Assembly (NCBI GenBank): GCA_018828385.1
Contig: JAHJVE010000012.1
Coordinates: 87,348 to 151,347, forward strand
Direction of reading: 5' to 3'
Origin: Gammaproteobacteria bacterium
Lineage (GTDB): Bacteria; Pseudomonadota; Gammaproteobacteria; Burkholderiales; Rhodocyclaceae
DNA: 64,000 bases
Below, in pieces: positions 1-64,000 of this stretch. Positions within the stretch are counted from its first letter, which is position 1, and each line of letters begins with the position of its first letter. Under the pieces are notes generated by a model, which did no database searches, had not been told where the DNA came from, and saw only the letters and a list, made by a program, of their open reading frames with translations. The position numbers and the translations under genes were made by a program.

Positions 1-2
1 TC

Positions 3-1772
3 GCGCAGCGCCTTGCGGGTCGCCAAGCGGCCCAGGCTGCGCAGGAGTCGGCCCGAACCCGGTACGCACAATTGATCGCCGAACGCGAGCAGTCGCGGGG
101 CGTGGAGGCACGCCGAGGGCAACTGCAAGGCGAATGCCATACCGTGATCCAGGCCGGCACCCAGGCCATCGACGCCTTGAAAGCCCAGGATCAGGGCGAG
201 GTTCAGCGGCTGGAACGGCTGGAACAGCGTATCGCACAGCGCCTCGCCCAGGAGTGCAACCGCCGGCAAGTGTTGCAGAACCAGCGTCGACAATGCCTCG
301 CAGTGTTGGCGGGTGGGCAAGCCGTGCGGCATGCAGAGTCCCGTCTGCCCATGGCCGAGGGGGTATTGTCGCAGCGTTCGGCTCAGGTCGGGGCATGGCG
401 CCAACAGGTCCAAGCCCTGACGCAGTGCCAAGCGGCGAAGCGCATGGTCCAGCAGAAGTTGTCCGGGATCGAACGCGAGGCCGGCCAGGCGGCGCTGAAG
501 GCCGAGGAACTGGCGCGGCGCTTCGGTCTCACTGGCGAGGTGCCGTGTGCCGGCACCGACCTGCAGGGGCAGTGCCAGCTCCTGGGCGATGCGCGGGATG
601 CCAAGGCCCTGATTCCCAGCGCGCAGGGGACGATCCAGCGGTTGGGGCGCGAGAAGGTGGCGGCACAGCGGGAACTGGACGCCTTGTGCGGGCAGCATGA
701 CGAACTCGCGGGTGCGCCCCAGGCGTTGGCTAGGGCCGAGCACCGGGCCGAGCTGGCCCGGGCGCGGGCTTCGCGGTTTGCCTTGCTGGCGGCCCAGGCC
801 GGTGAAATGGCGCGGGCCCGGACCACGCTGGCCGGCATCGAGCAGGAATTGACGGAACTGCCGGCCGCCCAGGGACCGGATACCGCTGCTGGTCAGCAGC
901 GGATTGAGACGCCCGAGGAGGCTGCCGAGCACCAACAGATCCATTCGGCACGGCAGGCCATCGCCGCCCAAAACGAACAGCAGGCCGAGCACTACCGCGC
1001 CACCCTGGATCGGCTCAAGCAGGCGCTGGCGGCCTTGCCGGCACCGTACGACGGGCAACAGCTGATCGATGCCCAGACCGCGATGGAACAGGCCGCGCAG
1101 TCGGTCACTGCCGCCGAGCAGGCCCATTTGGCCGCAGTGCGAGACGTCGAAACCCTTGCCGCCCTCATGCAACAGGCAACGGCCCTGGCCGGTCGCCAAG
1201 CCCAAGTGACCAACCGCATCGCCAAGGTCGAAACAGAGTTGGGCAACTGGAACCTGTTCGCCAAGTGCATGAGCAACGACGGCCTGATCGCGCTGGCCAT
1301 CGACGATGCCGGTCCGGCCTTGGCGGGCCTGGCGAATGATCTCCTACTGGCCTGCTATGGCCCTCGTTTCACAGTCTCCCTCCAGACGCTGGTGGAGACC
1401 GGCAAGGGCGAACAGAAGGAAGGTTTCGACATCCGGGTGCACGACGGCGAATCGGGCGAGAGCAAAAGCGTTGGCCTGATGAGCGGCGGCGAAAGGGTGT
1501 GGATCAACGAGTGCTTGATCCGGGCGGTGGCCCTGTACCTCGCCCAGCACACGGGACGGCGCTATGGTGCGTTGTTCTCGGACGAGGCCGATGGGCCGCT
1601 GGACCCCGAGCGCAAGCGCATGTTCATGGCGATGAAGCGGGAGGTGCTGCGGCTGGGCGGCTATCAGCGCGAGTTCTTCGTCTCCCAGACGCAGGAGCTG
1701 ACGACCATGGCGGATGCGGTGATCGACCTGGATGCCCATGCGGAATCGTGCAAAGCCCCGGCGGGGGTGTAG
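3..1772 (+). CDS. SbcC/Rad50-like SMC-family ATPase, C-terminal part (5' end outside window)
   Basis: The reading frame is open from base 3, so the TTG at 72 in the ORF track is not a real start and the gene runs off the left edge. The visible protein is a long Gln/Ala/Glu/Arg-rich coiled coil followed by an ABC-type ATPase lobe. The signature motif 'LMSGGE' is near the C-terminus and the Walker B/D-loop 'LFSDEADGPLDPE' follows about 40 residues later. This arrangement is that of SbcC/Rad50 double-strand-break repair ATPases, in which the N-terminal Walker A half would lie upstream. No SbcD nuclease is visible here. It probably protects or repairs DNA of the element. The family is fairly certain; the precise role is inferred. 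Confidence 0.75.
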   Translation, partial: AQRLAGRQAAQAAQESARTRYAQLIAEREQSRGVEARRGQLQGECHTVIQAGTQAIDALKAQDQGEVQRLERLEQRIAQRLAQECNRRQVLQNQRRQCLAVLAGGQAVRHAESRLPMAEGVLSQRSAQVGAWRQQVQALTQCQAAKRMVQQKLSGIEREAGQAALKAEELARRFGLTGEVPCAGTDLQGQCQLLGDARDAKALIPSAQGTIQRLGREKVAAQRELDALCGQHDELAGAPQALARAEHRAELARARASRFALLAAQAGEMARARTTLAGIEQELTELPAAQGPDTAAGQQRIETPEEAAEHQQIHSARQAIAAQNEQQAEHYRATLDRLKQALAALPAPYDGQQLIDAQTAMEQAAQSVTAAEQAHLAAVRDVETLAALMQQATALAGRQAQVTNRIAKVETELGNWNLFAKCMSNDGLIALAIDDAGPALAGLANDLLLACYGPRFTVSLQTLVETGKGEQKEGFDIRVHDGESGESKSVGLMSGGERVWINECLIRAVALYLAQHTGRRYGALFSDEADGPLDPERKRMFMAMKREVLRLGGYQREFFVSQTQELTTMADAVIDLDAHAESCKAPAGV

Positions 1773-1858
1773 TTTGGCTGTGAGGTTTGAATAGTACGGA
1801 GTTGCGGCGCCCGCTTTCCAGGTGTACCATTTGAAGGCGTACACCTAAGGAGCCCGAC

Positions 1859-2661
<803 letters not shown>

Positions 2662-2696
2662 TCAATGCCGCTCTTTGGTGATCCGAATCACCGCGA

Positions 2697-3656
2697 TCAT
2701 GCCTCCGCCGCTTCAACATACGGCAAATGCACCTCGAAGCGGCTTCCCTTGCCCAGAGTCGATTCCACCCGAATCGTGCCGCCCATCCGCTGCACCATCC
2801 GCTCGGTTAAGGCCAGCCCCAGTCCCATTCCGCCGAAACGGCGCGAGGTGCTGCCGTCGGCCTGTTCGAAGGGGCGGAAGAGTTGCCGGACATGGTCGAC
2901 CCTCATCCCGATGCCGGTATCGGCAACCGTGAAGACTAGCCGGTTGCCGTCCCGTTCCGAGGTCAAGGTGACATTCCCTTCATCTGTGAACTTCACTGCA
3001 TTGTCCAGAAGGTGGCCCAGGATGTCGTTCAACTGCTTGCCATCGATCATGCAGTAGCCCGGCGGGCAGCCGCCTCGCCGATATTCGAAGGCCAACCCCT
3101 TGGAGGTTGCCTTTGCAAGCGCCCGCCGCGCAACCGTTCCCAAAAGCTTTCCGAGCGAAGTAGGGGCCGACCGGAGAACACGGCGGCCAGCGTCGAGGTG
3201 GGAAAAGGAGAGGACGTTCTCCACCAGTTCGGACAAACGCCGGCCGGCTTCGAGAATGCGCTGGCAGGCGTGCCGGGCCTTCCCCGGATCTTCGGCGCGC
3301 AGGCCGATGGTGGCCATGCCGAGGATGCCATAGAGCGGCGTGCGTAATTCGTGGTGCATATTGTTCACAAATTCCGCTTTGAGTTGCAGCAGATGCTCTG
3401 CCTCGGCCAAGGCCCGCTCGCCGGCAGGGCAGCACACCGCCTCAAGACGGCGGATTTCTGCCACCAGATGCGCTTCCCGCTCTTTCGCCAATCGGAGTTC
3501 TGCCTCGGTCTTCGCCAGGTGCGCTTCCAGGCGGTGGAGCTGCGCCTCGCTGCCCGCCACCTGCGCGCAGGAGCAAGAGTCCGACGTTCCTTCCGGGCTG
3601 GAAAACTGATGGTTGGATGCCCGGTTCTCCGGTATCGAAAGGTGATTCAGATCCAT
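2697..3656 (-). CDS. Soluble hybrid-type sensor histidine kinase
   Basis: About 319 residues from the ATG at 3656 (the track uses an ATG at 3689). There is a short disordered N-terminus, a coiled coil of about 45 residues, then the H-box 'HHELRTPLYG' near residue 100. The ATPase boxes follow: N 'LLDNAVKF', G1 'DTGIGM', F 'FRPFEQADGSTSRRFGG' and G2 'GMGLGLA'. No membrane segment, PAS domain or receiver domain is visible, so it is cytoplasmic and its signal is unknown. The upstream start would place a perfect 17-base palindrome inside the coding sequence, so I prefer 3656. It is divergent from the XRE regulator at 3712. No response regulator lies nearby. Confidence 0.8.
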   Translation of the reverse strand: MDLNHLSIPENRASNHQFSSPEGTSDSCSCAQVAGSEAQLHRLEAHLAKTEAELRLAKEREAHLVAEIRRLEAVCCPAGERALAEAEHLLQLKAEFVNNMHHELRTPLYGILGMATIGLRAEDPGKARHACQRILEAGRRLSELVENVLSFSHLDAGRRVLRSAPTSLGKLLGTVARRALAKATSKGLAFEYRRGGCPPGYCMIDGKQLNDILGHLLDNAVKFTDEGNVTLTSERDGNRLVFTVADTGIGMRVDHVRQLFRPFEQADGSTSRRFGGMGLGLALTERMVQRMGGTIRVESTLGKGSRFEVHLPYVEAAEA

Positions 3657-3666
3657 GTCATTAGGG

Positions 3667-3683
3667 TATCCCGATTCGGGATA
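3667..3683. promoter_or_regulatory. Perfect palindrome, candidate operator
   Basis: TATCCCGATTCGGGATA is an 8+1+8 perfect inverted repeat in the gap between the divergent histidine kinase and XRE regulator genes. Position and symmetry suggest the binding site of the XRE dimer, controlling one or both promoters. That assignment is inference. Confidence 0.55.
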
Positions 3684-3711
3684 TTCCACAACGGGTTATT
3701 AACGTACTGGG

Positions 3712-3981
3712 ATGGCCAATTCCCTGCACCGCCCCCAATACGAGGTCTTCCGCAAGATGATGGTCAAAGCGCGGGAAACCGCTGGCCTCACTCAGGTCCA
3801 GATTGCCGACGCCCTCGGCCGGCCCCAGAGTTTCGTCTCCAAGTACGAAAGAGGAGACCGCCGTCTCGATTTCACCGAGTTTGTCGAAATCACCGCCATT
3901 CTGGGAATCGATGTGGCCGCTTTCATCACCGCCTATCAGGACAGCATCAACGATCTGAATCTTCGTCCGTGGGTGCGGTAA
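3712..3981 (+). CDS. XRE-family helix-turn-helix regulator
   Basis: 89 residues forming a single Cro/C1-type HTH domain. The two HTH helices read 'LTQVQIADALGRPQSFVSKYE', followed by the family's usual '(G)DRRLDFTEFVEI' stretch. There is no extra sensor domain. It sits 30 bases from a perfect palindrome and is divergent from a histidine kinase, so it probably controls that intergenic region. Element-borne regulators of this size are common; the target is inferred. Confidence 0.85.
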   Translation: MANSLHRPQYEVFRKMMVKARETAGLTQVQIADALGRPQSFVSKYERGDRRLDFTEFVEITAILGIDVAAFITAYQDSINDLNLRPWVR

Positions 3982-4064
3982 CTGCTTCCGCATGAGGTTA
4001 CTTGCCTGCCTGCCCTACATTATAAATGACGACGGGCTTATGGCGCTTGTGTGTCGTGTCGGTG

Positions 4065-4232
4065 TCACGGCGCTACGATTGGCAACAGAAGCGTTAACGT
4101 GACCAGGTCAATGGTAGCCACCGCCTGCATGATCAGGATATTCTCGTCGAGTCCTGCCATCGTGCGAACGGACACGAAGCTGTAGAAACCGTCGTTCAAA
4201 AAGTGGACGGCGATCGGCACCCAGAGCTTCAT
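4065..4232 (-). CDS. Possible small membrane protein
   Basis: A 55-residue reading frame using the internal ATG at 4232; the track's longer version starts at 4322. The C-terminal half ('ILIMQAVATIDLVTLTLLLPIV') is hydrophobic enough for one membrane segment. The ribosome site is weak. It could be a real small membrane protein, a gene remnant or a chance frame. I do not recognise it. Confidence 0.25.
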   Translation of the reverse strand: MKLWVPIAVHFLNDGFYSFVSVRTMAGLDENILIMQAVATIDLVTLTLLLPIVAP

Positions 4233-4297
4233 GTTCCGCCGTTTGGCCGCCGTCGATTGCCATGGCTTGTCCGGCGCCCCGCCGCTAAAATGTCTGC

Positions 4298-4534
4298 ATG
4301 TCGAAAATCCCCGAACCCACACCCGCGTTGAACAGGCTGCGCGCAGCGGCCGGCTTGATCCCCCTCATTGAGGATGGCCTTCGCCAGTCGAAAATCACCG
4401 CCGAGAAGGCTTCTTTGATGGCGGAGTTTTGCAACTGGGCGGCCCAGCAAGCAACGGAAGGCGGCCCGGAGGCCTTACGCCTTGGCGATGACATCAAAGC
4501 GGGCTTGGAACGGCTTAAAACGCTGCTGGCATAG
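4298..4534 (+). CDS. Small helical protein of unknown function
   Basis: 78 residues, no motif recognised, predicted by eye to be mostly helical ('ALNRLRAAAGLIPLIEDGLRQSKITAEKASL'). Amino-acid composition and codon use look coding, and it has no close neighbour in the same direction. No function can be assigned. Confidence 0.45.
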   Translation: MSKIPEPTPALNRLRAAAGLIPLIEDGLRQSKITAEKASLMAEFCNWAAQQATEGGPEALRLGDDIKAGLERLKTLLA

Positions 4535-4601
4535 CGGTAGCCGGGCAGGTCCGGCCACCGCCACTATCGTGTGGTCCCGTTGTGAGAGTTGGATTGCCGA
4601 C

Positions 4602-5084
4602 TCATGCCTCGGGCTCCTGCAAATCAAAGACCGGCAGATCGTCAATCACGGCCGCTTCGCTATCGAACTTCAGCCAGGCAATACCGGCTTGCTCCGCGAC
4701 TTCGAAGATCGTGGCCAGATCGGCTTCCGTCGGCATCCGGTAACGGGGTGCGCCGACATAGATGATGCCGCCGCAGTCGGTCGGGTAGGCGTTGACCGAC
4801 AACTCGTCATCGGCCAGTTTCATGCGGGTACTTGAACTCAGATGCGAGATCGATAACGAGGCCAGGGGTTCAGCCTGCGCTTGCAAGCTTGCCACAGCGG
4901 GTGTTTTCATGCGGTTATCCTTCCTCTTGATGGGACGTCGCGTGGTCTTGGGGCGCGTACCAGTCTGACGACTGAAGTTCACGCCGCAGTCGCGACAACG
5001 GAACCAGCGCAGGCGGCCCAGCGTACCCAACGGCACGCTGTCGCCCGCGCAAACAGGACAATGAGGCGGGATTCTCGTCGCCAT
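4602..5084 (-). CDS. Zinc-ribbon protein fused to a DUF5983-like domain, or two nested ORFs
   Basis: The start at 5084 has a good ribosome site (gaggag, 6 bases). Residues 1-58 hold a zinc ribbon with two CxxC knuckles ('CPVC' and 'CRDC') and a basic tail. Residues 59 on hold a separate domain with 'NAYPTDCGGIIYVG', which I recall from DUF5983-type proteins of integrative elements (low certainty). A second in-frame ATG at 4910 is preceded by 'aggaagg', so a shorter product carrying only the second domain may also be made. The gene lies downstream of radC in the same direction, with 98 bases between them. Function unknown. Confidence 0.55.
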   Translation of the reverse strand: MATRIPPHCPVCAGDSVPLGTLGRLRWFRCRDCGVNFSRQTGTRPKTTRRPIKRKDNRMKTPAVASLQAQAEPLASLSISHLSSSTRMKLADDELSVNAYPTDCGGIIYVGAPRYRMPTEADLATIFEVAEQAGIAWLKFDSEAAVIDDLPVFDLQEPEA

Positions 5085-5140
5085 GATGATCTCCTCATGC
5101 GACAGAAAAGGCAGCCCGACCCAATGAGGTGGGCATGCCT
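5085..5140 (-). promoter_or_regulatory. Possible structured leader of the zinc-ribbon gene
   Basis: Read on the minus strand, the leader contains a GGCA...TGCC-bounded hairpin region whose loop sequence CCTCAT could pair with ATGAGG at the ribosome site. This resembles, but does not match closely, the stronger leaders at 5765, 8365, 9094 and 22072. Treat as tentative. Confidence 0.3.
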
Positions 5141-5182
5141 TTGAGCATCGGACGCGACGAGATTGGCCGGCGGCGCATGGCG

Positions 5183-5764
5183 TTACACCAGTCCACATTC
5201 GGCAAACGAGATGACCCTATCGCCGGCGACGACAAAATGGTCGATCAGCCGCACATCCACCAGGCTCAGCGCCTGCTTCAGGTTCTGTGTCAGCAACTCA
5301 TCGGCCCGCGAGGGCTCGACTTCCCCCGAGGGATGGTTGTGCGCAACGGCCAGCGCGGCGGCGTTACGGGCGAGCGCCCCCTTGACCACTTCCCGGGGAT
5401 AGACGGAGGTCTGGGTCAGGGTTCCCCGGAACAATTCCTCGACTTCGATCAGGCGATGCTGGGCGTCCAAGTAGAGCGCCAGGAACACCTCATGCTCAAG
5501 CCCAGCGCAATACAGCCGCAGCCAATCGCGCAGGACTTGCGGTGAGTTCATCAGCGGGCCGCTGCGCATCTGCTCACGCAGATTGCGCAGCAGCAGTTCG
5601 CGGGCAACGCCCAGACGATGGGCGAGAACGGTATCGGTGGTGCCGAGCATGCCCATTTGCGCCACGGCATCGCTGACGTGCAGAGGGTTGGTACTCGACG
5701 CGCAAACCAGGGGCGAGAGTAATTCGCGGACCAGATCGGCGCGGGACAAGGCAGAGAGATTCAT
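5183..5764 (-). CDS. radC: RadC-like JAB/MPN metalloprotein
   Basis: 193 residues from the ATG at 5764, which has a strong ribosome site (gaggag). The track's longer frame runs through the leader. The JAMM motif is visible near residues 143-155 as '[14 protein letters not shown]' (HxH...S..D), preceded by '[15 protein letters not shown]', which is typical of RadC. Despite the name, RadC-like proteins are not proven repair enzymes; they are frequent in mobile elements, often beside anti-restriction genes. The leader carries a structured element (see 5765-5836). It probably serves DNA maintenance during transfer. Confidence 0.9.
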
Positions 5765-5836
5765 GGCGTTCTCCTCTATGAAACAAAAAAAGCGGGAACG
5801 CCGATCCCAAAGGGGACGAGGTCCCCGCTTGGGATG
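5765..5836 (-). ncRNA. Structured 5' leader of radC (radC-RNA-like), copy A
   Basis: Minus-strand leader with a GC hairpin (GCGGGGAC/GTCCCC flanked by CATCCC/GGGATG-like arms) followed by a helix GGCGUUC/GAACGCC. This final helix lies between and over the ribosome site and the start codon. Related leaders at 8365, 9094 and 22072 have GGUGUU(C) or UGUGUUC at the same place, each matched by a changed partner strand. I relate it to the radC RNA motif described upstream of radC, integrase and anti-restriction genes; that link is from memory. Confidence 0.65.
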
Positions 5837-5881
5837 AAGGTGCGGACGAATGTACGTAACATCGGTCGGCACGATGAATGA

Positions 5882-5917
5882 GGCAGGTATCGACTGCGAC
5901 GCCGGCCAGAGCCGGAC
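5882..5917 (-). ncRNA. Two-hairpin repeated element, copy 1
   Basis: On the minus strand: hairpin CCGGC-tctg-GCCGG, then CGUCGCAG with heptaloop UCGAUAC closed by CUGC. It lies about 45 bases upstream of the radC leader. Three other copies occur at 9365, 22347 and 29912. Confidence 0.5.
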
Positions 5918-6239
5918 TACATCCCACGATGGAATGCAGGTATGCCCTGTCAGTTTCCGGCATCGGTCGGGTGGATTCAAGGGGATCCAGAGGACGCAAC
6001 GTTCAAGCGGCCGGAATCCGACGGGCTTGCGAATGGCGTCGATGATGAGGGCGTGCCGATCGCTTCCTGCGGCGCAAGGGTGCGGTCGGCTTGGTCAACA
6101 GGGCCTACTTGCACTCCAGTGTGACCGGGATGTCAGCCTAATTGCACTGCACAAATTTTTTGCGTGACCGCCGTAAAACCCAGGACAAGCCTGGAAAATT
6201 TGATCAAGATGAAGGCTCAACCCTTCACGTAGAACGACG
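5918..6239. other. Intergenic stretch without a convincing gene
   Basis: Frames here are short, overlapping and without ribosome sites. Apart from the repeated element just before it I see nothing assignable. It probably contains the divergent promoters of the radC leader and of the small gene at 6240. Confidence 0.4.
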
Positions 6240-6455
6240 ATGATCCGCCTCGGCTCGCAAATTCGACTCACTCGCCGGGAGGTCGAGCGCTTCCGGAAGA
6301 TCACCGACATCGAGCCGGTGGACATCCGCACGCTCGACGACCTGGACGCCTACATCGCCCGATGCAAGGCGCACTACTGGGGCGTCTCCAAGGACACCCA
6401 GTTCCTGCATTGGCTCATCGACCGCGAATACGCCCAGTGCCGCCTGGCGGCGTAG
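6240..6455 (+). CDS. Small element-borne protein, paralogue of the one at 8492
   Basis: 71 residues. The N-terminal half (MIRLGSQIRLTRREVERFRK...D.RTLDDLDAYIARC) matches the protein at 8492 (MLRAGDVLRFTPDEIEDFRK...ARTQDDIDQALARW) in spacing and key residues, so the two are probably diverged paralogues. No known domain recognised. Each lies beside a minus-strand cluster with a structured leader. Confidence 0.6.
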   Translation: MIRLGSQIRLTRREVERFRKITDIEPVDIRTLDDLDAYIARCKAHYWGVSKDTQFLHWLIDREYAQCRLAA

Positions 6456-6537
6456 CGCGGTTGGTTTTCTGGGGGCGACCGTCTCCCCCAGCCTTTCTGC
6501 CGGGGAGACGTCGCGCCATCGGGTACTGCCGTCGAAG

Positions 6538-7209
6538 TCACTGGAAGACACGCGGCTCGATGGTCGCGCCGCGCATGAAGGCGAGGTAGGCGCCGGCCTT
6601 TCCTATATCCCGGAAACTGGCGACAACTTCCTCGCGCCGCAGAACGTTCCAGGACTGGTCGGCGTCGCCCGAAGGCTTGATGCTCAAGTCGGCTTCGCGG
6701 TAGGCGGCATGGCGATACAGAAAGTCGCCCGATGCCCAATCCACGATGGCAAGGAGGCAGGCGCACAGGATGGCGCAGCCGCCATGCTCGTCGGGCTCGA
6801 TCAGCAAGGGGACCTTCAAACTCCCCGTCGAGCGGCCGATCCGGCCGACGACGTCGTGCTCTTCCAGCCAGGGTTCGCCGGTGCTCGTGTCGCCCAGGAT
6901 CAGGCGGACCTTCCGTTCGCGGGTGCGGCAGGATTCCAGGACCCTGGCGGCCTTGGCATCCGTGCCGGGATCGAAGTAGGTCGTGCGTGTCAGCGGGGAC
7001 TGGCTCCAGGCCTGGACGGCTCGGCCGTACTTTTCGTAGCCGGCGAGGGTTGCGTAGTCCTCGTCCGTGAACGACAGGTCGGCACGGCTCAGCTTGCTGG
7101 CGATCTGGTTGGCGTGATCCCGGGCGTTTGCGAAACCGAGGCAGGTAAAGCCCTCGCCGCAATCGATCGCGTAGCGCTGCTGTGCCGCATTGATACTCAC
7201 CTTGTTCAT
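6538..7209 (-). CDS. Element-borne protein of unknown function, 223 aa
   Basis: A 223-residue protein beginning 'MNKVSINAAQQRYAIDCGEGFTCLGF'. The phrase 'TCLGFANARDHANQIASKL' and the central 'VRLILGDTSTGEPWLEEHDVVGRIGRS' look conserved and folded, with alternating alpha/beta character. There are no membrane segments or catalytic motif I recognise. I believe similar proteins accompany radC in related elements, but cannot name the family. A ribosome site (aaaggaa) is paired into a leader helix (see 7210). Confidence 0.7.
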   Translation of the reverse strand: MNKVSINAAQQRYAIDCGEGFTCLGFANARDHANQIASKLSRADLSFTDEDYATLAGYEKYGRAVQAWSQSPLTRTTYFDPGTDAKAARVLESCRTRERKVRLILGDTSTGEPWLEEHDVVGRIGRSTGSLKVPLLIEPDEHGGCAILCACLLAIVDWASGDFLYRHAAYREADLSIKPSGDADQSWNVLRREEVVASFRDIGKAGAYLAFMRGATIEPRVFQ

Positions 7210-7270
7210 CTCGGGTTCCTTTCGAAATGTCGTGGAACCACACCCCGTCGGGCGTGAGCCCCACGGGGTT
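7210..7270 (-). ncRNA. Structured 5' leader of the 223-aa gene, copy E
   Basis: The minus-strand leader has a hairpin AACCCCGU.../...ACGGGGU, then GGUUCC pairing perfectly with GGAACC, which contains the AGGAA ribosome site. The paired strands differ in sequence from the other leaders but occupy the same place, so the pairing rather than the sequence is conserved. Confidence 0.55.
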
Positions 7271-7321
7271 GTTGCGTGTTCGGCAGGCCGAAGGTCAGCT
7301 GGCCGGTGGTGTCGCTGCGGC

Positions 7322-7564
7322 TCAGGCCGCCTGCGCCACTGCCTGGAATCCTTGCACCAAGGCGCCGGCCTCGGTGGCGACGACGACCTGGTCGGACAGC
7401 AGGCGGTCCAGCTTCAGCAGCAAGGCGTCGGCGTGCTCCTGGTCATCCGGGTAGAGGGACGGGCGCAGTTTCTCGACCTCCTTCTTGATGAGGCGAAGCT
7501 CTGGGACGATGGCGCGCTCAGCGTGCGCTTCGATGGCGTTCAGGATGGCGGTGATGGTGATCAT
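7322..7564 (-). CDS. Small helical protein of unknown function, 80 aa
   Basis: The ATG at 7564 is chosen because of the ribosome site 'aaaggaag' 9 bases upstream; the track's frame extends into non-coding leader. The protein is predicted helical ('ERAIVPELRLIKKEVEKLRPSLYPDDQEHADALLLKLDRLL' region) with a hydrophobic C-terminus. No domain recognised. Confidence 0.6.
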   Translation of the reverse strand: MITITAILNAIEAHAERAIVPELRLIKKEVEKLRPSLYPDDQEHADALLLKLDRLLSDQVVVATEAGALVQGFQAVAQAA

Positions 7565-7848
7565 CGATGGCTTCCTTTCATTGCTAGAAAAAATGGGCCG
7601 GCATGCCGGGGGCAGATCGGCGGGCGAGGTTTGGCCCGGCGGGCGCAGACGGCGTAGCGGGCGGGTGGGGGCGCCCCGTGAAGTCGGCTTGCCGGCGTTC
7701 ATGGGCACTCGATGAGGTGTGCGGGGATCGGGGCGAGCACCGCACGCGCCGCTGGGGAACAGCGGGCGTGGGCGTTCGGCGATCCGGATGCGACGGCAAG
7801 TGCCGCCGCATCACAGGCCGGGCCGGTGATGGCCTGGCGCTTCTCGGG

Positions 7849-8364
7849 TCAGGCGGCCGAGCGCGGTGTTTTTGCGCTGGGCGAGGCCAGTGCTTCAGTG
7901 GATGCGGCTACCGGATCGGCCGCAGACTGGGTCGCCTGTTGCTCGAAGGCCGTGTGTGCCGTCGTGAACTCGGTTTCCCGAGCCAGGCGGCGCACTTGGG
8001 CGACGGCGGGCTCCTTGACCATTTCGGGCAGGCATTCGACGGCGATGTCGCTGCCGTGCCGCAGACCCTTCTGCAGACTGTGCAGCGGCCGGACGAACAG
8101 GCCGTGGCACAGCCAGCGGACAAACTGACCGATCCGCTTGTTGCGTGCCTGGCGGGCTTTGTGCCGACGCAGGGATTCCTTACAGCACAGATACAACGCC
8201 AGATGGGTGCGCTTCATTTCGGGATCGGACTCGAGCTGGGCCATGACTTCCGTCGCGATGGCCGGATCACGGCCGACGCGCTGGTAGAAGCCGACCCAGG
8301 CACGCTCTTCCTCGGACTCGATACCGGAGCGCCGGGGGCGAGGACGGGGTTTCTCAAGGGACAT
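7849..8364 (-). CDS. Element-borne protein of unknown function, 171 aa
   Basis: Basic Arg/Pro-rich N-terminus, a helical middle part with 'WVGFYQRVGRDPAIATEVMAQLESDPEMKRTHL' and a low-complexity Ala/Ser C-terminus. 'FVRWLCHGLFVRPL' could be a short amphipathic helix. No enzyme motif is visible. It has a structured leader like those of radC and the DarB-like gene, so it probably belongs to the same regulon. Confidence 0.6.
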   Translation of the reverse strand: MSLEKPRPRPRRSGIESEEERAWVGFYQRVGRDPAIATEVMAQLESDPEMKRTHLALYLCCKESLRRHKARQARNKRIGQFVRWLCHGLFVRPLHSLQKGLRHGSDIAVECLPEMVKEPAVAQVRRLARETEFTTAHTAFEQQATQSAADPVAASTEALASPSAKTPRSAA

Positions 8365-8435
8365 GATGTTTCTCCAAAGACGAATAGAGGGAACACCCGT
8401 CCCTGGTCGGGGAGGCGGTGGACTCCCCGGGGTTG
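8365..8435 (-). ncRNA. Structured 5' leader, copy B
   Basis: Minus strand: hairpin CGGGGAGU...UCCCCG, then AGGGACGGGUGUUCCC. GGUGUU pairs with AACAUC next to the start codon (one G-U pair), with a bulged A before the ribosome site. It aligns closely with copies A, C and D. Confidence 0.6.
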
Positions 8436-8491
8436 CACGGACATGCGGCGCTGCTAAGCTGAACGCTCACAGGTCAAGAGGTGCCCACACC

Positions 8492-8722
8492 ATGCTGCGT
8501 GCAGGCGATGTGCTACGGTTCACGCCCGACGAAATCGAGGACTTCCGAAAACTCGGTCTCGACTTCGACGGGGCGCGAACACAGGATGACATCGACCAGG
8601 CATTGGCCCGATGGGCCGATACGCTGAACGATGAACGTCCCGATCTGCTGGAAAAGATCGCTGCGGCAATGGCGAAGGCCAGGGGCATCCCGCTACCCGC
8701 GCGCTTGACGCGGATACGTTGA
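8492..8722 (+). CDS. Small element-borne protein, paralogue of the one at 6240
   Basis: 76 residues from the ATG at 8492 (ribosome site 'aagagg'). The track's longer frame starts in the opposite gene's leader. It shares the N-terminal pattern R.G...R.T..E...FRK..D...RT.DD.D with the 6240 protein, while the C-terminus differs. Function unknown. Its 3' end overlaps the convergent gene at 8693 by 30 bases. Confidence 0.6.
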   Translation: MLRAGDVLRFTPDEIEDFRKLGLDFDGARTQDDIDQALARWADTLNDERPDLLEKIAAAMAKARGIPLPARLTRIR

Positions 8723-8917
8723 TGCGGCGTGCCTGCCGTTGTCCTCGGCAATCCTCATCCAGCGGTCGGCGATGCGGTCCAGGTAGACCAGATCGTCGGC
8801 TTCGATCTCGCCCGACTCTCGCAAGCGGGCGATCACCTCCTTGACCAGGGACGGATCGTCCTTGGCCAGTTGGATCACAGTGGCGGCAATGCGCCGGCGG
8901 TAGAGGCTGATCGGCAT
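8693..8917 (-). CDS. Small helical protein, 74 aa
   Basis: The ATG at 8917 follows two bases after the stop of the upstream small gene, with ribosome site 'caggag' inside that gene, so translation is coupled. The sequence 'SLYRRRIAATVIQLAKDDPSLVKEVIARL' suggests an amphipathic helical fold. No function can be assigned. Confidence 0.6.
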   Translation of the reverse strand: MPISLYRRRIAATVIQLAKDDPSLVKEVIARLRESGEIEADDLVYLDRIADRWMRIAEDNGRHAASTYPRQARG

Positions 8918-8919
8918 GA

Positions 8920-9093
8920 TCAGGCTCCTGCGGCACGGTACTCGGAAGCGCCGCCAGACCGTCCGGGGACGGTGGGTCTCGGTTTCAACAACGCCGGCAC
9001 AGTCGGCATGCGCAGGGACGGTCGGGCGTACCCGGAACCACCCAGCAGCACGGCGACCGGGCGCGACTCTCTCGTCGCAGGGATTGCGAACAT
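8920..9093 (-). CDS. Small Pro/Arg-rich protein, 57 aa
   Basis: 57 residues from the ATG at 9093, with ribosome site 'aaggag'. It is Pro/Arg/Gly rich and has no recognisable fold. It is supported mainly by the clear structured leader ending exactly at its ATG and by coupling to the following gene. It may act mainly as a leader ORF. Confidence 0.5.
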   Translation of the reverse strand: MFAIPATRESRPVAVLLGGSGYARPSLRMPTVPALLKPRPTVPGRSGGASEYRAAGA

Positions 9094-9164
9094 GGTGTTC
9101 TCCTTCAGGAATGAAAGGGAACACCCATCCCTGGCGGGGAACTTGGGGTTCCCCGTTCGGGATG
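9094..9164 (-). ncRNA. Structured 5' leader, copy C
   Basis: Minus strand: hairpin CGGGGAAC...GUUCCCCG, then GGUGUUCCCUUU pairing with AAGGAGAACACC (one C-A mismatch, one G-U), an 8-base loop between them. This hides the whole ribosome site AAGGAG and the spacer to the ATG. It is the clearest of the five strong copies. Confidence 0.65.
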
Positions 9165-9364
9165 CTCCGCCGTGGACGGCAGAGCGGCTCGGCAACGTGC
9201 CAGGCGGCACGCGCAGGATGAAGGCCCACGGTTCTTGCGAACGGGGCCTTCGCTCGATGCCGATTGACCCGAAGATCGCGCGGCAGGACAGTGTTCAGCC
9301 GGGTGGCTGAACCAGACACTCGGCCAGGGACATGGCCGGACCCGACCGAAGTCGGGGATTCAAG

Positions 9365-9401
9365 AGGCAGGTAACGACTGCGACGCCAGCGAGGCTGGAC
9401 T
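9365..9401 (-). ncRNA. Two-hairpin repeated element, copy 2
   Basis: Minus strand: CCAGC-ctc-GCTGG, then CGUCGCAG-UCGUUAC-CUGC. It lies about 200 bases upstream of leader copy C. Confidence 0.5.
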
Positions 9402-9677
9402 TCAGGGTGGCCGAGGCCGCCGATGAAGGCTGTGCAGACACGATGTCCACAGAAAGCCCTTGCAGTATCGCGCTGGACTTATCCGGGATTCAAGACAGTG
9501 GTTTTGTTTGCCACACGCAAGCGTCGGGAATTCCGAGCTTCTTGGCGGGGTGCGAGCTTTGTGCGGGTAATGTGCCTTACCCACGGCGAGGCATGTGCGT
9601 GCCATCCAGATGGCACTAAACCGATGGTGGCAACGACCGGGAAAACAGAAAAGCGCTGATGGGTTTGCGCACCACGA
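9402..9677. other. Intergenic stretch, no convincing gene
   Basis: A 78-codon frame at 9423-9659 exists but is Arg-rich, without a ribosome site or recognisable fold. I treat the stretch as the seam between the leader cluster and the nrd operon. Confidence 0.4.
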
Positions 9678-9722
9678 CCACTACAGGTAGTGGCATCAAG
9701 TCATCGAAACACCGTATATAGT
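9678..9722 (+). promoter_or_regulatory. Tandem NrdR-like boxes
   Basis: Box 2 at 9709-9722 (ACACCGTATATAGT) matches the NrdR consensus ACACwATATATwGT at 12 of 14 positions. Box 1 at 9678-9691 (CCACTACAGGTAGT) matches at 10 of 14. The centres are 31 bases apart, about three helical turns, as is usual for NrdR pairs. They lie just upstream of the nrd promoter, so NrdR repression is expected. Confidence 0.7.
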
Positions 9723-9734
9723 ATATTTGCCTCC

Positions 9735-9764
9735 TTGACACCCCGAGTCTGTTAAGCCTAGACT
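9735..9764 (+). promoter_or_regulatory. sigma70-type promoter of the nrd operon
   Basis: A perfect -35 TTGACA (9735-9740), an 18-base spacer and TAGACT (9759-9764) as -10. The predicted start, near 9771, is just at the beginning of the riboswitch. Confidence 0.6.
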
Positions 9765-9767
9765 CGA

Positions 9768-9946
9768 TGCCGTTGATGGTTCCCTTCCGGGGATTAAAAC
9801 GGGAATCCGGTGCCGGACCGCAAGGTCTGAATTCCGGGGCTGCCCCCGCAACTGTAATCGGCGAGCGCTTCGCCAACACATGCCACTGGATGCGTCCGGG
9901 AAGGTAGGTGGAGCGCGCTGAACCGAGAGCCAGGAGACCTGCCGCA
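9768..9946 (+). promoter_or_regulatory. Cobalamin (B12) riboswitch
   Basis: It has the conserved blocks of the cobalamin aptamer in order: 'GGTTCCCTTCCGGGGATTAA', 'CGGGAATCCGGTG', 'GGGGCTGCCCCCGCAACTGTAA', 'TGCCACTGG', 'CCGGGAAGGT' and the B12 box 'GAGCCAGGAGACCTGCC'. It lies in the leader of a B12-independent reductase operon. Binding of adenosylcobalamin would be expected to lower expression, a logic known for class Ia nrd genes in Streptomyces. The expression platform lies between 9947 and 10132 and is not resolved here. Confidence 0.93.
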
Positions 9947-10132
9947 ACGAACTTTCTTTCATGGTTTTGGGGCGGGGTGTCCCTGACGAGAGGTTTATTG
10001 CGTGTCTTTCTTGCCGTTCGTTCGCCTGACCGATTCGACCACGGGTTCCCGCCCGCTGGCGTCGTGCTCGGTCGCGTCGAATGCCGGCCTGACGCAACGT
10101 CGATTCTCCGCCCCCCGATACGGAGAATCGCC

Positions 10133-12898
10133 TTGTCATCCAATGTCCTCAGCTTATCCACCGGCAGCGAAATCGCTGCCGCTGCCCTGCAAGTCATCCG
10201 CCGCAACGGCGCGGTCGTCACCTTCGACGCCGACAAGATCGCCGTCGCACTGACCAAGGCTTTCCTCGCCGTCGAAGGCAGCCAGAGCGCCGTTTCGTCG
10301 CGGGTCCGCGATGTCGTGGCGCACCTGACGCAAGCTGTCGTTCGTTCGCTGACCCGCCGCCTGCCGGATGGCGGCACGGTGCATATCGAGGACATCCAGG
10401 ACCAGGTCGAACTGGCCCTGATGCGCTCCGGCGAACACGATGTGGCACGGGCCTACGTGCTCTACCGCGAACGGCGGGCCAGCGAACGCTCGGTCGCCGA
10501 GCCGCTGGCCGGCGCGCCGCTGATCCATGTGCTGGATGGCGGCCAGCGCCGGCCGCTCGACCGCGCCGAACTGGCCGGCCTGTGTTCCGATGCCTGCGCC
10601 GGACTGGGCGATGCGGTGGACGCTGAAAGGGTGCTCGACAGCGCCATCCGCAATCTATACGACGGCGTGCCGCTGGCCGACGTGCATCAGGCGCTGATCC
10701 TCGCCGCGCGTACCTTGATCGAGCGCGAGCCGGCCTTCAACCAGGTCACCGCGCGCCTGCTGCTGGCCAGTCTGGGCCGCGAAGTGCTCGGCGAAGCGCG
10801 GTCGTTGAGCGAGATTGCTGCTGTCAACAGCGAATATTTGCCCAATTTCATCAAGCAGGGCATCGAAGCCGAACTGCTCGACCCGCGCCTCGCCACGTTC
10901 GACCTGCAGCGCCTGGCCGCTGCCTTGAAGCCGGAGCGCGACCTGCAGTTCGGCTACCTCGGTCTGCAGACCTTGTACGACCGCTATTTCCTGCATATCG
11001 ACGGCCGCCGCATCGAACTGCCGCAGATTTTCTTCATGCGCGTCGCGATGGGCCTGGCCTTGAACGAAATCGACCGCGAAGCCCGCGCCATCGAGTTCTA
11101 CGACCTGATTTCCAGCTTCGATTTCATGTGCTCGACGCCGACGCTGTTCAACAGTGGCACGATGCATTCGCAACTGTCGTCGTGCTACCTGACCACCGTC
11201 GCCGACGATCTCGAAGGCATCTACCAGTCGATCAAGGAAAACGCCCTGCTGCAGAAATACGCCGGCGGTCTGGGCAACGACTGGACGCCGGTGCGTTCGC
11301 TGGGGAGCCGGATCAAGGGCACCAACGGCCAGAGCCAGGGCGTGATTCCTTTCCTCAAGGTGGTCAACGACACGGCGGTCGCCGTCAACCAGGGCGGCAA
11401 GCGCAAAGGCGCGGTCTGCGCCTATCTCGAAACCTGGCACCTTGACATCGAGGAATTCCTAGACCTGCGCAAGAACACTGGCGACGAGCGGCGCCGCACC
11501 CACGACATGAACACCGCGAACTGGATTCCCGACCTGTTCATGAAGCGGGTTATCGACCACGGCGAATGGACGCTGTTCTCGCCGGTCGACGTGCCCGACC
11601 TGCATGAAAAGTTCGGCGCCGAATTCGAAGCAGCGTATGTCGCCTATGAAGCCAAGGCTGCCGCCGGGCAACTGAAGCTGCACAAGAAGCTGCCCGCCGT
11701 CCAGCTCTGGCGCAAGATGCTGACCATGCTGTTCGAGACCGGCCATCCGTGGATCACCTTCAAGGATGCCTGCAATCTGCGCTCGCCGCAGCAGCATGTC
11801 GGTGTCGTGCATTCGTCCAACCTGTGCACCGAGATCACGCTGAACACTTCGGACGAGGAAACCGCCGTCTGCAACCTCGGCTCGGTCAATCTGTTGGCCC
11901 ACCTCAAGGATGGCGCACTCGACCAGGCCAAGCTGGCGCGCACCGTGACCACCGCGCTGCGCATGCTCGACAATGTTGTCGACATCAATTTCTACGCGAC
12001 GCCCAAGGCGCGCAACGCTAACCTCCGCCACCGGCCGGTCGGCCTCGGTATCATGGGTTTCGCCGATTGCCTGTACGAACTCGGCCTGCCTTACGCGTCA
12101 ACCGCAGCGGTCGAATTCGCCGACCGGACCATGGAGGCCGTGTGCTATCACGCCTACGGGGCATCGACCGAACTGGCCCGCGAACGCGGCCGCTATTCCA
12201 GCTACCCCGGCAGCCTGTGGGCCCAGGGGATCCTGCCGCTCGATTCGATCCAACTGCTGGAAGAAGGGCGGGGCGGTCATCTGGAAGTGAACCGCGAATC
12301 CAGCCTCGACTGGGCCGGCCTTAAGGAGCGCATCGCCCGCCACGGCATGCGCAATTCCAACTGCGTCGCCATCGCGCCGACGGCGACCATCTCCAACATC
12401 GTCGGCGTCTCGGCCAGCATCGAGCCGACCTACCAGAACATCTACGTCAAATCCAACCTGTCCGGCGAATTCACCGTGGTCAACGAGGCGCTGGTCCGCG
12501 ACCTCAAGGCGCTCGATTTGTGGGACGAGGTCATGGTCGCCGACCTCAAGTACTTCGACGGTTCGCTGGCCCGTATTGAGCGTGTGCCGGATGAACTGAA
12601 GGCGCGCTACGCCACCGCTTTCGAGATCGACCCGGTGTGGCTCATCGAAGCGGCCGCCCGTCGCCAGAAATGGATCGACCAAGCCCAGTCGCTGAACCTC
12701 TACCTGGCGCTGCCTTCCGGCAAGAAGCTCGACGAAATCTACAAGCTGGCCTGGCTGCGCGGTTTGAAGACCACCTACTACCTGCGCACGCTGGGTGCCA
12801 GCCAGGCCGAGAAAGCGGGGGGCAGGGACGATGCCGTAACGTCGGAAGAACCGAAATTCTGTTCCATCGACAACCCCGAGTGCGAGGCCTGCCAATGA
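10133..12898 (+). CDS. nrdA: Class Ia ribonucleotide reductase, large subunit
   Basis: It reduces ribonucleoside diphosphates with the NrdB radical subunit. I choose the TTG at 10133, which has ribosome site 'ggagaa' five bases upstream; the track start at 9908 lies inside the riboswitch. That gives 921 residues. Visible parts are an N-terminal ATP-cone ('VIRRNGAVVTFDADKIAVAL'), 'LSSCYL' with the first redox Cys, 'NLCTEI' with the thiyl-radical Cys and Glu, 'AVCNLGS' with the second redox Cys, and the C-terminal shuttle cysteines 'PECEACQ'. All catalytic residues are present. It overlaps nrdD by four bases (ATGA). Confidence 0.95.
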   Translation: MSSNVLSLSTGSEIAAAALQVIRRNGAVVTFDADKIAVALTKAFLAVEGSQSAVSSRVRDVVAHLTQAVVRSLTRRLPDGGTVHIEDIQDQVELALMRSGEHDVARAYVLYRERRASERSVAEPLAGAPLIHVLDGGQRRPLDRAELAGLCSDACAGLGDAVDAERVLDSAIRNLYDGVPLADVHQALILAARTLIEREPAFNQVTARLLLASLGREVLGEARSLSEIAAVNSEYLPNFIKQGIEAELLDPRLATFDLQRLAAALKPERDLQFGYLGLQTLYDRYFLHIDGRRIELPQIFFMRVAMGLALNEIDREARAIEFYDLISSFDFMCSTPTLFNSGTMHSQLSSCYLTTVADDLEGIYQSIKENALLQKYAGGLGNDWTPVRSLGSRIKGTNGQSQGVIPFLKVVNDTAVAVNQGGKRKGAVCAYLETWHLDIEEFLDLRKNTGDERRRTHDMNTANWIPDLFMKRVIDHGEWTLFSPVDVPDLHEKFGAEFEAAYVAYEAKAAAGQLKLHKKLPAVQLWRKMLTMLFETGHPWITFKDACNLRSPQQHVGVVHSSNLCTEITLNTSDEETAVCNLGSVNLLAHLKDGALDQAKLARTVTTALRMLDNVVDINFYATPKARNANLRHRPVGLGIMGFADCLYELGLPYASTAAVEFADRTMEAVCYHAYGASTELARERGRYSSYPGSLWAQGILPLDSIQLLEEGRGGHLEVNRESSLDWAGLKERIARHGMRNSNCVAIAPTATISNIVGVSASIEPTYQNIYVKSNLSGEFTVVNEALVRDLKALDLWDEVMVADLKYFDGSLARIERVPDELKARYATAFEIDPVWLIEAAARRQKWIDQAQSLNLYLALPSGKKLDEIYKLAWLRGLKTTYYLRTLGASQAEKAGGRDDAVTSEEPKFCSIDNPECEACQ

Positions 12899-14946
12899 GT
12901 ACCAACGAACTGCAAGCGACCGTATCGGAAGCGATACCCCTGGTTTCCCCGTCGCTGCCGCGTCGCATCCTGCGTCGTGACGGTTCCGATGTCCCTTTCG
13001 AGGTCGAGCGCATCGCTTCGGCATTGGCTCGCGCCGGTGCCGCCAGCAGTGAATTCGATGTGGCCGAGGCGCAGTTGCTGACGGCTCGGGTGCTCAAGGT
13101 GATTCGCCACCGCTATGCCGATTCGGCGCCCACCGTCGAGCAGGTACAGGATATGGTCGAACAGACCCTGGTCGACGCCAACCACTTGCGGACATTCCGC
13201 GCTTACGTTGCCTATCGCGACCAGCACCACCGGCTACGCGAGGATCGCCGCACGCTGGTGGACGTCGCGGCCGCCATCGACGAGTACGTGGATCGCGCTG
13301 ACTGGCGTGTGCGGGCCAACGCCAACCAGGGGTATTCGCTGGGCGGATTGATCCTCAACGTGTCGGGCAAGGTGGTCGCCAACTACTGGCTGTCGCATGT
13401 CTATCCGCCGGAGATCGGCCAGGCGCATCGCGATGCCGACATCCACATCCACGACCTCGACATGCTCTCCGGCTATTGCGCCGGCTGGTCGCTGCGCCAG
13501 GTGCTGTTCGAGGGGTTCAACGGCGTGCCCGGCAAGCCCGAGGCCGATCCGCCCAGGCACTTCTCCAGCGCCCTCGGCCAGATGGTCAATTTCCTCGGCA
13601 CGCTGCAGAACGAATGGGCCGGAGCCCAGGCGTTCAGCTCCTTCGACACCTACTTGGCGCCTTTCGTCCGCAAGGACGGCCTCGGCTACGACGCCGTGCG
13701 CCAGGGCATGCAGGAATTCGTCTACAACCTCAACGTGCCGTCGCGCTGGGGTACCCAGACGCCGTTTACCAACCTGACCTTCGACTGGGTCTGCCCGGAA
13801 GACCTGCGCGACCAGGTGCCGGTCATCGGCGGCGCGGAAATGCCTTTCGCCTACGGTGAGCTACAGGCCGAGATGGACCTCATCAACCGGGCCTACATCG
13901 AGGTCATGAGTGCCGGCGACCGACGGGGCAGGGCCTTCACCTTCCCGATTCCGACCTACAACATCACCGAGGATTTCCCGTGGGAGTCGGACAACGCCGA
14001 GCGCCTGTTCGCCATGACTGCCAAGTACGGCCTGCCTTACTTCCAGAATTTTCTCAACTCGGACATGAAACCGAACCATGTCCGTTCGATGTGCTGTCGC
14101 CTGCAACTCGATCTGCGCGAGTTGCTCAAGCGCGGTAACGGTCTCTTCGGCTCGGCCGAGCAGACCGGATCTATCGGCGTCGTGACCATCAACTGCGCTC
14201 GTCTCGGCCATTTGCACGTCGGCGACGAGGCTGCGCTGATGGCCTGCGTCGACCGTCTCGCCGACATGGCGCGCGACAGCCTGGAGATCAAGCGCAAGGT
14301 CGTCCAGCGCCTGATGGACGACGGCCTCTTTCCCTACACCAGGCGCTACCTCGGCACTTTGCGCAACCATTTCTCGACCATCGGCGTGAACGGCATCAAC
14401 GAAATGGTGCGCAACTTCACCGCCGGTGCCGCCGATATTGCCAGCCCCGAGGGCCACGGGCTGGCGCTGCGTCTGCTCGACCGCTTGCGCGACCGGATGC
14501 GCGACTATCAGGAAACCACCGGCAACCTCTACAACCTGGAGGCGACGCCGGCCGAAGGAACCACCTACCGTTTCGCCAAGGAGGACAAGAAGCGCTGGCC
14601 CGGCATCCTGCAGGCCGGCACGGCGGACAAGCCGTATTACACCAATTCGTCGCAGTTGCCGGTCGGCTTCACCGACGACCCTTTCGAGGCGCTGATGCGG
14701 CAGGACGAACTGCAGACGCGCTACACCGGCGGCACCGTGCTGCATCTCTACATGCGCGAACGCATCTCGACCCCGGCCGCCTGCAAGCAGTTAGTGCGCA
14801 CGGCGCTGTCGCGTTTCCGGCTGCCCTACATCACGATCACGCCGACCTTCTCGATCTGTCCGAAACACGGCTACCTGGCCGGCGAGCACGAGTTCTGCCC
14901 GAAGTGCGATGACGAAATCCTCGCCCGGCGCGGCCACGCCCATTGA
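12895..14946 (+). CDS. nrdD: Class III anaerobic ribonucleotide reductase, large part lacking the glycyl-radical segment
   Basis: 683 residues from the ATG overlapping nrdA. It has an N-terminal ATP-cone ('ILRRDGSDVPFEVERIASAL'), the NRDD barrel with 'CAGWSLRQVLFEGF', 'SMCCRLQLDLRELLK' and 'GSIGVVTINCARLG', and C-terminal zinc cysteines 'CPKHGYLAGEHEFCPKC'. The protein stops shortly after the zinc knuckle. It has no RVxGY glycyl-radical motif, which class III enzymes normally carry after it. That motif is encoded by the next ORF, 26 bases downstream in another frame, so the enzyme appears to be made of two chains. Confidence 0.92.
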   Translation: MSTNELQATVSEAIPLVSPSLPRRILRRDGSDVPFEVERIASALARAGAASSEFDVAEAQLLTARVLKVIRHRYADSAPTVEQVQDMVEQTLVDANHLRTFRAYVAYRDQHHRLREDRRTLVDVAAAIDEYVDRADWRVRANANQGYSLGGLILNVSGKVVANYWLSHVYPPEIGQAHRDADIHIHDLDMLSGYCAGWSLRQVLFEGFNGVPGKPEADPPRHFSSALGQMVNFLGTLQNEWAGAQAFSSFDTYLAPFVRKDGLGYDAVRQGMQEFVYNLNVPSRWGTQTPFTNLTFDWVCPEDLRDQVPVIGGAEMPFAYGELQAEMDLINRAYIEVMSAGDRRGRAFTFPIPTYNITEDFPWESDNAERLFAMTAKYGLPYFQNFLNSDMKPNHVRSMCCRLQLDLRELLKRGNGLFGSAEQTGSIGVVTINCARLGHLHVGDEAALMACVDRLADMARDSLEIKRKVVQRLMDDGLFPYTRRYLGTLRNHFSTIGVNGINEMVRNFTAGAADIASPEGHGLALRLLDRLRDRMRDYQETTGNLYNLEATPAEGTTYRFAKEDKKRWPGILQAGTADKPYYTNSSQLPVGFTDDPFEALMRQDELQTRYTGGTVLHLYMRERISTPAACKQLVRTALSRFRLPYITITPTFSICPKHGYLAGEHEFCPKCDDEILARRGHAH

Positions 14947-14972
14947 CACCCCTACTGCGAAAGGAAGAAACC

Positions 14973-15152
14973 ATGTCTGAAACGAAATCCCAAGCACTCC
15001 TGAAAGACTCCGAACGCCAGCGCTGCGAAGTATGGACCCGCGTCATGGGCTACCACCGGCCGGTTTCCGAGTTCAACCCGGGCAAACAGAGCGAGCACGG
15101 CGAACGCCGGCACTTCGCCGAACCATGCCAGGCATCGGCTGCTTGTGTCTGA
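14973..15152 (+). CDS. nrdD: Separate glycyl-radical segment of NrdD
   Basis: 59 residues containing 'RCEVWTRVMGYHRPVSEFNPGKQSE'. The RVxGY...RPV..FN.GK pattern is that of the C-terminal glycyl-radical loop of class III reductases; the radical would sit on the Gly of 'VMGY'. It has its own ribosome site (aaaggaag). It is not reachable from nrdD by simple read-through, because the frame differs and stops intervene. It overlaps nrdG by eight bases. It presumably binds the large NrdD chain and is activated by NrdG, in the manner of spare glycyl-radical subunits such as YfiD for Pfl. Small ORFs like this may exist in other Betaproteobacteria. Confidence 0.8.
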   Translation: MSETKSQALLKDSERQRCEVWTRVMGYHRPVSEFNPGKQSEHGERRHFAEPCQASAACV

Positions 15153-15810
15153 CAGGAAAACCCTGGTGGTGGGCGGGCTGACGCCCTTCACCACCATCGA
15201 CTTCCCCGGCCGGCTGGCCGCCGTCGTCTTCTGCCAGGGTTGCCCGTGGCGCTGCGGCTATTGCCATAACCCGCACCTGCATTCGCCGCAGGGCAGGGAG
15301 CGGCCTTGGAGCGAAGTGCTCGACTGGCTGGAAATCCGGCGTGGCCTGCTCGACGGTGTGGTCTTCAGCGGCGGCGAACCGCTGCTGCAGCGCGGCCTAG
15401 GCGTCGCTCTCGGCGAAGTCCGGACGCGGGGCTTTGCCACCGCGCTGCATACCGCGGGCATCTACCCGGCGCGGCTGGCTGCCGTATTGCCGACACTCGA
15501 CTGGGTTGGTTTTGACGTCAAAGGGCCGTTCGAGGATTACCGCCGCATCACCGGTGCCGGCGACGGCGAAACCGCGCTTGCGGCCTTGGATATCTTGCTC
15601 AAGGCGGGAACGGACCACGAAATACGCTGCACCGTCGATACCGGGCTGCTGGATGCCGACGCGATTGCCCGGCTGGCCCGCCAACTGGCGGATCGGGGCG
15701 TCTCGCGGCTGGTTCTGCAGTCTTGCCGCCGTGCCGGGCAGCCGGCACAACTGCCCGAAGCACTGCTCGACGCAGCGGCGGCCTATCTGCCGCAGATCGA
15801 ATCGAGATAA
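15145..15810 (+). CDS. nrdG: Anaerobic ribonucleotide reductase activase, radical SAM
   Basis: 221 residues, GTG start overlapping the small NrdD ORF. The radical-SAM cluster motif CxxxCxxC is seen as 'CPWRCGYC' near residue 35, followed by 'FSGGEPLLQ' (GGE SAM-binding motif) and 'DVKGPFEDYRRITG'. It would use a 4Fe-4S cluster and SAM to generate the glycyl radical on NrdD under anaerobic conditions. Here the target Gly is on the separate 59-residue chain. Confidence 0.93.
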   Translation: MSDRKTLVVGGLTPFTTIDFPGRLAAVVFCQGCPWRCGYCHNPHLHSPQGRERPWSEVLDWLEIRRGLLDGVVFSGGEPLLQRGLGVALGEVRTRGFATALHTAGIYPARLAAVLPTLDWVGFDVKGPFEDYRRITGAGDGETALAALDILLKAGTDHEIRCTVDTGLLDADAIARLARQLADRGVSRLVLQSCRRAGQPAQLPEALLDAAAAYLPQIESR

Positions 15811-15849
15811 GCGGATCAATCCATTTCACAGAAAGAAAGCGCGTCAATC

Positions 15850-16974
15850 ATGAATGCACCATCGCCCAATGCCTTGTTCAATGACTGGGAGTTGCCGACA
15901 CCCACGGTCGACCCCGAAAAACAGGCAAAAACCGAAGTCGCCCGTAGCAGTTTTCCGGTGGCACCAGCTCTTGTCCCGATCAACGCCGCCGACAAGCGCA
16001 TCGTCAATGGCAAGGCCGACATCAACCAGCTCGCCCCGTTCAAGTACCCGTGGGCCTGGGAGTTCTTCCTGAAAGCCAACCGCAACCACTGGACGCCGCT
16101 GGAAATCGGCATGGCGCAGGACGTGCACGACTACCATCACAAGCTGAGCGGCGCCGAGCGCCACGTCTTCGAGAACGTGCTGGCATACCTGACGACTTCC
16201 GACATCCTGGCCATGCGCAACATCGGCCTGGCCGTCATGGAAAAGATGAGCGCGCCGGAAATCCAGATCTACCAGGCCCGCCAGGTCTATGAGGAGGCGC
16301 TGCATACCTGGACTTACCAGCACTGCATCGAAAGCCTGGGTATCGATCAGCAGGAAATCTACAACCGCTACCGCGTCGTGCCGGAAATCCACGGCAAGAT
16401 CGCGCTCGCCAACCGCCGGCTGGAAAAGGTGCTGCGCTCCGACTTCGACCTGACCGACCGCGCCAACCTGCACGAGTTCGCGCTGTCGTACTTCTTTTTC
16501 GCGGTGATTTTCGAAGGCTGCTGGTTCTACAACGGCTTCACGCCCGTCTTCGCGCTGCAACGGCGCGGCCTGATGAAAGGTGCTGCCGAGCAGCTGCAGT
16601 ACATCATGCGCGACGAGGTGCTGCACTGCGCCTTCGGCATCCGCGTCATCCGCGAACTGCTGATCGAGGAAAACCTGACCCTCGACCCGGCCGCGCTGCG
16701 CGAACTGTGGGATGAAGCCGAGGCGGCCGAAACCGCCTACGCCGGTTACATCCTGCGCGACCCCATCCTCGGCTACAACGCCGAACTGCACGTCGCCCAG
16801 TTCCGCTTCATCGCCAATCGGCGGGCCCGCCAGGTCGGCGTCGCCGAGCCTTTCCCCGGCGCCGAGAACGTCCTGCCCTGGCTCGACGAACAGGCCAACC
16901 TGCGTAAGGAGAAAAACTTCTTCGAAACGCGGGTCACCGAGTACCAGACGGGCGGGGCGCTGGCCTGGGAGTGA
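15850..16974 (+). CDS. nrdB: Class Ia ribonucleotide reductase, small (radical) subunit
   Basis: 374 residues. All di-iron ligands are present by alignment with E. coli R2: Asp in 'TTSDILAM', Glu and His in 'EEALHTWTYQH', Glu in 'IFEGCWFYNGF', and Glu and His in 'MRDEVLHCAF'. The radical Tyr is the Tyr of 'HTWTYQH'. The N-terminal residues 18-31 ('PTVDPEKQAKTEVA') come from a short repeat also found in clpV and both vgrG genes. This is the last gene of the nrd operon, 39 bases after nrdG. Confidence 0.95.
   Translation: MNAPSPNALFNDWELPTPTVDPEKQAKTEVARSSFPVAPALVPINAADKRIVNGKADINQLAPFKYPWAWEFFLKANRNHWTPLEIGMAQDVHDYHHKLSGAERHVFENVLAYLTTSDILAMRNIGLAVMEKMSAPEIQIYQARQVYEEALHTWTYQHCIESLGIDQQEIYNRYRVVPEIHGKIALANRRLEKVLRSDFDLTDRANLHEFALSYFFFAVIFEGCWFYNGFTPVFALQRRGLMKGAAEQLQYIMRDEVLHCAFGIRVIRELLIEENLTLDPAALRELWDEAEAAETAYAGYILRDPILGYNAELHVAQFRFIANRRARQVGVAEPFPGAENVLPWLDEQANLRKEKNFFETRVTEYQTGGALAWE
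15900..15940 (+). repeat. Protein-inserted short repeat, copy R4 (diverged)
   Basis: CCCACGGTCGACCCCGAAAA... resembles the copies at 54935 and 57782 over about 40 bases and is read in the same phase (PTVDPEKQAKT). It lies in the variable N-terminus of NrdB. Confidence 0.5.
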
Positions 16975-17025
16975 ATCCCACGTCCAAGCGGCTTGAGTAG
17001 TAGCGTCGGTTTCGCCCAAGAAAAT

Positions 17026-17051
17026 CCCCCATGGCCTTTCGGTCATGGGGG
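17026..17051 (-). terminator. Terminator of the DarB-like gene
   Basis: CCCCCATGGCC-tttc-GGTCATGGGGG forms an 11-pair stem (one G-U). On the minus strand it is followed by ATTTTCTT. It lies between the convergent nrdB and DarB-like genes and may serve both. Confidence 0.6.
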
Positions 17052-17061
17052 TGAAATCAAC

Positions 17062-20000
17062 TCAAGCGGCTTGTCGTGCCTCGTCGGCGTCGACCCTCGC
17101 GCTACCGGCTTCGTCCTTGTCCAGGTCGAGTTGCTTGAGCAACTCGCGTTGCCGGACCAGCAAATCGGTCAGCCGGCCTTCATGCTCGAAGGACCGGGCC
17201 AGTTCCAGCCGGAGGTCTTCCAGCCGCTTACGGCGGGTCTCCAACTGGATCTCGGCATCGGCGTGATGCTTGCCTACCGATTCCAACGCACCCAGCAAGG
17301 CGGCCACCAGGGCCGGTCCTGTTTGATAGGGCTCGGCGTTGTACAGGCAGTACCCCGCCAAATACAGGTTCGGCGTCTCGTCGCCGCGGGCCGCGAGGAT
17401 GCCGAGGTCGAAGCCGCCAAACCGGCCGACGATCCGTTCGATCATCCGGCTGGCCGTGCGCACCTCGTCCCTGGCGGCCTTCACCAACCCGCGTAGCGCT
17501 TCGCCCACCGCATCGGGGCCGACGATCCTGCGCCCCGCCAGTTCCATGGCGATGCCCTGCATAGTCTGCGGCTCGATCCGGGCCGCGTCCTTCGCGTACA
17601 GTGCGACCTTCTTCTCCAGCGCCTCGATCATCATCGGCAGCCGGCCCACTTCGCTTTCGTTGGCGTAGCGCTGGTTGCGCCACACCGAGAACAGCGTCGA
17701 GAGTTTGGCCACCTCCGCGTCCACGCCGGCTTTCTCGATCACCAGCGGGTTGCCCGACGCCAAGGCTTTCACCTCGGCATAGGACAGCGCCGCCAGTTCG
17801 ACATCCTCCAGCGACCGAATGCCCTGGTCGCCCTTCATCACCTGGGCGATGAAGCGTGCCTTCGTCTCCAGCGTTTGCCACATGTAACTGTCAAAACTGC
17901 CTTCCGTGACATACCGGAAGATTTCCACTTCTTCGCACTCATTGCCCTGGCGCAGGATGCGCCCCTCGCGCTGCTCGACGTCGCAGGGACGCCAGGGTGC
18001 ATCGAGGTGATGCAGGGCCGTGAGCCGCGTCTGCACGTTGGTGCCCACGCCCATCTTGGCAGTGGAGCCCAGCAACACCCGGACCCGGCCCTCGCGCACC
18101 GCCTTGAACAGCGTCGCCTTCTGGCCATCGGTCTCGGCATCATGGACGAAGGCGATCTCCTTCTCGGGGATGCCCGCACCGATCAGCCGGTCCCGCAGGT
18201 CGTCATAGACGCTGAAGCTCTTGCCGCCCTTGGGGGACGACAAGTCACAGAACACCAACTGGGCGCCGCGGAAGTCCGTCGTGCGTTGCCAGATGGCGTG
18301 AACCTCCCGCACGCAGGCGGCCACCTTGCCGTTTTCGTCGAAGCGCGCCAGCGGCGCCACCAGCCGGAAATCCAGCGCGGCCTTGCGGCCGTCGGTGGTG
18401 ATCGCCAGCATGTTGTCTTCGTTCGGCTTGACGTCGCCGTTGCGGATGGCTTCCGCCCGCTGGACCAGCGTCTGCACGAAGGCTTTCAGCGACGGGCTCG
18501 CCGGGCAGGCGACGATGCGCGGCTTGCCGCCGCGCAGCTTTGGCACCGGCAGGTCCAGCATCTCCGCCGTGCGGATGTCGGCCACTTCGCCGAACACCGC
18601 CATCAGCTCGGGCACGTTGATGAACCGCGCGAAGCGCGTGTGCATCCGATAGCCGCTGCCGTCCGGCGCGATCTCCAGCGCCGTGACGCTCTCGCCAAAG
18701 GTGGCGGCCCAGGCATCGAACTGCTGCAGCCCGAGCTCCTCCAGCCGGTTGGGCTGCAGGTAGCGCATCATGGTGTGGATCTCGGCCATGGTGTTGGCCA
18801 CCGGCGTCGCTGTTGCGAATACCACCCCCCGCTGCGCATGCCCATGGAGCTGCATCGTGTAGCGCGTCTTCAGGAACAGATCGAAGGCGCGCTCCGAACT
18901 GGTCAGCGGCAGGCCTGCCACCCGCGTCATCTTGGTGAACCGGTAGAGGTTCTTGTGCAGGTGGGCTTCGTCCACGAACAGGGCGTCGATACCCAGCAGT
19001 TCCCAGCTGAGCAGGTCGTCCTTCTTCTGGTCGGCCGACAGCTTTTCCAGCCGCACCGCCCAGTTCTTCTTCATCGCCTCGAGTTGCTTGACGATCCGGT
19101 TGGACCGGTCGTTGCTCTTCTCGGCGCGTACCGCCATCTCTATTTCATGGATGATCTCCTTGATGAATCGCTCGCTGAATCGCGGCGACATCCTGATGCG
19201 CTCGAAGCTCGAGTGCGTGATGACTACCGCGTCCCAATCGCCCGTGGCGATGCGCGACACCAGCTCGCGCCGGCGGTCGCCTTCCAGGTCCTCCTTGCCC
19301 GCCATCAGCACCGACGCGTTCGGATAGAGTCGGACGAATTCCGCCGTGTACTGGGCCAGCATGTGGTTGGGGACCACATGGCAGGGCTTATTGACGAAAC
19401 CCAGCCGGCGCAACTCCATGCTGGCGATGACGCATACCGCCGTCTTGCCGGCGCCGACCACATGGAACAGCCCAGTGTTGCCGGACTGCACGATGCGCCA
19501 CACCGAATCCAACTGGTGCGGATGCAGCACGAAGCAGCGGGAGAATCCCGGCAGCTTCAGGTGCGAGCCATCGAAGCGCCTGGGCCGCGTGGCATTGAAC
19601 AGGTCGTTGTAGATCCTGCACAGCTTCTCGCGGCGTTCGGTATCTTCGAAGGCCCAGCCGGCGAACCGCTCCTTGATCAGGCCCAGCTTCTCCCGCGCCG
19701 CCAGCGTCTCGTCGGGATTGACGAAATACTTGTCGGTCAAGGGATCGCGGTCGCGCACGGTCGGCACCTGGACGTTCAAGGCACACTGCACCAGTTCGAT
19801 CGCGTTCATGCGCGAGGTGCCGAATTCCTGGGTCACCTTCACGTTCTGCCGCGCTTCCCACTCGCCGTACTTCACCGACCAGGCGCCGGCTTCAGCCGAG
19901 TAGCCCACCTGGCAGTCCTTCAGTTCCAGGACCTGCTGGATGAACGCCTCGACGTCGAGGGCCGGAATCCACACCGCCCCCAGGCGCGGCTCGATGGCCG

Positions 20001-22071
20001 CCGGCGGCAGGTCTTCCGGTTGCACCCGCTCCAGCGCGTCGATGTTGCGCTGGTAGGTACTTCCAGACAGCACCGCCTGCTTGAGCTTCGCTTTCACGTT
20101 GCCCGACAGGTAGTCGTCGGTGGTCTTCCACTCCCCGTCGGCCGGGTCCAGGAAAACCTGCCCCGCTCCGGCCAGTGCCTCCAGCACCGCCGCTTCGGGT
20201 GCGCCAAGCAGTTCGGCCATGTAAGCCGGATCGACCCGGCCGCGCCACTGGACGGACGCCGCCAGCGCTTCGGCCGGTTCGCCCGCGGTGCTCGGTTCGA
20301 CGACCCGGGTCAGCGTGCGCCGGGTGAACAGCGCCGCCTTGCGGGCCGTTTCCGACTCCTCGTCGTAATGCTCCAGCGACAGCAACAGCGGATAGTCCGG
20401 GTCGCGCCGGAACGCGAGCGCATTGGCGCGCGTGGACAGGCAACCGTAGCGCGACACAAAGCGCTCGTAGGTCCCATTGAGCATGGCTCGCAGGTGACCC
20501 AGCCGACCGTCGCCCGCATCCGCCAACTGCGCGTCGAGCAGGGCCCGGGCGTGGTCGCGGATGGCGCACAGGCCGGTGATTCGAGCTCGTTGCGTGGCAT
20601 TAAGCTGGTCATGGACGTCGACCATCTCGCTGCCCTCGACCCGATGCACCCGCCCCTGGTGGAGACGGTAGCTGCCAGGACGGGCACCGGCCTCGGCCGG
20701 GACCACCACTCGCAGCGGGGCTGCCTTGTGCGCCACCGGCCGGTAAGCATCGGCAGGCAGCAAGGCGATGCGCTCGGCCAGGGCCGCCTCCAGGTCACCC
20801 TCGAAGACGGCGACTGGCACTTCCTCGTAGCCATTGCTCTCGCGGCGGATGCGGCCAATGCAGAACTGCGGGTGCTCGGCGTACCAGGCGTTGATCGGCA
20901 GGTAGCGCTCGTAGCACTGGGGGTGCCGGAGACTATCGGGCACCGTGCCCAGCTTCAACCATTGGGCTTCGACCGCCTCGGCCCGCTGCCGCTTGCGCAG
21001 GAACAGGATGTCGGTCTGCACCTCGGTGGCGGCGATACCGGCGAAGGCGCCCTTGGGGAGCCGGATGGCACCCAGCAGGTGAGCCTGGGCGGCGATGTGC
21101 TCGCGCACCGCGTCGTACTGGGCATCCATCGTGTGGCTGCTGGTGATGAAGCACACCAGCCCACCAGGGCGCACCAGGTCGAGGGCGCGGCCGAAGAAGT
21201 AGTTGTGGATGCTGAAACGGGCATAGGCCCGGTTGCTCACGTCGGCGACCTTGTACTTGCCGAAGGGGACGTTGCCGATCACCAGGTCGTACCAGTGGTC
21301 GGGCAGCGGGGTTTTCTCGAAAGGGGAGATCCGCACGTCCACGCCGCCGGGCGCGTAGAGCGCCTTGAGGATGCGGCCGGAAACCCGGTCGATCTCGACG
21401 GCGGTGACGCTGCTGCGCTCGGCCAGATTCCGCGGCATGGCGCCGATGAAATGGCCGATGCCGGCGGAAGGCTCCAGAATGCGTCCGCCGGTGAAGCCGA
21501 AGCGCTCCACCGCCTGCCATATCGCCTCGATCACGTGGATCTCGGTGTAGTGGCTGTTGTTGACGGAGGCGCGCGCCGAATCGTAGTCCTCGGCACTGAG
21601 CATCGCCTGCAAGCGACGGGCACGTTCGGCCCAGGCGTTGTCGGTGGCTTCGAGATTGAAGCTGGCGGGCAGGCCACCCCAACCGGTGTAGCGCTGAAGA
21701 ACCTGGCGATCATCCGCACTGGCCGGCCGGCCTTCGGCTTCGATCTGGCGCAGAAGCGTGATTGCTGCCAGGTTGGCCTCGAACTTCGCGGTCTGGCCGG
21801 TCAGGTGCTCTAGGTCGGCGCGGGTCAGTTGCGGCCAGAGGACGCGCGGGGCGGCCTCGGTCGCGGTGGCCACCACCCGCCAGTTGGCGCGGACGGTAGC
21901 CACAAACTGCTCTTGCTCTACGTCGCTGAGGTTCTCGACGTGGATGACCTCGACAGGCTTGGCGGGGTCGCAAGAAACGGAAAGGCAAACCTGCTTTGCA
22001 GGGCGGGGCAGGGCTGGGGCCGCCGGGTCGAACCCGGGCAGCCACAGGGAAGGCGCGGTAGGACGGGCCAT
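17062..22071 (-). CDS. DarB-like fusion of N6-adenine methylase and SNF2/DEAD-type helicase
   Basis: 1669 residues from the ATG at 22071, which has ribosome site 'ggag' (the track start at 22104 lies in the leader). A methylase domain is visible: motif I 'EPSAGIGHF' near residue 200 and 'NVPFG', an NPPF variant, near 267. The helicase domain follows: 'VVGAGKTAV' near 870, 'VDEAHLHKN' near 1032, and the C-terminal lobe 'EQREGRILRQGNE' near 1370. A long helical tail ends the protein. The architecture matches large mobile-element proteins related to phage P1 DarB, which protects incoming DNA from type I restriction. Anti-restriction during transfer is thus the likely role. Confidence 0.8.
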   Translation of the reverse strand: MARPTAPSLWLPGFDPAAPALPRPAKQVCLSVSCDPAKPVEVIHVENLSDVEQEQFVATVRANWRVVATATEAAPRVLWPQLTRADLEHLTGQTAKFEANLAAITLLRQIEAEGRPASADDRQVLQRYTGWGGLPASFNLEATDNAWAERARRLQAMLSAEDYDSARASVNNSHYTEIHVIEAIWQAVERFGFTGGRILEPSAGIGHFIGAMPRNLAERSSVTAVEIDRVSGRILKALYAPGGVDVRISPFEKTPLPDHWYDLVIGNVPFGKYKVADVSNRAYARFSIHNYFFGRALDLVRPGGLVCFITSSHTMDAQYDAVREHIAAQAHLLGAIRLPKGAFAGIAATEVQTDILFLRKRQRAEAVEAQWLKLGTVPDSLRHPQCYERYLPINAWYAEHPQFCIGRIRRESNGYEEVPVAVFEGDLEAALAERIALLPADAYRPVAHKAAPLRVVVPAEAGARPGSYRLHQGRVHRVEGSEMVDVHDQLNATQRARITGLCAIRDHARALLDAQLADAGDGRLGHLRAMLNGTYERFVSRYGCLSTRANALAFRRDPDYPLLLSLEHYDEESETARKAALFTRRTLTRVVEPSTAGEPAEALAASVQWRGRVDPAYMAELLGAPEAAVLEALAGAGQVFLDPADGEWKTTDDYLSGNVKAKLKQAVLSGSTYQRNIDALERVQPEDLPPAAIEPRLGAVWIPALDVEAFIQQVLELKDCQVGYSAEAGAWSVKYGEWEARQNVKVTQEFGTSRMNAIELVQCALNVQVPTVRDRDPLTDKYFVNPDETLAAREKLGLIKERFAGWAFEDTERREKLCRIYNDLFNATRPRRFDGSHLKLPGFSRCFVLHPHQLDSVWRIVQSGNTGLFHVVGAGKTAVCVIASMELRRLGFVNKPCHVVPNHMLAQYTAEFVRLYPNASVLMAGKEDLEGDRRRELVSRIATGDWDAVVITHSSFERIRMSPRFSERFIKEIIHEIEMAVRAEKSNDRSNRIVKQLEAMKKNWAVRLEKLSADQKKDDLLSWELLGIDALFVDEAHLHKNLYRFTKMTRVAGLPLTSSERAFDLFLKTRYTMQLHGHAQRGVVFATATPVANTMAEIHTMMRYLQPNRLEELGLQQFDAWAATFGESVTALEIAPDGSGYRMHTRFARFINVPELMAVFGEVADIRTAEMLDLPVPKLRGGKPRIVACPASPSLKAFVQTLVQRAEAIRNGDVKPNEDNMLAITTDGRKAALDFRLVAPLARFDENGKVAACVREVHAIWQRTTDFRGAQLVFCDLSSPKGGKSFSVYDDLRDRLIGAGIPEKEIAFVHDAETDGQKATLFKAVREGRVRVLLGSTAKMGVGTNVQTRLTALHHLDAPWRPCDVEQREGRILRQGNECEEVEIFRYVTEGSFDSYMWQTLETKARFIAQVMKGDQGIRSLEDVELAALSYAEVKALASGNPLVIEKAGVDAEVAKLSTLFSVWRNQRYANESEVGRLPMMIEALEKKVALYAKDAARIEPQTMQGIAMELAGRRIVGPDAVGEALRGLVKAARDEVRTASRMIERIVGRFGGFDLGILAARGDETPNLYLAGYCLYNAEPYQTGPALVAALLGALESVGKHHADAEIQLETRRKRLEDLRLELARSFEHEGRLTDLLVRQRELLKQLDLDKDEAGSARVDADEARQAA

Positions 22072-22140
22072 CGGTGTGTTCTCCAAGGAAAACGGGGAAC
22101 ACAACGCCCCATCGGGGAGGCGGGCTCCCCGGGTGGGATG
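22072..22140 (-). ncRNA. Structured 5' leader of the DarB-like gene, copy D
   Basis: Minus strand: hairpin CGGGGAGC...CUCCCCG, then UGUGUUCCCC pairing with GGAGAACACA (one C-A mismatch), which buries the GGAG ribosome site. Compared with copy C, the paired strands change together by one base step (UGUGUUC/GAACACA versus GGUGUUC/GAACACC). Confidence 0.6.
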
Positions 22141-22670
22141 GGCAAGAAAACGGTCGTGGACGACCGGTTGGCAAAGGCCAGACGGACGCGACTGCGCCGG
22201 GCTTCATGGCGAAGCCGGCAGATCGGGTACGAGGCGGCGAGCGCCAAGGGCTTGGAAACCAGCCGACGAGCGTCAGCCAGCGCAGGGCTCAGTTCAGCGC
22301 GGGGCGCGGAACCAGGGGCAGCCGTCGAACGCTGCCACAACAAAATGCGGGTAACGACCGCAACGCCCGAGGCGACTCGGGAGCGCTCGAACGAGCGCGC
22401 GTTGGCCGAAGCCAGATGCCCTAACAGTGTGCCGTTCGGCGAGCGGCCGTGCGCACCGGTCGGCCATTCGCCTGCGAAATCCCTGGTGGAGCAGGCGGAT
22501 TGCGGGTGGCAATGGGTTGAGCGGCCATGGGCCACCGGCGGTGAGGGGCTCGATGCGCATCCAATCGGGGGAGGGCAAGGATGCCGGCATCCGGTGGGAC
22601 ATGCGGCCGAGGATCCGACTACCCGTCGCTTTCCTGTTTATCCATGACGATGGGAACGCACGCTGACGCG
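22141..22670. other. Intergenic stretch with element copy 3, no convincing gene
   Basis: About 530 bases upstream of the DarB-like gene. It holds the two-hairpin element at 22347-22381. The frames here lack ribosome sites and look like GC-rich noise. Confidence 0.4.
22347..22381 (-). ncRNA. Two-hairpin repeated element, copy 3
   Basis: Minus strand: CCCGA-gtcgcc-TCGGG, then CGUUGCGG-UCGUUAC-CCGC. The second stem has changed from GCAG/CUGC to GCGG/CCGC with pairing kept. Confidence 0.5.
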
Positions 22671-22675
22671 GTCCG

Positions 22676-23299
22676 TCAGTCGCATGCATTCGCCGTGGCC
22701 GCCTGCGCAGAGCGCGCCGGTGGAACGCTCAGGCGGACCATCGCCTTGCCCAGTTGCTTCGCATGGAGCAAGGCGGCATCGGCACGCTCCAACACCTGCT
22801 CCAGCGATTCCGCAGCATGAAGCTCGGCGACCCCGGCAGAGAACCGCAGCGGCACGGCGCCACCCGGCACTGACAGGGGTGATTCGGCAAGTGCCTGTTG
22901 CAGGCGTTCCAACAGCAGGCAGGCATCGCCGCCGCTGCAATTCATCAGGATCAGGGCGAACTCGTCGCCGCCCAGCCTCGCGATGATGTCGGCGGGACGC
23001 AGATGCCGGCGCAGCGTGGCGGCGAAGTGAACCAGCGCGGCGTCGCCGACCGGATGGCCGTGCCGGTCGTTGATGGCCTTGAAGCCATCCAGGTCGATCA
23101 TCGCGCAGCAGGCCGACATGGCCATCGGGCCGTTGCCGGCCCACCGGTCGCAAGCGCGCCGGAATCCGCGACGGTTCAGGAGCGGAGTGAGATCGTCCTG
23201 GTGGAGCAGGTGCTGCGCCTGTTCCAGCGCCCGCTTCAGACCCGCGATGCGCTGCATGACGGCCGAGCGCCGATGTCGCCGCTGGGAATTGGAATGCAT
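22676..23299 (-). CDS. GGDEF-domain protein, probable diguanylate cyclase
   Basis: 207 residues. A short helical N-terminus ('LKRALEQAQHLLHQDDLTPLLNRRGF') leads into a full GGDEF domain. 'MIDLDGFKAINDRHGHPVGD' and the active-site loop 'RLGGDEFAL' are intact, so synthesis of cyclic di-GMP is likely. There is no RxxD inhibition site at the usual five residues before GGDEF. No sensor or membrane segment is visible. It may link carriage of the element to surface lifestyle; that is inference. Confidence 0.88.
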   Translation of the reverse strand: MHSNSQRRHRRSAVMQRIAGLKRALEQAQHLLHQDDLTPLLNRRGFRRACDRWAGNGPMAMSACCAMIDLDGFKAINDRHGHPVGDAALVHFAATLRRHLRPADIIARLGGDEFALILMNCSGGDACLLLERLQQALAESPLSVPGGAVPLRFSAGVAELHAAESLEQVLERADAALLHAKQLGKAMVRLSVPPARSAQAATANACD

Positions 23300-23540
23300 G
23301 AAGGCCTGCGAGGGGTGCGGAAGAGGGCCTCAGCGTAGTGGTCCGCGGCAGGGGCGCCCAGCAGGAACGGCCGGTTTGGCGGCACCGTTTCGAGATCAGA
23401 CGCGACCCCGGCGGACCGATGGATCAAGGTGAATGCCATTCGATTTACGTTGGTTCTGCCGTCCGCGGTCGCACATCACTTCTGACAGCGATGCCCGGAG
23501 GCTTGAAAGGCGGGGTTCGGATGAGATTCTGGACTCATGG

Positions 23541-23586
23541 ACATGCCCCTCGGCATGCCTCCTTCAACCGTTCAGGAGCCCTCCGT
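23541..23586 (+). promoter_or_regulatory. Leader hairpin of the ParB-like gene
   Basis: CTCCT (23559-23563) can pair with AGGAG (23574-23578), the ribosome site, with a 10-base loop. It follows a GCATGCC-type hairpin. The logic resembles the other leaders, but sequence match to them is weak. Confidence 0.35.
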
Positions 23587-25587
23587 ATGAAATTCACCAA
23601 AGCCGAAATCGACGCCATCATCGAAGCGTCGCCCCGCACCTTCGTTCCCTTCAACAAGTTGGTCCTCTCGCAGGACTATCAGGCGCGCGCCGGTGGCAGC
23701 ACCCCGAAGATGAGCATCGTCGAACTCGCGGCCTCGATCAAGGAATGTGGCGTGTTGCAGAACCTCGTCGTCGTGCAGAGCGCACGCGGCCGCTACGAGG
23801 TCTGCGCGGGTGGTCGCCGGCTCGAAGCGCTGACCCTGCTGGTGGGCAACGGCGACCTCGCCGACAACTACCCCATTCCGGTGCTGATCGTGCCGGCCGA
23901 CCGGGCGCTGATCGCCAGCCTGTCGGAAAACTGCTTCCACATCCCCATGCATCCGGCCGACGAGTTCGCGGCCTTTGCCAAGCTGATCGGGCAAGGCAAG
24001 TCGGTCGAGGAGGTGGCTGCTGCCTTCGGGGTCACTCCCCTGGTGGTCAAGCGCCGCATGAAGCTCGCCATCGTCTCGCCCAAGCTGATGACGCTGTTCC
24101 GCGAAGACCAGATCGGCTTGGACTGCCTGATGGTGCTGGCCTCGGTGGACGATCACCAGAAGCAGGAGCAGACCTGGGCCGCGCTGCCGTCGTGGAACCG
24201 CCGTCCCGACTACCTGCGCCAACTGCTGACCCAGGGCGAGATCGAGTCCGACCGCGATCCCGTCGCCAAGTACGTGACCCCCAAGGCCTATGAGAAGGCC
24301 GGCGGTGCGCTACGGCGCGACCTCTTCAGCGACGACGACAAGAAGGTCTACCTGCTCGATGCGGCCCTCCTGGAAAAGTTGGCGACCGACAAGCTGCAAA
24401 AGCGGGCCAAGCAGATCGCAGCCGAAGGCTGGAAATGGGTCGATGTCCGCGTCCGGTATGCCTTCGACGAATACGTCAAGTACGGCGAACTGCGCAAGAC
24501 GAAGCGCCAACCGGAGGCCGAGGAAGCGGCCGCCCTGGAGGACATGGATGGTCGCATCGCGGTGCTGCACGCGCAGATGGAAAGGCTGGCCGACGAAGAC
24601 GGCGACGAGGAGGCCTTCTATCAACTCGAAGGCGAAGCCGAAGGCCTGGAGGACCGACGCAAGGCGCTCGACGAAGCCCTCAGCGTGTGGCCGGCCGACC
24701 TGATGGCCCAGGCCGGCTGCGTCGTTCATGTCGGCCACAACGGCGCAGTCGCGGTGAAGTACGGGTTGATCCGCCCCGAGGATCGCAGCGACATGGTCCA
24801 GGCCGCCCGCCAAGCCGCCGAAAACGGCACCGACGAACCGCTGGTCTCGTTGCCGTCGCCCAAGACCCGCCCGGTGCATTCCGAGAAACTGGTGCGCAGT
24901 CTCACCGCCCACCGGGTCGCCGCCGTCCAGGCCGAACTGATTGAGCGTCCCGACGTGGCGCTGGCAGCGATCACCGCCCATCTGGCGCAGAAGATTTTCC
25001 GGGGCAACGATCTCTACTATTGCCGCTCGGAGAACGTCCTCGCCATCAGCGCGACCGACAGCCAATCCGAACTGCGCTCCGCCGCCGAGGACATGGAGGC
25101 CAGTGCCGCCTGGACGAAGCTTCAGGCCGAGCGCACGGCCTGGGCCGAGCGGCTGCCGGAGAACCTGGAGGAAATCTTTCCTTGGCTGCTCGCCCAGGAG
25201 CGGGCGACGGTGCTGCACCTGCTGACCTTCGTCGTTGCGGTCACCGTCACCGGCATCTATGGCACCGAACCCGAGCGGCAAAGCAACGAGGCGTTGGCGC
25301 GGGCCTTGGGACTGGACATGAGCCAATGGTGGACGGCCACCGGTCCCTCGTACTTCAACCACGTTTCCAAGGCGCGCATTCTCGCGGTCGTCACCGAGAC
25401 CGTCGATGCCAATGCCGCCAGTCCGCTGGCCGCGCTTAAGAAGGATGCCGTGGTGACGGGGGCAGAACAGACGCTGGCGGGAACCGGCTGGTTGCCGGCG
25501 GTGTTGCGGGTTCAGCCTCTGCCGACAGCAGGCGAGTGCTCAGAATCCTTGCCAGGCGAAGAAGCAGAACCGGCAATGGCCGAGTAA
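23587..25587 (+). CDS. ParB/RepB/Spo0J-family protein, 666 aa
   Basis: The ATG at 23587 has ribosome site 'aggag'. The N-terminus holds the ParB-type domain: 'PFNKLVLSQDYQAR', 'SIVELAASIKECGVLQNLVV', 'VCAGGRRLEAL' (the CTP-binding GGRR-type motif), 'LSENCFHIPMHPADEFAAF' and an HTH with 'SVEEVAAAFGVTPLVVKRRMKLA'. A long, partly coiled-coil C-terminus of about 400 residues is unusual compared with chromosomal ParB (about 300). Such long ParB-like proteins are typical of integrative elements. A ParM-like protein is encoded 5 kb downstream; no ParA is seen. Confidence 0.85.
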   Translation: MKFTKAEIDAIIEASPRTFVPFNKLVLSQDYQARAGGSTPKMSIVELAASIKECGVLQNLVVVQSARGRYEVCAGGRRLEALTLLVGNGDLADNYPIPVLIVPADRALIASLSENCFHIPMHPADEFAAFAKLIGQGKSVEEVAAAFGVTPLVVKRRMKLAIVSPKLMTLFREDQIGLDCLMVLASVDDHQKQEQTWAALPSWNRRPDYLRQLLTQGEIESDRDPVAKYVTPKAYEKAGGALRRDLFSDDDKKVYLLDAALLEKLATDKLQKRAKQIAAEGWKWVDVRVRYAFDEYVKYGELRKTKRQPEAEEAAALEDMDGRIAVLHAQMERLADEDGDEEAFYQLEGEAEGLEDRRKALDEALSVWPADLMAQAGCVVHVGHNGAVAVKYGLIRPEDRSDMVQAARQAAENGTDEPLVSLPSPKTRPVHSEKLVRSLTAHRVAAVQAELIERPDVALAAITAHLAQKIFRGNDLYYCRSENVLAISATDSQSELRSAAEDMEASAAWTKLQAERTAWAERLPENLEEIFPWLLAQERATVLHLLTFVVAVTVTGIYGTEPERQSNEALARALGLDMSQWWTATGPSYFNHVSKARILAVVTETVDANAASPLAALKKDAVVTGAEQTLAGTGWLPAVLRVQPLPTAGECSESLPGEEAEPAMAE

Positions 25588-25813
25588 GCCTCTGCAATGC
25601 AATACCGTTGAACCGATGCGGGAAGACACGACGCGCAGGCGCGTTGCGCAGCATTCGCCGGCTTCGGTGGGTCTCAGCAAGGAGGAAATCAAGGCTTGAG
25701 AGGTGGGGTGGTAGAGGGGCAGTCGAAAGTCCAGTCAGCTGGATTTGTGCCAATAGAGTGCATATAATGTGCGTAAGAGTTGCGGTGCAGTAAATGCTTG
25801 CCGGAGAGACGCC

Positions 25814-26218
25814 ATGCCAATGACCGCTGCCTATGCCCCTGCCTTGACCCACGGCTTCGAAGGCTTCCTGGATTTTCTGCGTGACCAGGAAGCCGGGCCG
25901 GCCGTGCTCTCGCCGAAGCGGTTCAGCGATGTGTTGAGCATCGACCTCCAGACGCTTGCCGGGCAGGCCCATGTTCACCGCAACACCTTGAGCCGGGCGC
26001 CCGCCTCGGAGAGCGTGCAGCGCTTCATGCGCGAGGCCCTGCGCGTGCTGCGTGCCGCCAACGACCTGACCGGCGATGTCGGCCGGGCCATCTTCTGGTA
26101 TCGCAACGAACCCCTGCCGCCGTTCAATTACAAGACGGCCGAACAACTGGTGTCGGAAGGGCGGGCCGAGGAGGTACTGCGCTACGTGGAATCCCTCGAA
26201 GCGGGCGCGGCAGGATGA
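25814..26218 (+). CDS. Xre/MbcA/ParS-type antitoxin (DUF2384)
   Basis: 134 residues, ATG at 25814 with ribosome site 'ggagag'. The N-terminal HTH-like part ('RFSDVLSIDLQTLAGQAHVHRNTL') is followed by the C-terminal toxin-binding domain 'GRAIFWYRNEPLPPFNYKTAEQLVSEGRAEEVLRYVESLE'. These antitoxins normally neutralise a RES-domain NADase. The partner gene starts in the overlapping ATGA but is truncated (see 26215), so this is an orphan antitoxin. The promoter is likely near TATAAT at 25763. Confidence 0.88.
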   Translation: MPMTAAYAPALTHGFEGFLDFLRDQEAGPAVLSPKRFSDVLSIDLQTLAGQAHVHRNTLSRAPASESVQRFMREALRVLRAANDLTGDVGRAIFWYRNEPLPPFNYKTAEQLVSEGRAEEVLRYVESLEAGAAG

Positions 26219-26319
26219 AGCCGATCCGGCTGGCTGCCGTCACCGCCTATCGCCTGCATGTGCCGAAGTGGGCGGTTGCGCCGACGAGCGGCGCCGGGGC
26301 GGCCAAAATGCGGACCTGA
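26215..26319 (+). pseudogene. Truncated RES-domain toxin
   Basis: The overlapping frame encodes 34 residues, 'RLHVPKWAVAPTSGAGAAK' followed by MRT and a stop. The first 30 residues match the start of RES toxins, which are normally about 150-160 residues. The catalytic Arg, Tyr and Glu segments are missing. The cut comes directly after the conserved 'SGAGA' loop. The toxin is dead and the antitoxin may have been kept for other control or for immunity against related toxins. Confidence 0.75.
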
Positions 26320-26368
26320 GCCAGAAACGACACGGCCATGCACGTGCCCTGACCGAGTGAAGAAACCC

Positions 26369-27217
26369 ATGCAGGAATCTCCTCAACAAGCGATTGAACG
26401 CTACCTTCGCAGCGGCGACCACGATGCACACTTCCGGCCATGGCCGGGAGACAACTACGTTGCCCAGGCCCAGTACGGGAGTGTCGCGCTGCGCCAAGCA
26501 CTGATCTCGGCGGTCCGCCATCGAACGGCGCACGCCGAACTCCCTGCAGCCCCGCCCGAACAGGATGTCGTTGCCTTCACCCGCGGCAAAGTGGCCCCCA
26601 TGGTGCGGGGATTGTTCCCGGTCCACGAACAGGAGTCCGTCCTCGACGTGCTCGGCCACTCGGTCGTCTTCCTCACGCCGGCCACGATCGATGCGGTGCT
26701 CGAGCACACACCATGGCTCAGTACCGCCTGGGATCTGGCGAACCTCTATCTCGCCGGCGTCGGCGCGGAACTTCTTGCTGACGACGCGCCCAACCTTCTT
26801 GGCCTCAGCGAAGGGACGACCTGCTACCTGTCGGCCGAATACTTCGGGGCGCCGGGCCGCTTCGATGACTTCCTGGTCCATGAGGCAGCCCATATCTTTC
26901 ACAACTGCAAGCGTCGCACGATCGGATTGCGCGAGACCCGGCGGCGTGAGTGGCTGCTGGAAATCGAGTTCGCCAAGCGCGAGACCTTCGCTTATGCCTG
27001 CGAGACCTACGGCCGTATTCACGATCTCGGCCAAGGACTGCGGGCCCGGCAGACATTGCTCGCGGAATACGCGCAGGGACCGATGCCGGCGGACGACAGA
27101 TTGGATGCGGAAGAATACCTCGACATCCTGCACGAAGCGGTCGCTGCCCGGAACGGCTGGAAACGCATCCTGGCACGGTGCGCGCCGCCCCAGGGTAGGC
27201 AGAGCGGCGGGGCATAA
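26369..27217 (+). CDS. Putative zinc metalloprotein with HExxH motif
   Basis: 282 residues, not recognised as a named family. 'FLVHEAAHIFHNCKRR' near residue 170 is a canonical HExxH zinc-binding motif. A possible third ligand is the Glu in 'KRETFAYACETY' about 30 residues later, as in gluzincins. There is no signal peptide or membrane segment, so the protein would be cytoplasmic. It directly follows the broken RES toxin and may be cargo acquired at the truncation point. Protease activity is inferred from the motif only. Confidence 0.6.
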   Translation: MQESPQQAIERYLRSGDHDAHFRPWPGDNYVAQAQYGSVALRQALISAVRHRTAHAELPAAPPEQDVVAFTRGKVAPMVRGLFPVHEQESVLDVLGHSVVFLTPATIDAVLEHTPWLSTAWDLANLYLAGVGAELLADDAPNLLGLSEGTTCYLSAEYFGAPGRFDDFLVHEAAHIFHNCKRRTIGLRETRRREWLLEIEFAKRETFAYACETYGRIHDLGQGLRARQTLLAEYAQGPMPADDRLDAEEYLDILHEAVAARNGWKRILARCAPPQGRQSGGA

Positions 27218-27369
27218 CCTTGACGCGCCCGATCTTCCTTCAGTTTCTCTTCCAGATAGTAGCCCATCGCCCGCTCGGTCTCGCTGTAAGGCGAACAGGA
27301 GTCTTACCGCCGGGCTTGAATCACGGCAGTATCGCGTATAACATATAAACGTGTGATAAGGAGAGCGCC

Positions 27370-27606
27370 ATGCATTTCAATATCTACCTCGACGACGAGA
27401 CCGGGAAGCAACTAACGGAGGCTGCGCGGCGAGCCGGCGAGAACCGCAATGCCGTCATCCGGCAGGCCGTGCACGAGTGGCTTACCCGTCGCGGCAAGCC
27501 GCAATGGCCGCAAGCGGTGCTTGCCTTCACCGGAGAGCCCGACATGCCGGCATTCGAAGCCGGCCGTGCGCATTTAGCACCGGCCAAGGCTGATCCCTTG
27601 GCATGA
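27370..27606 (+). CDS. Ribbon-helix-helix antitoxin, VapB-like
   Basis: 78 residues. The N-terminus 'MHFNIYLDDETGKQLTEAARRAGENRNAVIRQAVHEWL' is a typical RHH DNA-binding fold (beta strand then two helices). The C-terminal tail would cover the toxin. It overlaps the PIN gene by four bases. An AT-rich stretch with TATAAC-like boxes just upstream (27333-27355) is probably the autoregulated promoter. Confidence 0.85.
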   Translation: MHFNIYLDDETGKQLTEAARRAGENRNAVIRQAVHEWLTRRGKPQWPQAVLAFTGEPDMPAFEAGRAHLAPAKADPLA

Positions 27607-28016
27607 AGTACTTGCTCGATACTTGCACGGTGAGCGACTTCGTCAAAGGGGAGGCAGGTGTGCTGAACACGATTAAGCGCATCTCGCCCGACCAAATCGC
27701 AATTTCGGTCGTGACTCGCATGGAGATCGAGTATGGGCTGCTGCTCAACCCCCAACGCGCCAAGAAACTGGAACCGATTCTGGATGCCTTTATTTCATCG
27801 ATCGCCGTGTTGCCCTTCGACGATGCCGATGCGAAAGCGGCTGCGGCGATCCGGGCGGTGCTGCACCAGGAAGGGCGACCTATCGGTCCCTATGATTGCC
27901 AAATTGCCGGCTGCGGGTTGGCCCGCGGATTGGTGGTCGTAACCTCGAACGAAACGGAGTTTCGACGCGTCGGCGGGCTGCGTGTTGAAAACTGGCGGGG
28001 GGTGGGGGCGGGCTGA
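27603..28016 (+). CDS. PIN-domain ribonuclease toxin, VapC-like
   Basis: 137 residues with the PIN acidic residues: Asp in 'LLDTCTVSDF', Glu in 'TRMEIEYGL', Asp in 'IGPYDCQIAG' and the terminal 'TSNETEFRRV'. VapC toxins cut tRNA or rRNA in a site-specific way; this target is unknown. It forms an operon with the RHH antitoxin and converges on the integrase at 28058. Confidence 0.88.
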   Translation: MKYLLDTCTVSDFVKGEAGVLNTIKRISPDQIAISVVTRMEIEYGLLLNPQRAKKLEPILDAFISSIAVLPFDDADAKAAAAIRAVLHQEGRPIGPYDCQIAGCGLARGLVVVTSNETEFRRVGGLRVENWRGVGAG

Positions 28017-28057
28017 GGTTCTTTTCCTGCCCCCAATGCTCTGGCCGGCGAAGCCGT

Positions 28058-29245
28058 TTACGCAGGGGGCAGCCCAGGCGCGTCCCTGTCGTTCGGCGCC
28101 GTCTCCGGCTGGATCTGACGCCGGATTGGGCCACAATACGCGCCAGCGGCGCGAGTGCGAGCATGCCCGGCTAGTTCCGATACCGCCTGTCGGGCCGCCC
28201 TGTCCACATCTGGCGGCAGGGGGCCGCCGCCTCGGACCGGCGGTGCTTCACCTGCCTGGCTACTATAGAACTGAATCAGCACTTCGTGGCGCAGCCCATG
28301 GCCCGTCACTCGCAGCCCCCGCTCCGTGATGCCGAACTTCGCCAGCACATAGTCGAAGCGCCGCAGATTCTGCTTCAGGGTATGGGCCGGGTCGCCCATG
28401 TGGGCGTCCCGGCTTGCCACCACGCCTTGCGCGAATTCGACGGCGGCCAGCCGATTGGGACTGTCCAGCGGGATGTGGCGGACGCGGCCGCCCTTGCCCT
28501 TGATGCGCACATACCGATCCGCCGCCTTCTTCTCCAGCGGCTTTCCTGTTTCCTCGAACGGCACGATGCTCTCGAAGGGGCGGAACTGGACCGACTCCTT
28601 TCGCCGCAAGCCCATTGCCTGGATCAGGCGCAACGAAGCGCCGACGTAGCGATCGAACTGACCTACCTTCGCCACCAGGGCATCGATGTCGATGCCCTGG
28701 GCTGCCCACCCTTTGTCGCGCTGGGCGGACTCTTGGCGCTGGTACTCCTCCAGGCTCAGGCCGTAGTGGCTCGGCTTGCGCACGAAGCCGTGCTTGCCCA
28801 TCCACATGGCCAGCCCCCGCAGGAAGCTCAGGTAGGTCTGGATCGTCGCAGGCGCCAGATGCGCCTGCTGCCAGACCTGCACCATCGCGTGGATGTGCTT
28901 CTGGCCGAGGTTGCGCGGGTCCGGCACCGTCTTGAACCCGGCCTTGATCTTCAGGTCGCGGAAGAAGCGCCGCAGAAACTGCGCGCGTTCCTGACGCGTC
29001 TTGTGCGAGACGGTTTTCTCCAGCGCCGTATGCTGGGTGTTGAAGAGTTTGATCAGGACCTCCAGCACCTTGAGCGGTGGCGCCTTGCCCGGCTGGTAGC
29101 GGGCCAGGATTTCCTTGGGTGTCTTGCCCGCCCAACCCTGGGGGCGAACGGGCTGCTGCTGGCTCGAGCGACCGGGGCTGGCAGGTTCCTGCAGCCGGCG
29201 GCGAGATATACGGCGAACGGTGTTGCTGGGGATTGCATTCGACAT
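28058..29245 (-). CDS. Internal tyrosine recombinase ('integrase domain-containing' type)
   Basis: 395 residues from the ATG at 29245 (ribosome site 'aaggag'). The N-terminal SAM-like core-binding domain includes 'ILARYQPGKAPPLKVLEVLIKLFNTQHTA', a helical region covers 'TIQTYLSFLRGLAMWMGK', and the catalytic part has Arg in 'MGLRRKESVQF', 'HGLRHEVLIQFY' and a terminal 'HARTRAAGAYCG' Tyr. It differs from the P4-type integrase at the element's end. Proteins of this family are found inside integrative elements without an att site next to them; the role is uncertain. Confidence 0.82.
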   Translation of the reverse strand: MSNAIPSNTVRRISRRRLQEPASPGRSSQQQPVRPQGWAGKTPKEILARYQPGKAPPLKVLEVLIKLFNTQHTALEKTVSHKTRQERAQFLRRFFRDLKIKAGFKTVPDPRNLGQKHIHAMVQVWQQAHLAPATIQTYLSFLRGLAMWMGKHGFVRKPSHYGLSLEEYQRQESAQRDKGWAAQGIDIDALVAKVGQFDRYVGASLRLIQAMGLRRKESVQFRPFESIVPFEETGKPLEKKAADRYVRIKGKGGRVRHIPLDSPNRLAAVEFAQGVVASRDAHMGDPAHTLKQNLRRFDYVLAKFGITERGLRVTGHGLRHEVLIQFYSSQAGEAPPVRGGGPLPPDVDRAARQAVSELAGHARTRAAGAYCGPIRRQIQPETAPNDRDAPGLPPA

Positions 29246-29300
29246 GGTCAGAGCTCCTTGGTCGGAGGCCAGCCGCCCGAACGGCAAGCCGATGTTGGCG
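29246..29300 (-). promoter_or_regulatory. Leader of the internal integrase
   Basis: On the minus strand, CCUCC can pair with GGAG of the ribosome site across a 6-base loop, after a GCCGUUCGGGCGGC hairpin. This is weak evidence that it belongs to the same leader group. radC RNAs are known upstream of integrases. Confidence 0.35.
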
Positions 29301-30444
29301 ATGAAAGTGGAATCCAGGGCAGCCCCCGGCGGGACGGATTCCGTTGCCCGCGCCGGTCAGTGGTCAAGAACTTCGGCACCGCGCGCGACCACGGCGTCGC
29401 GGCACCTACCCAGGGGGTTCGTCGGCCAGCGCGTCTGCGCTCGCCAACTCGGTCGGTCTTAAAAACGAAACGGGTTGATCCGGCCCATCCGTGCATTTCT
29501 GCAGCCATGGGGGTGGTGATGCCGGCCGGCCTCTGGGGCATAGCGGGACATCGGCGGCGAGGTCAGGCCTCGCGCCGTCTGGTGGATCGGTTCTGGAGTC
29601 GTAGCGCCATCCACTCGCATGGGTCCGCCCCTGACCGAAAGTCCAGGGCAGTGTCGAGTTTGTGAGCGAAGGCGCGCGGGGAGCCCAAGCGGGCAAACAC
29701 AACCGCGCGCTGCGTGGAACGCGTGCTCAAAGGATGGCGGGAACAGGGGCACGGCATCGGGTGCCGGCCGAGTGCTCTGTGGGCCGTGGTGCGCCTCAGG
29801 GAACGCCCAGCGATGAACGCTGGCCAAGCCAGGGACATGCACTACGAGAAAGACCTCGGGACCGCCGCCTCAAGGGCGACGGCATTGCCGGTTCGAGACT
29901 GGCGCTTCAAGGGCAGGTAACGACTGCGACGCCTTTTGCTCCGCGATGGAGCGGGGCCAGGATGGCCCTCGGGAAACCGTAGTTGACGCCAAGCGGGTAG
30001 GGCGGTCAAGCGGGCGGCTCGAAAGCGCGGCGAATTGCGGAGGATTGCGGGTGGCACTTGCGCGCCCGGGAGAGTGCGGTAAGGCGCATTTATTGTCGCA
30101 AAGCGGCGAGCAACGAGGCGGCGGGCGGCCTTGACGGGGGAAATCTCTGCCTCTGGTCCGTGGCGGGCCAACCCAGCGCAGTTTTCTTGTGACCTGTGCA
30201 CCGATGGCGCATCCAGCGAACGGGGTTGATGCCCGCCATTTGAATGAGAGCGTAGTGACACACACGCAGCCCCGCCGGGGGATGACGCTTTCAAGTGTCA
30301 GCGAGATGTTCATGCATCGCCGGTTCGCTGACAGCGGGCCGTACCCGATGCCGAAATCGGCCTCTTTCAGTGGGGATTCCGTGTGGCGGGATCAGATCGC
30401 CCTGTCGATGCTGATCGACCTGAAACCTACCTCGGAGTCTTGCT
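29301..30444. other. 1.1-kb stretch without a convincing gene
   Basis: It holds only element copy 4 (29912-29953) that I can name. Several overlapping frames of 60-150 codons exist on both strands, none with a ribosome site, conserved motif or typical composition. It probably contains the promoters for the ParM operon (right) and the integrase transcript (left), possibly also a centromere-like site for ParM. Confidence 0.4.
29912..29953 (-). ncRNA. Two-hairpin repeated element, copy 4
   Basis: Minus strand: GCTCC-atcgc-GGAGC, a short AAAAGG linker, then CGUCGCAG-UCGUUAC-CUGC. It lies about 610 bases upstream of the internal integrase leader. Confidence 0.5.
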
Positions 30445-31488
30445 ATGGAATTGATCGTCAGAGCGGTGGATGTCGGATCGGGCAACACCAAATTCGTCAC
30501 GGCCGCGGCCGGTACCGACATCCGCTGCGCCAGTTTCCCGTCCGTTGCCTATCCGTCGAGCGACGACTCGCCGTCGTGGCCGGCCAGTGAACGCAAGAAG
30601 ACCGTGTGCATCCCCATCGGCCCGCTGTTCTACGAGGTCGGGCCGGACGTGAGCCTCGCCGCCGACACCTTCCGCGCCAAACAACTGCACGACGAATATA
30701 CCGAGACGCCCGAGTACATGGCGCTGCTCAGGGGAGCGCTCTCCATGATGAAGATGAGCCACATCGACCTCCTCGTGGTGGGGCTGCCGGTGGCGCTCTT
30801 CGCGGTCAAGAAAGTGGCGCTGGAGAAAGCCATGATCGGCCGGCACGACATCGGCGGCGGCAAGGCCGTGACTGTGGGCAAAGCCCTGGCCGTGCCCCAG
30901 CCGCAGGGGGCGCTGGTGCACTACGCTTCCGAGCACCAGAAGATGGCGATCATCGGCAATGAGCAGAGCCTCATCATCGATCCAGGCTCGCGCACCTTCG
31001 ACTGGCTAGTGGCGCGGGGGATGCGTTTCGTGCAGAAGCAGAGCTACTCCTTCAACCGCGGCATGTCGGACGTACTGCGCCTGCTGGCGGCCGAGATCAC
31101 CAAGGATATCGGCTCGCCGTACCGGGACTACGACGCCATCGACCTGGCACTGCGCACGGGCAAGCAGCCGATGATCTTTCAGAAGCCGTACGACATGAAG
31201 CGCCTGCTGCCCCTGGCCGAGACCGTCGCCGAGCAGGCCGTGTCGACGATGAAGGAGTGGATCGAGGCGCCGCATAGCCTGCAGAACATCATTCTGGTCG
31301 GCGGTGGGGCGTTTCTGTTCCGCAAGGCGGTCAAGGCAGCATTCCCGAAGCACCGCATCCACGAGGTTAAGGATCCGATGTTCGCCAATGTGCGGGGGTT
31401 TCAACTGGCTGGACAGAACTACGCACGCAGTTCAATGGCAGCCACCGGGAAGGAGCGCGCCCAGGGCGTGTCGGGAGAGATTGAATGA
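30445..31488 (+). CDS. ParM/StbA-like actin-family ATPase
   Basis: 347 residues. The actin-fold nucleotide motifs are visible: phosphate 1 'AVDVGSGNTKF' at residue 7, phosphate 2 'IIDPGSRTFDWLV' near 173, and adenosine 'IILVGGGAFLF' near 282. Plasmid ParM proteins form filaments that push DNA copies apart. Here it may aid stability of the excised, replicating element. It overlaps the following small gene by four bases. Confidence 0.85.
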   Translation: MELIVRAVDVGSGNTKFVTAAAGTDIRCASFPSVAYPSSDDSPSWPASERKKTVCIPIGPLFYEVGPDVSLAADTFRAKQLHDEYTETPEYMALLRGALSMMKMSHIDLLVVGLPVALFAVKKVALEKAMIGRHDIGGGKAVTVGKALAVPQPQGALVHYASEHQKMAIIGNEQSLIIDPGSRTFDWLVARGMRFVQKQSYSFNRGMSDVLRLLAAEITKDIGSPYRDYDAIDLALRTGKQPMIFQKPYDMKRLLPLAETVAEQAVSTMKEWIEAPHSLQNIILVGGGAFLFRKAVKAAFPKHRIHEVKDPMFANVRGFQLAGQNYARSSMAATGKERAQGVSGEIE

Positions 31489-31763
31489 GCACCGATCATG
31501 TGAAGGATCCCAAGCCCATTCGTCTCGTCTTCGAACTGGCACGGGCCGACCATCCGCGCCTGTATGACGAGTTGATCCAGTTTCACAAGGGTACCAAGCG
31601 GGTCAATCGCCTGCGAGTCCTGGCTTACGACGGCTTGCTGGTCCAGAGCGGTGTCTTCGCCGGGATGGGACGTGGCTCGCCTCATCTGCCTTCCGCAAGT
31701 AGCGCGCAGGAGGGCAGTGGCGACATCACCAACGACCTCTTCGCGCCAGCGATCGACGCGTGA
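31485..31763 (+). CDS. Probable partner of the ParM-like protein
   Basis: 92 residues, coupled to the ParM-like gene by ATGA. 'IRLVFELARADHPRLYDELIQFHKGTKRVNRLRVLAYDGLL' could form an RHH-like DNA-binding N-terminus, as in ParR/StbB adaptors; the rest is low complexity. Assignment rests on position and size. Confidence 0.6.
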   Translation: MSTDHVKDPKPIRLVFELARADHPRLYDELIQFHKGTKRVNRLRVLAYDGLLVQSGVFAGMGRGSPHLPSASSAQEGSGDITNDLFAPAIDA

Positions 31764-31770
31764 GCCGGTC

Positions 31771-32244
31771 ATGAGCAAGCGATCGCGCCGGCCGGTGAGC
31801 GGCCGGATGGTCAGTGCTTCGGACCTGGCCCAGATGGGCCGGTGCGAGAGATTGGTGGTGTTCGAACATCTCCATGGACGCCGGGGCACTGCTCGGCAGC
31901 GGCATGCTCGTGCACGCGGGCTGGTCGAGCATGAGCAGTTCTATCGGGAAGGCCTGGCGGCTTCCACGCAAGCTGATCGGAAGGGGCGCTGTTTCATCGC
32001 CACCTGCGTGTTCGGCGATGCTTGGCAGACGGAGGTGCTGCGCCGGTTCAGGGACGAGGCACTGCGACCCAGCGCTTGGGGACGCCGGGTGATCCGCCTC
32101 TACTATCGGGGGGCGCCCGGCATCTGCGTCATCCTTCGCCGATGGCCACAAATGCAAACTCTTGTGCGCATGGTCTTGGGGGTGATAGCGACGGGGCTTC
32201 GCTGGTGGTCAGACTTGCGTCGAGGTGGCAAGTGTCGGCGCTAG
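31771..32244 (+). CDS. Cas4-like N-terminal half with CFI-box domain
   Basis: 157 residues from the ATG at 31771. Residues 13-60 ('MVSASDLAQMGRCERLVVFEH' ... 'RGLVEHEQFYREG') resemble the N-terminus of Cas4-type nucleases: the single Cys that ligates the iron-sulfur cluster and the catalytic-site His. They are followed by 'CFIATCVFG' and 'LRRFRDEALRPS', a CFI-box segment, and hydrophobic C-terminal helices. The ExK catalytic part is absent and appears in the next gene, which overlaps by 13 bases. The two proteins probably work together. Confidence 0.6.
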   Translation: MSKRSRRPVSGRMVSASDLAQMGRCERLVVFEHLHGRRGTARQRHARARGLVEHEQFYREGLAASTQADRKGRCFIATCVFGDAWQTEVLRRFRDEALRPSAWGRRVIRLYYRGAPGICVILRRWPQMQTLVRMVLGVIATGLRWWSDLRRGGKCRR

Positions 32245-32786
32245 CGTGGGGCGTCGGTTGCGTCGTTGCCGTCATAGGCTTCGCGCTGGTCATGGCGCGG
32301 CGGCGATCACTTGAGAGCCATGCCACACGGACGGAGCGGGCCTCACGACCGGCGGCGCTGCGGGATGCCGAGTTGGTCTACATGGAAAGGCTGTTCCGGG
32401 TCTCCACGCCCGTCGGACTGATGGCGAAACTTGACCGGGCATACCGGTTGCCCTCCGGTGTGATCGTGTTGGTGGAGTTCAAGACGCGCTGGAGCAACCA
32501 GCCGTGCCTGTCGGATGTGATCCAGTTGTCCGCCCAGCGGATGGCGGTGATGGGGCAGACGGGGCAGGCCGTGGCATCCCACGCGTATGTAATGGTGAAG
32601 ACTCAGGCTGGGCGGAGTTTGCCGACCGCACATTGTGTCGAACTGATGTCAGACGACCAAGTTATTGCCTTGATCAGGCGCCGGGGTGATCTTCTCGCCG
32701 GGCGCCTCTTGCCTCGACGGCCCTTGTCCCTGCGAACGTGCGATACCTGTTCGTTTCGGGGACGCTGCAGCGGTTTTTCGCATTGA
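32232..32786 (+). CDS. Membrane-anchored PD-(D/E)XK nuclease, Cas4-like C-terminal half
   Basis: 184 residues using the GTG at 32232 (ribosome site 'gagg'). One membrane segment at the N-terminus ('ALAWGVGCVVAVIGFALVMA') precedes a PD-(D/E)XK core: 'LMAKLDRAYRLPSGVIVLVEFKTRW' supplies Asp and ExK, 'SDVIQLSAQRMAVM' the Gln motif. 'CDTCSFRGRC' supplies three cluster cysteines. With the one Cys in the upstream protein this makes the usual four of Cas4. No cas genes or repeats are nearby. The 3' end overlaps the convergent integrase by 138 bases. Confidence 0.7.
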   Translation: MSALAWGVGCVVAVIGFALVMARRRSLESHATRTERASRPAALRDAELVYMERLFRVSTPVGLMAKLDRAYRLPSGVIVLVEFKTRWSNQPCLSDVIQLSAQRMAVMGQTGQAVASHAYVMVKTQAGRSLPTAHCVELMSDDQVIALIRRRGDLLAGRLLPRRPLSLRTCDTCSFRGRCSGFSH

Positions 32787-34085
32787 TCGGCGGTTCTCGT
32801 TAGTCGAATTGGCAGCAGCGTTGTCAGGAAAATCCTTCGTTAGATACGTCAGACGGTTGCCCAGCAACCGCCAAGCCTCTTGCATCTCTGCTTCGTAGGT
32901 GTGCCGCTGATAGATTCTCTTCGTTCTATTTTCCTCGACATGATTCAAGCATCGGTCAGCGACCTCGGGCAATACGCCCAAGCGAGTCATCATGGTGGCA
33001 CCGGTCCTTCGTAAGTCATGTGGCCCCCATTTGCCACCTGGCAACGTCAGTGTCGCAATTAATTTGCAACGCCGCTTCATCGACCCGCTGGGCCGTTGCC
33101 GGTCGCCAAGTTGCTTGGTGATTGTCTTGCTCGAGACCGCTTTCTTGCCATTGCGGCTAGGATAGACCCACGTCCCTTCGCCGTTGAGCTCCTTTACCTT
33201 GCGGAACTGCTTCACGGCAAAATCAGACAGATAGACGTTGTGTGGCTTGCCGTTCTTGGTGTCAGAGATTCGCCATAGGTGGTTGTCGAGATCGACGTCG
33301 GACCACCGCGCGCCCAGCAACTCTCCTATCCGACAAAGGGTCGAGAGGGCAATCCAGACGGCCGCCTTAGTTGTCGGCATCAGTCCCGCGCTCGGTAGCT
33401 GTTGGCAAAGTGCTCCAATTTCCGCTTCGCTCAGTACTCGATCGCGCTCGCCATCCGGTCCGCCGATCTTGACTTTGCGAATGCTGGCCGTGGGGTCCGC
33501 CTCAATGATGTCGCGATCGACGGCAAATCTGAACATTTGCCGCATCAGCGAGAAGACGACCTTTGCCATCCGATTGACGCCGCGGGCGAGGAGCGGGTCA
33601 GTCACCGATGTGATGTTCCCCTTCTTGACGTCTTCCACGGCGAGGGAGCCAAGCTTTGGGAGGACATCCTTTTCGAACATGCGGCGGATTTCCTTCCCAC
33701 CATCCTTGCGGCGCACCAGGTCCACCTCGGCCCATCGCTCGAAAAGATCCTTGACCGTTTGGCGTGCCTGGGCAGCCTCCAGGATCTTGCGCTGTGCTTC
33801 CTGTTCGGCTTGCCGTAGCTTGCGTTGCACCTGGGGGTCGATTTGCTGTTTGATTGACTCCCGCGCCTTGGCGGCTTCACTGCGCGCCGCAGCCAGCGGT
33901 ACCGACTCCAGGCTACCCAGCCCCAGTTTTCTGCGGTTCCCGGCAAATGTATAGACGAGCAGCCAGTCCTTTGCACCCGTTGGGCGCACTCGCAGGAAGA
34001 GCCCGCCACCGTCCGCTAGCAGGTACTCTCGCTCCATGGGCTTGGAGTTCCGGACTTCCTTGTCGCTGAGTTCGTGCAGAGCCAT
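32649..34085 (-). CDS. P4-type tyrosine recombinase, element integrase
   Basis: 478 residues. The N-terminal DUF4102 arm-binding domain is seen in 'LSDKEVRNSKPMEREYLLADGGGLFLRV'. The catalytic domain has Arg in 'LCRIGELLGARW', 'HDLRRTGATMMTRLG', 'LNHVEENRTKRIY' and the nucleophile Tyr in 'IYQRHTY'. A 50-residue disordered tail follows. It lies 187 bases from a tRNA-derived att site, the position expected for the integrase of a tRNA-targeting element. The tail overlaps the nuclease gene on the other strand. Confidence 0.95.
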   Translation of the reverse strand: MALHELSDKEVRNSKPMEREYLLADGGGLFLRVRPTGAKDWLLVYTFAGNRRKLGLGSLESVPLAAARSEAAKARESIKQQIDPQVQRKLRQAEQEAQRKILEAAQARQTVKDLFERWAEVDLVRRKDGGKEIRRMFEKDVLPKLGSLAVEDVKKGNITSVTDPLLARGVNRMAKVVFSLMRQMFRFAVDRDIIEADPTASIRKVKIGGPDGERDRVLSEAEIGALCQQLPSAGLMPTTKAAVWIALSTLCRIGELLGARWSDVDLDNHLWRISDTKNGKPHNVYLSDFAVKQFRKVKELNGEGTWVYPSRNGKKAVSSKTITKQLGDRQRPSGSMKRRCKLIATLTLPGGKWGPHDLRRTGATMMTRLGVLPEVADRCLNHVEENRTKRIYQRHTYEAEMQEAWRLLGNRLTYLTKDFPDNAAANSTNENRRSMRKTAAASPKRTGIARSQGQGPSRQEAPGEKITPAPDQGNNLVV

Positions 34086-34199
34086 TGGACCACCTCGATG
34101 ATGTCAAACGAGTAAAATCGGGGGAACGATTGGGGGAACACTTAGCGTGCGCTTTGATGATATACTATGACACGTCATGAAGTTGTTCAAACTAAATAA

Positions 34200-34213
34200 T
34201 TGTTTGTAAACAA
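34200..34213. promoter_or_regulatory. Palindrome near att, candidate Int/Xis or regulator site
   Basis: TTGTTTGTAAACAA is a perfect 6+2+6 inverted repeat in the AT-rich stretch between the integrase start and the att core. Its role is inferred from position. Confidence 0.35.
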
Positions 34214-34272
34214 CGTGGTGTTTAGCTGGGGTGGGGCGCGATGAGACCGGCTGATACGTCGCTTCACGTTTA

Positions 34273-34316
34273 TGGGGTGCAAGGGGTCGCGAGTTCGAAT
34301 CCCGCCGCCCCGACCA
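34273..34316 (+). repeat. Attachment site: 3' fragment of a proline-type tRNA gene
   Basis: TGGGGTGCAAGGGGTCGCGAG continues into TTCGAATCCCGCCGCCCCGACCA. This is a T-arm, the 3' acceptor strand CGCCCCG, the discriminator A and an encoded CCA. The matching 5' strand CGGGGCG, typical of tRNA-Pro, is not found upstream, so it is not an intact tRNA. This is the right-end att copy; the complete tRNA should lie at the left end of the element outside the window. Confidence 0.85.
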
Positions 34317-34332
34317 AGAGAATCAACGAGTT

Positions 34333-34358
34333 AGGCCAATCTTCGGATTGGCCTTTTT
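34333..34358 (+). terminator. Displaced tRNA terminator
   Basis: AGGCCAATC-TTCG-GATTGGCCT followed by TTTT, a perfect 9-pair stem with a UUCG tetraloop. It directly follows the tRNA fragment and is probably the original terminator of the tRNA-Pro gene, now separated from it by the element. Confidence 0.8.
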
Positions 34359-34410
34359 CGTTTTTTCTTCAATGGTGAGACAGCTATGAGCTACTGGTAT
34401 TGAGGGGCGG

Positions 34411-35934
34411 CTACTGGGTCAGGCGCTCAAATAACTTGACGGTGGTGTCGACGCTGCGCAACAGTCGCTCGCCTTCGGCAACGACGAGACGGGAATGCTG
34501 GGTTCTGCCGACATAAGAGATATCCGGGCATAGGGTGCGGATGAATTTTTGCCATTGGCTGGCTACTATTCCAAGCTGGGCATCTACTTCTGAAGGGGTA
34601 TTCCCGGTTTTTCCCAAGGCCTGCAGGTTGTTTTCGAACTCCTGGCAGGAAGGCGGTATCAGCGCAGCAATTTTTTCATCCAGGCATGCCCATTCGCGGA
34701 ACAGGAAAAACTTGCCTATGCGTTGCGACAGCATGCGGTTGCGGCCAGCAATGTTTACATAGTGGGCCGCAGGGAGGCCTCCTAGATCGGCGGCGTGGCC
34801 GGTCAACGCATCAGTTGCCTTAAGTAGTTCCTCGCTCAGTTCGAATACCTCTTCAACCCTTTGTACGGATATTTCCTCGACGCGCATTAATTGCCTGTAT
34901 TGCGGCCACAAAGCCTTGATCAGCGCGAATTTGTCGGCAAACTCAATCGCCAGTTCGTGCTGATCAAGACGGTCCAGGTTGCGCTCGAACTCCTTCTCGA
35001 GCTGGTTAAGCTTGATGAGTGCCTTCTGCGGAGCAATTGCGGAAACGACCATGCACCAGGCGATAGCCATGCGCTGGGAAAGAACCCGCAGGCGGCCACA
35101 CATGTTGACCAGCATGCCTGTAGACAAGGGGGACTCGGCACCTGGTGAATTGCCTTTGCGCTTTCTGCAGAAATTGAGCCGCTGCTTTGTTTCACCTCTA
35201 ACTGTATCGAGCAGGGCGGCATTCTGTATATGGACGTTGCGGCCATCAACGACGAGAATGCCGTTGTCGCTCAGTTCGCGCAGGTTGCGCGAAAATGACT
35301 CGGGGGTCATGTCGATGCGCGCTGCGATCACTTTTTTGCTGGCCTTGAGAACGACTGTCGTTTCTCCCGCCAGAGCGGCCCGCTCACCAGCCATTTCGAG
35401 CAGGTAGTCGAGTAGGCGCTGGGCTCCCGTCAATCCGTAATGATGACTGGCGGCACCGAGTTCGGTGGCAAACTGTCGCTGGGCCAGGGCTTCGATGATC
35501 CGATTGCTTAGGTCGTGGTGATTTTGGGTAGCCACTCGCAGCTTGCGATTATCGATTGCCACCAGCAGGGCTCGGGTGATGCTGGAACAGGTACTGGCAT
35601 AGTGCGTGGCGCCGAATACTTCTGCCAAACTGAGGAGTTGTTCACTCTGTACAATTTCCAGCACTTTTGAGGCGCCGCCAGGAGTCGTTGTGCTGCGTTT
35701 GACGCTTCCGTTGAACAACAAATAAGCTTCACGGACCGGTTCGCCAGCTTCATACAGGGTTCTATTGGCGGAAAGTTCAAGGACACGGCTCGCAGTGACC
35801 AAGTCATTGATCACGGCTGATGGCAGGCCGGCGAAAAACTTGCTGCCGGAAAGTAATTCTCGCTGGGCACGAGATGGATCTTTAATGCGGGCGTTCAATT
35901 GGCGCGACCTTCTCAGGATATGTCCTGAGCTCAT
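34411..35934 (-). CDS. Crp/Fnr regulator fused to two NarX/PilJ-type sensor domains
   Basis: 507 residues. Residues 25-150 form a cyclic-nucleotide-binding-fold domain. A Crp HTH follows with recognition helix 'TPESFSRNLRELSDNGIL' near 215. The second half holds two copies of a helical PilJ/NarX-like domain, each opening with a P-box-like motif: 'NMCGRLRVLSQRMAI' near 283 and 'NIAGRNRMLSQRIGK' near 390. The Fnr iron-sulfur cysteines are absent, as in DNR-type NO regulators. It lies just downstream of nirS, whose promoter has FNR/DNR boxes. A one-component regulator sensing nitrate/nitrite and possibly NO is inferred. Confidence 0.85.
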   Translation of the reverse strand: MSSGHILRRSRQLNARIKDPSRAQRELLSGSKFFAGLPSAVINDLVTASRVLELSANRTLYEAGEPVREAYLLFNGSVKRSTTTPGGASKVLEIVQSEQLLSLAEVFGATHYASTCSSITRALLVAIDNRKLRVATQNHHDLSNRIIEALAQRQFATELGAASHHYGLTGAQRLLDYLLEMAGERAALAGETTVVLKASKKVIAARIDMTPESFSRNLRELSDNGILVVDGRNVHIQNAALLDTVRGETKQRLNFCRKRKGNSPGAESPLSTGMLVNMCGRLRVLSQRMAIAWCMVVSAIAPQKALIKLNQLEKEFERNLDRLDQHELAIEFADKFALIKALWPQYRQLMRVEEISVQRVEEVFELSEELLKATDALTGHAADLGGLPAAHYVNIAGRNRMLSQRIGKFFLFREWACLDEKIAALIPPSCQEFENNLQALGKTGNTPSEVDAQLGIVASQWQKFIRTLCPDISYVGRTQHSRLVVAEGERLLRSVDTTVKLFERLTQ

Positions 35935-35951
35935 ACTAAGTAAAAGGCAAG

Positions 35952-35988
35952 AGGGGGAGAACTCCCCAATCGGATGAGTTCTCCCCCT
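35952..35988 (-). terminator. Terminator after nirS
   Basis: AGGGGGAGAACT and AGTTCTCCCCCT form a perfect 12-pair stem around a 13-base loop, ten bases past the nirS stop. It separates nirS from the regulator gene. Confidence 0.7.
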
Positions 35989-35997
35989 TCTTTGGTC

Positions 35998-37807
<1,810 letters not shown>

Positions 37808-37854
37808 GGGGGACCTAAAGCACCAACCCGGGCTGCATGCGGATGAATTTAGTC

Positions 37855-37868
37855 TTGATAACAATCAA
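37855..37868 (-). promoter_or_regulatory. FNR/DNR box, distal to nirS
   Basis: TTGATAACAATCAA, a second perfect site, 61 bases (about six helical turns) upstream of the proximal one. It may allow two dimers on one face of the DNA, or serve a diverging transcript. Confidence 0.75.
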
Positions 37869-37928
37869 GCCGAATGGTGACTGGAGTGTTGAACCCTTGC
37901 CAGGAGTGGGGGAGACAGTAATTGAGGC

Positions 37929-38160
37929 TTATGCCATTTGAGGTGAAATGAGCGCCCTAAAACGGCCGGTACACGCAAAAATGCTCGCCTCGGCCTCCGG
38001 CTCGGTGGCAACCCGTGTCTTGTAATTCTTTCCGGTCAGAGCAACGGTATTGGGCAAGACCGACTGAACCTCATGCCAGGCCTGGACCGTATCCGAAGCT
38101 TCTGTTGCATTGACCCGATGAAAACGCAGCGTCGGCAGAGCCCCGGCCGAAGCGGATTGG
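37929..38160 (-). pseudogene. vgrG remnant
   Basis: The frame encodes 'LPTLRFHRVNATEASDTVQAWHEVQSVLPNTVAL', nearly identical to residues about 220-255 of VgrG at 40963-43800. DNA similarity is high from about 37990 to 38150 and then breaks. Nothing of the rest of VgrG is here. It shows past recombination of vgrG-effector cassettes at this edge of the secretion locus. Confidence 0.8.
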
Positions 38161-38165
38161 TCGAA

Positions 38166-38217
38166 TCCCACGGTCAACCGGAAAAAATGCTCAAAAATGA
38201 AATTCGGGTTGACCGTG
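38166..38217. repeat. Short palindromic repeat, copy R1
   Basis: CACGGTCAACC (38169-38179) and GGTTGACCGTG (38207-38217) are perfect inverted arms around a 27-base A-rich centre. The left arm plus centre matches the coding copies in clpV and vgrG. It lies exactly between the vgrG remnant and the end of the immunity gene. Confidence 0.6.
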
Positions 38218-38225
38218 AAAGCGAA

Positions 38226-39434
38226 CTACAACGATGGTGCAGACTGATCCGGCGAGCGCTGCCAGAAGGTGTCGCCGTAGTCGCCACCGAGCGAGGGCAT
38301 GGTTTCGCCTTGTTTAAAGTACCGGCGAGAACCGGGTTTGGCCGGGGTGAACCACCAGCCGGCTTCAGTGCAAGGCGATCCGCCAGGGATGCTACGGCGC
38401 ACTGTTATTTCCATGTTGTTGGCGTTTCGTGCCTCTTCAGGCCAAAACTCAGTCCAGGGCCGTGACGAATATTCCGGGCAGCGGAACTGATATTCAGCCT
38501 CTTCCGCCGGGATGGTTCCATCTTCGTAACGATCATCCCGCCACAGGAGTTTCCAGAAAGTCGGGCGTCCCTTGCCATTCGGAGCGTCGGCTTCGAAAGC
38601 GATGGTTGGCGCGGGAGAGTCGACGTGGAGGTAATTCATGGTGCCATCGAGTTCCAGCTCACCGCAGTTCGGAATCTGGGGTTTTTTAAACATACCCAGG
38701 AGGCCCGATGACATCTCGACCTTGACCGGTTCCCAAATGCCGGAACAGGGTGCCGTGTCGCCCGTCTGGATGATACGCAGGGGCGGAGGCGCATCGAATA
38801 CGAGCGGGAGCTCACCGTCGGGGAGAACTGTTTGGTCGCGTAGAAAGTTGGGACCACGAAACCCGTGTAAGCCAAGTGGAGCAGGTTCGTCGGTGTGACG
38901 GCCCTCCAAGATGTAGTCAAGTTCTCTCTCTGCTAGTCCAGCAATATTCAGTGCCGAGACAAATTCGTTCCATAACGGAGAAGCCACCTCATCTATTTCG
39001 GTTTCGCCCCATTCGAAACGCATAATTCGCGTACTCCAGGAGTCCGATGGCAATAGCCCCTGATAAAAATACCCGAACCTGCCGAGAAACTTGAACGGGC
39101 GTTTATCGCCTTTTTTCAGACGAGACAGGCACTCGGCAAAGCCTTTGTAGTTGGCGCAGTCTTTGATGTATCTGTTTTCCCAGAAGAAATACTCGTCCCG
39201 ATTTGAAGCGCGGGCTTCCTCGTAGGCTTTGGTATAGACCGCCATCCACTGGTCGTAAAACTTGCCGACCCTGGCCCATGCAGTATACGACGAGTTTTTC
39301 TTGAGCATGTAAAAGATGCGGCGGCGCTCTTCGTCGTCAGGAATACTGTCGCGGTCGTAGGTGTAGGTGGATGGAGAAGAAGGAAGTTGCAGATTGGCCA
39401 ATTCCTCCTCGATTTCCTTCAGATAGTCATCCAT
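38226..39434 (-). CDS. Immunity protein, Imm71/Imm72-like
   Basis: 402 residues. The N-terminal helical part ('RRRIFYMLKKNSSYTAWARVGKFYDQWMAVY') and the C-terminus 'GRRYFKQGETMPSLGGDYGDTFWQ'-like ending recall Imm71/Imm72 immunity proteins of Betaproteobacteria. It has no signal peptide, so it acts in the cytoplasm. It overlaps the toxin gene by one base (TAATG), which argues strongly for a toxin-immunity pair. It should bind and block the C-terminal domain of the upstream protein. The family name is from memory. Confidence 0.75.
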   Translation of the reverse strand: MDDYLKEIEEELANLQLPSSPSTYTYDRDSIPDDEERRRIFYMLKKNSSYTAWARVGKFYDQWMAVYTKAYEEARASNRDEYFFWENRYIKDCANYKGFAECLSRLKKGDKRPFKFLGRFGYFYQGLLPSDSWSTRIMRFEWGETEIDEVASPLWNEFVSALNIAGLAERELDYILEGRHTDEPAPLGLHGFRGPNFLRDQTVLPDGELPLVFDAPPPLRIIQTGDTAPCSGIWEPVKVEMSSGLLGMFKKPQIPNCGELELDGTMNYLHVDSPAPTIAFEADAPNGKGRPTFWKLLWRDDRYEDGTIPAEEAEYQFRCPEYSSRPWTEFWPEEARNANNMEITVRRSIPGGSPCTEAGWWFTPAKPGSRRYFKQGETMPSLGGDYGDTFWQRSPDQSAPSL

Positions 39435-40966
39435 TAGTTGCTCGTCCGTGAATTTGCCTTCGGGTCGCGGTCGTCCTTGGCCGCCTGCTCGCGCGCACCC
39501 AGGCGGGCGGTCTGCACTGTACCCGCGCCGGGCATATGAATATATCCCCAGATACCGTTGGCGTCTGTCCAGCCGGTCGGGCGTAGCTCAAAGGTCATTC
39601 CCGCTGTTTTGACGGTTTGTGGTTTACCGGTGGCGATGGCGGCATCGCCAGCACTTTTTAACGTGGCCTTTATGGCTGCATCCATTTCGATGACCGCTTG
39701 CAAGCCTCCGCCGCCCAAATACTGACCGGGAATTTCCTTGCCCATTTGTTCGGAAATCCTGCCGACACAGGCTTTGACGGCATTTTCGTCGGTGACTTTG
39801 GCTACCAGCAGATAGCCGTCGCGATTCCACTCGTCGAGCACGGCGGCTTTTTCACGCCATTCCTTGGCTGTTTTAGGTGGTGCCCCCAAACCCCACCAGC
39901 CGCCACCGGGGGCGGTGTCGCCAATCAGTTCTCCATGGGTAACACCTTTCGGGCCAAAAAAACGGTACATCTCCTCTCCGGGCTTCATAGTGCGATTTTG
40001 AATTTTTCCAGCAAATGCAGGGATGCCAGTGAGAACGTCGCCCTTTCTGAATTTAGCTAAATCCGGGTAACCCGCTTCATGCTTGTAAACCTTTTCGATG
40101 GCTTTGGGGTCCGACGACGACGAATTCTTCGCCCACCCACCCCGAGCACTTCGCTGAGCCTCCGCCGCGTTCTCAATCAACCTCAACTCATCGGCATAGG
40201 TAACTGCCTTCGTCCCACTGCTAACGGTATGTTCCACGGTACGTGCCGTAGTTTCGCCACCGGTTCGGACGTAAGCCTGAATTTCCTTAAGGGTTTGATC
40301 CAATTCCTTGATGGCTTGAGGAATGCGTTCCGCCGCCATGCTTTTCAGCTTGTTCAGCCCATTGCTGAGTCCGTCGATACGTCTCAAGAAGGATTCCGGA
40401 ATGACTGCGCCGAGCTTGGTCTTGATCTGCGCTAGCGCCTTGTTGATTGTGACGACCAGATCGCTGAATTTTGTGATGATGGCTGCTTCGTGGTCGGCAA
40501 AGCGGAGTTGGAGCAGCCACTTTTCCGCGTGTCCTTTGCCCAATCGATTCAGGAAGGCAACAACGTCCTTGGCTGATTCCGCCAGATAGGCCGCACGCGT
40601 AGCACCGCTGAGCTTTGCGGCCGACTTGGCAACGCCAATCGAAATCCGGCCGACCCCCTTGATGACGCCGCCAATCACCGGGATCAAGGCAAAAAGGAGA
40701 ACGACCAGCAAGGCCCACTGGAACTTGTCTTCGCGCTTGGCTGGTTCATCCACCATGCCGATGGTGACGGCGATCAGATCGCGAACTGCGGTGACGTCGC
40801 CGACCAGCGGAATCATTCCGACGACCGCATCAACGACGATTTGCGACAGCGACGCCTTCTCGTTGAAGGCACCTTGCACCGTACCCCAGAGCCAATTGCC
40901 GGCTTCCAACGAGACCGATTCGAATTCAGACCACCAGTGAGCGGTCGAGGCTTGACTGCCACTCAT
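39434..40966 (-). CDS. Type VI secretion effector, C-terminal toxin of unrecognised class
   Basis: 510 residues, coupled by ATGA to vgrG upstream. Residues 35-115 hold two hydrophobic stretches ('IVVDAVVGMIPLVGDVTAVRDLIAV' region and 'WALLVVLLFALIPVIGGVI'), as in effectors whose N-terminus helps membrane passage. A helical middle follows. The last 170 residues look like a compact toxin ('MYRFFGPKGVTHGELIGD', 'GGGWWGLGAPPKTAKEWREKAAVLDEWN'). I do not recognise its activity. There is no PAAR or MIX motif, so delivery is probably by the adjacent VgrG. Confidence 0.72.
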   Translation of the reverse strand: MSGSQASTAHWWSEFESVSLEAGNWLWGTVQGAFNEKASLSQIVVDAVVGMIPLVGDVTAVRDLIAVTIGMVDEPAKREDKFQWALLVVLLFALIPVIGGVIKGVGRISIGVAKSAAKLSGATRAAYLAESAKDVVAFLNRLGKGHAEKWLLQLRFADHEAAIITKFSDLVVTINKALAQIKTKLGAVIPESFLRRIDGLSNGLNKLKSMAAERIPQAIKELDQTLKEIQAYVRTGGETTARTVEHTVSSGTKAVTYADELRLIENAAEAQRSARGGWAKNSSSSDPKAIEKVYKHEAGYPDLAKFRKGDVLTGIPAFAGKIQNRTMKPGEEMYRFFGPKGVTHGELIGDTAPGGGWWGLGAPPKTAKEWREKAAVLDEWNRDGYLLVAKVTDENAVKACVGRISEQMGKEIPGQYLGGGGLQAVIEMDAAIKATLKSAGDAAIATGKPQTVKTAGMTFELRPTGWTDANGIWGYIHMPGAGTVQTARLGAREQAAKDDRDPKANSRTSN

Positions 40967-43800
40967 TGCTTGTCCTCCTGAAGCAAACTGGATGCGTATT
41001 TATCGACCAGTGCGCTGATCGATTTGTCGCTTGGCGCTGCCTCATGGTTTGGCGTTGAATCTTTATGTTTTCGTTGAAATTTGGCGGATGCCGGCCCGAA
41101 CCGAACTTTGGCGGTGCCGAGGGGGACATCGGTCAAGGTGGCTTTCCCGGAAGGGTCGAGTTTTCCTTTGCGCACACTGCCATCCGCCAAAAGGGCTTCA
41201 TACTCGGCGCCGCCTACGAAATCGTCATCGTGATAATGGTGATCGAGTTCGATGGTGTCTTTGGATACGGATTTCCCCTCCGGCAACCCCTCCAAACTCG
41301 CCGTCCCACTCCCTGGCCCCATAAACGCATTCCCGCTCCCCTTGACCGAGAACGTTCCCGGACACGCAAAAGTGATGTTCGATCCCTCCAGCGTCACGCT
41401 CGACTGTCCGGCCAGGAGGACGATCTTCTCCTTGGCCAGGATATGGATCTCGTCATTCGAACTCGTCACCGTGATTGACTGATCGGCGAGGATCTCCATC
41501 GCATCGGTATTCGCCTGAATGGTCTGGCTGCCGGCGGCGGCGATGCTCTTGACCCCGCCGGCATGGCTGAACCAGCTCGCCCCTTTGCCGACGGCTGCGG
41601 CCAGGGTGTGGGCGCTGGCCAGATGCAGATCCTGCTGGCTGGTCGCATGCACATGCCGGCCGGCGAAGAGCAGGGTGCTGGCCGGCGAAGCCAGACCGAT
41701 ATCCGACGGCGCCTCCATCACCAGCACCGGCTTGGCAAAACGCTCCGTCGGCTCACCCGGATCGCGGCTGCCGGGCTGGGCCTTCTTCGCCGCCTGGCCA
41801 CCCACTGCCGATTCGAATTTACCGTCTTTTTTGGGGTCGACCGTAGCAATCAACTCAGCCAGGGCCGAATTCGCCTGCAAAGGCAAAGCCTGCTGCTGGC
41901 TCGCCGCATCCGACAAGGCCTTGGCCGTTTCCTCAGCGGCATGGAGCTGGCTGACTGCCTCTGCCACATCCATCTGCGTACTCTGCCCATCGGCTCGCGC
42001 CGTCGCCGAAATCAACAATCCTTCACCGGCCCGCACCGCCAGCCAGCCATCGGTCCGCAACTCGAAACCGCTACCGCGCCAGGCCCCCCGTGTAGCCGAA
42101 TCCGGCGCCTGATGAATCAGATGACCCAGACTCAACTGACTGGCATTCTCCGAACTCGCCAGACGGCTGCGCAACTGTCCCGGCGCATCATCGACCACCC
42201 ACTGATTGAACCCCGCCTCATGGTTATGACTCATCCAGCCCGACAGCACCCCGGGATGATTGGCCGACGCCTCATGACCCGCCGAGAAAGGCGGCAGATC
42301 GGCGCCGTTGTAACTCTGGCCGACGATCACCGGCCGATCAATATCGCCATCAACAAAATCGACCAGCACCTCGGTCCCGATGCGCGGCAGGAAATGACTC
42401 CCCCAATTCGGCCCGGCCTGCCATTCGGCGACACGAACCCATGTGCCGGACTGATCATTGCCCGGCGCATTGCCGGCCTTGCCCGAATTACGTCCGGCCG
42501 GGCCGGATTCGGCCAGCCCGCCGACCGCCGGCGCCGCACTGCGCTGCCAGGGAAACTGGATCTTGATCCGGTGATCACGTTCGGTGGTCAGCACACTGTC
42601 CGGCAAACCCACCACCAAAGCCACCTGCGGCCGGGCCGACGGCTTGGGTAACCCATGCGGCACCTGCGGCAAAGCCGCCGGCTGAGCCAAACACGTATTG
42701 CGATAACTCCCCGCCTCAGCCTCGGCCAGACCCAACAACGCCGCCGCCTGCGCCCCGAGATTATTGGCCCCGTGATGATCAACCGAAACGATGCTGAAAC
42801 GGACCTCATCGCCCAGATAACTACCATGCTGGCTCAGTGAGACGACCGTGCCTTCAGCCAACTGGCGCACCGTACTGACCCCGGCAAAGCGCCGATAAGC
42901 CCCCTCGTAGGCAGCCAGCGCCAGATCGGTCCGCAAGCGGGCCGCCTCGTCATTCTCGAAACGATACGGCCGGGCCGCATCGTGGATTTCCAGGCGGGGC
43001 ACATCCGGCGCCGGCAAGCCACTGCTCGCCTCGGCCCCGGTCGCCACCAGCGTCTTGTAATCCCACCCGGCCAGCGCAACGGCATTGGGCAAGACCGAAT
43101 GAACCTCATGCCACGCCTGGACCGTATCGGAAGCCTCCGTCGCATTGGCCCGATGAAAACGCAGCGTCGGCTGAACCCCGGCCGGCAGTTCGGTCAGTCG
43201 GTCGAAGAGGATCAATTGATGCCGGGCATGCTGCACATCATCGCCGGCCGAGGCCGATTGGTCATGCTCGAAACGGAAGGACAAACCTTCCTCGGCCAGC
43301 AGACGGCGGATGAAGTCAAGATCGGTCTCGCGGTACTGGGTGGCGATGCTGTAGGTGCGCAAGGATTGGGTAATGCCGTTCTTCCAGTTCGCCTCGGGAT
43401 AATCCGTCAAAATCTGACCGATGATGTCCACCACCGTCTTGTTCTGGAAGAGATAACAATCCCGGCGCTGGCCGAGAAAGGCGAGAAAGGATTCGACAAT
43501 CAGCCGATAACGGGCCAGACCGCCATCGGCGCCCAATTGCATGGCCTGGGTGACATAACCATGCCAGCTGCGCTTGCTGCCATCGGCCTGGAGCAGACGC
43601 AGGGTGACTTCCTCGCCGATCAGCGGCTTGAGCTGGAAATGGGCATTGGTCGACACGCAGTCGATCTCGAAGCGAAAAGATTCGGAAACACCTTCATGAC
43701 CCTGGAAACGTTCGACCATCAGGGCCGCATCGGCCAGGGGTGTCTTGATCTCGAGAAGACGGGCGTGCTGGGTGAAGAGGGAGTCGAGGAGGGTGTGCAT
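40963..43800 (-). CDS. vgrG: VgrG spike protein 1
   Basis: 945 residues. It has a gp27-like N-terminus ('LLEIKTPLADAALMVERFQGHEGVSESFRFEIDC' region), a gp5-like OB domain ('WVRVAEWQAGPNWGSHFLPRIGTEVLVDF'), then DUF2345 with beta-helix repeats ('VTSSNDEIHILAKEKIVLLAG'). A C-terminal extension of about 95 residues ('DDDFVGGAEYEALLADGSVRKGKLDPSGKATL') looks like a transthyretin-type effector-loading domain. Residues about 650-665 include a segment from the short repeat. It forms an operon with tssL upstream and toxin and immunity genes downstream. Confidence 0.95.
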   Translation of the reverse strand: MHTLLDSLFTQHARLLEIKTPLADAALMVERFQGHEGVSESFRFEIDCVSTNAHFQLKPLIGEEVTLRLLQADGSKRSWHGYVTQAMQLGADGGLARYRLIVESFLAFLGQRRDCYLFQNKTVVDIIGQILTDYPEANWKNGITQSLRTYSIATQYRETDLDFIRRLLAEEGLSFRFEHDQSASAGDDVQHARHQLILFDRLTELPAGVQPTLRFHRANATEASDTVQAWHEVHSVLPNAVALAGWDYKTLVATGAEASSGLPAPDVPRLEIHDAARPYRFENDEAARLRTDLALAAYEGAYRRFAGVSTVRQLAEGTVVSLSQHGSYLGDEVRFSIVSVDHHGANNLGAQAAALLGLAEAEAGSYRNTCLAQPAALPQVPHGLPKPSARPQVALVVGLPDSVLTTERDHRIKIQFPWQRSAAPAVGGLAESGPAGRNSGKAGNAPGNDQSGTWVRVAEWQAGPNWGSHFLPRIGTEVLVDFVDGDIDRPVIVGQSYNGADLPPFSAGHEASANHPGVLSGWMSHNHEAGFNQWVVDDAPGQLRSRLASSENASQLSLGHLIHQAPDSATRGAWRGSGFELRTDGWLAVRAGEGLLISATARADGQSTQMDVAEAVSQLHAAEETAKALSDAASQQQALPLQANSALAELIATVDPKKDGKFESAVGGQAAKKAQPGSRDPGEPTERFAKPVLVMEAPSDIGLASPASTLLFAGRHVHATSQQDLHLASAHTLAAAVGKGASWFSHAGGVKSIAAAGSQTIQANTDAMEILADQSITVTSSNDEIHILAKEKIVLLAGQSSVTLEGSNITFACPGTFSVKGSGNAFMGPGSGTASLEGLPEGKSVSKDTIELDHHYHDDDFVGGAEYEALLADGSVRKGKLDPSGKATLTDVPLGTAKVRFGPASAKFQRKHKDSTPNHEAAPSDKSISALVDKYASSLLQEDKQ
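41809..41847 (-). repeat. Protein-inserted short repeat, copy R5 (diverged)
   Basis: On the coding strand ACGGTCGACCCCAAAAAAGACGGTAAATTCGAATCG, read as 'ATVDPKKDGKFES'. It follows the same order and phase as the copies in clpV, vgrG2 and nrdB, with more changes. Confidence 0.4.
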
Positions 43801-43813
43801 GGCGGACCGCCGA

Positions 43814-44587
43814 TCAGGGCAGGTAAATGTTCAGGGTCGGCGCGCGGGGGGCCAGTTGAACGATGTTCTTGAACGGTGCCAAGGTGCGATCAACGGATCG
43901 TCCGGCGTGCCAGTCGAGGCCAACGTAGGCCAGCAGGCCCATGAAAGCGAGGATGGAGGCGATGACCCAGAGCGGGACGTCCCGGTTAATGGCATTCGAG
44001 ATGCTGTCCGGTGCCGCCCAGTGAGGCGCGAATGGGGCTGCCTTGCCCTTGATGTGGGCAATCTGTTCGCCGAGTTGTTGCGTCAAGTATTTGAGCTTTT
44101 CCGGCCCTTCAAGCAAGTAACGCCCCTTGAAGCCAAGGAGCAGGCACATGTGGAAAACTTCCAGGCCGTTGATCCGGCTGGCTGCGCCATTGCGGGCCGT
44201 TTCCAGGCGGTCGAAGAAATGCTCGCCGGCCAGTTGGTCGCCAAACAGGATCAGTTGCAACGGTCGACGTTCCCACGCGTCGCGAATGTTCATTTGGGAC
44301 GACAGGACGGCTTCGTCGATGGATGCGCAAAATGCGTATTTGGCATCGTAGATGTCTTCGGCGCTGAAATGATGCTTTCCCGCCGCTTTCTCGAATTGGC
44401 TGAGAAACTTCTGGATATTGCTGGAAAACTCTTCCGGATTCTTCGGCGCGTTTCGGTTCTTCAGCAGGATGAGCATGTAGAAGCCGTCGTACAGCAAGTC
44501 GACAAGACTGCGTGCCGGGCGGTCGAAGGCCGACTCGTCGGCAATTTGGCTGGGGGCTACGGAAAACAGGCTGGGTGCAGTACTCAT
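43814..44587 (-). CDS. tssL: TssL (DotU/IcmH family) membrane protein
   Basis: 257 residues, the short form without a peptidoglycan-binding OmpA domain. The cytoplasmic helical domain reads 'YDGFYMLILLKNRNAPKNPEEF' and 'DAKYAFCASIDEAVLSSQMNI'. A single C-terminal membrane segment is 'VPLWVIASILAFMGLLAYVGL'. It forms the envelope complex with TssJ and TssM. It overlaps tssK by four bases. Confidence 0.93.
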   Translation of the reverse strand: MSTAPSLFSVAPSQIADESAFDRPARSLVDLLYDGFYMLILLKNRNAPKNPEEFSSNIQKFLSQFEKAAGKHHFSAEDIYDAKYAFCASIDEAVLSSQMNIRDAWERRPLQLILFGDQLAGEHFFDRLETARNGAASRINGLEVFHMCLLLGFKGRYLLEGPEKLKYLTQQLGEQIAHIKGKAAPFAPHWAAPDSISNAINRDVPLWVIASILAFMGLLAYVGLDWHAGRSVDRTLAPFKNIVQLAPRAPTLNIYLP

Positions 44588-45927
44588 GGGGTGACGGCAA
44601 TCAATTCAAGAGAGAGATCCCGGTAACTTTCCGGGGCGTAAATCATGATGGATTGGGCTTTCAGCATTCGCTCATACAGTGGCCCATGTGCTTCCAGGGC
44701 GAAATAACAGGCGCCCGGGCGAACTGGAATGGCAGCCGGGACCTGCAATGAATGTGTCAGGCGAACGCCGGACATGGCTGACAGGACAAGTTTTTCGACA
44801 TCGGCCGGCGCCCCGATTTTCAGCCGCAGTGGCACCGATTCGATGATTTCGGACTGCTGGTGCGCTGCCGTGACCGATAAATAGAATGCCGTTTCGCCGT
44901 TGATCTTTTCCGAGTCGAGGTGACCCGCATAAAACGCCGGCTTTGGCTGGCTGAGCGAAATGGCGAAGAAACGGGTCGAGATCACGGTATCGAGCAGATC
45001 CCGCAATATCTGTTCTAGGCGGAGAAAGCCTGGTCCCGGCGACAGGTGGTCGTAGCCGGGCAGGTCGTTCAACGTGTAACTCTTGGAAAAGGTCATCAAT
45101 CCGCCGGCCAGCCGCAACAATTCCTGGAAAAGCCGTTCCGGCGAGTTGTCCGGGTTGCGGAAGAAGTGGGTCAGCGCCGCACACGCGCTGCTGGCGGTAT
45201 GCAGCAACCAGAATGAGGCAATGTCACCAGAACGAAACTCGATGACGTTTTTTGATGGTTCGCGGTGAAACCCGTAGAGCGCATCGACCTTGGCCAGTAG
45301 CGCGTCGATCTGGCGACGCAAGAGGGCAACGATGGTCGGGGCGGCACGCAAGCTGATCGACGGTGGAACGAAACTGCCATCGATTTCATAGCTGTTGCTT
45401 GAGGTGCGCCGAATCCGCACGACAGGCAGGGTCAGAAACTGATCGCGATTATCACTGGCGGATTTGAGATAGGCGATTTGGCTCAGGGTGGCGATGTCGG
45501 CTTCTGCCGCATCGGTGAACAGATCCGTGGTTGCTCTTGGAACGATGAGAAACCGTGCCTGTGTCGAGTCGGCTGCCGAATCGACAGAATTGCCGCCATG
45601 CGGATTCAGGTGGTTGAGCGCCAGGAAGAATTCGGTTGCGCCATCCTCATTAACTGCCTTGTCGAGGGCCAGAGGGAGGGGCAATTGGTCGGTGTCCGGG
45701 GCGCTGAAGTAATCGCCGTTCGGAAATACAGCGGTGACCCGTTTAAAGCGCAGGATGCCGCTCTTGAGGGAGTCGACATCGACTTCAATGTCGCGAATTC
45801 CCCAGGCGTAGGGGTTGGCCAGCAGCTGGGCACGACGAGCCATGTTGTCAGCATGAAAATCCTGTTGCTGGAAATGCTGCGGGCGCAGAAAGAGGCCTTC
45901 GCCCCAAAGTGTCTTGGCGGTATTCAT
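44584..45927 (-). CDS. tssK: TssK baseplate protein
   Basis: 447 residues beginning 'LWGEGLFLRPQHFQQQDFH', the hallmark of TssK. It links the baseplate to the TssL-TssM membrane complex. Later conserved parts include 'LHTASSACAALTHFFRNPDNSPERLFQELLRLAG' and 'YDHLSPGPGF'. Full length. It is placed between tssJ and tssL as in many loci. Confidence 0.95.
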   Translation of the reverse strand: MNTAKTLWGEGLFLRPQHFQQQDFHADNMARRAQLLANPYAWGIRDIEVDVDSLKSGILRFKRVTAVFPNGDYFSAPDTDQLPLPLALDKAVNEDGATEFFLALNHLNPHGGNSVDSAADSTQARFLIVPRATTDLFTDAAEADIATLSQIAYLKSASDNRDQFLTLPVVRIRRTSSNSYEIDGSFVPPSISLRAAPTIVALLRRQIDALLAKVDALYGFHREPSKNVIEFRSGDIASFWLLHTASSACAALTHFFRNPDNSPERLFQELLRLAGGLMTFSKSYTLNDLPGYDHLSPGPGFLRLEQILRDLLDTVISTRFFAISLSQPKPAFYAGHLDSEKINGETAFYLSVTAAHQQSEIIESVPLRLKIGAPADVEKLVLSAMSGVRLTHSLQVPAAIPVRPGACYFALEAHGPLYERMLKAQSIMIYAPESYRDLSLELIAVTP

Positions 45928-45940
45928 CAGATGACCATGG

Positions 45941-46579
45941 TTACGAGTCGCATTGAATGCCGACTAGCGAGCGGAAAGATGCGGGGCTGATCTCTTCGAC
46001 CAGGGCGCCCTTGGTGGCGTTGAATGCACAGGCGTGAGCGCCGATGGTGATGCCATTGTCAAAGGATAGCTTGTTGTCAAAGGCGAGTTTCCAGCGGTTC
46101 TGATAGGGGGCTCGGAACATGCCGGCGACCCCGATTGTCGTCGCGTCGCCAGGAACTTTCAGCTTGATGTCATAGGATTTTCCTGGCAGCAGGACAACTT
46201 CCTTCACCGAAACCAGTTCCTCTCCCAGAGTCTCCTTGTCTGTTTCGCCGGCCGCGATCTGCTGATAAGTCATGTCCTTGTATTTGTCAGCAGCCCTGAG
46301 CACGTAAATCTTCGCTACCAGTGACAGGGGCTTTCCGGCTGATGTCAGATTCAGCTGATTTCCGGTGTCAATCCTTAAGTTCAGATCGCGCGTGATCTTG
46401 CTCGGATCGGCGTTCTCTTTCTTGGTGACGCCGGTTGCTTCGAGAACCATGCCAACGGCACTACCGGCAAGTTGAATGGCTGAAAGCTGTGCGCATCCGC
46501 TTAAAAAGATTGGAATAAATAGCCATAAAAGCAGTGGCTTAAGTTTTGTTGTTTGTTTATGCAATGTTCCGTATGTCAT
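45941..46579 (-). CDS. tssJ: TssJ outer-membrane lipoprotein
   Basis: 212 residues. The signal peptide ends at the lipobox 'LSGCAQ' near residue 28. The mature part has 'LNLRIDTGNQLNLTSAGKPLSLVAKIYVL', typical of the TssJ beta-sandwich. It anchors the secretion complex in the outer membrane. First gene of the minus-strand arm, which includes tssK, tssL, vgrG and the effector pair. Confidence 0.92.
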   Translation of the reverse strand: MTYGTLHKQTTKLKPLLLWLFIPIFLSGCAQLSAIQLAGSAVGMVLEATGVTKKENADPSKITRDLNLRIDTGNQLNLTSAGKPLSLVAKIYVLRAADKYKDMTYQQIAAGETDKETLGEELVSVKEVVLLPGKSYDIKLKVPGDATTIGVAGMFRAPYQNRWKLAFDNKLSFDNGITIGAHACAFNATKGALVEEISPASFRSLVGIQCDS

Positions 46580-46739
46580 TAAATGTTTGTTAAATTGACA
46601 TATGTCAACACATCGAAAAAATACAAATGTATTTACATGTCGGTGTTGATAAATTTGAAGGCGTTAATGTACTATCGCCAATTCTTAATGGCAAATCAAA
46701 TAGCATGTTATATGCTGTTTGGCATAGTTGGGGGTCTTG
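46580..46739. promoter_or_regulatory. AT-rich divergent promoter region of the T6SS locus
   Basis: 160 bases between tssJ and the plus-strand arm, markedly AT-rich compared with the flanks. It must contain both divergent promoters. I find no clear sigma54 (TGGCAC-N5-TTGC) or perfect sigma70 pair by eye. Confidence 0.5.
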
Positions 46740-47354
46740 ATGTTGTCGTATAAATCATGTTTTGTTGCCGTGTTGGTCAGCGTTTCGGCTGTTATTTCCG
46801 GGTGTGCCAACCAAAATGTTCAGCCACCTAAGGTTGATTTTTCTGAACTTATGACGCAATCCAGCATTAGTGTTGATTCATTGCTGGAAAAAGGAAATCA
46901 GGATGATGCTGTCAAGATCCTGGCCGATCTTGCCGCGAAGAATCCAGGTCGCAAGGAGCCTTGGCTGAAGATGGCAAAGGTTCACTTCGGCGCCGAGAAC
47001 TATGCGCAGGCCATTGTGGCTGCCGAAGAGGTGATTCAGCGTGATGGTGAGGATCGTGAAGCCAAAACCATTCGCGCTGTGTCAGGGCTGCGCGTTGCAG
47101 CGAAGTCACTGAACGATCTCAAGGATGACGTTGAGCTGAGGGGGGATGCTCATTCCGACGCGCTTGGCTTGGCCAAGGTCATGCGTGAAACCCTCGGCGA
47201 GGATGTGTTAGTTCCTCCAGTCGACAACAGCAAGAAAAAGCGGCGGGTTGTTCGACACAAACCGGTTGCTCCGTCGGCAAATGGCGCGCAACCCGCTCCC
47301 TCTGCACCGGCCGCCTCGGGTGGTGCTGGAAACCCGTTTGGCGCCTTGAAGTAA
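46740..47354 (+). CDS. TPR-containing lipoprotein of the T6SS locus
   Basis: 204 residues from the ATG at 46740. A signal peptide ends at lipobox 'ISGCAN'. About three helical repeats of TPR type follow ('AVKILADLAAKNPGRKEPWLKMAKVHFGAENYAQAIVAAEEV' region), then a Lys/Pro/Ala-rich disordered tail. It leads the operon with tssB. It may scaffold envelope parts of the machine; the role is not established by sequence. Confidence 0.8.
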   Translation: MLSYKSCFVAVLVSVSAVISGCANQNVQPPKVDFSELMTQSSISVDSLLEKGNQDDAVKILADLAAKNPGRKEPWLKMAKVHFGAENYAQAIVAAEEVIQRDGEDREAKTIRAVSGLRVAAKSLNDLKDDVELRGDAHSDALGLAKVMRETLGEDVLVPPVDNSKKKRRVVRHKPVAPSANGAQPAPSAPAASGGAGNPFGALK

Positions 47355-47430
47355 TTTCGTATTTGTTAAGGAGCATCGGATTTCGGCTGGTGCTCCGGCT
47401 AACTGTTTGATTTCTCTCCCGGAGGTTTTT

Positions 47431-47943
47431 GTGGCGAAAAAGGAAAGTGTTCAGAAGCGTTTGCAAAAAGTGCGTCCACCGCGCGTGCAGTTGACCTATG
47501 ACGTCGAAATCGGTGATGCCATTGAGGTCAAGGAGCTTCCTTTTGTGGTGGGCGTGCTGGGCGATTTCGCCGCTCAAACGAAGCAGGATCAGGGCAAGGT
47601 TCGTGATCGCAAGTTCGTTAATGTCGATATGGACAATTTCGATGACGTCATCGAAGGCATGGCCCCGCGGACTGCTTATCGGGTCAAGAACCGCCTGACG
47701 CAGGATGGCGGCGAGCTAGGCATCGATCTCGAATTCAAGAAATTTGAAGATTTCCGGCCCGAGTCGGTGGTCCAGCAAGTCGAGCCCTTGCGCAAGTTGC
47801 TCGAGGCTCGATCCAAACTTGCTGATCTTCGTAACAAGCTTGCCGGCAATGAGAAGCTTGAGGATTTGTTGAACGACGTGTTGAACAGTACCGAGCAACT
47901 GAACAGCCTGGGCAACAAGACGGCTGATGGAGAGCAGCAATGA
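47431..47943 (+). CDS. tssB: TssB small sheath protein
   Basis: 170 residues from the GTG at 47431 (ribosome site 'ggagg'). It begins 'KKESVQKRLQKVRPPRVQLTYDVE' and contains 'ELPFVVGVLGDFA' and 'NVDMDNFDDVIEGMAPR', all standard for TssB/VipA. With TssC it builds the contractile sheath. Coupled to tssC by ATGA. Confidence 0.96.
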   Translation: MAKKESVQKRLQKVRPPRVQLTYDVEIGDAIEVKELPFVVGVLGDFAAQTKQDQGKVRDRKFVNVDMDNFDDVIEGMAPRTAYRVKNRLTQDGGELGIDLEFKKFEDFRPESVVQQVEPLRKLLEARSKLADLRNKLAGNEKLEDLLNDVLNSTEQLNSLGNKTADGEQQ

Positions 47944-49433
47944 ACGCCCACGCTGCCGCTATGGCCAACGTCCAGGCTCCTGGTCTTCAGGAGTCATCCG
48001 GTCTGCTCGACCAGATCATTGCGGAAAGCAAGGTTGCCCAATCCGAGCAGGAAAAGAACCGTGCTCGCGACATCATCAGCGAACTGGTTAATCAGGTTCT
48101 GGAAGGCGAAGTTGTCGTTTCCGAAAATCTGGCTGCCTCGCTGGATGCCCGGGTTGCCGAACTGGATCGGCTGATCTCAGATCAGCTCAGCGAAGTCATG
48201 CATGCTCCCGAGTTTCAGGCACTGGAAAGCGCGTGGACCGGTTTGCACTATCTCTGCAAGCAAACCTCGACCGGCCAGCAGTTGAAAATCAAACTGCTGA
48301 ATGCTTCCAAGCGTGATCTGGTCAAGGATTTCAAAACGGCAATCGATTTCGATCAAAGTGCGCTGTTCAAAAAGGTTTACGAAGAGGAATTCGGTACCTT
48401 TGGCGGTGCGCCGTTTGGCACGCTGATCGGTCAGTTCGATGTCTCCCGTCAGCCGGAAGACATGTACTTTGTCGAGCAGATGTCGCATATCGCGGCCGCT
48501 GCCCACGCCCCCTTCATTTCTGCTGCCGCGCCGCAACTGTTCGGGCTTGAGAAGTATACGGATCTCGGCAAGCCGCGCGACATGGCCAAGGTTTTTGATA
48601 CCGTCGAATATGCCAAGTGGAAATCCTTCCGCGAATCCGAAGACTCACGTTATGTTGGCCTGGCCCTGCCGCGATTTTTGGGGCGTCTGCCCTACAACCC
48701 GATCGACGGTGAAGTTACCGAAGGCTTTAACTTCGTCGAGGATGTCGATGGTACCGATCACGACAAATACCTCTGGTGCAACGCGGCGTTCGCCCTCGCG
48801 GCGCGCCTGACCGCGGCATTCGAGAATTACGGTTGGTGTGCGGCGATCCGTGGCGTCGAGGGCGGTGGGCTGGTTGAAGATCTGCCAACCCATACTTTCC
48901 GTACCGATGATGGCGAAGTGGCGCTCAAGTGTCCGACGGAGATCGCGATTACCGACCGGCGTGAAAAGGAATTGAGCGACCTCGGCTTCATTCCGCTCGT
49001 TCATTGCAAGAACACAGACTACGCCGCATTTTTCGGTGCCCAGTCGGCCCAGAAGGCGAAGAAGTACGACTCCGACTCGGCAAATGCCAACGCCTCGTTG
49101 TCGGCCCAACTGCAGTACATGTTCGCAGTGTCCCGCATCGCCCACTACATGAAGGCCATGATGCGCGACAAAATCGGAAGCTTTGCATCCGCCTCCAACG
49201 TGCAGAGCCATTTGCAGCGCTGGATTGATCAGTACGTAACGGCAGACGATTCTGCGTCCCAGGAGACCAAGGCCCAGTTCCCGTTGCGCGAAGCATCGGT
49301 CGAGGTCAGCGAAGTTCCGGGGCGTCCGGGCGTTTACCGTGCTGTGTCGTTCATTCGTCCGCATTTCCAGCTGGATGAACTGTCGGTGTCGTTGCGTCTG
49401 GTAGCCGAGCTACCGCAGTCCAGCAAGGCTTAA
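47940..49433 (+). CDS. tssC: TssC large sheath protein
   Basis: 497 residues. 'HAPEFQALESAWTGLHYL', 'FGTLIGQFDVSRQPEDM' and 'FVEDVDGTDHDKYLWCNAAFALAARL' are characteristic of TssC/VipB. It is full length and ends with 'LRLVAELPQ', the conserved C-terminus that faces the outside of the sheath. Confidence 0.97.
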   Translation: MNAHAAAMANVQAPGLQESSGLLDQIIAESKVAQSEQEKNRARDIISELVNQVLEGEVVVSENLAASLDARVAELDRLISDQLSEVMHAPEFQALESAWTGLHYLCKQTSTGQQLKIKLLNASKRDLVKDFKTAIDFDQSALFKKVYEEEFGTFGGAPFGTLIGQFDVSRQPEDMYFVEQMSHIAAAAHAPFISAAAPQLFGLEKYTDLGKPRDMAKVFDTVEYAKWKSFRESEDSRYVGLALPRFLGRLPYNPIDGEVTEGFNFVEDVDGTDHDKYLWCNAAFALAARLTAAFENYGWCAAIRGVEGGGLVEDLPTHTFRTDDGEVALKCPTEIAITDRREKELSDLGFIPLVHCKNTDYAAFFGAQSAQKAKKYDSDSANANASLSAQLQYMFAVSRIAHYMKAMMRDKIGSFASASNVQSHLQRWIDQYVTADDSASQETKAQFPLREASVEVSEVPGRPGVYRAVSFIRPHFQLDELSVSLRLVAELPQSSKA

Positions 49434-49468
49434 TTTCAATAGCATCCTCAAGAAGGAGAACCTAGAAG

Positions 49469-50005
49469 ATGAAAGATATATACGTCGAGTTCAAAGGCAG
49501 TGACATCAAGGGGGATTCCCGCGATGCCAAGCACAAGGACACTGTTGAGGTTTACAGCTGGTCACATACCATCCGTCAGCCCAAGTCGGCCACTGCTTCT
49601 GCCGCCGGCGGCCATACCGCCGAGCGCGTTGAACATGGTGAGATGATCTTCACCAAGGACATCGACGGCTCCAGCCCCAAGCTTTATCAAGCCTGTTCGT
49701 CCGGCCTGGTGGTCAATGATGTGATCATTTATTTCTACCGTGCTTATGGCGGCAAGAACAACACCGGTAATCCGTCTGCCACGCAGAACCGTCACCAATA
49801 TCTGAAGATCGAACTGAAGAACGTGATCATCGCTTCGGTTTCTCCGGCTGTCGACGAAGAAGGTATTCCCAAGGAGAGCTTCTCCCTGAAGTATTCCGCC
49901 GTGAAGTGGACTTACGACGAGCTGAATATCGACGGTACGAAGACCGGCAAGGTCAATATCCAGGGCGCCTGGAATCTGGCCAAGAACACGCCGAACCTCA
50001 CCTGA
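49469..50005 (+). CDS. hcp: Hcp tube protein
   Basis: 178 residues with the Hcp1 fold, 'DIYVEFKGSDIKGDSRDAKH', 'EHGEMIFTKDIDGSSPKLYQAC' and 'FSLKYSAVKWTY'. It forms hexameric rings stacked into the inner tube. A ribosome site 'aaggagaa' precedes the ATG. A strong terminator follows it directly, so it is probably the most abundant product of the operon. Confidence 0.97.
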   Translation: MKDIYVEFKGSDIKGDSRDAKHKDTVEVYSWSHTIRQPKSATASAAGGHTAERVEHGEMIFTKDIDGSSPKLYQACSSGLVVNDVIIYFYRAYGGKNNTGNPSATQNRHQYLKIELKNVIIASVSPAVDEEGIPKESFSLKYSAVKWTYDELNIDGTKTGKVNIQGAWNLAKNTPNLT

Positions 50006-50026
50006 TCGAAAGAAACATGGAGTTTA

Positions 50027-50054
50027 CGGCGGGACGCTTGTTCCGCCGTTTTTT
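50027..50054 (+). terminator. Intrinsic terminator between hcp and tssE
   Basis: CGGCGGGAC-gctt-GTTCCGCCG followed by six T. A nine-pair stem (one G-U) ends exactly one base before the tssE ATG. It should reduce expression of the downstream genes relative to hcp. Confidence 0.85.
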
Positions 50055-50531
50055 ATGATCAAGGGTTTCGAGCCATCTTTATTCGACAAGTTGTTCGACG
50101 ACCAGCCCATGGGCGCTGCGCGTCGGCGATTGTCGCTGGAGCAACTGAAGGATTCCGTGGCGCGGGATCTTGAAGCGCTGCTCAACACCCGTGTCGTTCT
50201 CGATGACGGGGTTGCCGACGACTTTCCGTTGTCCGGGCGCTCCGTTGCGGGATTCGGCCTGGTTGACTTCGCCGGCCTGAGCCTCTCGAACATCCATGAC
50301 CGGCAACGGATCTGCGCCGCCATCGAGTCGGCCATTGCAGCCCATGAGCCGCGCTTGCGCGAGGTAAAGGTGGATATCGAATTGCATCGCAAGACCATCA
50401 ATGCCCTTTATTTTTCGATCAACGCCGTGTTGGTCGTTCGGCCGGCGCAGGAGCCGGTCAGCTTCGATGCCCTGTTGCAGCCGACCAGCCTGCAATATTC
50501 AATCAGCCGTCATCGGCGACAGGTGAGCTGA
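50055..50531 (+). CDS. tssE: TssE baseplate protein (gp25-like)
   Basis: 158 residues: 'SLFDKLFDD', 'DSVARDLEALLNTR' and 'GLVDFAGLSLSN' are standard for TssE. The ATG follows the T-run of the hcp terminator with no ribosome site, so translation may depend on read-through RNA or an unusual start. No better start exists upstream, since the stem-loop occupies the space. Confidence 0.93.
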   Translation: MIKGFEPSLFDKLFDDQPMGAARRRLSLEQLKDSVARDLEALLNTRVVLDDGVADDFPLSGRSVAGFGLVDFAGLSLSNIHDRQRICAAIESAIAAHEPRLREVKVDIELHRKTINALYFSINAVLVVRPAQEPVSFDALLQPTSLQYSISRHRRQVS

Positions 50532-52364
50532 TTGGAAGACTTGCTGCCTTATTACGAGCGGGAGCTGGCGTTTTTGCGCCAGCATTCACGCCAATTTGCC
50601 GAACGTTACCCGAAGCTGGCGGCCCAACTCCTGTTGTCCGGCGAAGGTTGCGACGATCCGCACGTCGAGCGGATGATCCAGTCGTTCGCCATGCTGACGG
50701 CGCGCGTCTCGAAAAAGCTCGAAGACAGCTACCCGCAGTTCACCGAAGCGCTGCTCAATGTCCTGTATCCGCACTATTTGCGGCCGTTCCCGAGTTGCTC
50801 CATCGCTCACTTCGACCATGGGGCAGGGGAGTTGTCCTCGATGCCGGTCATTTTGCGCGGCACCGAACTCCAGTCGCGGCCAATCAAGGGCGCTGTTTGC
50901 AAATTCAGGACTGCATGGGATCTGGAACTGCCACCGGTGGCGCTGGCGGATGTCGAATTCGATCCGATGGCCTCGGCGCCGAGTGAGGTCCGTTTGCCGG
51001 TCGGGGCCAATGCCTTGCTGTCGATGTCGATCAATCTGCGCGGGGCCACGGTCGAGGCCGGGATCGGCAAGCTCAAGCGTCTCCGCGTTTATATCGACGC
51101 CGAGCCATCGGTAGCGGCTGCGCTGCGCGACGCGCTCTTCCTGCGGACACTCAAAATCTACGTTGCCGGTGCCGATGGCCGCTGGCGCATTGCCGACAAG
51201 CAAGTGATCGGTGAGGTCGGGTATGGCGACGACGAAGCGCTGATCGACATGCCATCGACCGCGCACGGCGCCTATCGCTATCTGACTGAGTATTTCTGTT
51301 TTCCGGAGAAATTCAATTTCTTCAACATCAACATCGCTGCGCTTCCATCGTCCCTGCATAGTGAAGGGCGAGTCATTCTTCATCTCGCGCTGGGCGATTT
51401 GCGGGCCGATAGCGACATGTCCCGCCTGCTGCAAACGCTGACCAGTCAGAATCTGCGTCTGGGTTGCGTACCGGTGGTCAATCTGTTTGCCCAGCGCGGC
51501 GATCCGATCCGCATCACCAACCGTGACGTCAGTTATCCGGTTGTTGCCGATGCCCGGCGTGCCTACGCCTACGACGTCTATGCCATCGATTCCGTGCGCC
51601 GGGTTCGGCAAACGCCGCAGGGCGAGTCGATTACCGAATTTCGACCGTTCTTTTCGTTGCGCCATGGCGAAACGCCTGAGCGCAACGGTTATTACTGGTA
51701 CGCCCAGCGCGATCCGATGCTGGCTGAAACGAGTCCGGGCTACGAGACCTCGCTGTCCATCGTCGATGCCGATTTCGATCCGGTTCAACCCAAAACCGAT
51801 GTGCTGAGCCTGAAACTGACCTGCACCAATCGCGATCTGCCGACCCTGATGTCGGTCGGTTTGGCGTCCGGCGACCTGTTTCTCGAAGGCGGATCGAGCG
51901 TGCGTTCGATCAAGCTGCTGCGCAAACCGAGCCAGCCGTGCCGCTTCGATCACCGTCGGGACGGGCAATGGCGGATCATTTCGCATTTGTCGCTCAACCA
52001 TTTGTCGCTGAGTGGCAGCGGGCTGGGTGCTTTCCAGGAAATGCTGGCCTTGTACGACCTGCCGCGCAGCGCCAGCAACCGGCGCCAGATCGAGGGTTTG
52101 CGCGAAATGACCCAGGTGGACAAGACCGTCTGGATGTCCGGCAAGCCTTTCGCCTGCTTTGTGCGTGGCGTCGAGGTTCGGCTGACGCTTGATGAAACGA
52201 GCTTTGCCGGCAGCGGGCTGGATTCGTTCGTGCGGTGTATCGACCGCTTTCTCGGGCTGTATGTCAGCCTCAACAGCTTCATCCAGTTGGTCGTGTTGTC
52301 CCACCGGACAGGAGAGGAATTGATCCGATGCGCACCCCGCAACGGCGACTCGATCCTGCTCTGA
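50532..52364 (+). CDS. tssF: TssF baseplate protein
   Basis: 610 residues from the TTG at 50532, immediately after the tssE stop. 'LLPYYERELAFLRQHSRQFAERYPKLAAQL' is the diagnostic N-terminus. It forms the TssE-F-G wedge with TssG. The TTG start next to the stop suggests coupled translation. Confidence 0.96.
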   Translation: MEDLLPYYERELAFLRQHSRQFAERYPKLAAQLLLSGEGCDDPHVERMIQSFAMLTARVSKKLEDSYPQFTEALLNVLYPHYLRPFPSCSIAHFDHGAGELSSMPVILRGTELQSRPIKGAVCKFRTAWDLELPPVALADVEFDPMASAPSEVRLPVGANALLSMSINLRGATVEAGIGKLKRLRVYIDAEPSVAAALRDALFLRTLKIYVAGADGRWRIADKQVIGEVGYGDDEALIDMPSTAHGAYRYLTEYFCFPEKFNFFNINIAALPSSLHSEGRVILHLALGDLRADSDMSRLLQTLTSQNLRLGCVPVVNLFAQRGDPIRITNRDVSYPVVADARRAYAYDVYAIDSVRRVRQTPQGESITEFRPFFSLRHGETPERNGYYWYAQRDPMLAETSPGYETSLSIVDADFDPVQPKTDVLSLKLTCTNRDLPTLMSVGLASGDLFLEGGSSVRSIKLLRKPSQPCRFDHRRDGQWRIISHLSLNHLSLSGSGLGAFQEMLALYDLPRSASNRRQIEGLREMTQVDKTVWMSGKPFACFVRGVEVRLTLDETSFAGSGLDSFVRCIDRFLGLYVSLNSFIQLVVLSHRTGEELIRCAPRNGDSILL

Positions 52365-53380
52365 GCGAGCACACGCTGCAGGAACCCGAGCGTTACGAGT
52401 TCTTTCAGCTCGTTCGCCTGTACGAACGGATGTTTCGTCAAGCCGGGCGCGGCGGCGATGTCGTCAGTGAAAAGGTGCGTTTTCGTAATTCGGTGCGCCT
52501 TGGGTTTGCGCCCGCTCAGGTCGATGCCATCCGCCCGAGTTATCGTCAGGATGAGGCTGGCCTCGATACCGGCGAGTTGGAGCGGGTCGATATCACGCCC
52601 AGTTTCATGGGCATGCTCGGCGTCAACGGCACCTTGCCCATTCATTACACCGAGCAGGTTATCGCCCAGGCGCGTTTCAAGCGCGATGACTCCGGGCAGG
52701 CTTTTCTCGATCTGTTTACCAACCGGGCGGTTGGCCATTTCTACCGCGCCTGGAAAAAATACCGGCTGGCCATCAACTACGAAACTGATCGCCAGAACCG
52801 TTTTCTGCCGATCATCCTGGCGCTCGGCGGGGTCGGCTTCGAGCCCTTGCGGCAGCGCCTCGGCAGGGGGCCGGGGGCGATCGACGACGAATCGATTGCC
52901 TACTTTGTCGGACTCTTTCGCCAGCGCCCGGTCTCGGCCGAAGCGCTGCAACGCGTACTGGCCGGCTATTTCGGCGAACCAGTCGTGGTCGAGCAGTTTG
53001 TCGGCCACTGGTACGTCGTGCCCGCCGAACAGCGGTCGACGCTGGGTGGCCGGAATGCCGCGCTCGGCGTCAATGCCCTGGCCGGCGAACGCATCTGGCA
53101 ACGCAACCTGCGCTTGCGCATCCACATCGGCCCGTTGCGCCATGCGCGTTACGTCGCCTTCCTGCCCAAAGGCGAGCTGGCCGCCGCCCTCGAAAAAATA
53201 TTGTCGCTGGCCACCGGTGCCCAGTTCGAATACGAAATCCGCCCCATCCTGCGTGCCGCCGATGTCCGGCCGGCCGTGCTCGGTCAGGGCTGCCGGCTGG
53301 GCTTCGACGCCATCGTGCTGACCGCCCCGGAACGCCGGGACCGGGCCGACGCCAGTTATCTCACCCAATTCATCCACTAA
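52328..53380 (+). CDS. tssG: TssG baseplate protein
   Basis: 350 residues from the ATG at 52328, overlapping tssF by 37 bases. 'YEFFQLVRLYERMF', 'VRFRNSVRLGFAPAQVDAI' and 'FMGMLGVNGTLPIHYTEQV' are typical of TssG. The track's longer frame (52235) lies in tssF. It partners TssF in the baseplate wedge. Confidence 0.95.
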   Translation: MRTPQRRLDPALSEHTLQEPERYEFFQLVRLYERMFRQAGRGGDVVSEKVRFRNSVRLGFAPAQVDAIRPSYRQDEAGLDTGELERVDITPSFMGMLGVNGTLPIHYTEQVIAQARFKRDDSGQAFLDLFTNRAVGHFYRAWKKYRLAINYETDRQNRFLPIILALGGVGFEPLRQRLGRGPGAIDDESIAYFVGLFRQRPVSAEALQRVLAGYFGEPVVVEQFVGHWYVVPAEQRSTLGGRNAALGVNALAGERIWQRNLRLRIHIGPLRHARYVAFLPKGELAAALEKILSLATGAQFEYEIRPILRAADVRPAVLGQGCRLGFDAIVLTAPERRDRADASYLTQFIH

Positions 53381-53392
53381 ATCGATCCAGCA

Positions 53393-56089
53393 ATGAGCAC
53401 CTCTCTGAAGACCCTGATCAGCAAACTCAACACGACCTGCCGCCAGGCCGCCGAACGCGCCGCCAGCCTGTGCATGTCACGCGGCAATTACGAGGTGGAT
53501 CTCGAGCATCTGTTGCTGGCGATACTGGAAAATCCGGGCACCGACCTGCTGGTCATCGCCAAGCGTTGTGGCATCAGCCCGACTGGTCTGGAGCGCGAAT
53601 TGAGCCAGGAGGTCGACCGCTTCAAGACCGGCAACACGCGGACGCCGGTGTTTTCCACGCACATCCTCAAGCTGCTCCAACAGGCCTGGCTGATCGCCTC
53701 GCTCGATGCCCGCCTGCCGCGCATCCGCTCCGGCCACCTGCTGCTCGCGCTGCTCACCGAGCCGGACCTGGCGCAACTTGCCACGCGCGGTGCCAAGCTG
53801 CTGGCCAAGCTGCGGCTCGACGAGCTCAAGCACAATTTTGACAAGATGACCGACGGCTCGGCCGAAGCGGCTGAAGTGCTCGGGCTGGGTGAGGGCAATG
53901 AGGCCGACGCTGGCGAGGAGGGCGATGTTGCCGCGCCGCAGGGCGGCAAGACGCCGGCGCTCGATCAATTCACCACCAACCTGACGCAGCGCGCCCGCGA
54001 CGGCAAGGTGGACCCGGTGATCGGCCGCGATGCCGAAATCCGCCAGGCCATCGACATCCTGATGCGCCGCCGCCAGAACAACCCGATCCTGACCGGCGAG
54101 GCCGGCGTCGGCAAGACGGCCGTAGTCGAGGGGCTGGCCCTGCGCATTGCCCAGGACGACGTGCCGCCGCCGCTCATCGGCGTCGAACTGCACACGCTCG
54201 ACATGGGCCTGCTCCAGGCCGGCGCCAGCGTCAAGGGCGAGTTCGAGAATCGCCTGAAAAACGTCATCGACGAGGTCAAGAAGAGTCCCAAGCCGATCAT
54301 TCTGTTCATCGACGAAGCGCACACCATGATCGGCGCTGGCGGCCAGTCCGGCCAGAACGACGCCGCCAACCTGCTCAAGCCGGCGCTGGCCCGCGGCGAG
54401 TTGCGTACCGTGGCCGCCACCACCTGGGCGGAGTATAAGAAATACTTCGAGAAGGATGCCGCGCTGGCCCGCCGCTTCCAGGTGATCAAGGTCGAAGAGC
54501 CGAGCGAGCCGCTGGCCGCCGCCATGCTGCGCGGCATGGTGCCGCTCATGGAAAAGCATTTCGGCATCCGCGTCATGGACGAAGCGGTGACCGAAGCCGT
54601 CCGCCTGTCGCATCGCTACATCAGCGGCCGTCAGCTGCCGGACAAGGCGATCAGCGTGCTCGACACGGCCTGCGCCAAGGTAGCGCTGGGCCAGAGCGCC
54701 ACGCCGGCGTTGATCGATGAGGCCGACAAGCGTCTGCTGCGCGAGCGGGCCGAGCTGGCCGCACTGGAGCGTGAAGCGGCGAGCGGTGCCTGGCACGACA
54801 CACGGATCGGCGAACTCAAGGCGCAGATCGCCGCCATCGAATCCGACCTGGCCATCTTCAAGACGCGCTTCGAAGAGGAAAAAAACCTGGTCAGCCGCAT
54901 CCTGGCACTGCGTAGCGAGCTGGAAAACAGCACTCCCACGGTCAACCCGGAAAAAACCGCAAAAACGAAATCACGCAAAAAGGCCGGCGACACCCCGGCC
55001 GGCGACAGCGAACTCGACAAGGCGCTGGCCCGCCTGCGCGAACTGCAGGGCGAATCGCCCATGGTGCCGCTGCAGGTCGATGGTCATGTCGTGGCCGAGA
55101 TAATCGCCGCGTGGACCGGCATCCCGCTCGGCAAGATGGTCAAGGACGAAATCAACACCGTCCTCAACCTCAAGCCGCTGCTCAAGGAGCGGGTGATCGG
55201 CCAGGATCACGCCCTGGAAGCCGTTGCCCAGCGCGTGCGCACGGCGCGTGCCAACCTCGAAGACCCGAACAAGCCCAAGGGCGTGTTCATGTTTGTCGGC
55301 CCCTCCGGCGTTGGCAAGACCGAAACGGCGCTGGCCCTGGCCGACATTCTCTACGGCGGCGAGCGCAAGCTGGTCACCATCAACATGAGCGAATACCAGG
55401 AAGCGCACAGCGTCTCCGGCCTCAAAGGCTCGCCGCCGGGCTACGTAGGCTACGGCGAGGGCGGGGTGCTGACCGAAGCCGTGCGCCGCAATCCGTACAG
55501 CGTCGTGCTCCTTGACGAAGTCGAAAAAGCCCACCCGGACGTCCTCGAACTCTTCTTCCAGGTCTTCGACAAAGGCGTCCTCGACGATGCCGAAGGCCGC
55601 GAGATCGACTTCCGCAATACGTTGATCATCCTGACCAGCAACGTCGGCTCCACCCAGATCATGCAAGCCTGCCTCAACAAGCCGGCCGAGGAATTGCCTG
55701 AAGCCGACGCCCTGGCCGACGCCCTGCGTCCCGTCCTCTTCAAATCCTTCAAGCCGGCCTTCCTCGGCCGCATGAAAGTGGTGCCCTACTACCCGATCTC
55801 CGACGAGGTGCTGATCAGCATCATCAGCCTCAAGCTCGGCCGCATCCGCGACCGCGTCGCCGCCAACCACAAGGCCGAATTCCTGTGGGACGACAAACTC
55901 GTTGAGGCCGTGCTGGCGCGCTGTACCGAGGTCGATTCCGGCGCCCGCAACGTTGATCACATCCTCGGCGGCACGCTGCTCCCCGAAATCGCCGAGGCCG
56001 TGCTCGCCCGCATGGCGGAGGGCGCCGCCATCGAGCGCATCAAGGTCACGGCCGGCAAGAACGGCGAATTCAAGTACGCCATCAAGTAA
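53393..56089 (+). CDS. clpV: ClpV/TssH sheath-recycling AAA+ ATPase
   Basis: 898 residues. An N-terminal Clp-N domain is followed by AAA+ domain 1 with Walker A 'GEAGVGKT' near 234 and Walker B 'ILFIDEAH'. After the middle domain comes AAA+ domain 2 with 'GPSGVGKT' near 636 and 'SVVLLDEVEKAH'. It disassembles contracted TssBC sheath. In the middle-domain region, residues about 514-530 ('TPTVNPEKTAKTKSRKK') come from a short repeat and make a Lys-rich loop. Confidence 0.97.
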   Translation: MSTSLKTLISKLNTTCRQAAERAASLCMSRGNYEVDLEHLLLAILENPGTDLLVIAKRCGISPTGLERELSQEVDRFKTGNTRTPVFSTHILKLLQQAWLIASLDARLPRIRSGHLLLALLTEPDLAQLATRGAKLLAKLRLDELKHNFDKMTDGSAEAAEVLGLGEGNEADAGEEGDVAAPQGGKTPALDQFTTNLTQRARDGKVDPVIGRDAEIRQAIDILMRRRQNNPILTGEAGVGKTAVVEGLALRIAQDDVPPPLIGVELHTLDMGLLQAGASVKGEFENRLKNVIDEVKKSPKPIILFIDEAHTMIGAGGQSGQNDAANLLKPALARGELRTVAATTWAEYKKYFEKDAALARRFQVIKVEEPSEPLAAAMLRGMVPLMEKHFGIRVMDEAVTEAVRLSHRYISGRQLPDKAISVLDTACAKVALGQSATPALIDEADKRLLRERAELAALEREAASGAWHDTRIGELKAQIAAIESDLAIFKTRFEEEKNLVSRILALRSELENSTPTVNPEKTAKTKSRKKAGDTPAGDSELDKALARLRELQGESPMVPLQVDGHVVAEIIAAWTGIPLGKMVKDEINTVLNLKPLLKERVIGQDHALEAVAQRVRTARANLEDPNKPKGVFMFVGPSGVGKTETALALADILYGGERKLVTINMSEYQEAHSVSGLKGSPPGYVGYGEGGVLTEAVRRNPYSVVLLDEVEKAHPDVLELFFQVFDKGVLDDAEGREIDFRNTLIILTSNVGSTQIMQACLNKPAEELPEADALADALRPVLFKSFKPAFLGRMKVVPYYPISDEVLISIISLKLGRIRDRVAANHKAEFLWDDKLVEAVLARCTEVDSGARNVDHILGGTLLPEIAEAVLARMAEGAAIERIKVTAGKNGEFKYAIK
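54935..54973 (+). repeat. Protein-inserted short repeat, copy R2
   Basis: TCCCACGGTCAACCCGGAAA... continues for about 39 bases. It matches the arm and centre of the palindromic copy at 38166 and is read as 'PTVNPEKTAKTKS' inside ClpV. Confidence 0.6.
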
Positions 56090-56125
56090 GGATTTTTGCG
56101 GAACCCCCTCACGCCGGAGACCCCC

Positions 56126-56599
56126 ATGTTCAACCTGAGTTACAGCCTCTTCGCCAACGCCTACCGCCGCTTCGAGCGCCAGGACAAGGATGCCCTGTTT
56201 GCCAACCTCGGCTGGCAAGAGCAGGCCGGGGCCGGCGGCCATGTCCGCAACGGCGCCGTATTGACCAGCCTGGCCCTGATCTCGGCCGGCGCCCAGCTCA
56301 ATGGCGGCCTGCGCATCCTGGCCGGCCCCTTGCAAGGCGGCCGCGCCTTCAACGGCGCCAACCGGCTGGCCGGCTGGCTAGGCGACCACTTTGGCGAACC
56401 TGAAATCATCCCCCTCGATAAAGGCCTGAACGACGTCGCCTACCAGCTCTTCGGCCGGCGCGGCATCGTCGCCTTCATCCAGGGCAGTGGCCCGCAGGGC
56501 GGCTGCATCGGCCTGATCGACGGCCGCAACGCCGCACCCCTGTGCCGCGAGGCCGAACTCCATCACCCCCTGGAAGTCCGCTTCTGGGCGCTGAATTAA
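56126..56599 (+). CDS. Tae4-fold protein with lost catalytic residues
   Basis: 157 residues. The overall pattern follows Tae4 peptidoglycan amidases: 'SYSLFANAYRRF' near the start, then 'GHVRNGAVLTSLALISAG' where Tae4 has a QNACPIR-type motif, then 'RLAGWLGDHFGEPEII', 'GIVAFIQGSG' and 'GGCIGLIDGRN' where Tae4 has GH-x-x-LWNG. The catalytic Cys and His are both replaced, so hydrolysis is unlikely. No Tai4 immunity gene is nearby. It may be a structural or adaptor protein of the spike. The alignment is by eye from memory. Confidence 0.6.
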   Translation: MFNLSYSLFANAYRRFERQDKDALFANLGWQEQAGAGGHVRNGAVLTSLALISAGAQLNGGLRILAGPLQGGRAFNGANRLAGWLGDHFGEPEIIPLDKGLNDVAYQLFGRRGIVAFIQGSGPQGGCIGLIDGRNAAPLCREAELHHPLEVRFWALN

Positions 56600-56624
56600 C
56601 CCGCTTCATACCGGCCACAATGCC

Positions 56625-59594
56625 ATGACCCGCTCGAACCCGAACCTGAGTAATCTCCTCGACCAACTGCTCGGTGCCGGCTGGCGCCAGACCGCCCGCC
56701 TGCTCACGCTGACCACCCCGGCCGGCCCGGATGCCCTGCTGGCCGAAAGCGTGCGCATCGACGAAGCCCTCGGCCCGGTCAGCGAGCACGCCGGCTATCG
56801 CATCGAACTCACCGCGCTCTCCGCCAATGCTGACCAGTCGCTCAGCGAACTGCTCGGCCAGCCGGTCCGCCTCGACCTGCAAACCGCCGCCTCGCGCACC
56901 GTTCTGCGCCCCTTCCACGGCCACATCACGCAGATTTCCCGGGAAGGCGCCAACGGCGGCTTTGCCCGCTACCGCCTGATCATTGAACCCTGGCTCGCCT
57001 TCCTTGGCCACAATCAAGACAACTACTTCTTTCAGGACAAAACCGTCGTCGAGATAGTCGACGAACTCCTGGCCGACTGGGCCGGCCAGGGCAAACTCGT
57101 CCCCGCCTGGGAATGGCGCCTGACCGACCCCGCCCTCTATCCCAAACGCGGCATGACTGCGCAATACCTCGAAAGCGACCTCGCCTTCCTCAAACGCCTG
57201 CTCGCCGAAGAAGGCCTCTTCTGCTGGTTCGAACACGCCGTTGAAGAAGGCGACAGCCTGGGCAAACACACCCTGATCATCGCCGACCACAACGGCGCCT
57301 TCAGCGCCACCCCCCAGCCCCGCATCCGCTTCACCCAGGCCGGCGCCACGCTCGCCGAGGACAGCCTCGACCAATGGCTCGGCCAACGCCGCATCGACAC
57401 CAGCGAGACCAACGCCACCAGCTGGGACTACCGCAGCCTCTCGGTCCGCGCCCAAGGCAGCATCAGCGCCATCGACTCCGGCCCGCTCCCCAAAACCGTC
57501 GCCTGGTACGACCCCGGCCAATACGCCTGGCCAACCGCCGCCCACGGCGAACGCATGCTCGGCAACCAGCGCCAGGCCATCGACGCCCGCCTGAAACAAT
57601 TCCACGGTGCCGGCACCGTGCGCAGCGCCGCCCCCGGCACCACCTTCACCCTGGCCGACCACCCCGAACACGACCGGGACGAAGCCGAACAACGCCACTT
57701 CCTCATCACCGCCATCACCCACCGCGCCCGCAACAACCTCGGCGCCGCCATCCCCGGCGCCGAGAACGACCCCGCCGGCAATCCCACGGTCAACCGGAAA
57801 AAAAGCCCAAAATCAAAATCGCCTGAAGCCGAAACAGCCGATACCAACAACGACCTCTTCTACCGCAACGAACTCACCACCATCCGTTCCCCCATCCCCT
57901 GGCGCCCACTCATGGCCGACGCCCACGGCCGGCACATCCACCCGCGCCCGACCATCCGCGGCAACCTCACCGCCGTCGTCATTGGCTCCGGCGAACCCAC
58001 CCACACCGACCGCGACCTGCGCGTGCGCGTCCAGTTCCCCTGGCAACGCGGCGCCGACGCCGCCAGCCGCAACGCCCACCCGACCGGCGCCGACAACGCC
58101 CCGGCCAACCACAGCCTCGGCATCTGGCTACGCGTCATGACCCCCGTCGCCGGCGCCAACTGGGGCGGCCACCTCATCCCCCGGCCCGGGCAAGAAGTCC
58201 TCGTCGCCTTCCAGAACGGCAACATCGACCGCCCCGTCATCATCGGCGCCCTCTACAACGGCCAAGGCCAGAACGACGCCCAAGGCAATCGCATCGGCAG
58301 CGCCAGCCAGTCCGCCAGCCCCAACGCCCCGGCCTTCTTCGCCGGCCAGGAAGACCCCCAACACACCCACACCGCCAGCCTCTCCGGCCTCAAAAGCCAA
58401 CAACTCAGCACCAGCCAAAGCGGGCAGGGCGGCTACAACCAACTCGTCTTCGACGACACCCCCGGCGAAGCCCGCATCGAACTCGCCACCACCCAATACC
58501 AAAGCGGCCTCCAACTCGGCCACCTCAAACAACAAACCGACAACGCCCGCCAAGCCGACCGCGGCCACGGCGGCGAACTCGCCACCCAGGCCAGCCTCGC
58601 CCTACGCGCCGGCAACGGCCTGCTCATAACCGCCGACGCCCGCCCCAACGCCAGCGGCCAGCACCTCGACAGCCGCGAAGCCATCAGCCAGACCGACGAC
58701 GCCCAAAGCCTCACGCAAAGCCTCGCTGACCTTGCGCAAAAACAAAACGCCGCCCTCAAAGGCGAGCCGCAAGCCGACAAGATCCCGGCCATCGACAGCC
58801 TCGCCCACGCCAGTGAAGTCCTCGCCGCCACCGCCAGCCAAGGCCAAGGCAGCCAGCAAGGCGGCAGCGACATCAAAGCCACCCTCGGCGGCACCGGCAC
58901 CGTCGCCGCCTGGTCCGAACCGCGCCTCCAACTCAGCGCCCCGGCCGGCATCGCCCAACTCACCCCGGCCGACCACCTCCTCGTCGCCGGCAAAAACATC
59001 GTCATCGCCGCCCAGGACACCAACCTCATCGCCCAGGGCAACCACAGCCTCGCCATCAAGGACGGCCTGGCGATCTTCACCGCCGGCAAAGCCAACAACA
59101 AAAACAAACCCAACCAGGAAACCGGCATCCACCTCCACGCCGCCAGCGGCCAAGTCAGCCTGCAAAGCCAAAGCGGCAAAACGACGGCGGCGGCAGACAA
59201 GAAAGTCACCCTCGCCAGCACCACCGGCAACCTCAACGCCAGCGCCAAGAGCCACATCCTCGCCACGGCCCAGGGCGCCAGCCTGAAGATCGAAGGCGGG
59301 AATATCAGCCTGCATGCACCGGGCAAGGTGGAACTGAAGGCGAGTCAGAAGAATTTGGCGGGGCCGGCGTCGGCATCGGCGGAAGGTCTGACGTTGCCAA
59401 AATCCAGGGATCTATACGATCAGCAATTTGTGGTTCGCGATCAGCAGACACAAGAGCCGATTGCCGGGGCGCCGTACCGCATCGAAGATGGCAAGGGAAA
59501 TCTCCTGTTCTCTGGTATCGCCGATGAAAAGGGGCAAACCGTCCGCCTGACCTTCCCGAAAGCAGAACAACTGAAGTTGTTCTGGGGCAAATAA
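56625..59594 (+). CDS. vgrG: VgrG spike protein 2
   Basis: 989 residues. It has a gp27-like N-terminus, then the OB domain ('WLRVMTPVAGANWGGHLIPRPGQEVLVAF'), DUF2345 ('PADHLLVAGKNIVIAAQDTNL') and a C-terminal Ig/transthyretin-like domain ('RDQQTQEPIAGAPYRIEDGKGN'). The last domain differs from that of VgrG1, which suggests a different cargo, most likely the next gene. The coding strand is extremely C-rich at third positions across 57.3-59.3 kb. Residues 387-400 come from the short repeat. Confidence 0.96.
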   Translation: MTRSNPNLSNLLDQLLGAGWRQTARLLTLTTPAGPDALLAESVRIDEALGPVSEHAGYRIELTALSANADQSLSELLGQPVRLDLQTAASRTVLRPFHGHITQISREGANGGFARYRLIIEPWLAFLGHNQDNYFFQDKTVVEIVDELLADWAGQGKLVPAWEWRLTDPALYPKRGMTAQYLESDLAFLKRLLAEEGLFCWFEHAVEEGDSLGKHTLIIADHNGAFSATPQPRIRFTQAGATLAEDSLDQWLGQRRIDTSETNATSWDYRSLSVRAQGSISAIDSGPLPKTVAWYDPGQYAWPTAAHGERMLGNQRQAIDARLKQFHGAGTVRSAAPGTTFTLADHPEHDRDEAEQRHFLITAITHRARNNLGAAIPGAENDPAGNPTVNRKKSPKSKSPEAETADTNNDLFYRNELTTIRSPIPWRPLMADAHGRHIHPRPTIRGNLTAVVIGSGEPTHTDRDLRVRVQFPWQRGADAASRNAHPTGADNAPANHSLGIWLRVMTPVAGANWGGHLIPRPGQEVLVAFQNGNIDRPVIIGALYNGQGQNDAQGNRIGSASQSASPNAPAFFAGQEDPQHTHTASLSGLKSQQLSTSQSGQGGYNQLVFDDTPGEARIELATTQYQSGLQLGHLKQQTDNARQADRGHGGELATQASLALRAGNGLLITADARPNASGQHLDSREAISQTDDAQSLTQSLADLAQKQNAALKGEPQADKIPAIDSLAHASEVLAATASQGQGSQQGGSDIKATLGGTGTVAAWSEPRLQLSAPAGIAQLTPADHLLVAGKNIVIAAQDTNLIAQGNHSLAIKDGLAIFTAGKANNKNKPNQETGIHLHAASGQVSLQSQSGKTTAAADKKVTLASTTGNLNASAKSHILATAQGASLKIEGGNISLHAPGKVELKASQKNLAGPASASAEGLTLPKSRDLYDQQFVVRDQQTQEPIAGAPYRIEDGKGNLLFSGIADEKGQTVRLTFPKAEQLKLFWGK
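57782..57820 (+). repeat. Protein-inserted short repeat, copy R3
   Basis: TCCCACGGTCAACCGGAAAA is identical to the palindromic copy at 38166 over its first 22 bases. It is read as 'PTVNRKKSPKSKSP' within VgrG2. Confidence 0.6.
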
Positions 59595-59633
59595 TTTATG
59601 GATCACGAGACAGATAAGGAACAGGAACAGACC

Positions 59634-62111
59634 ATGTCCTACGTCGCCAGCACCGCAGAATTGAAGTCGGCCCCTGCCGATACAGAGCGAAAAAGTCAGA
59701 TTCACAGTCAGGTAGCCCCGGCTCCCAGTGCCTACCTGCGCCTCGATACCGGCGAGGTGATCGGTGTTCCAGCTTCCGATCTCACACAGCTCAACAATGA
59801 GTTCGACAAATGGAACCGCCTGATTTACGAACAATTATTAGCCAATGAAGTGCTCGCTGTATGCGATGCGCGCCTGGAGGCCATTGCTCACCAGCTGGCT
59901 GTTCAGGAAAAGAGCGTTTCCGAGGATGTCATCAAGGAATCCGAAAAAGCCCAGGGCTTCGCGCTTGAATGGCGAGAAAAGGCGACAGAGAAGCTTCGGA
60001 CGGAACTTGCTCCTTTGGACAAACTGGGGGGGGCAGGTAAGAAATTGGTAGAACTCATCCCGCTGGCTGAAAAGCCGGGAGACAGCCTTGCCGCACACAA
60101 GCACGGCAAGGAGAACGGTGATTGGAAGCTTGACGGGATCAATCCCAAGATCGCCTGGAGCTTCAAGAGCGCTGCCGGTATCCGTGATCATTTCAAGCAA
60201 GTCGAACGATACAAGGGGGTTGGCCCCTTGCGTACCATTCCCTCCGATAAGTTGAAAACCGCCTGGCCCAAGGCCAAAGATGAAAAGTCCATGAAATGGG
60301 CAGAGGTCTACAAAAAAGAAAAAGGCGGAAAACGCAAGATTGACCGGGTAAAGATGCGCCAATACTTGGGGGAACAGGTTCAAGGAATCAAGGGAAAAAG
60401 CTCCGATTTAGTCAAACTCGAAATCAGCAATACCGGCACCCTGGGTCCAGAAGTGCTTGCCAACTGGAACGCCAACGCCACGTTCAACAAGGAAGGCAAG
60501 TTGGTCTTTGGCGATACGCAGTATGGCGATATTGATCTATCCGCTGAAGCGGCCGCAATGCGTTACTTCACCGGCGGCAGCCTGTCGGGGGAGATTGCTC
60601 CGCTCAAGGGCAATGTAAACATTAAGGCGGAAGGAAGCGCCGAAATCGCCTTTGCTGAAGGCAAGGCCGGTGCCAGCCTCTTCTTGCCATCCAAGGAAGG
60701 CATCATGCTGTACCTGCTCGATATCAAGCAGATCCACGCGCTCGCCAAAGGCAAGGCCATGCCCGGAAAGCCCTACGACATGGGTGCCGTTCGCATGATC
60801 GCCGCGGCGGAACTCAAGGGAGTGATCGGCGTCAGCATTGCCGGCGAAGTTTCCCTCGGCGTTGCCATGAAAGACATCGAAACCACCGACCTTGACGGCA
60901 AAAAGAAACACGCCAAGGAAGCGCGTCTTTCAGGGAAACGAAACAAGAACAAGCGCGCCCGCACGATCGATGTAACTGGGCAGGCCGATGATTGGAAAAA
61001 CATGGCTGGCGCCACAGCAGAAGTCAGTCTGTTCGCTGGCGCCAAGGGCGGTCTTGAACTCAAAGGCAGCCTGCAATGGCGCAACCCGCACAGCGAGAAC
61101 AAAGAGTTCGAAGCGATGGCCAGCATCGCGCCGGAGGTCCAGGGTCAGGCCGGGATTGGTGCCTCGGCCAAGATGATGATTGATTACGTCGATGGCGTGT
61201 TCCGGATAACGGCCCATGCCGGTATCTGCTTTGGCGTCGGAGCAGAGGGCACCGTCAGCTTCGCGGTGAATGTGAAGCAAATTGGGAGTTTCATCTACTG
61301 GCTCTACTACAACCTGCTCAATGTGGGGTTCAGGAATTTGGTGATACTCAGCAAAGCGGCGTTCAAGGTGTTCAAGCAGTTGTGCTATCTGATGGTTTGC
61401 CAAGGGAAGAAGGTGGAGGAGTATTTCTTGAAAACAGGCGATGACTTGAAAAAAGCGTTTGCCGACATGGCCGAAAAATATGAAAAAGCCCAAGCCTCCT
61501 ACGATCTCGGCAAGCGTATTCTCGCCAACCCGGATCAAACCCGTTTCAGCCCGCCGGAAAGCAAGGGTATCTTGATCTATCAACTCACACGCCACGGCAA
61601 GGAGAGTTTTCCCGTCGAACCGGGCCTGGGCAGCGGCTACCTGCGTACGCAAAAAAGTGCCGTGCTCGCCATCCTGCACCAGACGCAACTGAAGGCCGAC
61701 ATCGAGAACGTGATCCAGCACATTGACCCGGAAGGTGCGAAAGGGAGTTTCAGCGACAACCTGACGATGCTGAAGAAATTCTTTGCGCTGGAGGGGCCTG
61801 GTGGGCTGAATCTTCCCGGAACAACAGTGCAAGAGGATGAATTCCAGAATATCTTGCGCCGTGCCGGTTTCGCTGCACAGCAACTCTCGGCAGCGCGGCA
61901 ATCAGCGGGCGGCGAGGTTGACCAGATCGCGATGAATGGCGATTTCGGGGGCTGGTACGACACGGTGACCGGCACGCTCAAGGAAGAGTCGACACGGGGT
62001 TATGTGGCGGTGGCGAACAACTCGATGGAGTATGCCCTGCAACGCGTTAGGGATCGGGATCATCCGCTGTTCGCCTCGGCAGAGGGCGGGTTCTATTCGT
62101 CGGTGGCGTAA
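59634..62111 (+). CDS. Large T6SS cargo effector, unrecognised activity
   Basis: 825 residues from the ATG at 59634 (ribosome site 'aggaa'); an earlier ATG at 59598 is possible. It directly follows vgrG2. The first 270 residues are helical with coiled-coil character. The middle (about 280-550) is rich in alternating Gly/Ala beta-like stretches ('AEVSLFAGAKGGLELKGSLQW', 'GICFGVGAEGTVSFAVNV'), which could insert in membranes. A hydrophobic helix 'IGSFIYWLYYNLLNVGFRNLVIL' follows. A pore-forming or membrane-acting toxin is possible but unproven. Confidence 0.65.
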   Translation: MSYVASTAELKSAPADTERKSQIHSQVAPAPSAYLRLDTGEVIGVPASDLTQLNNEFDKWNRLIYEQLLANEVLAVCDARLEAIAHQLAVQEKSVSEDVIKESEKAQGFALEWREKATEKLRTELAPLDKLGGAGKKLVELIPLAEKPGDSLAAHKHGKENGDWKLDGINPKIAWSFKSAAGIRDHFKQVERYKGVGPLRTIPSDKLKTAWPKAKDEKSMKWAEVYKKEKGGKRKIDRVKMRQYLGEQVQGIKGKSSDLVKLEISNTGTLGPEVLANWNANATFNKEGKLVFGDTQYGDIDLSAEAAAMRYFTGGSLSGEIAPLKGNVNIKAEGSAEIAFAEGKAGASLFLPSKEGIMLYLLDIKQIHALAKGKAMPGKPYDMGAVRMIAAAELKGVIGVSIAGEVSLGVAMKDIETTDLDGKKKHAKEARLSGKRNKNKRARTIDVTGQADDWKNMAGATAEVSLFAGAKGGLELKGSLQWRNPHSENKEFEAMASIAPEVQGQAGIGASAKMMIDYVDGVFRITAHAGICFGVGAEGTVSFAVNVKQIGSFIYWLYYNLLNVGFRNLVILSKAAFKVFKQLCYLMVCQGKKVEEYFLKTGDDLKKAFADMAEKYEKAQASYDLGKRILANPDQTRFSPPESKGILIYQLTRHGKESFPVEPGLGSGYLRTQKSAVLAILHQTQLKADIENVIQHIDPEGAKGSFSDNLTMLKKFFALEGPGGLNLPGTTVQEDEFQNILRRAGFAAQQLSAARQSAGGEVDQIAMNGDFGGWYDTVTGTLKEESTRGYVAVANNSMEYALQRVRDRDHPLFASAEGGFYSSVA

Positions 62112-62161
62112 TCGCGCAAGCGTACAATCCCCGGTTATTCAGTTTGGCTATTTGGAAACCC

Positions 62162-63250
62162 ATGCTTACTTCACACATTTCCTTCCGCCTCCTTACCTTG
62201 ACGGCGCTGGTGGCCCTTGCCCCATCGGCTGGTGCAGCACCCGATTTCTCGGCTCTGCCGCGCACCGAATCGCCGAACCTGAAGCGCGTCAAACCACCGG
62301 CCAATCCCAGGGTGTTGAATGAACACATGCCAGATGCGCAGGTTGAGAAGTTGCCCATCCCCAAACAACCGCCGGAACTGACCGCCGCTTTGCTCGACTT
62401 GGAAAAAGGCAGCATCGAGGAACGGGTCGCCAAGCTCAAGAAGAAGAGCATCGCCGATCTGGTCTATGTGCGCGGCGGCTCCTTCATGCGCGGCGATTTC
62501 GCCAAAATCGCTGGCATTGGCGCGGCACTGACCGCCAGCATGGATGACAAAGTGGTCAAGGAAATCACACTAAGCGATTTCTGGATGGGCAAGTACAAGA
62601 TCACCTATGCCGAGTTCGATGTGTTTACGGATGCGACGGGAAGGCAGCGAACAGGCGCTGAGCGCAAAGGAATAGGTCGCCATCCCTTGATTCCTGCCGG
62701 TGCCTACTGGCAGGAAGCCAAGGACTATTGCCTGTGGCTGGGGCAAATCACCGGCTACCCCTTCGATCTACCGACCGAAGCGCAGTGGGAGTACGCGGCG
62801 CGGAGTCGTGGGCAGTTCTTTGCGACGGCGACGGACAACGGGAATTGGGAGAAGGGAAGGAATGCACCGTTCTCGGAGCAGGCAGACACGATTGCTCAAA
62901 AATATGCGAAGACGGCTACTAGCCGATACCCTGTGGGTCTGTTCCCCCCCAATCCGCTTGGTGTATATGACATGGCCTTTATGGACTGGGAGTGGGTAAA
63001 CGACTGGTACGCTGAATATGCCTATGAAACGGCCAGCAAAACCGATCCGTCAGGCCCTGAGTCGGGCAAGGAGAAGGTGATACGAAGCTGGTATGTCGGA
63101 AATGGGCAGATTATCGGGACGAGTATTTGGCGAAAAACAAAAGCCCCAATCCCATATCGCAGAAATGCTGATGATGAATACGTGCCAGACCATACATACA
63201 ACTCACCAACCCTCCGCTGCGTAATTTACAGTGCTTCCTTGAAACGGTAA
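62162..63250 (+). CDS. Periplasmic FGE/SUMF1-fold protein
   Basis: 362 residues from the ATG at 62162. The signal peptide 'RLLTLTALVALAPSAGA' sends it to the periplasm. The domain has formylglycine-generating-enzyme features: 'FVxVRGGSFMRGDF'-type start ('VYVRGGSFMRGD'), 'EITLSDFWMGKYKITYAEFDVF', 'PFDLPTEAQWEYAARS' and 'MDWEWVNDWY'. It follows a vgrG-linked effector, where proteins of this fold often occur. It may be immunity protein or a helper. No copper-binding Cys pair is evident, so catalysis is doubtful. Confidence 0.8.
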   Translation: MLTSHISFRLLTLTALVALAPSAGAAPDFSALPRTESPNLKRVKPPANPRVLNEHMPDAQVEKLPIPKQPPELTAALLDLEKGSIEERVAKLKKKSIADLVYVRGGSFMRGDFAKIAGIGAALTASMDDKVVKEITLSDFWMGKYKITYAEFDVFTDATGRQRTGAERKGIGRHPLIPAGAYWQEAKDYCLWLGQITGYPFDLPTEAQWEYAARSRGQFFATATDNGNWEKGRNAPFSEQADTIAQKYAKTATSRYPVGLFPPNPLGVYDMAFMDWEWVNDWYAEYAYETASKTDPSGPESGKEKVIRSWYVGNGQIIGTSIWRKTKAPIPYRRNADDEYVPDHTYNSPTLRCVIYSASLKR

Positions 63251-63355
63251 CTAAGGTGAGGAGGAGCATGCAGAGTACATCACGCACTTTAAGCGTATGA
63301 GTAGCTTTCGCTACATCAACATGAGCGATGTAGGGTATCCGGAATGAGGGGAACC

Positions 63356-64000: not shown

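Follow-up and report, generated by a model that had tools for sequence, protein, structure and literature searches.

A predicted two-hairpin leader RNA shared by five operons of one family of SXT-like ICEs

Copies of the motif and the genes downstream

The window is a stretch of 64,000 nucleotides from a Rhodocyclaceae genome (contig JAHJVE010000012.1, positions 87,348 to 151,347). The host element codes for an SXT-type TraD, a DUF4400 protein, an FlhC-like regulator, a tyrosine integrase, ParB- and ParM-like proteins and a protein weakly like AcaB, and was therefore classified, from these protein families, as probably an SXT-like ICE. An FlhD-like protein is also encoded by the element. Four copies of a two-hairpin motif were confirmed on the minus strand at the places where the original prediction had put them, with slightly refined boundaries. 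The copies and the genes downstream of them are as follows (scores are those of the covariance model).

5183-5764, minus strand: radC-type gene, downstream of copy 1
5882-5915, minus strand: copy 1, upstream of radC; CCGGC-UCUG-GCCGG-CGUC-GCAG-UCGAUAC-CUGC; 47.5 bits
8693-9093, minus strand: 57-codon ORF and overlapping 76-aa ORF, downstream of copy 2
9366-9398, minus strand: copy 2, upstream of the operon of the 57-codon ORF and the 76-aa ORF; CCAGC-CUC-GCUGG-CGUC-GCAG-UCGUUAC-CUGC; 46.4 bits
17062-22071, minus strand: helicase/Eco57I-type methylase gene, downstream of copy 3
22346-22381, minus strand: copy 3, upstream of the helicase/methylase gene; CCCGA-GUCGCC-UCGGG-CGUU-GCGG-UCGUUAC-CCGC; 39.3 bits
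28058-29245, minus strand: PF12835 recombinase gene, downstream of copy 4
29912-29953, minus strand: copy 4, upstream of the PF12835 recombinase gene; GCUCC-AUCGC-GGAGC-AAAA-GGCGUC-GCAG-UCGUUAC-CUGC; 34.8 bits
contig C10:30351-30385, plus strand: fifth copy, upstream of alpA, outside the window in the same ICE

The consensus 21-mer GGCGTYGCNGTCGWTACCYGC matched the window four times with zero mismatches (0.11 expected from shuffles), and the covariance model search of the window returned these four copies only. In the whole genome, a fifth perfect 18-mer was found on the same contig; it lies on the opposite strand, and an AlpA-family gene follows 259 bp downstream. The arms of the first stem were those described before (CCGGC/GCCGG, CCAGC/GCTGG, CCCGA/TCGGG and GCTCC/GGAGC), and the change of the second stem from GCAG/CTGC to GCGG/CCGC in copy 3 was likewise seen. 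Some details needed correction. The heptaloop is conserved, yet it does not read UCGUUAC in all copies: copy 1 has UCGAUAC, giving the loop UCGWUAC. The first hairpin is directly followed by CGU[C/U] in copies 1 to 3, whereas copy 4 has AAAA between hairpin 1 and GGC, a spacing typical of the recombinase gene class. The comparison shows a motif of 35-45 nt that would fold as a structured RNA, in which the sequence of hairpin 1 is free, the linker reads CGUY and hairpin 2 is made of the stem GCRG/CYGC and the conserved loop UCGWUAC. The distance to the genes, given earlier as 45 to 610 bases, did not hold; from motif to start codon we measured about 118, 273, 275 and 667 nt in the window.

Spread across genomes and conservation of pairing

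Further copies in related elements were looked for, and at least 108 distinct copies with GGC directly before the 18-mer were found, all but a few from Betaproteobacteria; the collected copies belong to one ICE family. A pattern scan of 84,980 species genomes gave at least 119 stretches, so the host range is a lower bound. Among genomes of the same bacterial family, the 18-mer occurred in 16 of 299, usually in several copies each, and the reversed pattern used as a control matched once in all 299. In the class at large (369 genomes), matches better than E = 0.009 were obtained in the home genome only, with two other genomes at the threshold. A phage or plasmid origin was considered and rejected: neither 72,556 plasmid records nor 50,697 phage records held a match covering 80%, no DNA similarity to the copy-4 region was found in plasmids, and none of the 13 exact viral-contig matches among those listed had the GGC/hairpin context.

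Among the matches listed, every copy that could be classified was codirectional with, and upstream of, one of five genes: alpA, radC, the 76-aa ORF operon, the gene for a 1680-aa helicase/Eco57I-type methylase and the PF12835 recombinase gene. A gene class was assigned to 94 of the 108 copies, leaving 14 unclassified. Each of four near-complete elements carried exactly five copies and, where these shared a contig, one lay on one strand and four on the other. This distribution bears on the idea of a signal in single-stranded DNA, such as a single-strand initiation site or ssDNA promoter on the transferred strand. The element is conjugative and hairpins can form in ssDNA, but within one and the same element four copies share a strand and the alpA copy is on the other, and orientation follows the genes. 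Such a signal is very improbable and is largely excluded, because one transferred strand cannot present all copies.

Pairing of hairpin 1 was assessed as at least four contiguous pairs anchored at GG, with no structure-fitted alignment. By this measure, 50 of 51 distinct copies from four gene classes were paired, as against 27% when 3' arms were swapped between classes. Hairpin 1 begins with CC and ends with GG and is otherwise free in sequence (CCGGC/GCCGG, CCAGC/GCTGG, CCCGA/TCGGG, CCACC/GGTGG, CCTGA/TCAGG, CCGAC/GTCGG and others); in the recombinase class it is mostly GCTCC/GGAGC and stands several nucleotides away from GGC. A covariance model built from 13 copies found 123 matches. The covariation score was 0.298 (89 distinct rows), compared with 0.096 after shuffling (0 of 500) and at most 0.072 with slid partners, in an alignment that was fitted to the structure and so favours it; pair 3-37 occurs as GC, AU, CG and UA. 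Because of this fitting, the arm-swap control is the cleaner evidence. In stem 2, the R-Y pair was Watson-Crick in 108 of 108 GGC copies among the matches listed (A-U in 72, G-C in 36). Among the 61 listed matches without GGC, it was Watson-Crick in 40 and mismatched in 21, and these matches, including all 13 from viral contigs, look like chance. The alternative long hairpin GGCGU/ACCYGCC proposed by RNAalifold for the Int class was not preferred over stem 2, because the R-Y covariation fits stem 2. The claimed covariation in both stems was thus borne out by the arm-swap control, the covariance-model score and the stem-2 R-Y pair.

Outside the core GTYGCRG...CYGCC, the gene classes have unrelated sequences, and pairing is kept across genera by compensatory change. 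A recently duplicated repeat without function would fit the five copies in one element, but not unrelated flanks combined with compensated pairing; this explanation is hardly credible and is refuted by the covariation. A structured cis-regulatory RNA would be expected to show compensatory helix change exceeding the controls and to keep one orientation ahead of the same genes even when the hosts are unrelated; both were observed.

Promoters, leaders and candidate operators

Four of the five classes have a conserved sigma70-like promoter with a spacer of 17-18 upstream of the motif; for the helicase class, a -10-like CACACT was found, without a clear -35. The distance from promoter to motif was 51-64 nt for radC, 79 nt for the 76-aa ORF, 47-54 nt for the recombinase (with a few outliers) and mostly 63-67 nt for alpA. 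The predicted promoter elements in the window are listed here.

5952-5980, minus strand: predicted promoter of copy 1, TTGAAT-17-GAAACT, 51 nt before the motif core, class-conserved
9464-9493, minus strand: predicted promoter of copy 2, TTGAAT-18-GATACT, 79 nt before the motif core, class-conserved
22426-22431, minus strand: possible -10 of copy 3, CACACT, without a convincing -35
29981-30009, minus strand: predicted promoter of copy 4, TTGACC-17-TCAACT, 50 nt before the motif core, class-conserved

The motif starts about 40-75 nt after the predicted transcription start, whereas its distance to the start codon ranges from 87 to 806 nt across copies. The narrow distance to the promoter together with the variable distance to the gene ties the motif to the transcription start, and, with the promoters conserved, points to a transcribed leader RNA rather than a double-stranded DNA site. 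That the motif is a transcribed structured RNA is very probable on this comparative evidence. Further covarying hairpins lie between the predicted start and the motif, and in the 76-aa class two of them showed almost no broken pair in 17 sequences. The comparisons show a predicted leader RNA tied to transcription start and shared by five operons of one ICE family. A regulatory RNA and the start of long leader transcripts, offered as separate options in the original prediction, are jointly supported by the further copies, the covariation, the promoter distance and the codirectionality.

A third option was a protein-binding site, and as a linear DNA site it is disfavoured as the whole explanation. 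A double-stranded site for a master activator (FlhC-/FlhD-like) or another regulator would agree with the FlhC-like protein of the element, with copies that mark operon starts and with the motif shared by ICEclc transfer-competence promoters (PMC9286271). However, an FlhDC-type activator site would stand upstream of the -35 or overlap it, whereas the motif follows the predicted -10 by 47-80 nt, in a region not bound by class I/II activators. Moreover, hairpin 1 conserves pairing and not sequence, contrary to linear binding in which no stem would pair; the loop is not palindromic, and no copy was found at tra genes. A double-stranded site is improbable, and a better candidate operator is the inverted repeat TTGC-N5-GCAA, which stands upstream of the promoters at constant places in three classes. 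It is supported by its position only, because in the window overall it is not commoner than chance.

9508-9520, unstranded: candidate operator TTGC-N5-GCAA, upstream of promoter 2
22500-22512, unstranded: candidate operator TTGC-N5-GCAA, upstream of copy 3
30045-30057, unstranded: candidate operator TTGC-N5-GCAA with one mismatch, upstream of promoter 4

In each of the five classes, the sense strand of the leader is rich in C. Those of the radC, 76-aa and helicase classes share an element at their 3' end, consisting of a CATCCC...GGGATG-type hairpin and then a helix predicted to sequester the Shine-Dalgarno sequence. The arms of this helix (GGYGUUC/GAACRCC or UGUGUUC/GAACACA) change in step across classes.

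5762-5830, minus strand: 3' end of the radC leader, hairpin and then GGCGUUC/GAACGCC; start codon 5764-5762
9091-9165, minus strand: 3' element of the copy-2 leader, GGUGUUC/GAACACC; start codon 9093
22069-22145, minus strand: 3' element of the copy-3 leader, UGUGUUC/GAACACA; start codon 22071

The radC leader ends in a weak hairpin plus a U-tract. The Shine-Dalgarno-hiding element is absent from the alpA and recombinase leaders, and the motif is therefore not merely part of a translation switch.

This pattern also bears on the part of the protein-binding option that stands, namely that the motif is bound by an ICE-encoded or host RNA-binding protein controlling translation or stability of the five leader transcripts. 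An invariant GUY linker and UCGWUAC loop beside a free stem 1 are typical of a protein-recognised hairpin, an exact heptaloop with one A/U position fits such recognition, and three of the five leaders end in the Shine-Dalgarno-hiding helix. On the other hand, two of five lack this helix, the position of the motif follows the promoter and not the start codon, and no candidate protein was found. We regard an RNA-binding protein as a serious but tentative alternative. It is unlikely that the motif is a 5' stability or processing element, with hairpins that guide maturation of the long leader mRNAs or shield them from RNase E. Several successive hairpins do lie near the predicted 5' end, but the motif does not stand at the very 5' end, and hairpins with a generic stabilising role would not require conservation of loop and linker sequence.

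Proposed mechanism and comparison with known systems

Our favoured reading, held with less than even confidence and drawn from analogy, is that the motif may be a put- or conAn2-like antitermination signal in nascent RNA; a binding site for a regulator protein is nearly as likely. Once made, the motif would act on the transcribing RNA polymerase, either directly, as HK022 put does, or via a partner, as conAn2 does. The polymerase would then cross the leader, which is long, untranslated, C-rich and full of hairpins, without terminating, and might do the same over the whole operon. Productive transcription would be confined to starts at the promoters upstream of the motif, so that the operons of the recombinase, AlpA, RadC and the helicase/methylase would be expressed in step. 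Three of the leaders would end in a second RNA element hiding the ribosome-binding site. RNA-based processive antitermination has precedents in mobile elements, namely HK022 put (PMC9378689), conAn of pLS20 (PMC8955417) and canT of Tn916 (PMC11658703). Against antitermination stand the lack of enrichment of intrinsic terminators at positions 5000-10500, the shortness of the motif relative to put and the lack of put resemblance in HK022. It is conceivable, though doubtful, that the motif represents a new family of RNA antiterminators. In that case, processive antitermination encoded in RNA would be seen for the first time in a Gram-negative conjugative element, serving five operons in parallel; in three of these it would be paired with another new leader element, one that masks the ribosome-binding site.

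RNA control of whole operon sets is poorly known in Gram-negative conjugative elements. With its exact consensus and covariance model, the motif appears to represent a leader RNA family not described before, one that marks out a regulon within a family of ICEs. If it changes the processivity of RNA polymerase, it would be a new way for mobile DNA to limit expression to its own promoters.

In line with the original prediction, no name for the element was found: no Rfam family matches it and no description was found in the open-access literature. The Rfam 15 search of the window returned a cobalamin riboswitch only, as did the search of ten loci with the motif at E ≤ 1. The transfer-competence promoters of ICEclc resemble the present case in that one motif is shared by many ICE operons, but theirs is, by its description, a 27-bp MEME promoter motif of another ICE family (PMC9286271).

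The ops element involves a small hairpin and, like the motif, stands near the operon start, but has no covarying upstream hairpin. RfaH is the only processive antitermination system known for Gram-negative conjugation operons, and ops is a DNA element with the sequence GGGCGGTAGCGT (PMC8955417). This sequence is not contained in the motif, whose consensus GGCGTYGCRGTCGWTACCYGC differs, and no ops-like string was found in the aligned copies. A search of the genome for a NusG paralogue gave no match, but this negative is weak, since the housekeeping nusG was missed as well.

In pLS20, the RNA conAn2 works with ConAn1 (PMC8955417). Both conAn2/ConAn1 and canT resemble the motif in being RNA signals of conjugative elements that lie close to the main promoter. 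They belong, however, to Gram-positive systems with one copy per conjugation operon, and canT has about 450 nt; the betaproteobacterial ICE has five copies of the motif, placed on operons other than tra. HK022 put consists of two stem-loops and needs no dedicated protein (PMC9378689). The motif likewise forms two predicted stem-loops in a leader downstream of a promoter, and the two are alike in being cis-acting and present in several copies per element. They differ in length, with about 70 nt for put and 35-45 nt for the motif, and stem I of put contains an RNA triplex; the best hit of model R1 in 40 kb of HK022 (AF069308), with filters off, was 9.8 bits (E = 1.7) in the structural-gene region. 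We do not count the motif among these systems. As a leader RNA it would form a family of its own, new, with the antitermination RNAs as its nearest relatives in function.

Shine-Dalgarno-hiding element at the leader 3' ends

Three of the leaders share a second element, located directly 5' of the start codon, in which a GC-rich hairpin is combined with a helix that hides the Shine-Dalgarno sequence:

window 5830-5762, minus strand, second leader element
window 9165-9091, minus strand, second leader element
window 22145-22069, minus strand, second leader element

The arms of this helix (GGYGUUC/GAACRCC, UGUGUUC/GAACACA) vary in step across genera and across gene classes, the groups of relatives defined by downstream gene.

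Genes and spacers around the leaders

An undescribed 57-codon ORF (window 9093-8920, minus strand), with a Shine-Dalgarno-hiding helix 5' of it, overlaps the start of the 76-aa ORF. Inserted between leader-RNA operons of the ICE is a ribonucleotide reductase block (large chain, anaerobic NRDD, radical SAM activase and small chain), which is preceded by a riboswitch:

window 9760-9960, plus strand, cobalamin riboswitch (110.8 bits)

The recombinase and ParM-like genes are divergent, and the spacer of about 1.2 kb between them (region noted at window 29912-30445) is conserved, largely untranslated and mostly recombinase transcript leader.

Candidate regulators

The whole home genome gave no NusG match (PF02357 and E. 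coli NusG query); since even the housekeeping NusG was missed, absence of NusG paralogues there is unreliable.

Copies 2, 3 and 4 of the two-hairpin leader RNA, and their relatives, have an inverted repeat, TTGC-N5-GCAA, lying a constant distance upstream of their promoters; this repeat is a candidate operator for the master regulator of the ICE:

window 9508-9520, inverted repeat, copy 2
window 22500-22512, inverted repeat, copy 3
window 30045-30057, inverted repeat, copy 4

A gene pair was found on C10, the contig carrying the fifth copy (C10:21202-22197, minus strand; locus L015):

L015 1202-1840, minus strand, FlhC-like protein (PF05280)
L015 1853-2197, minus strand, adjacent small ORF

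The small ORF had no family match and was judged FlhD-like by eye. Together, the two probably constitute an activator of the ICE of the SetCD/AcaCD/BisDC type.
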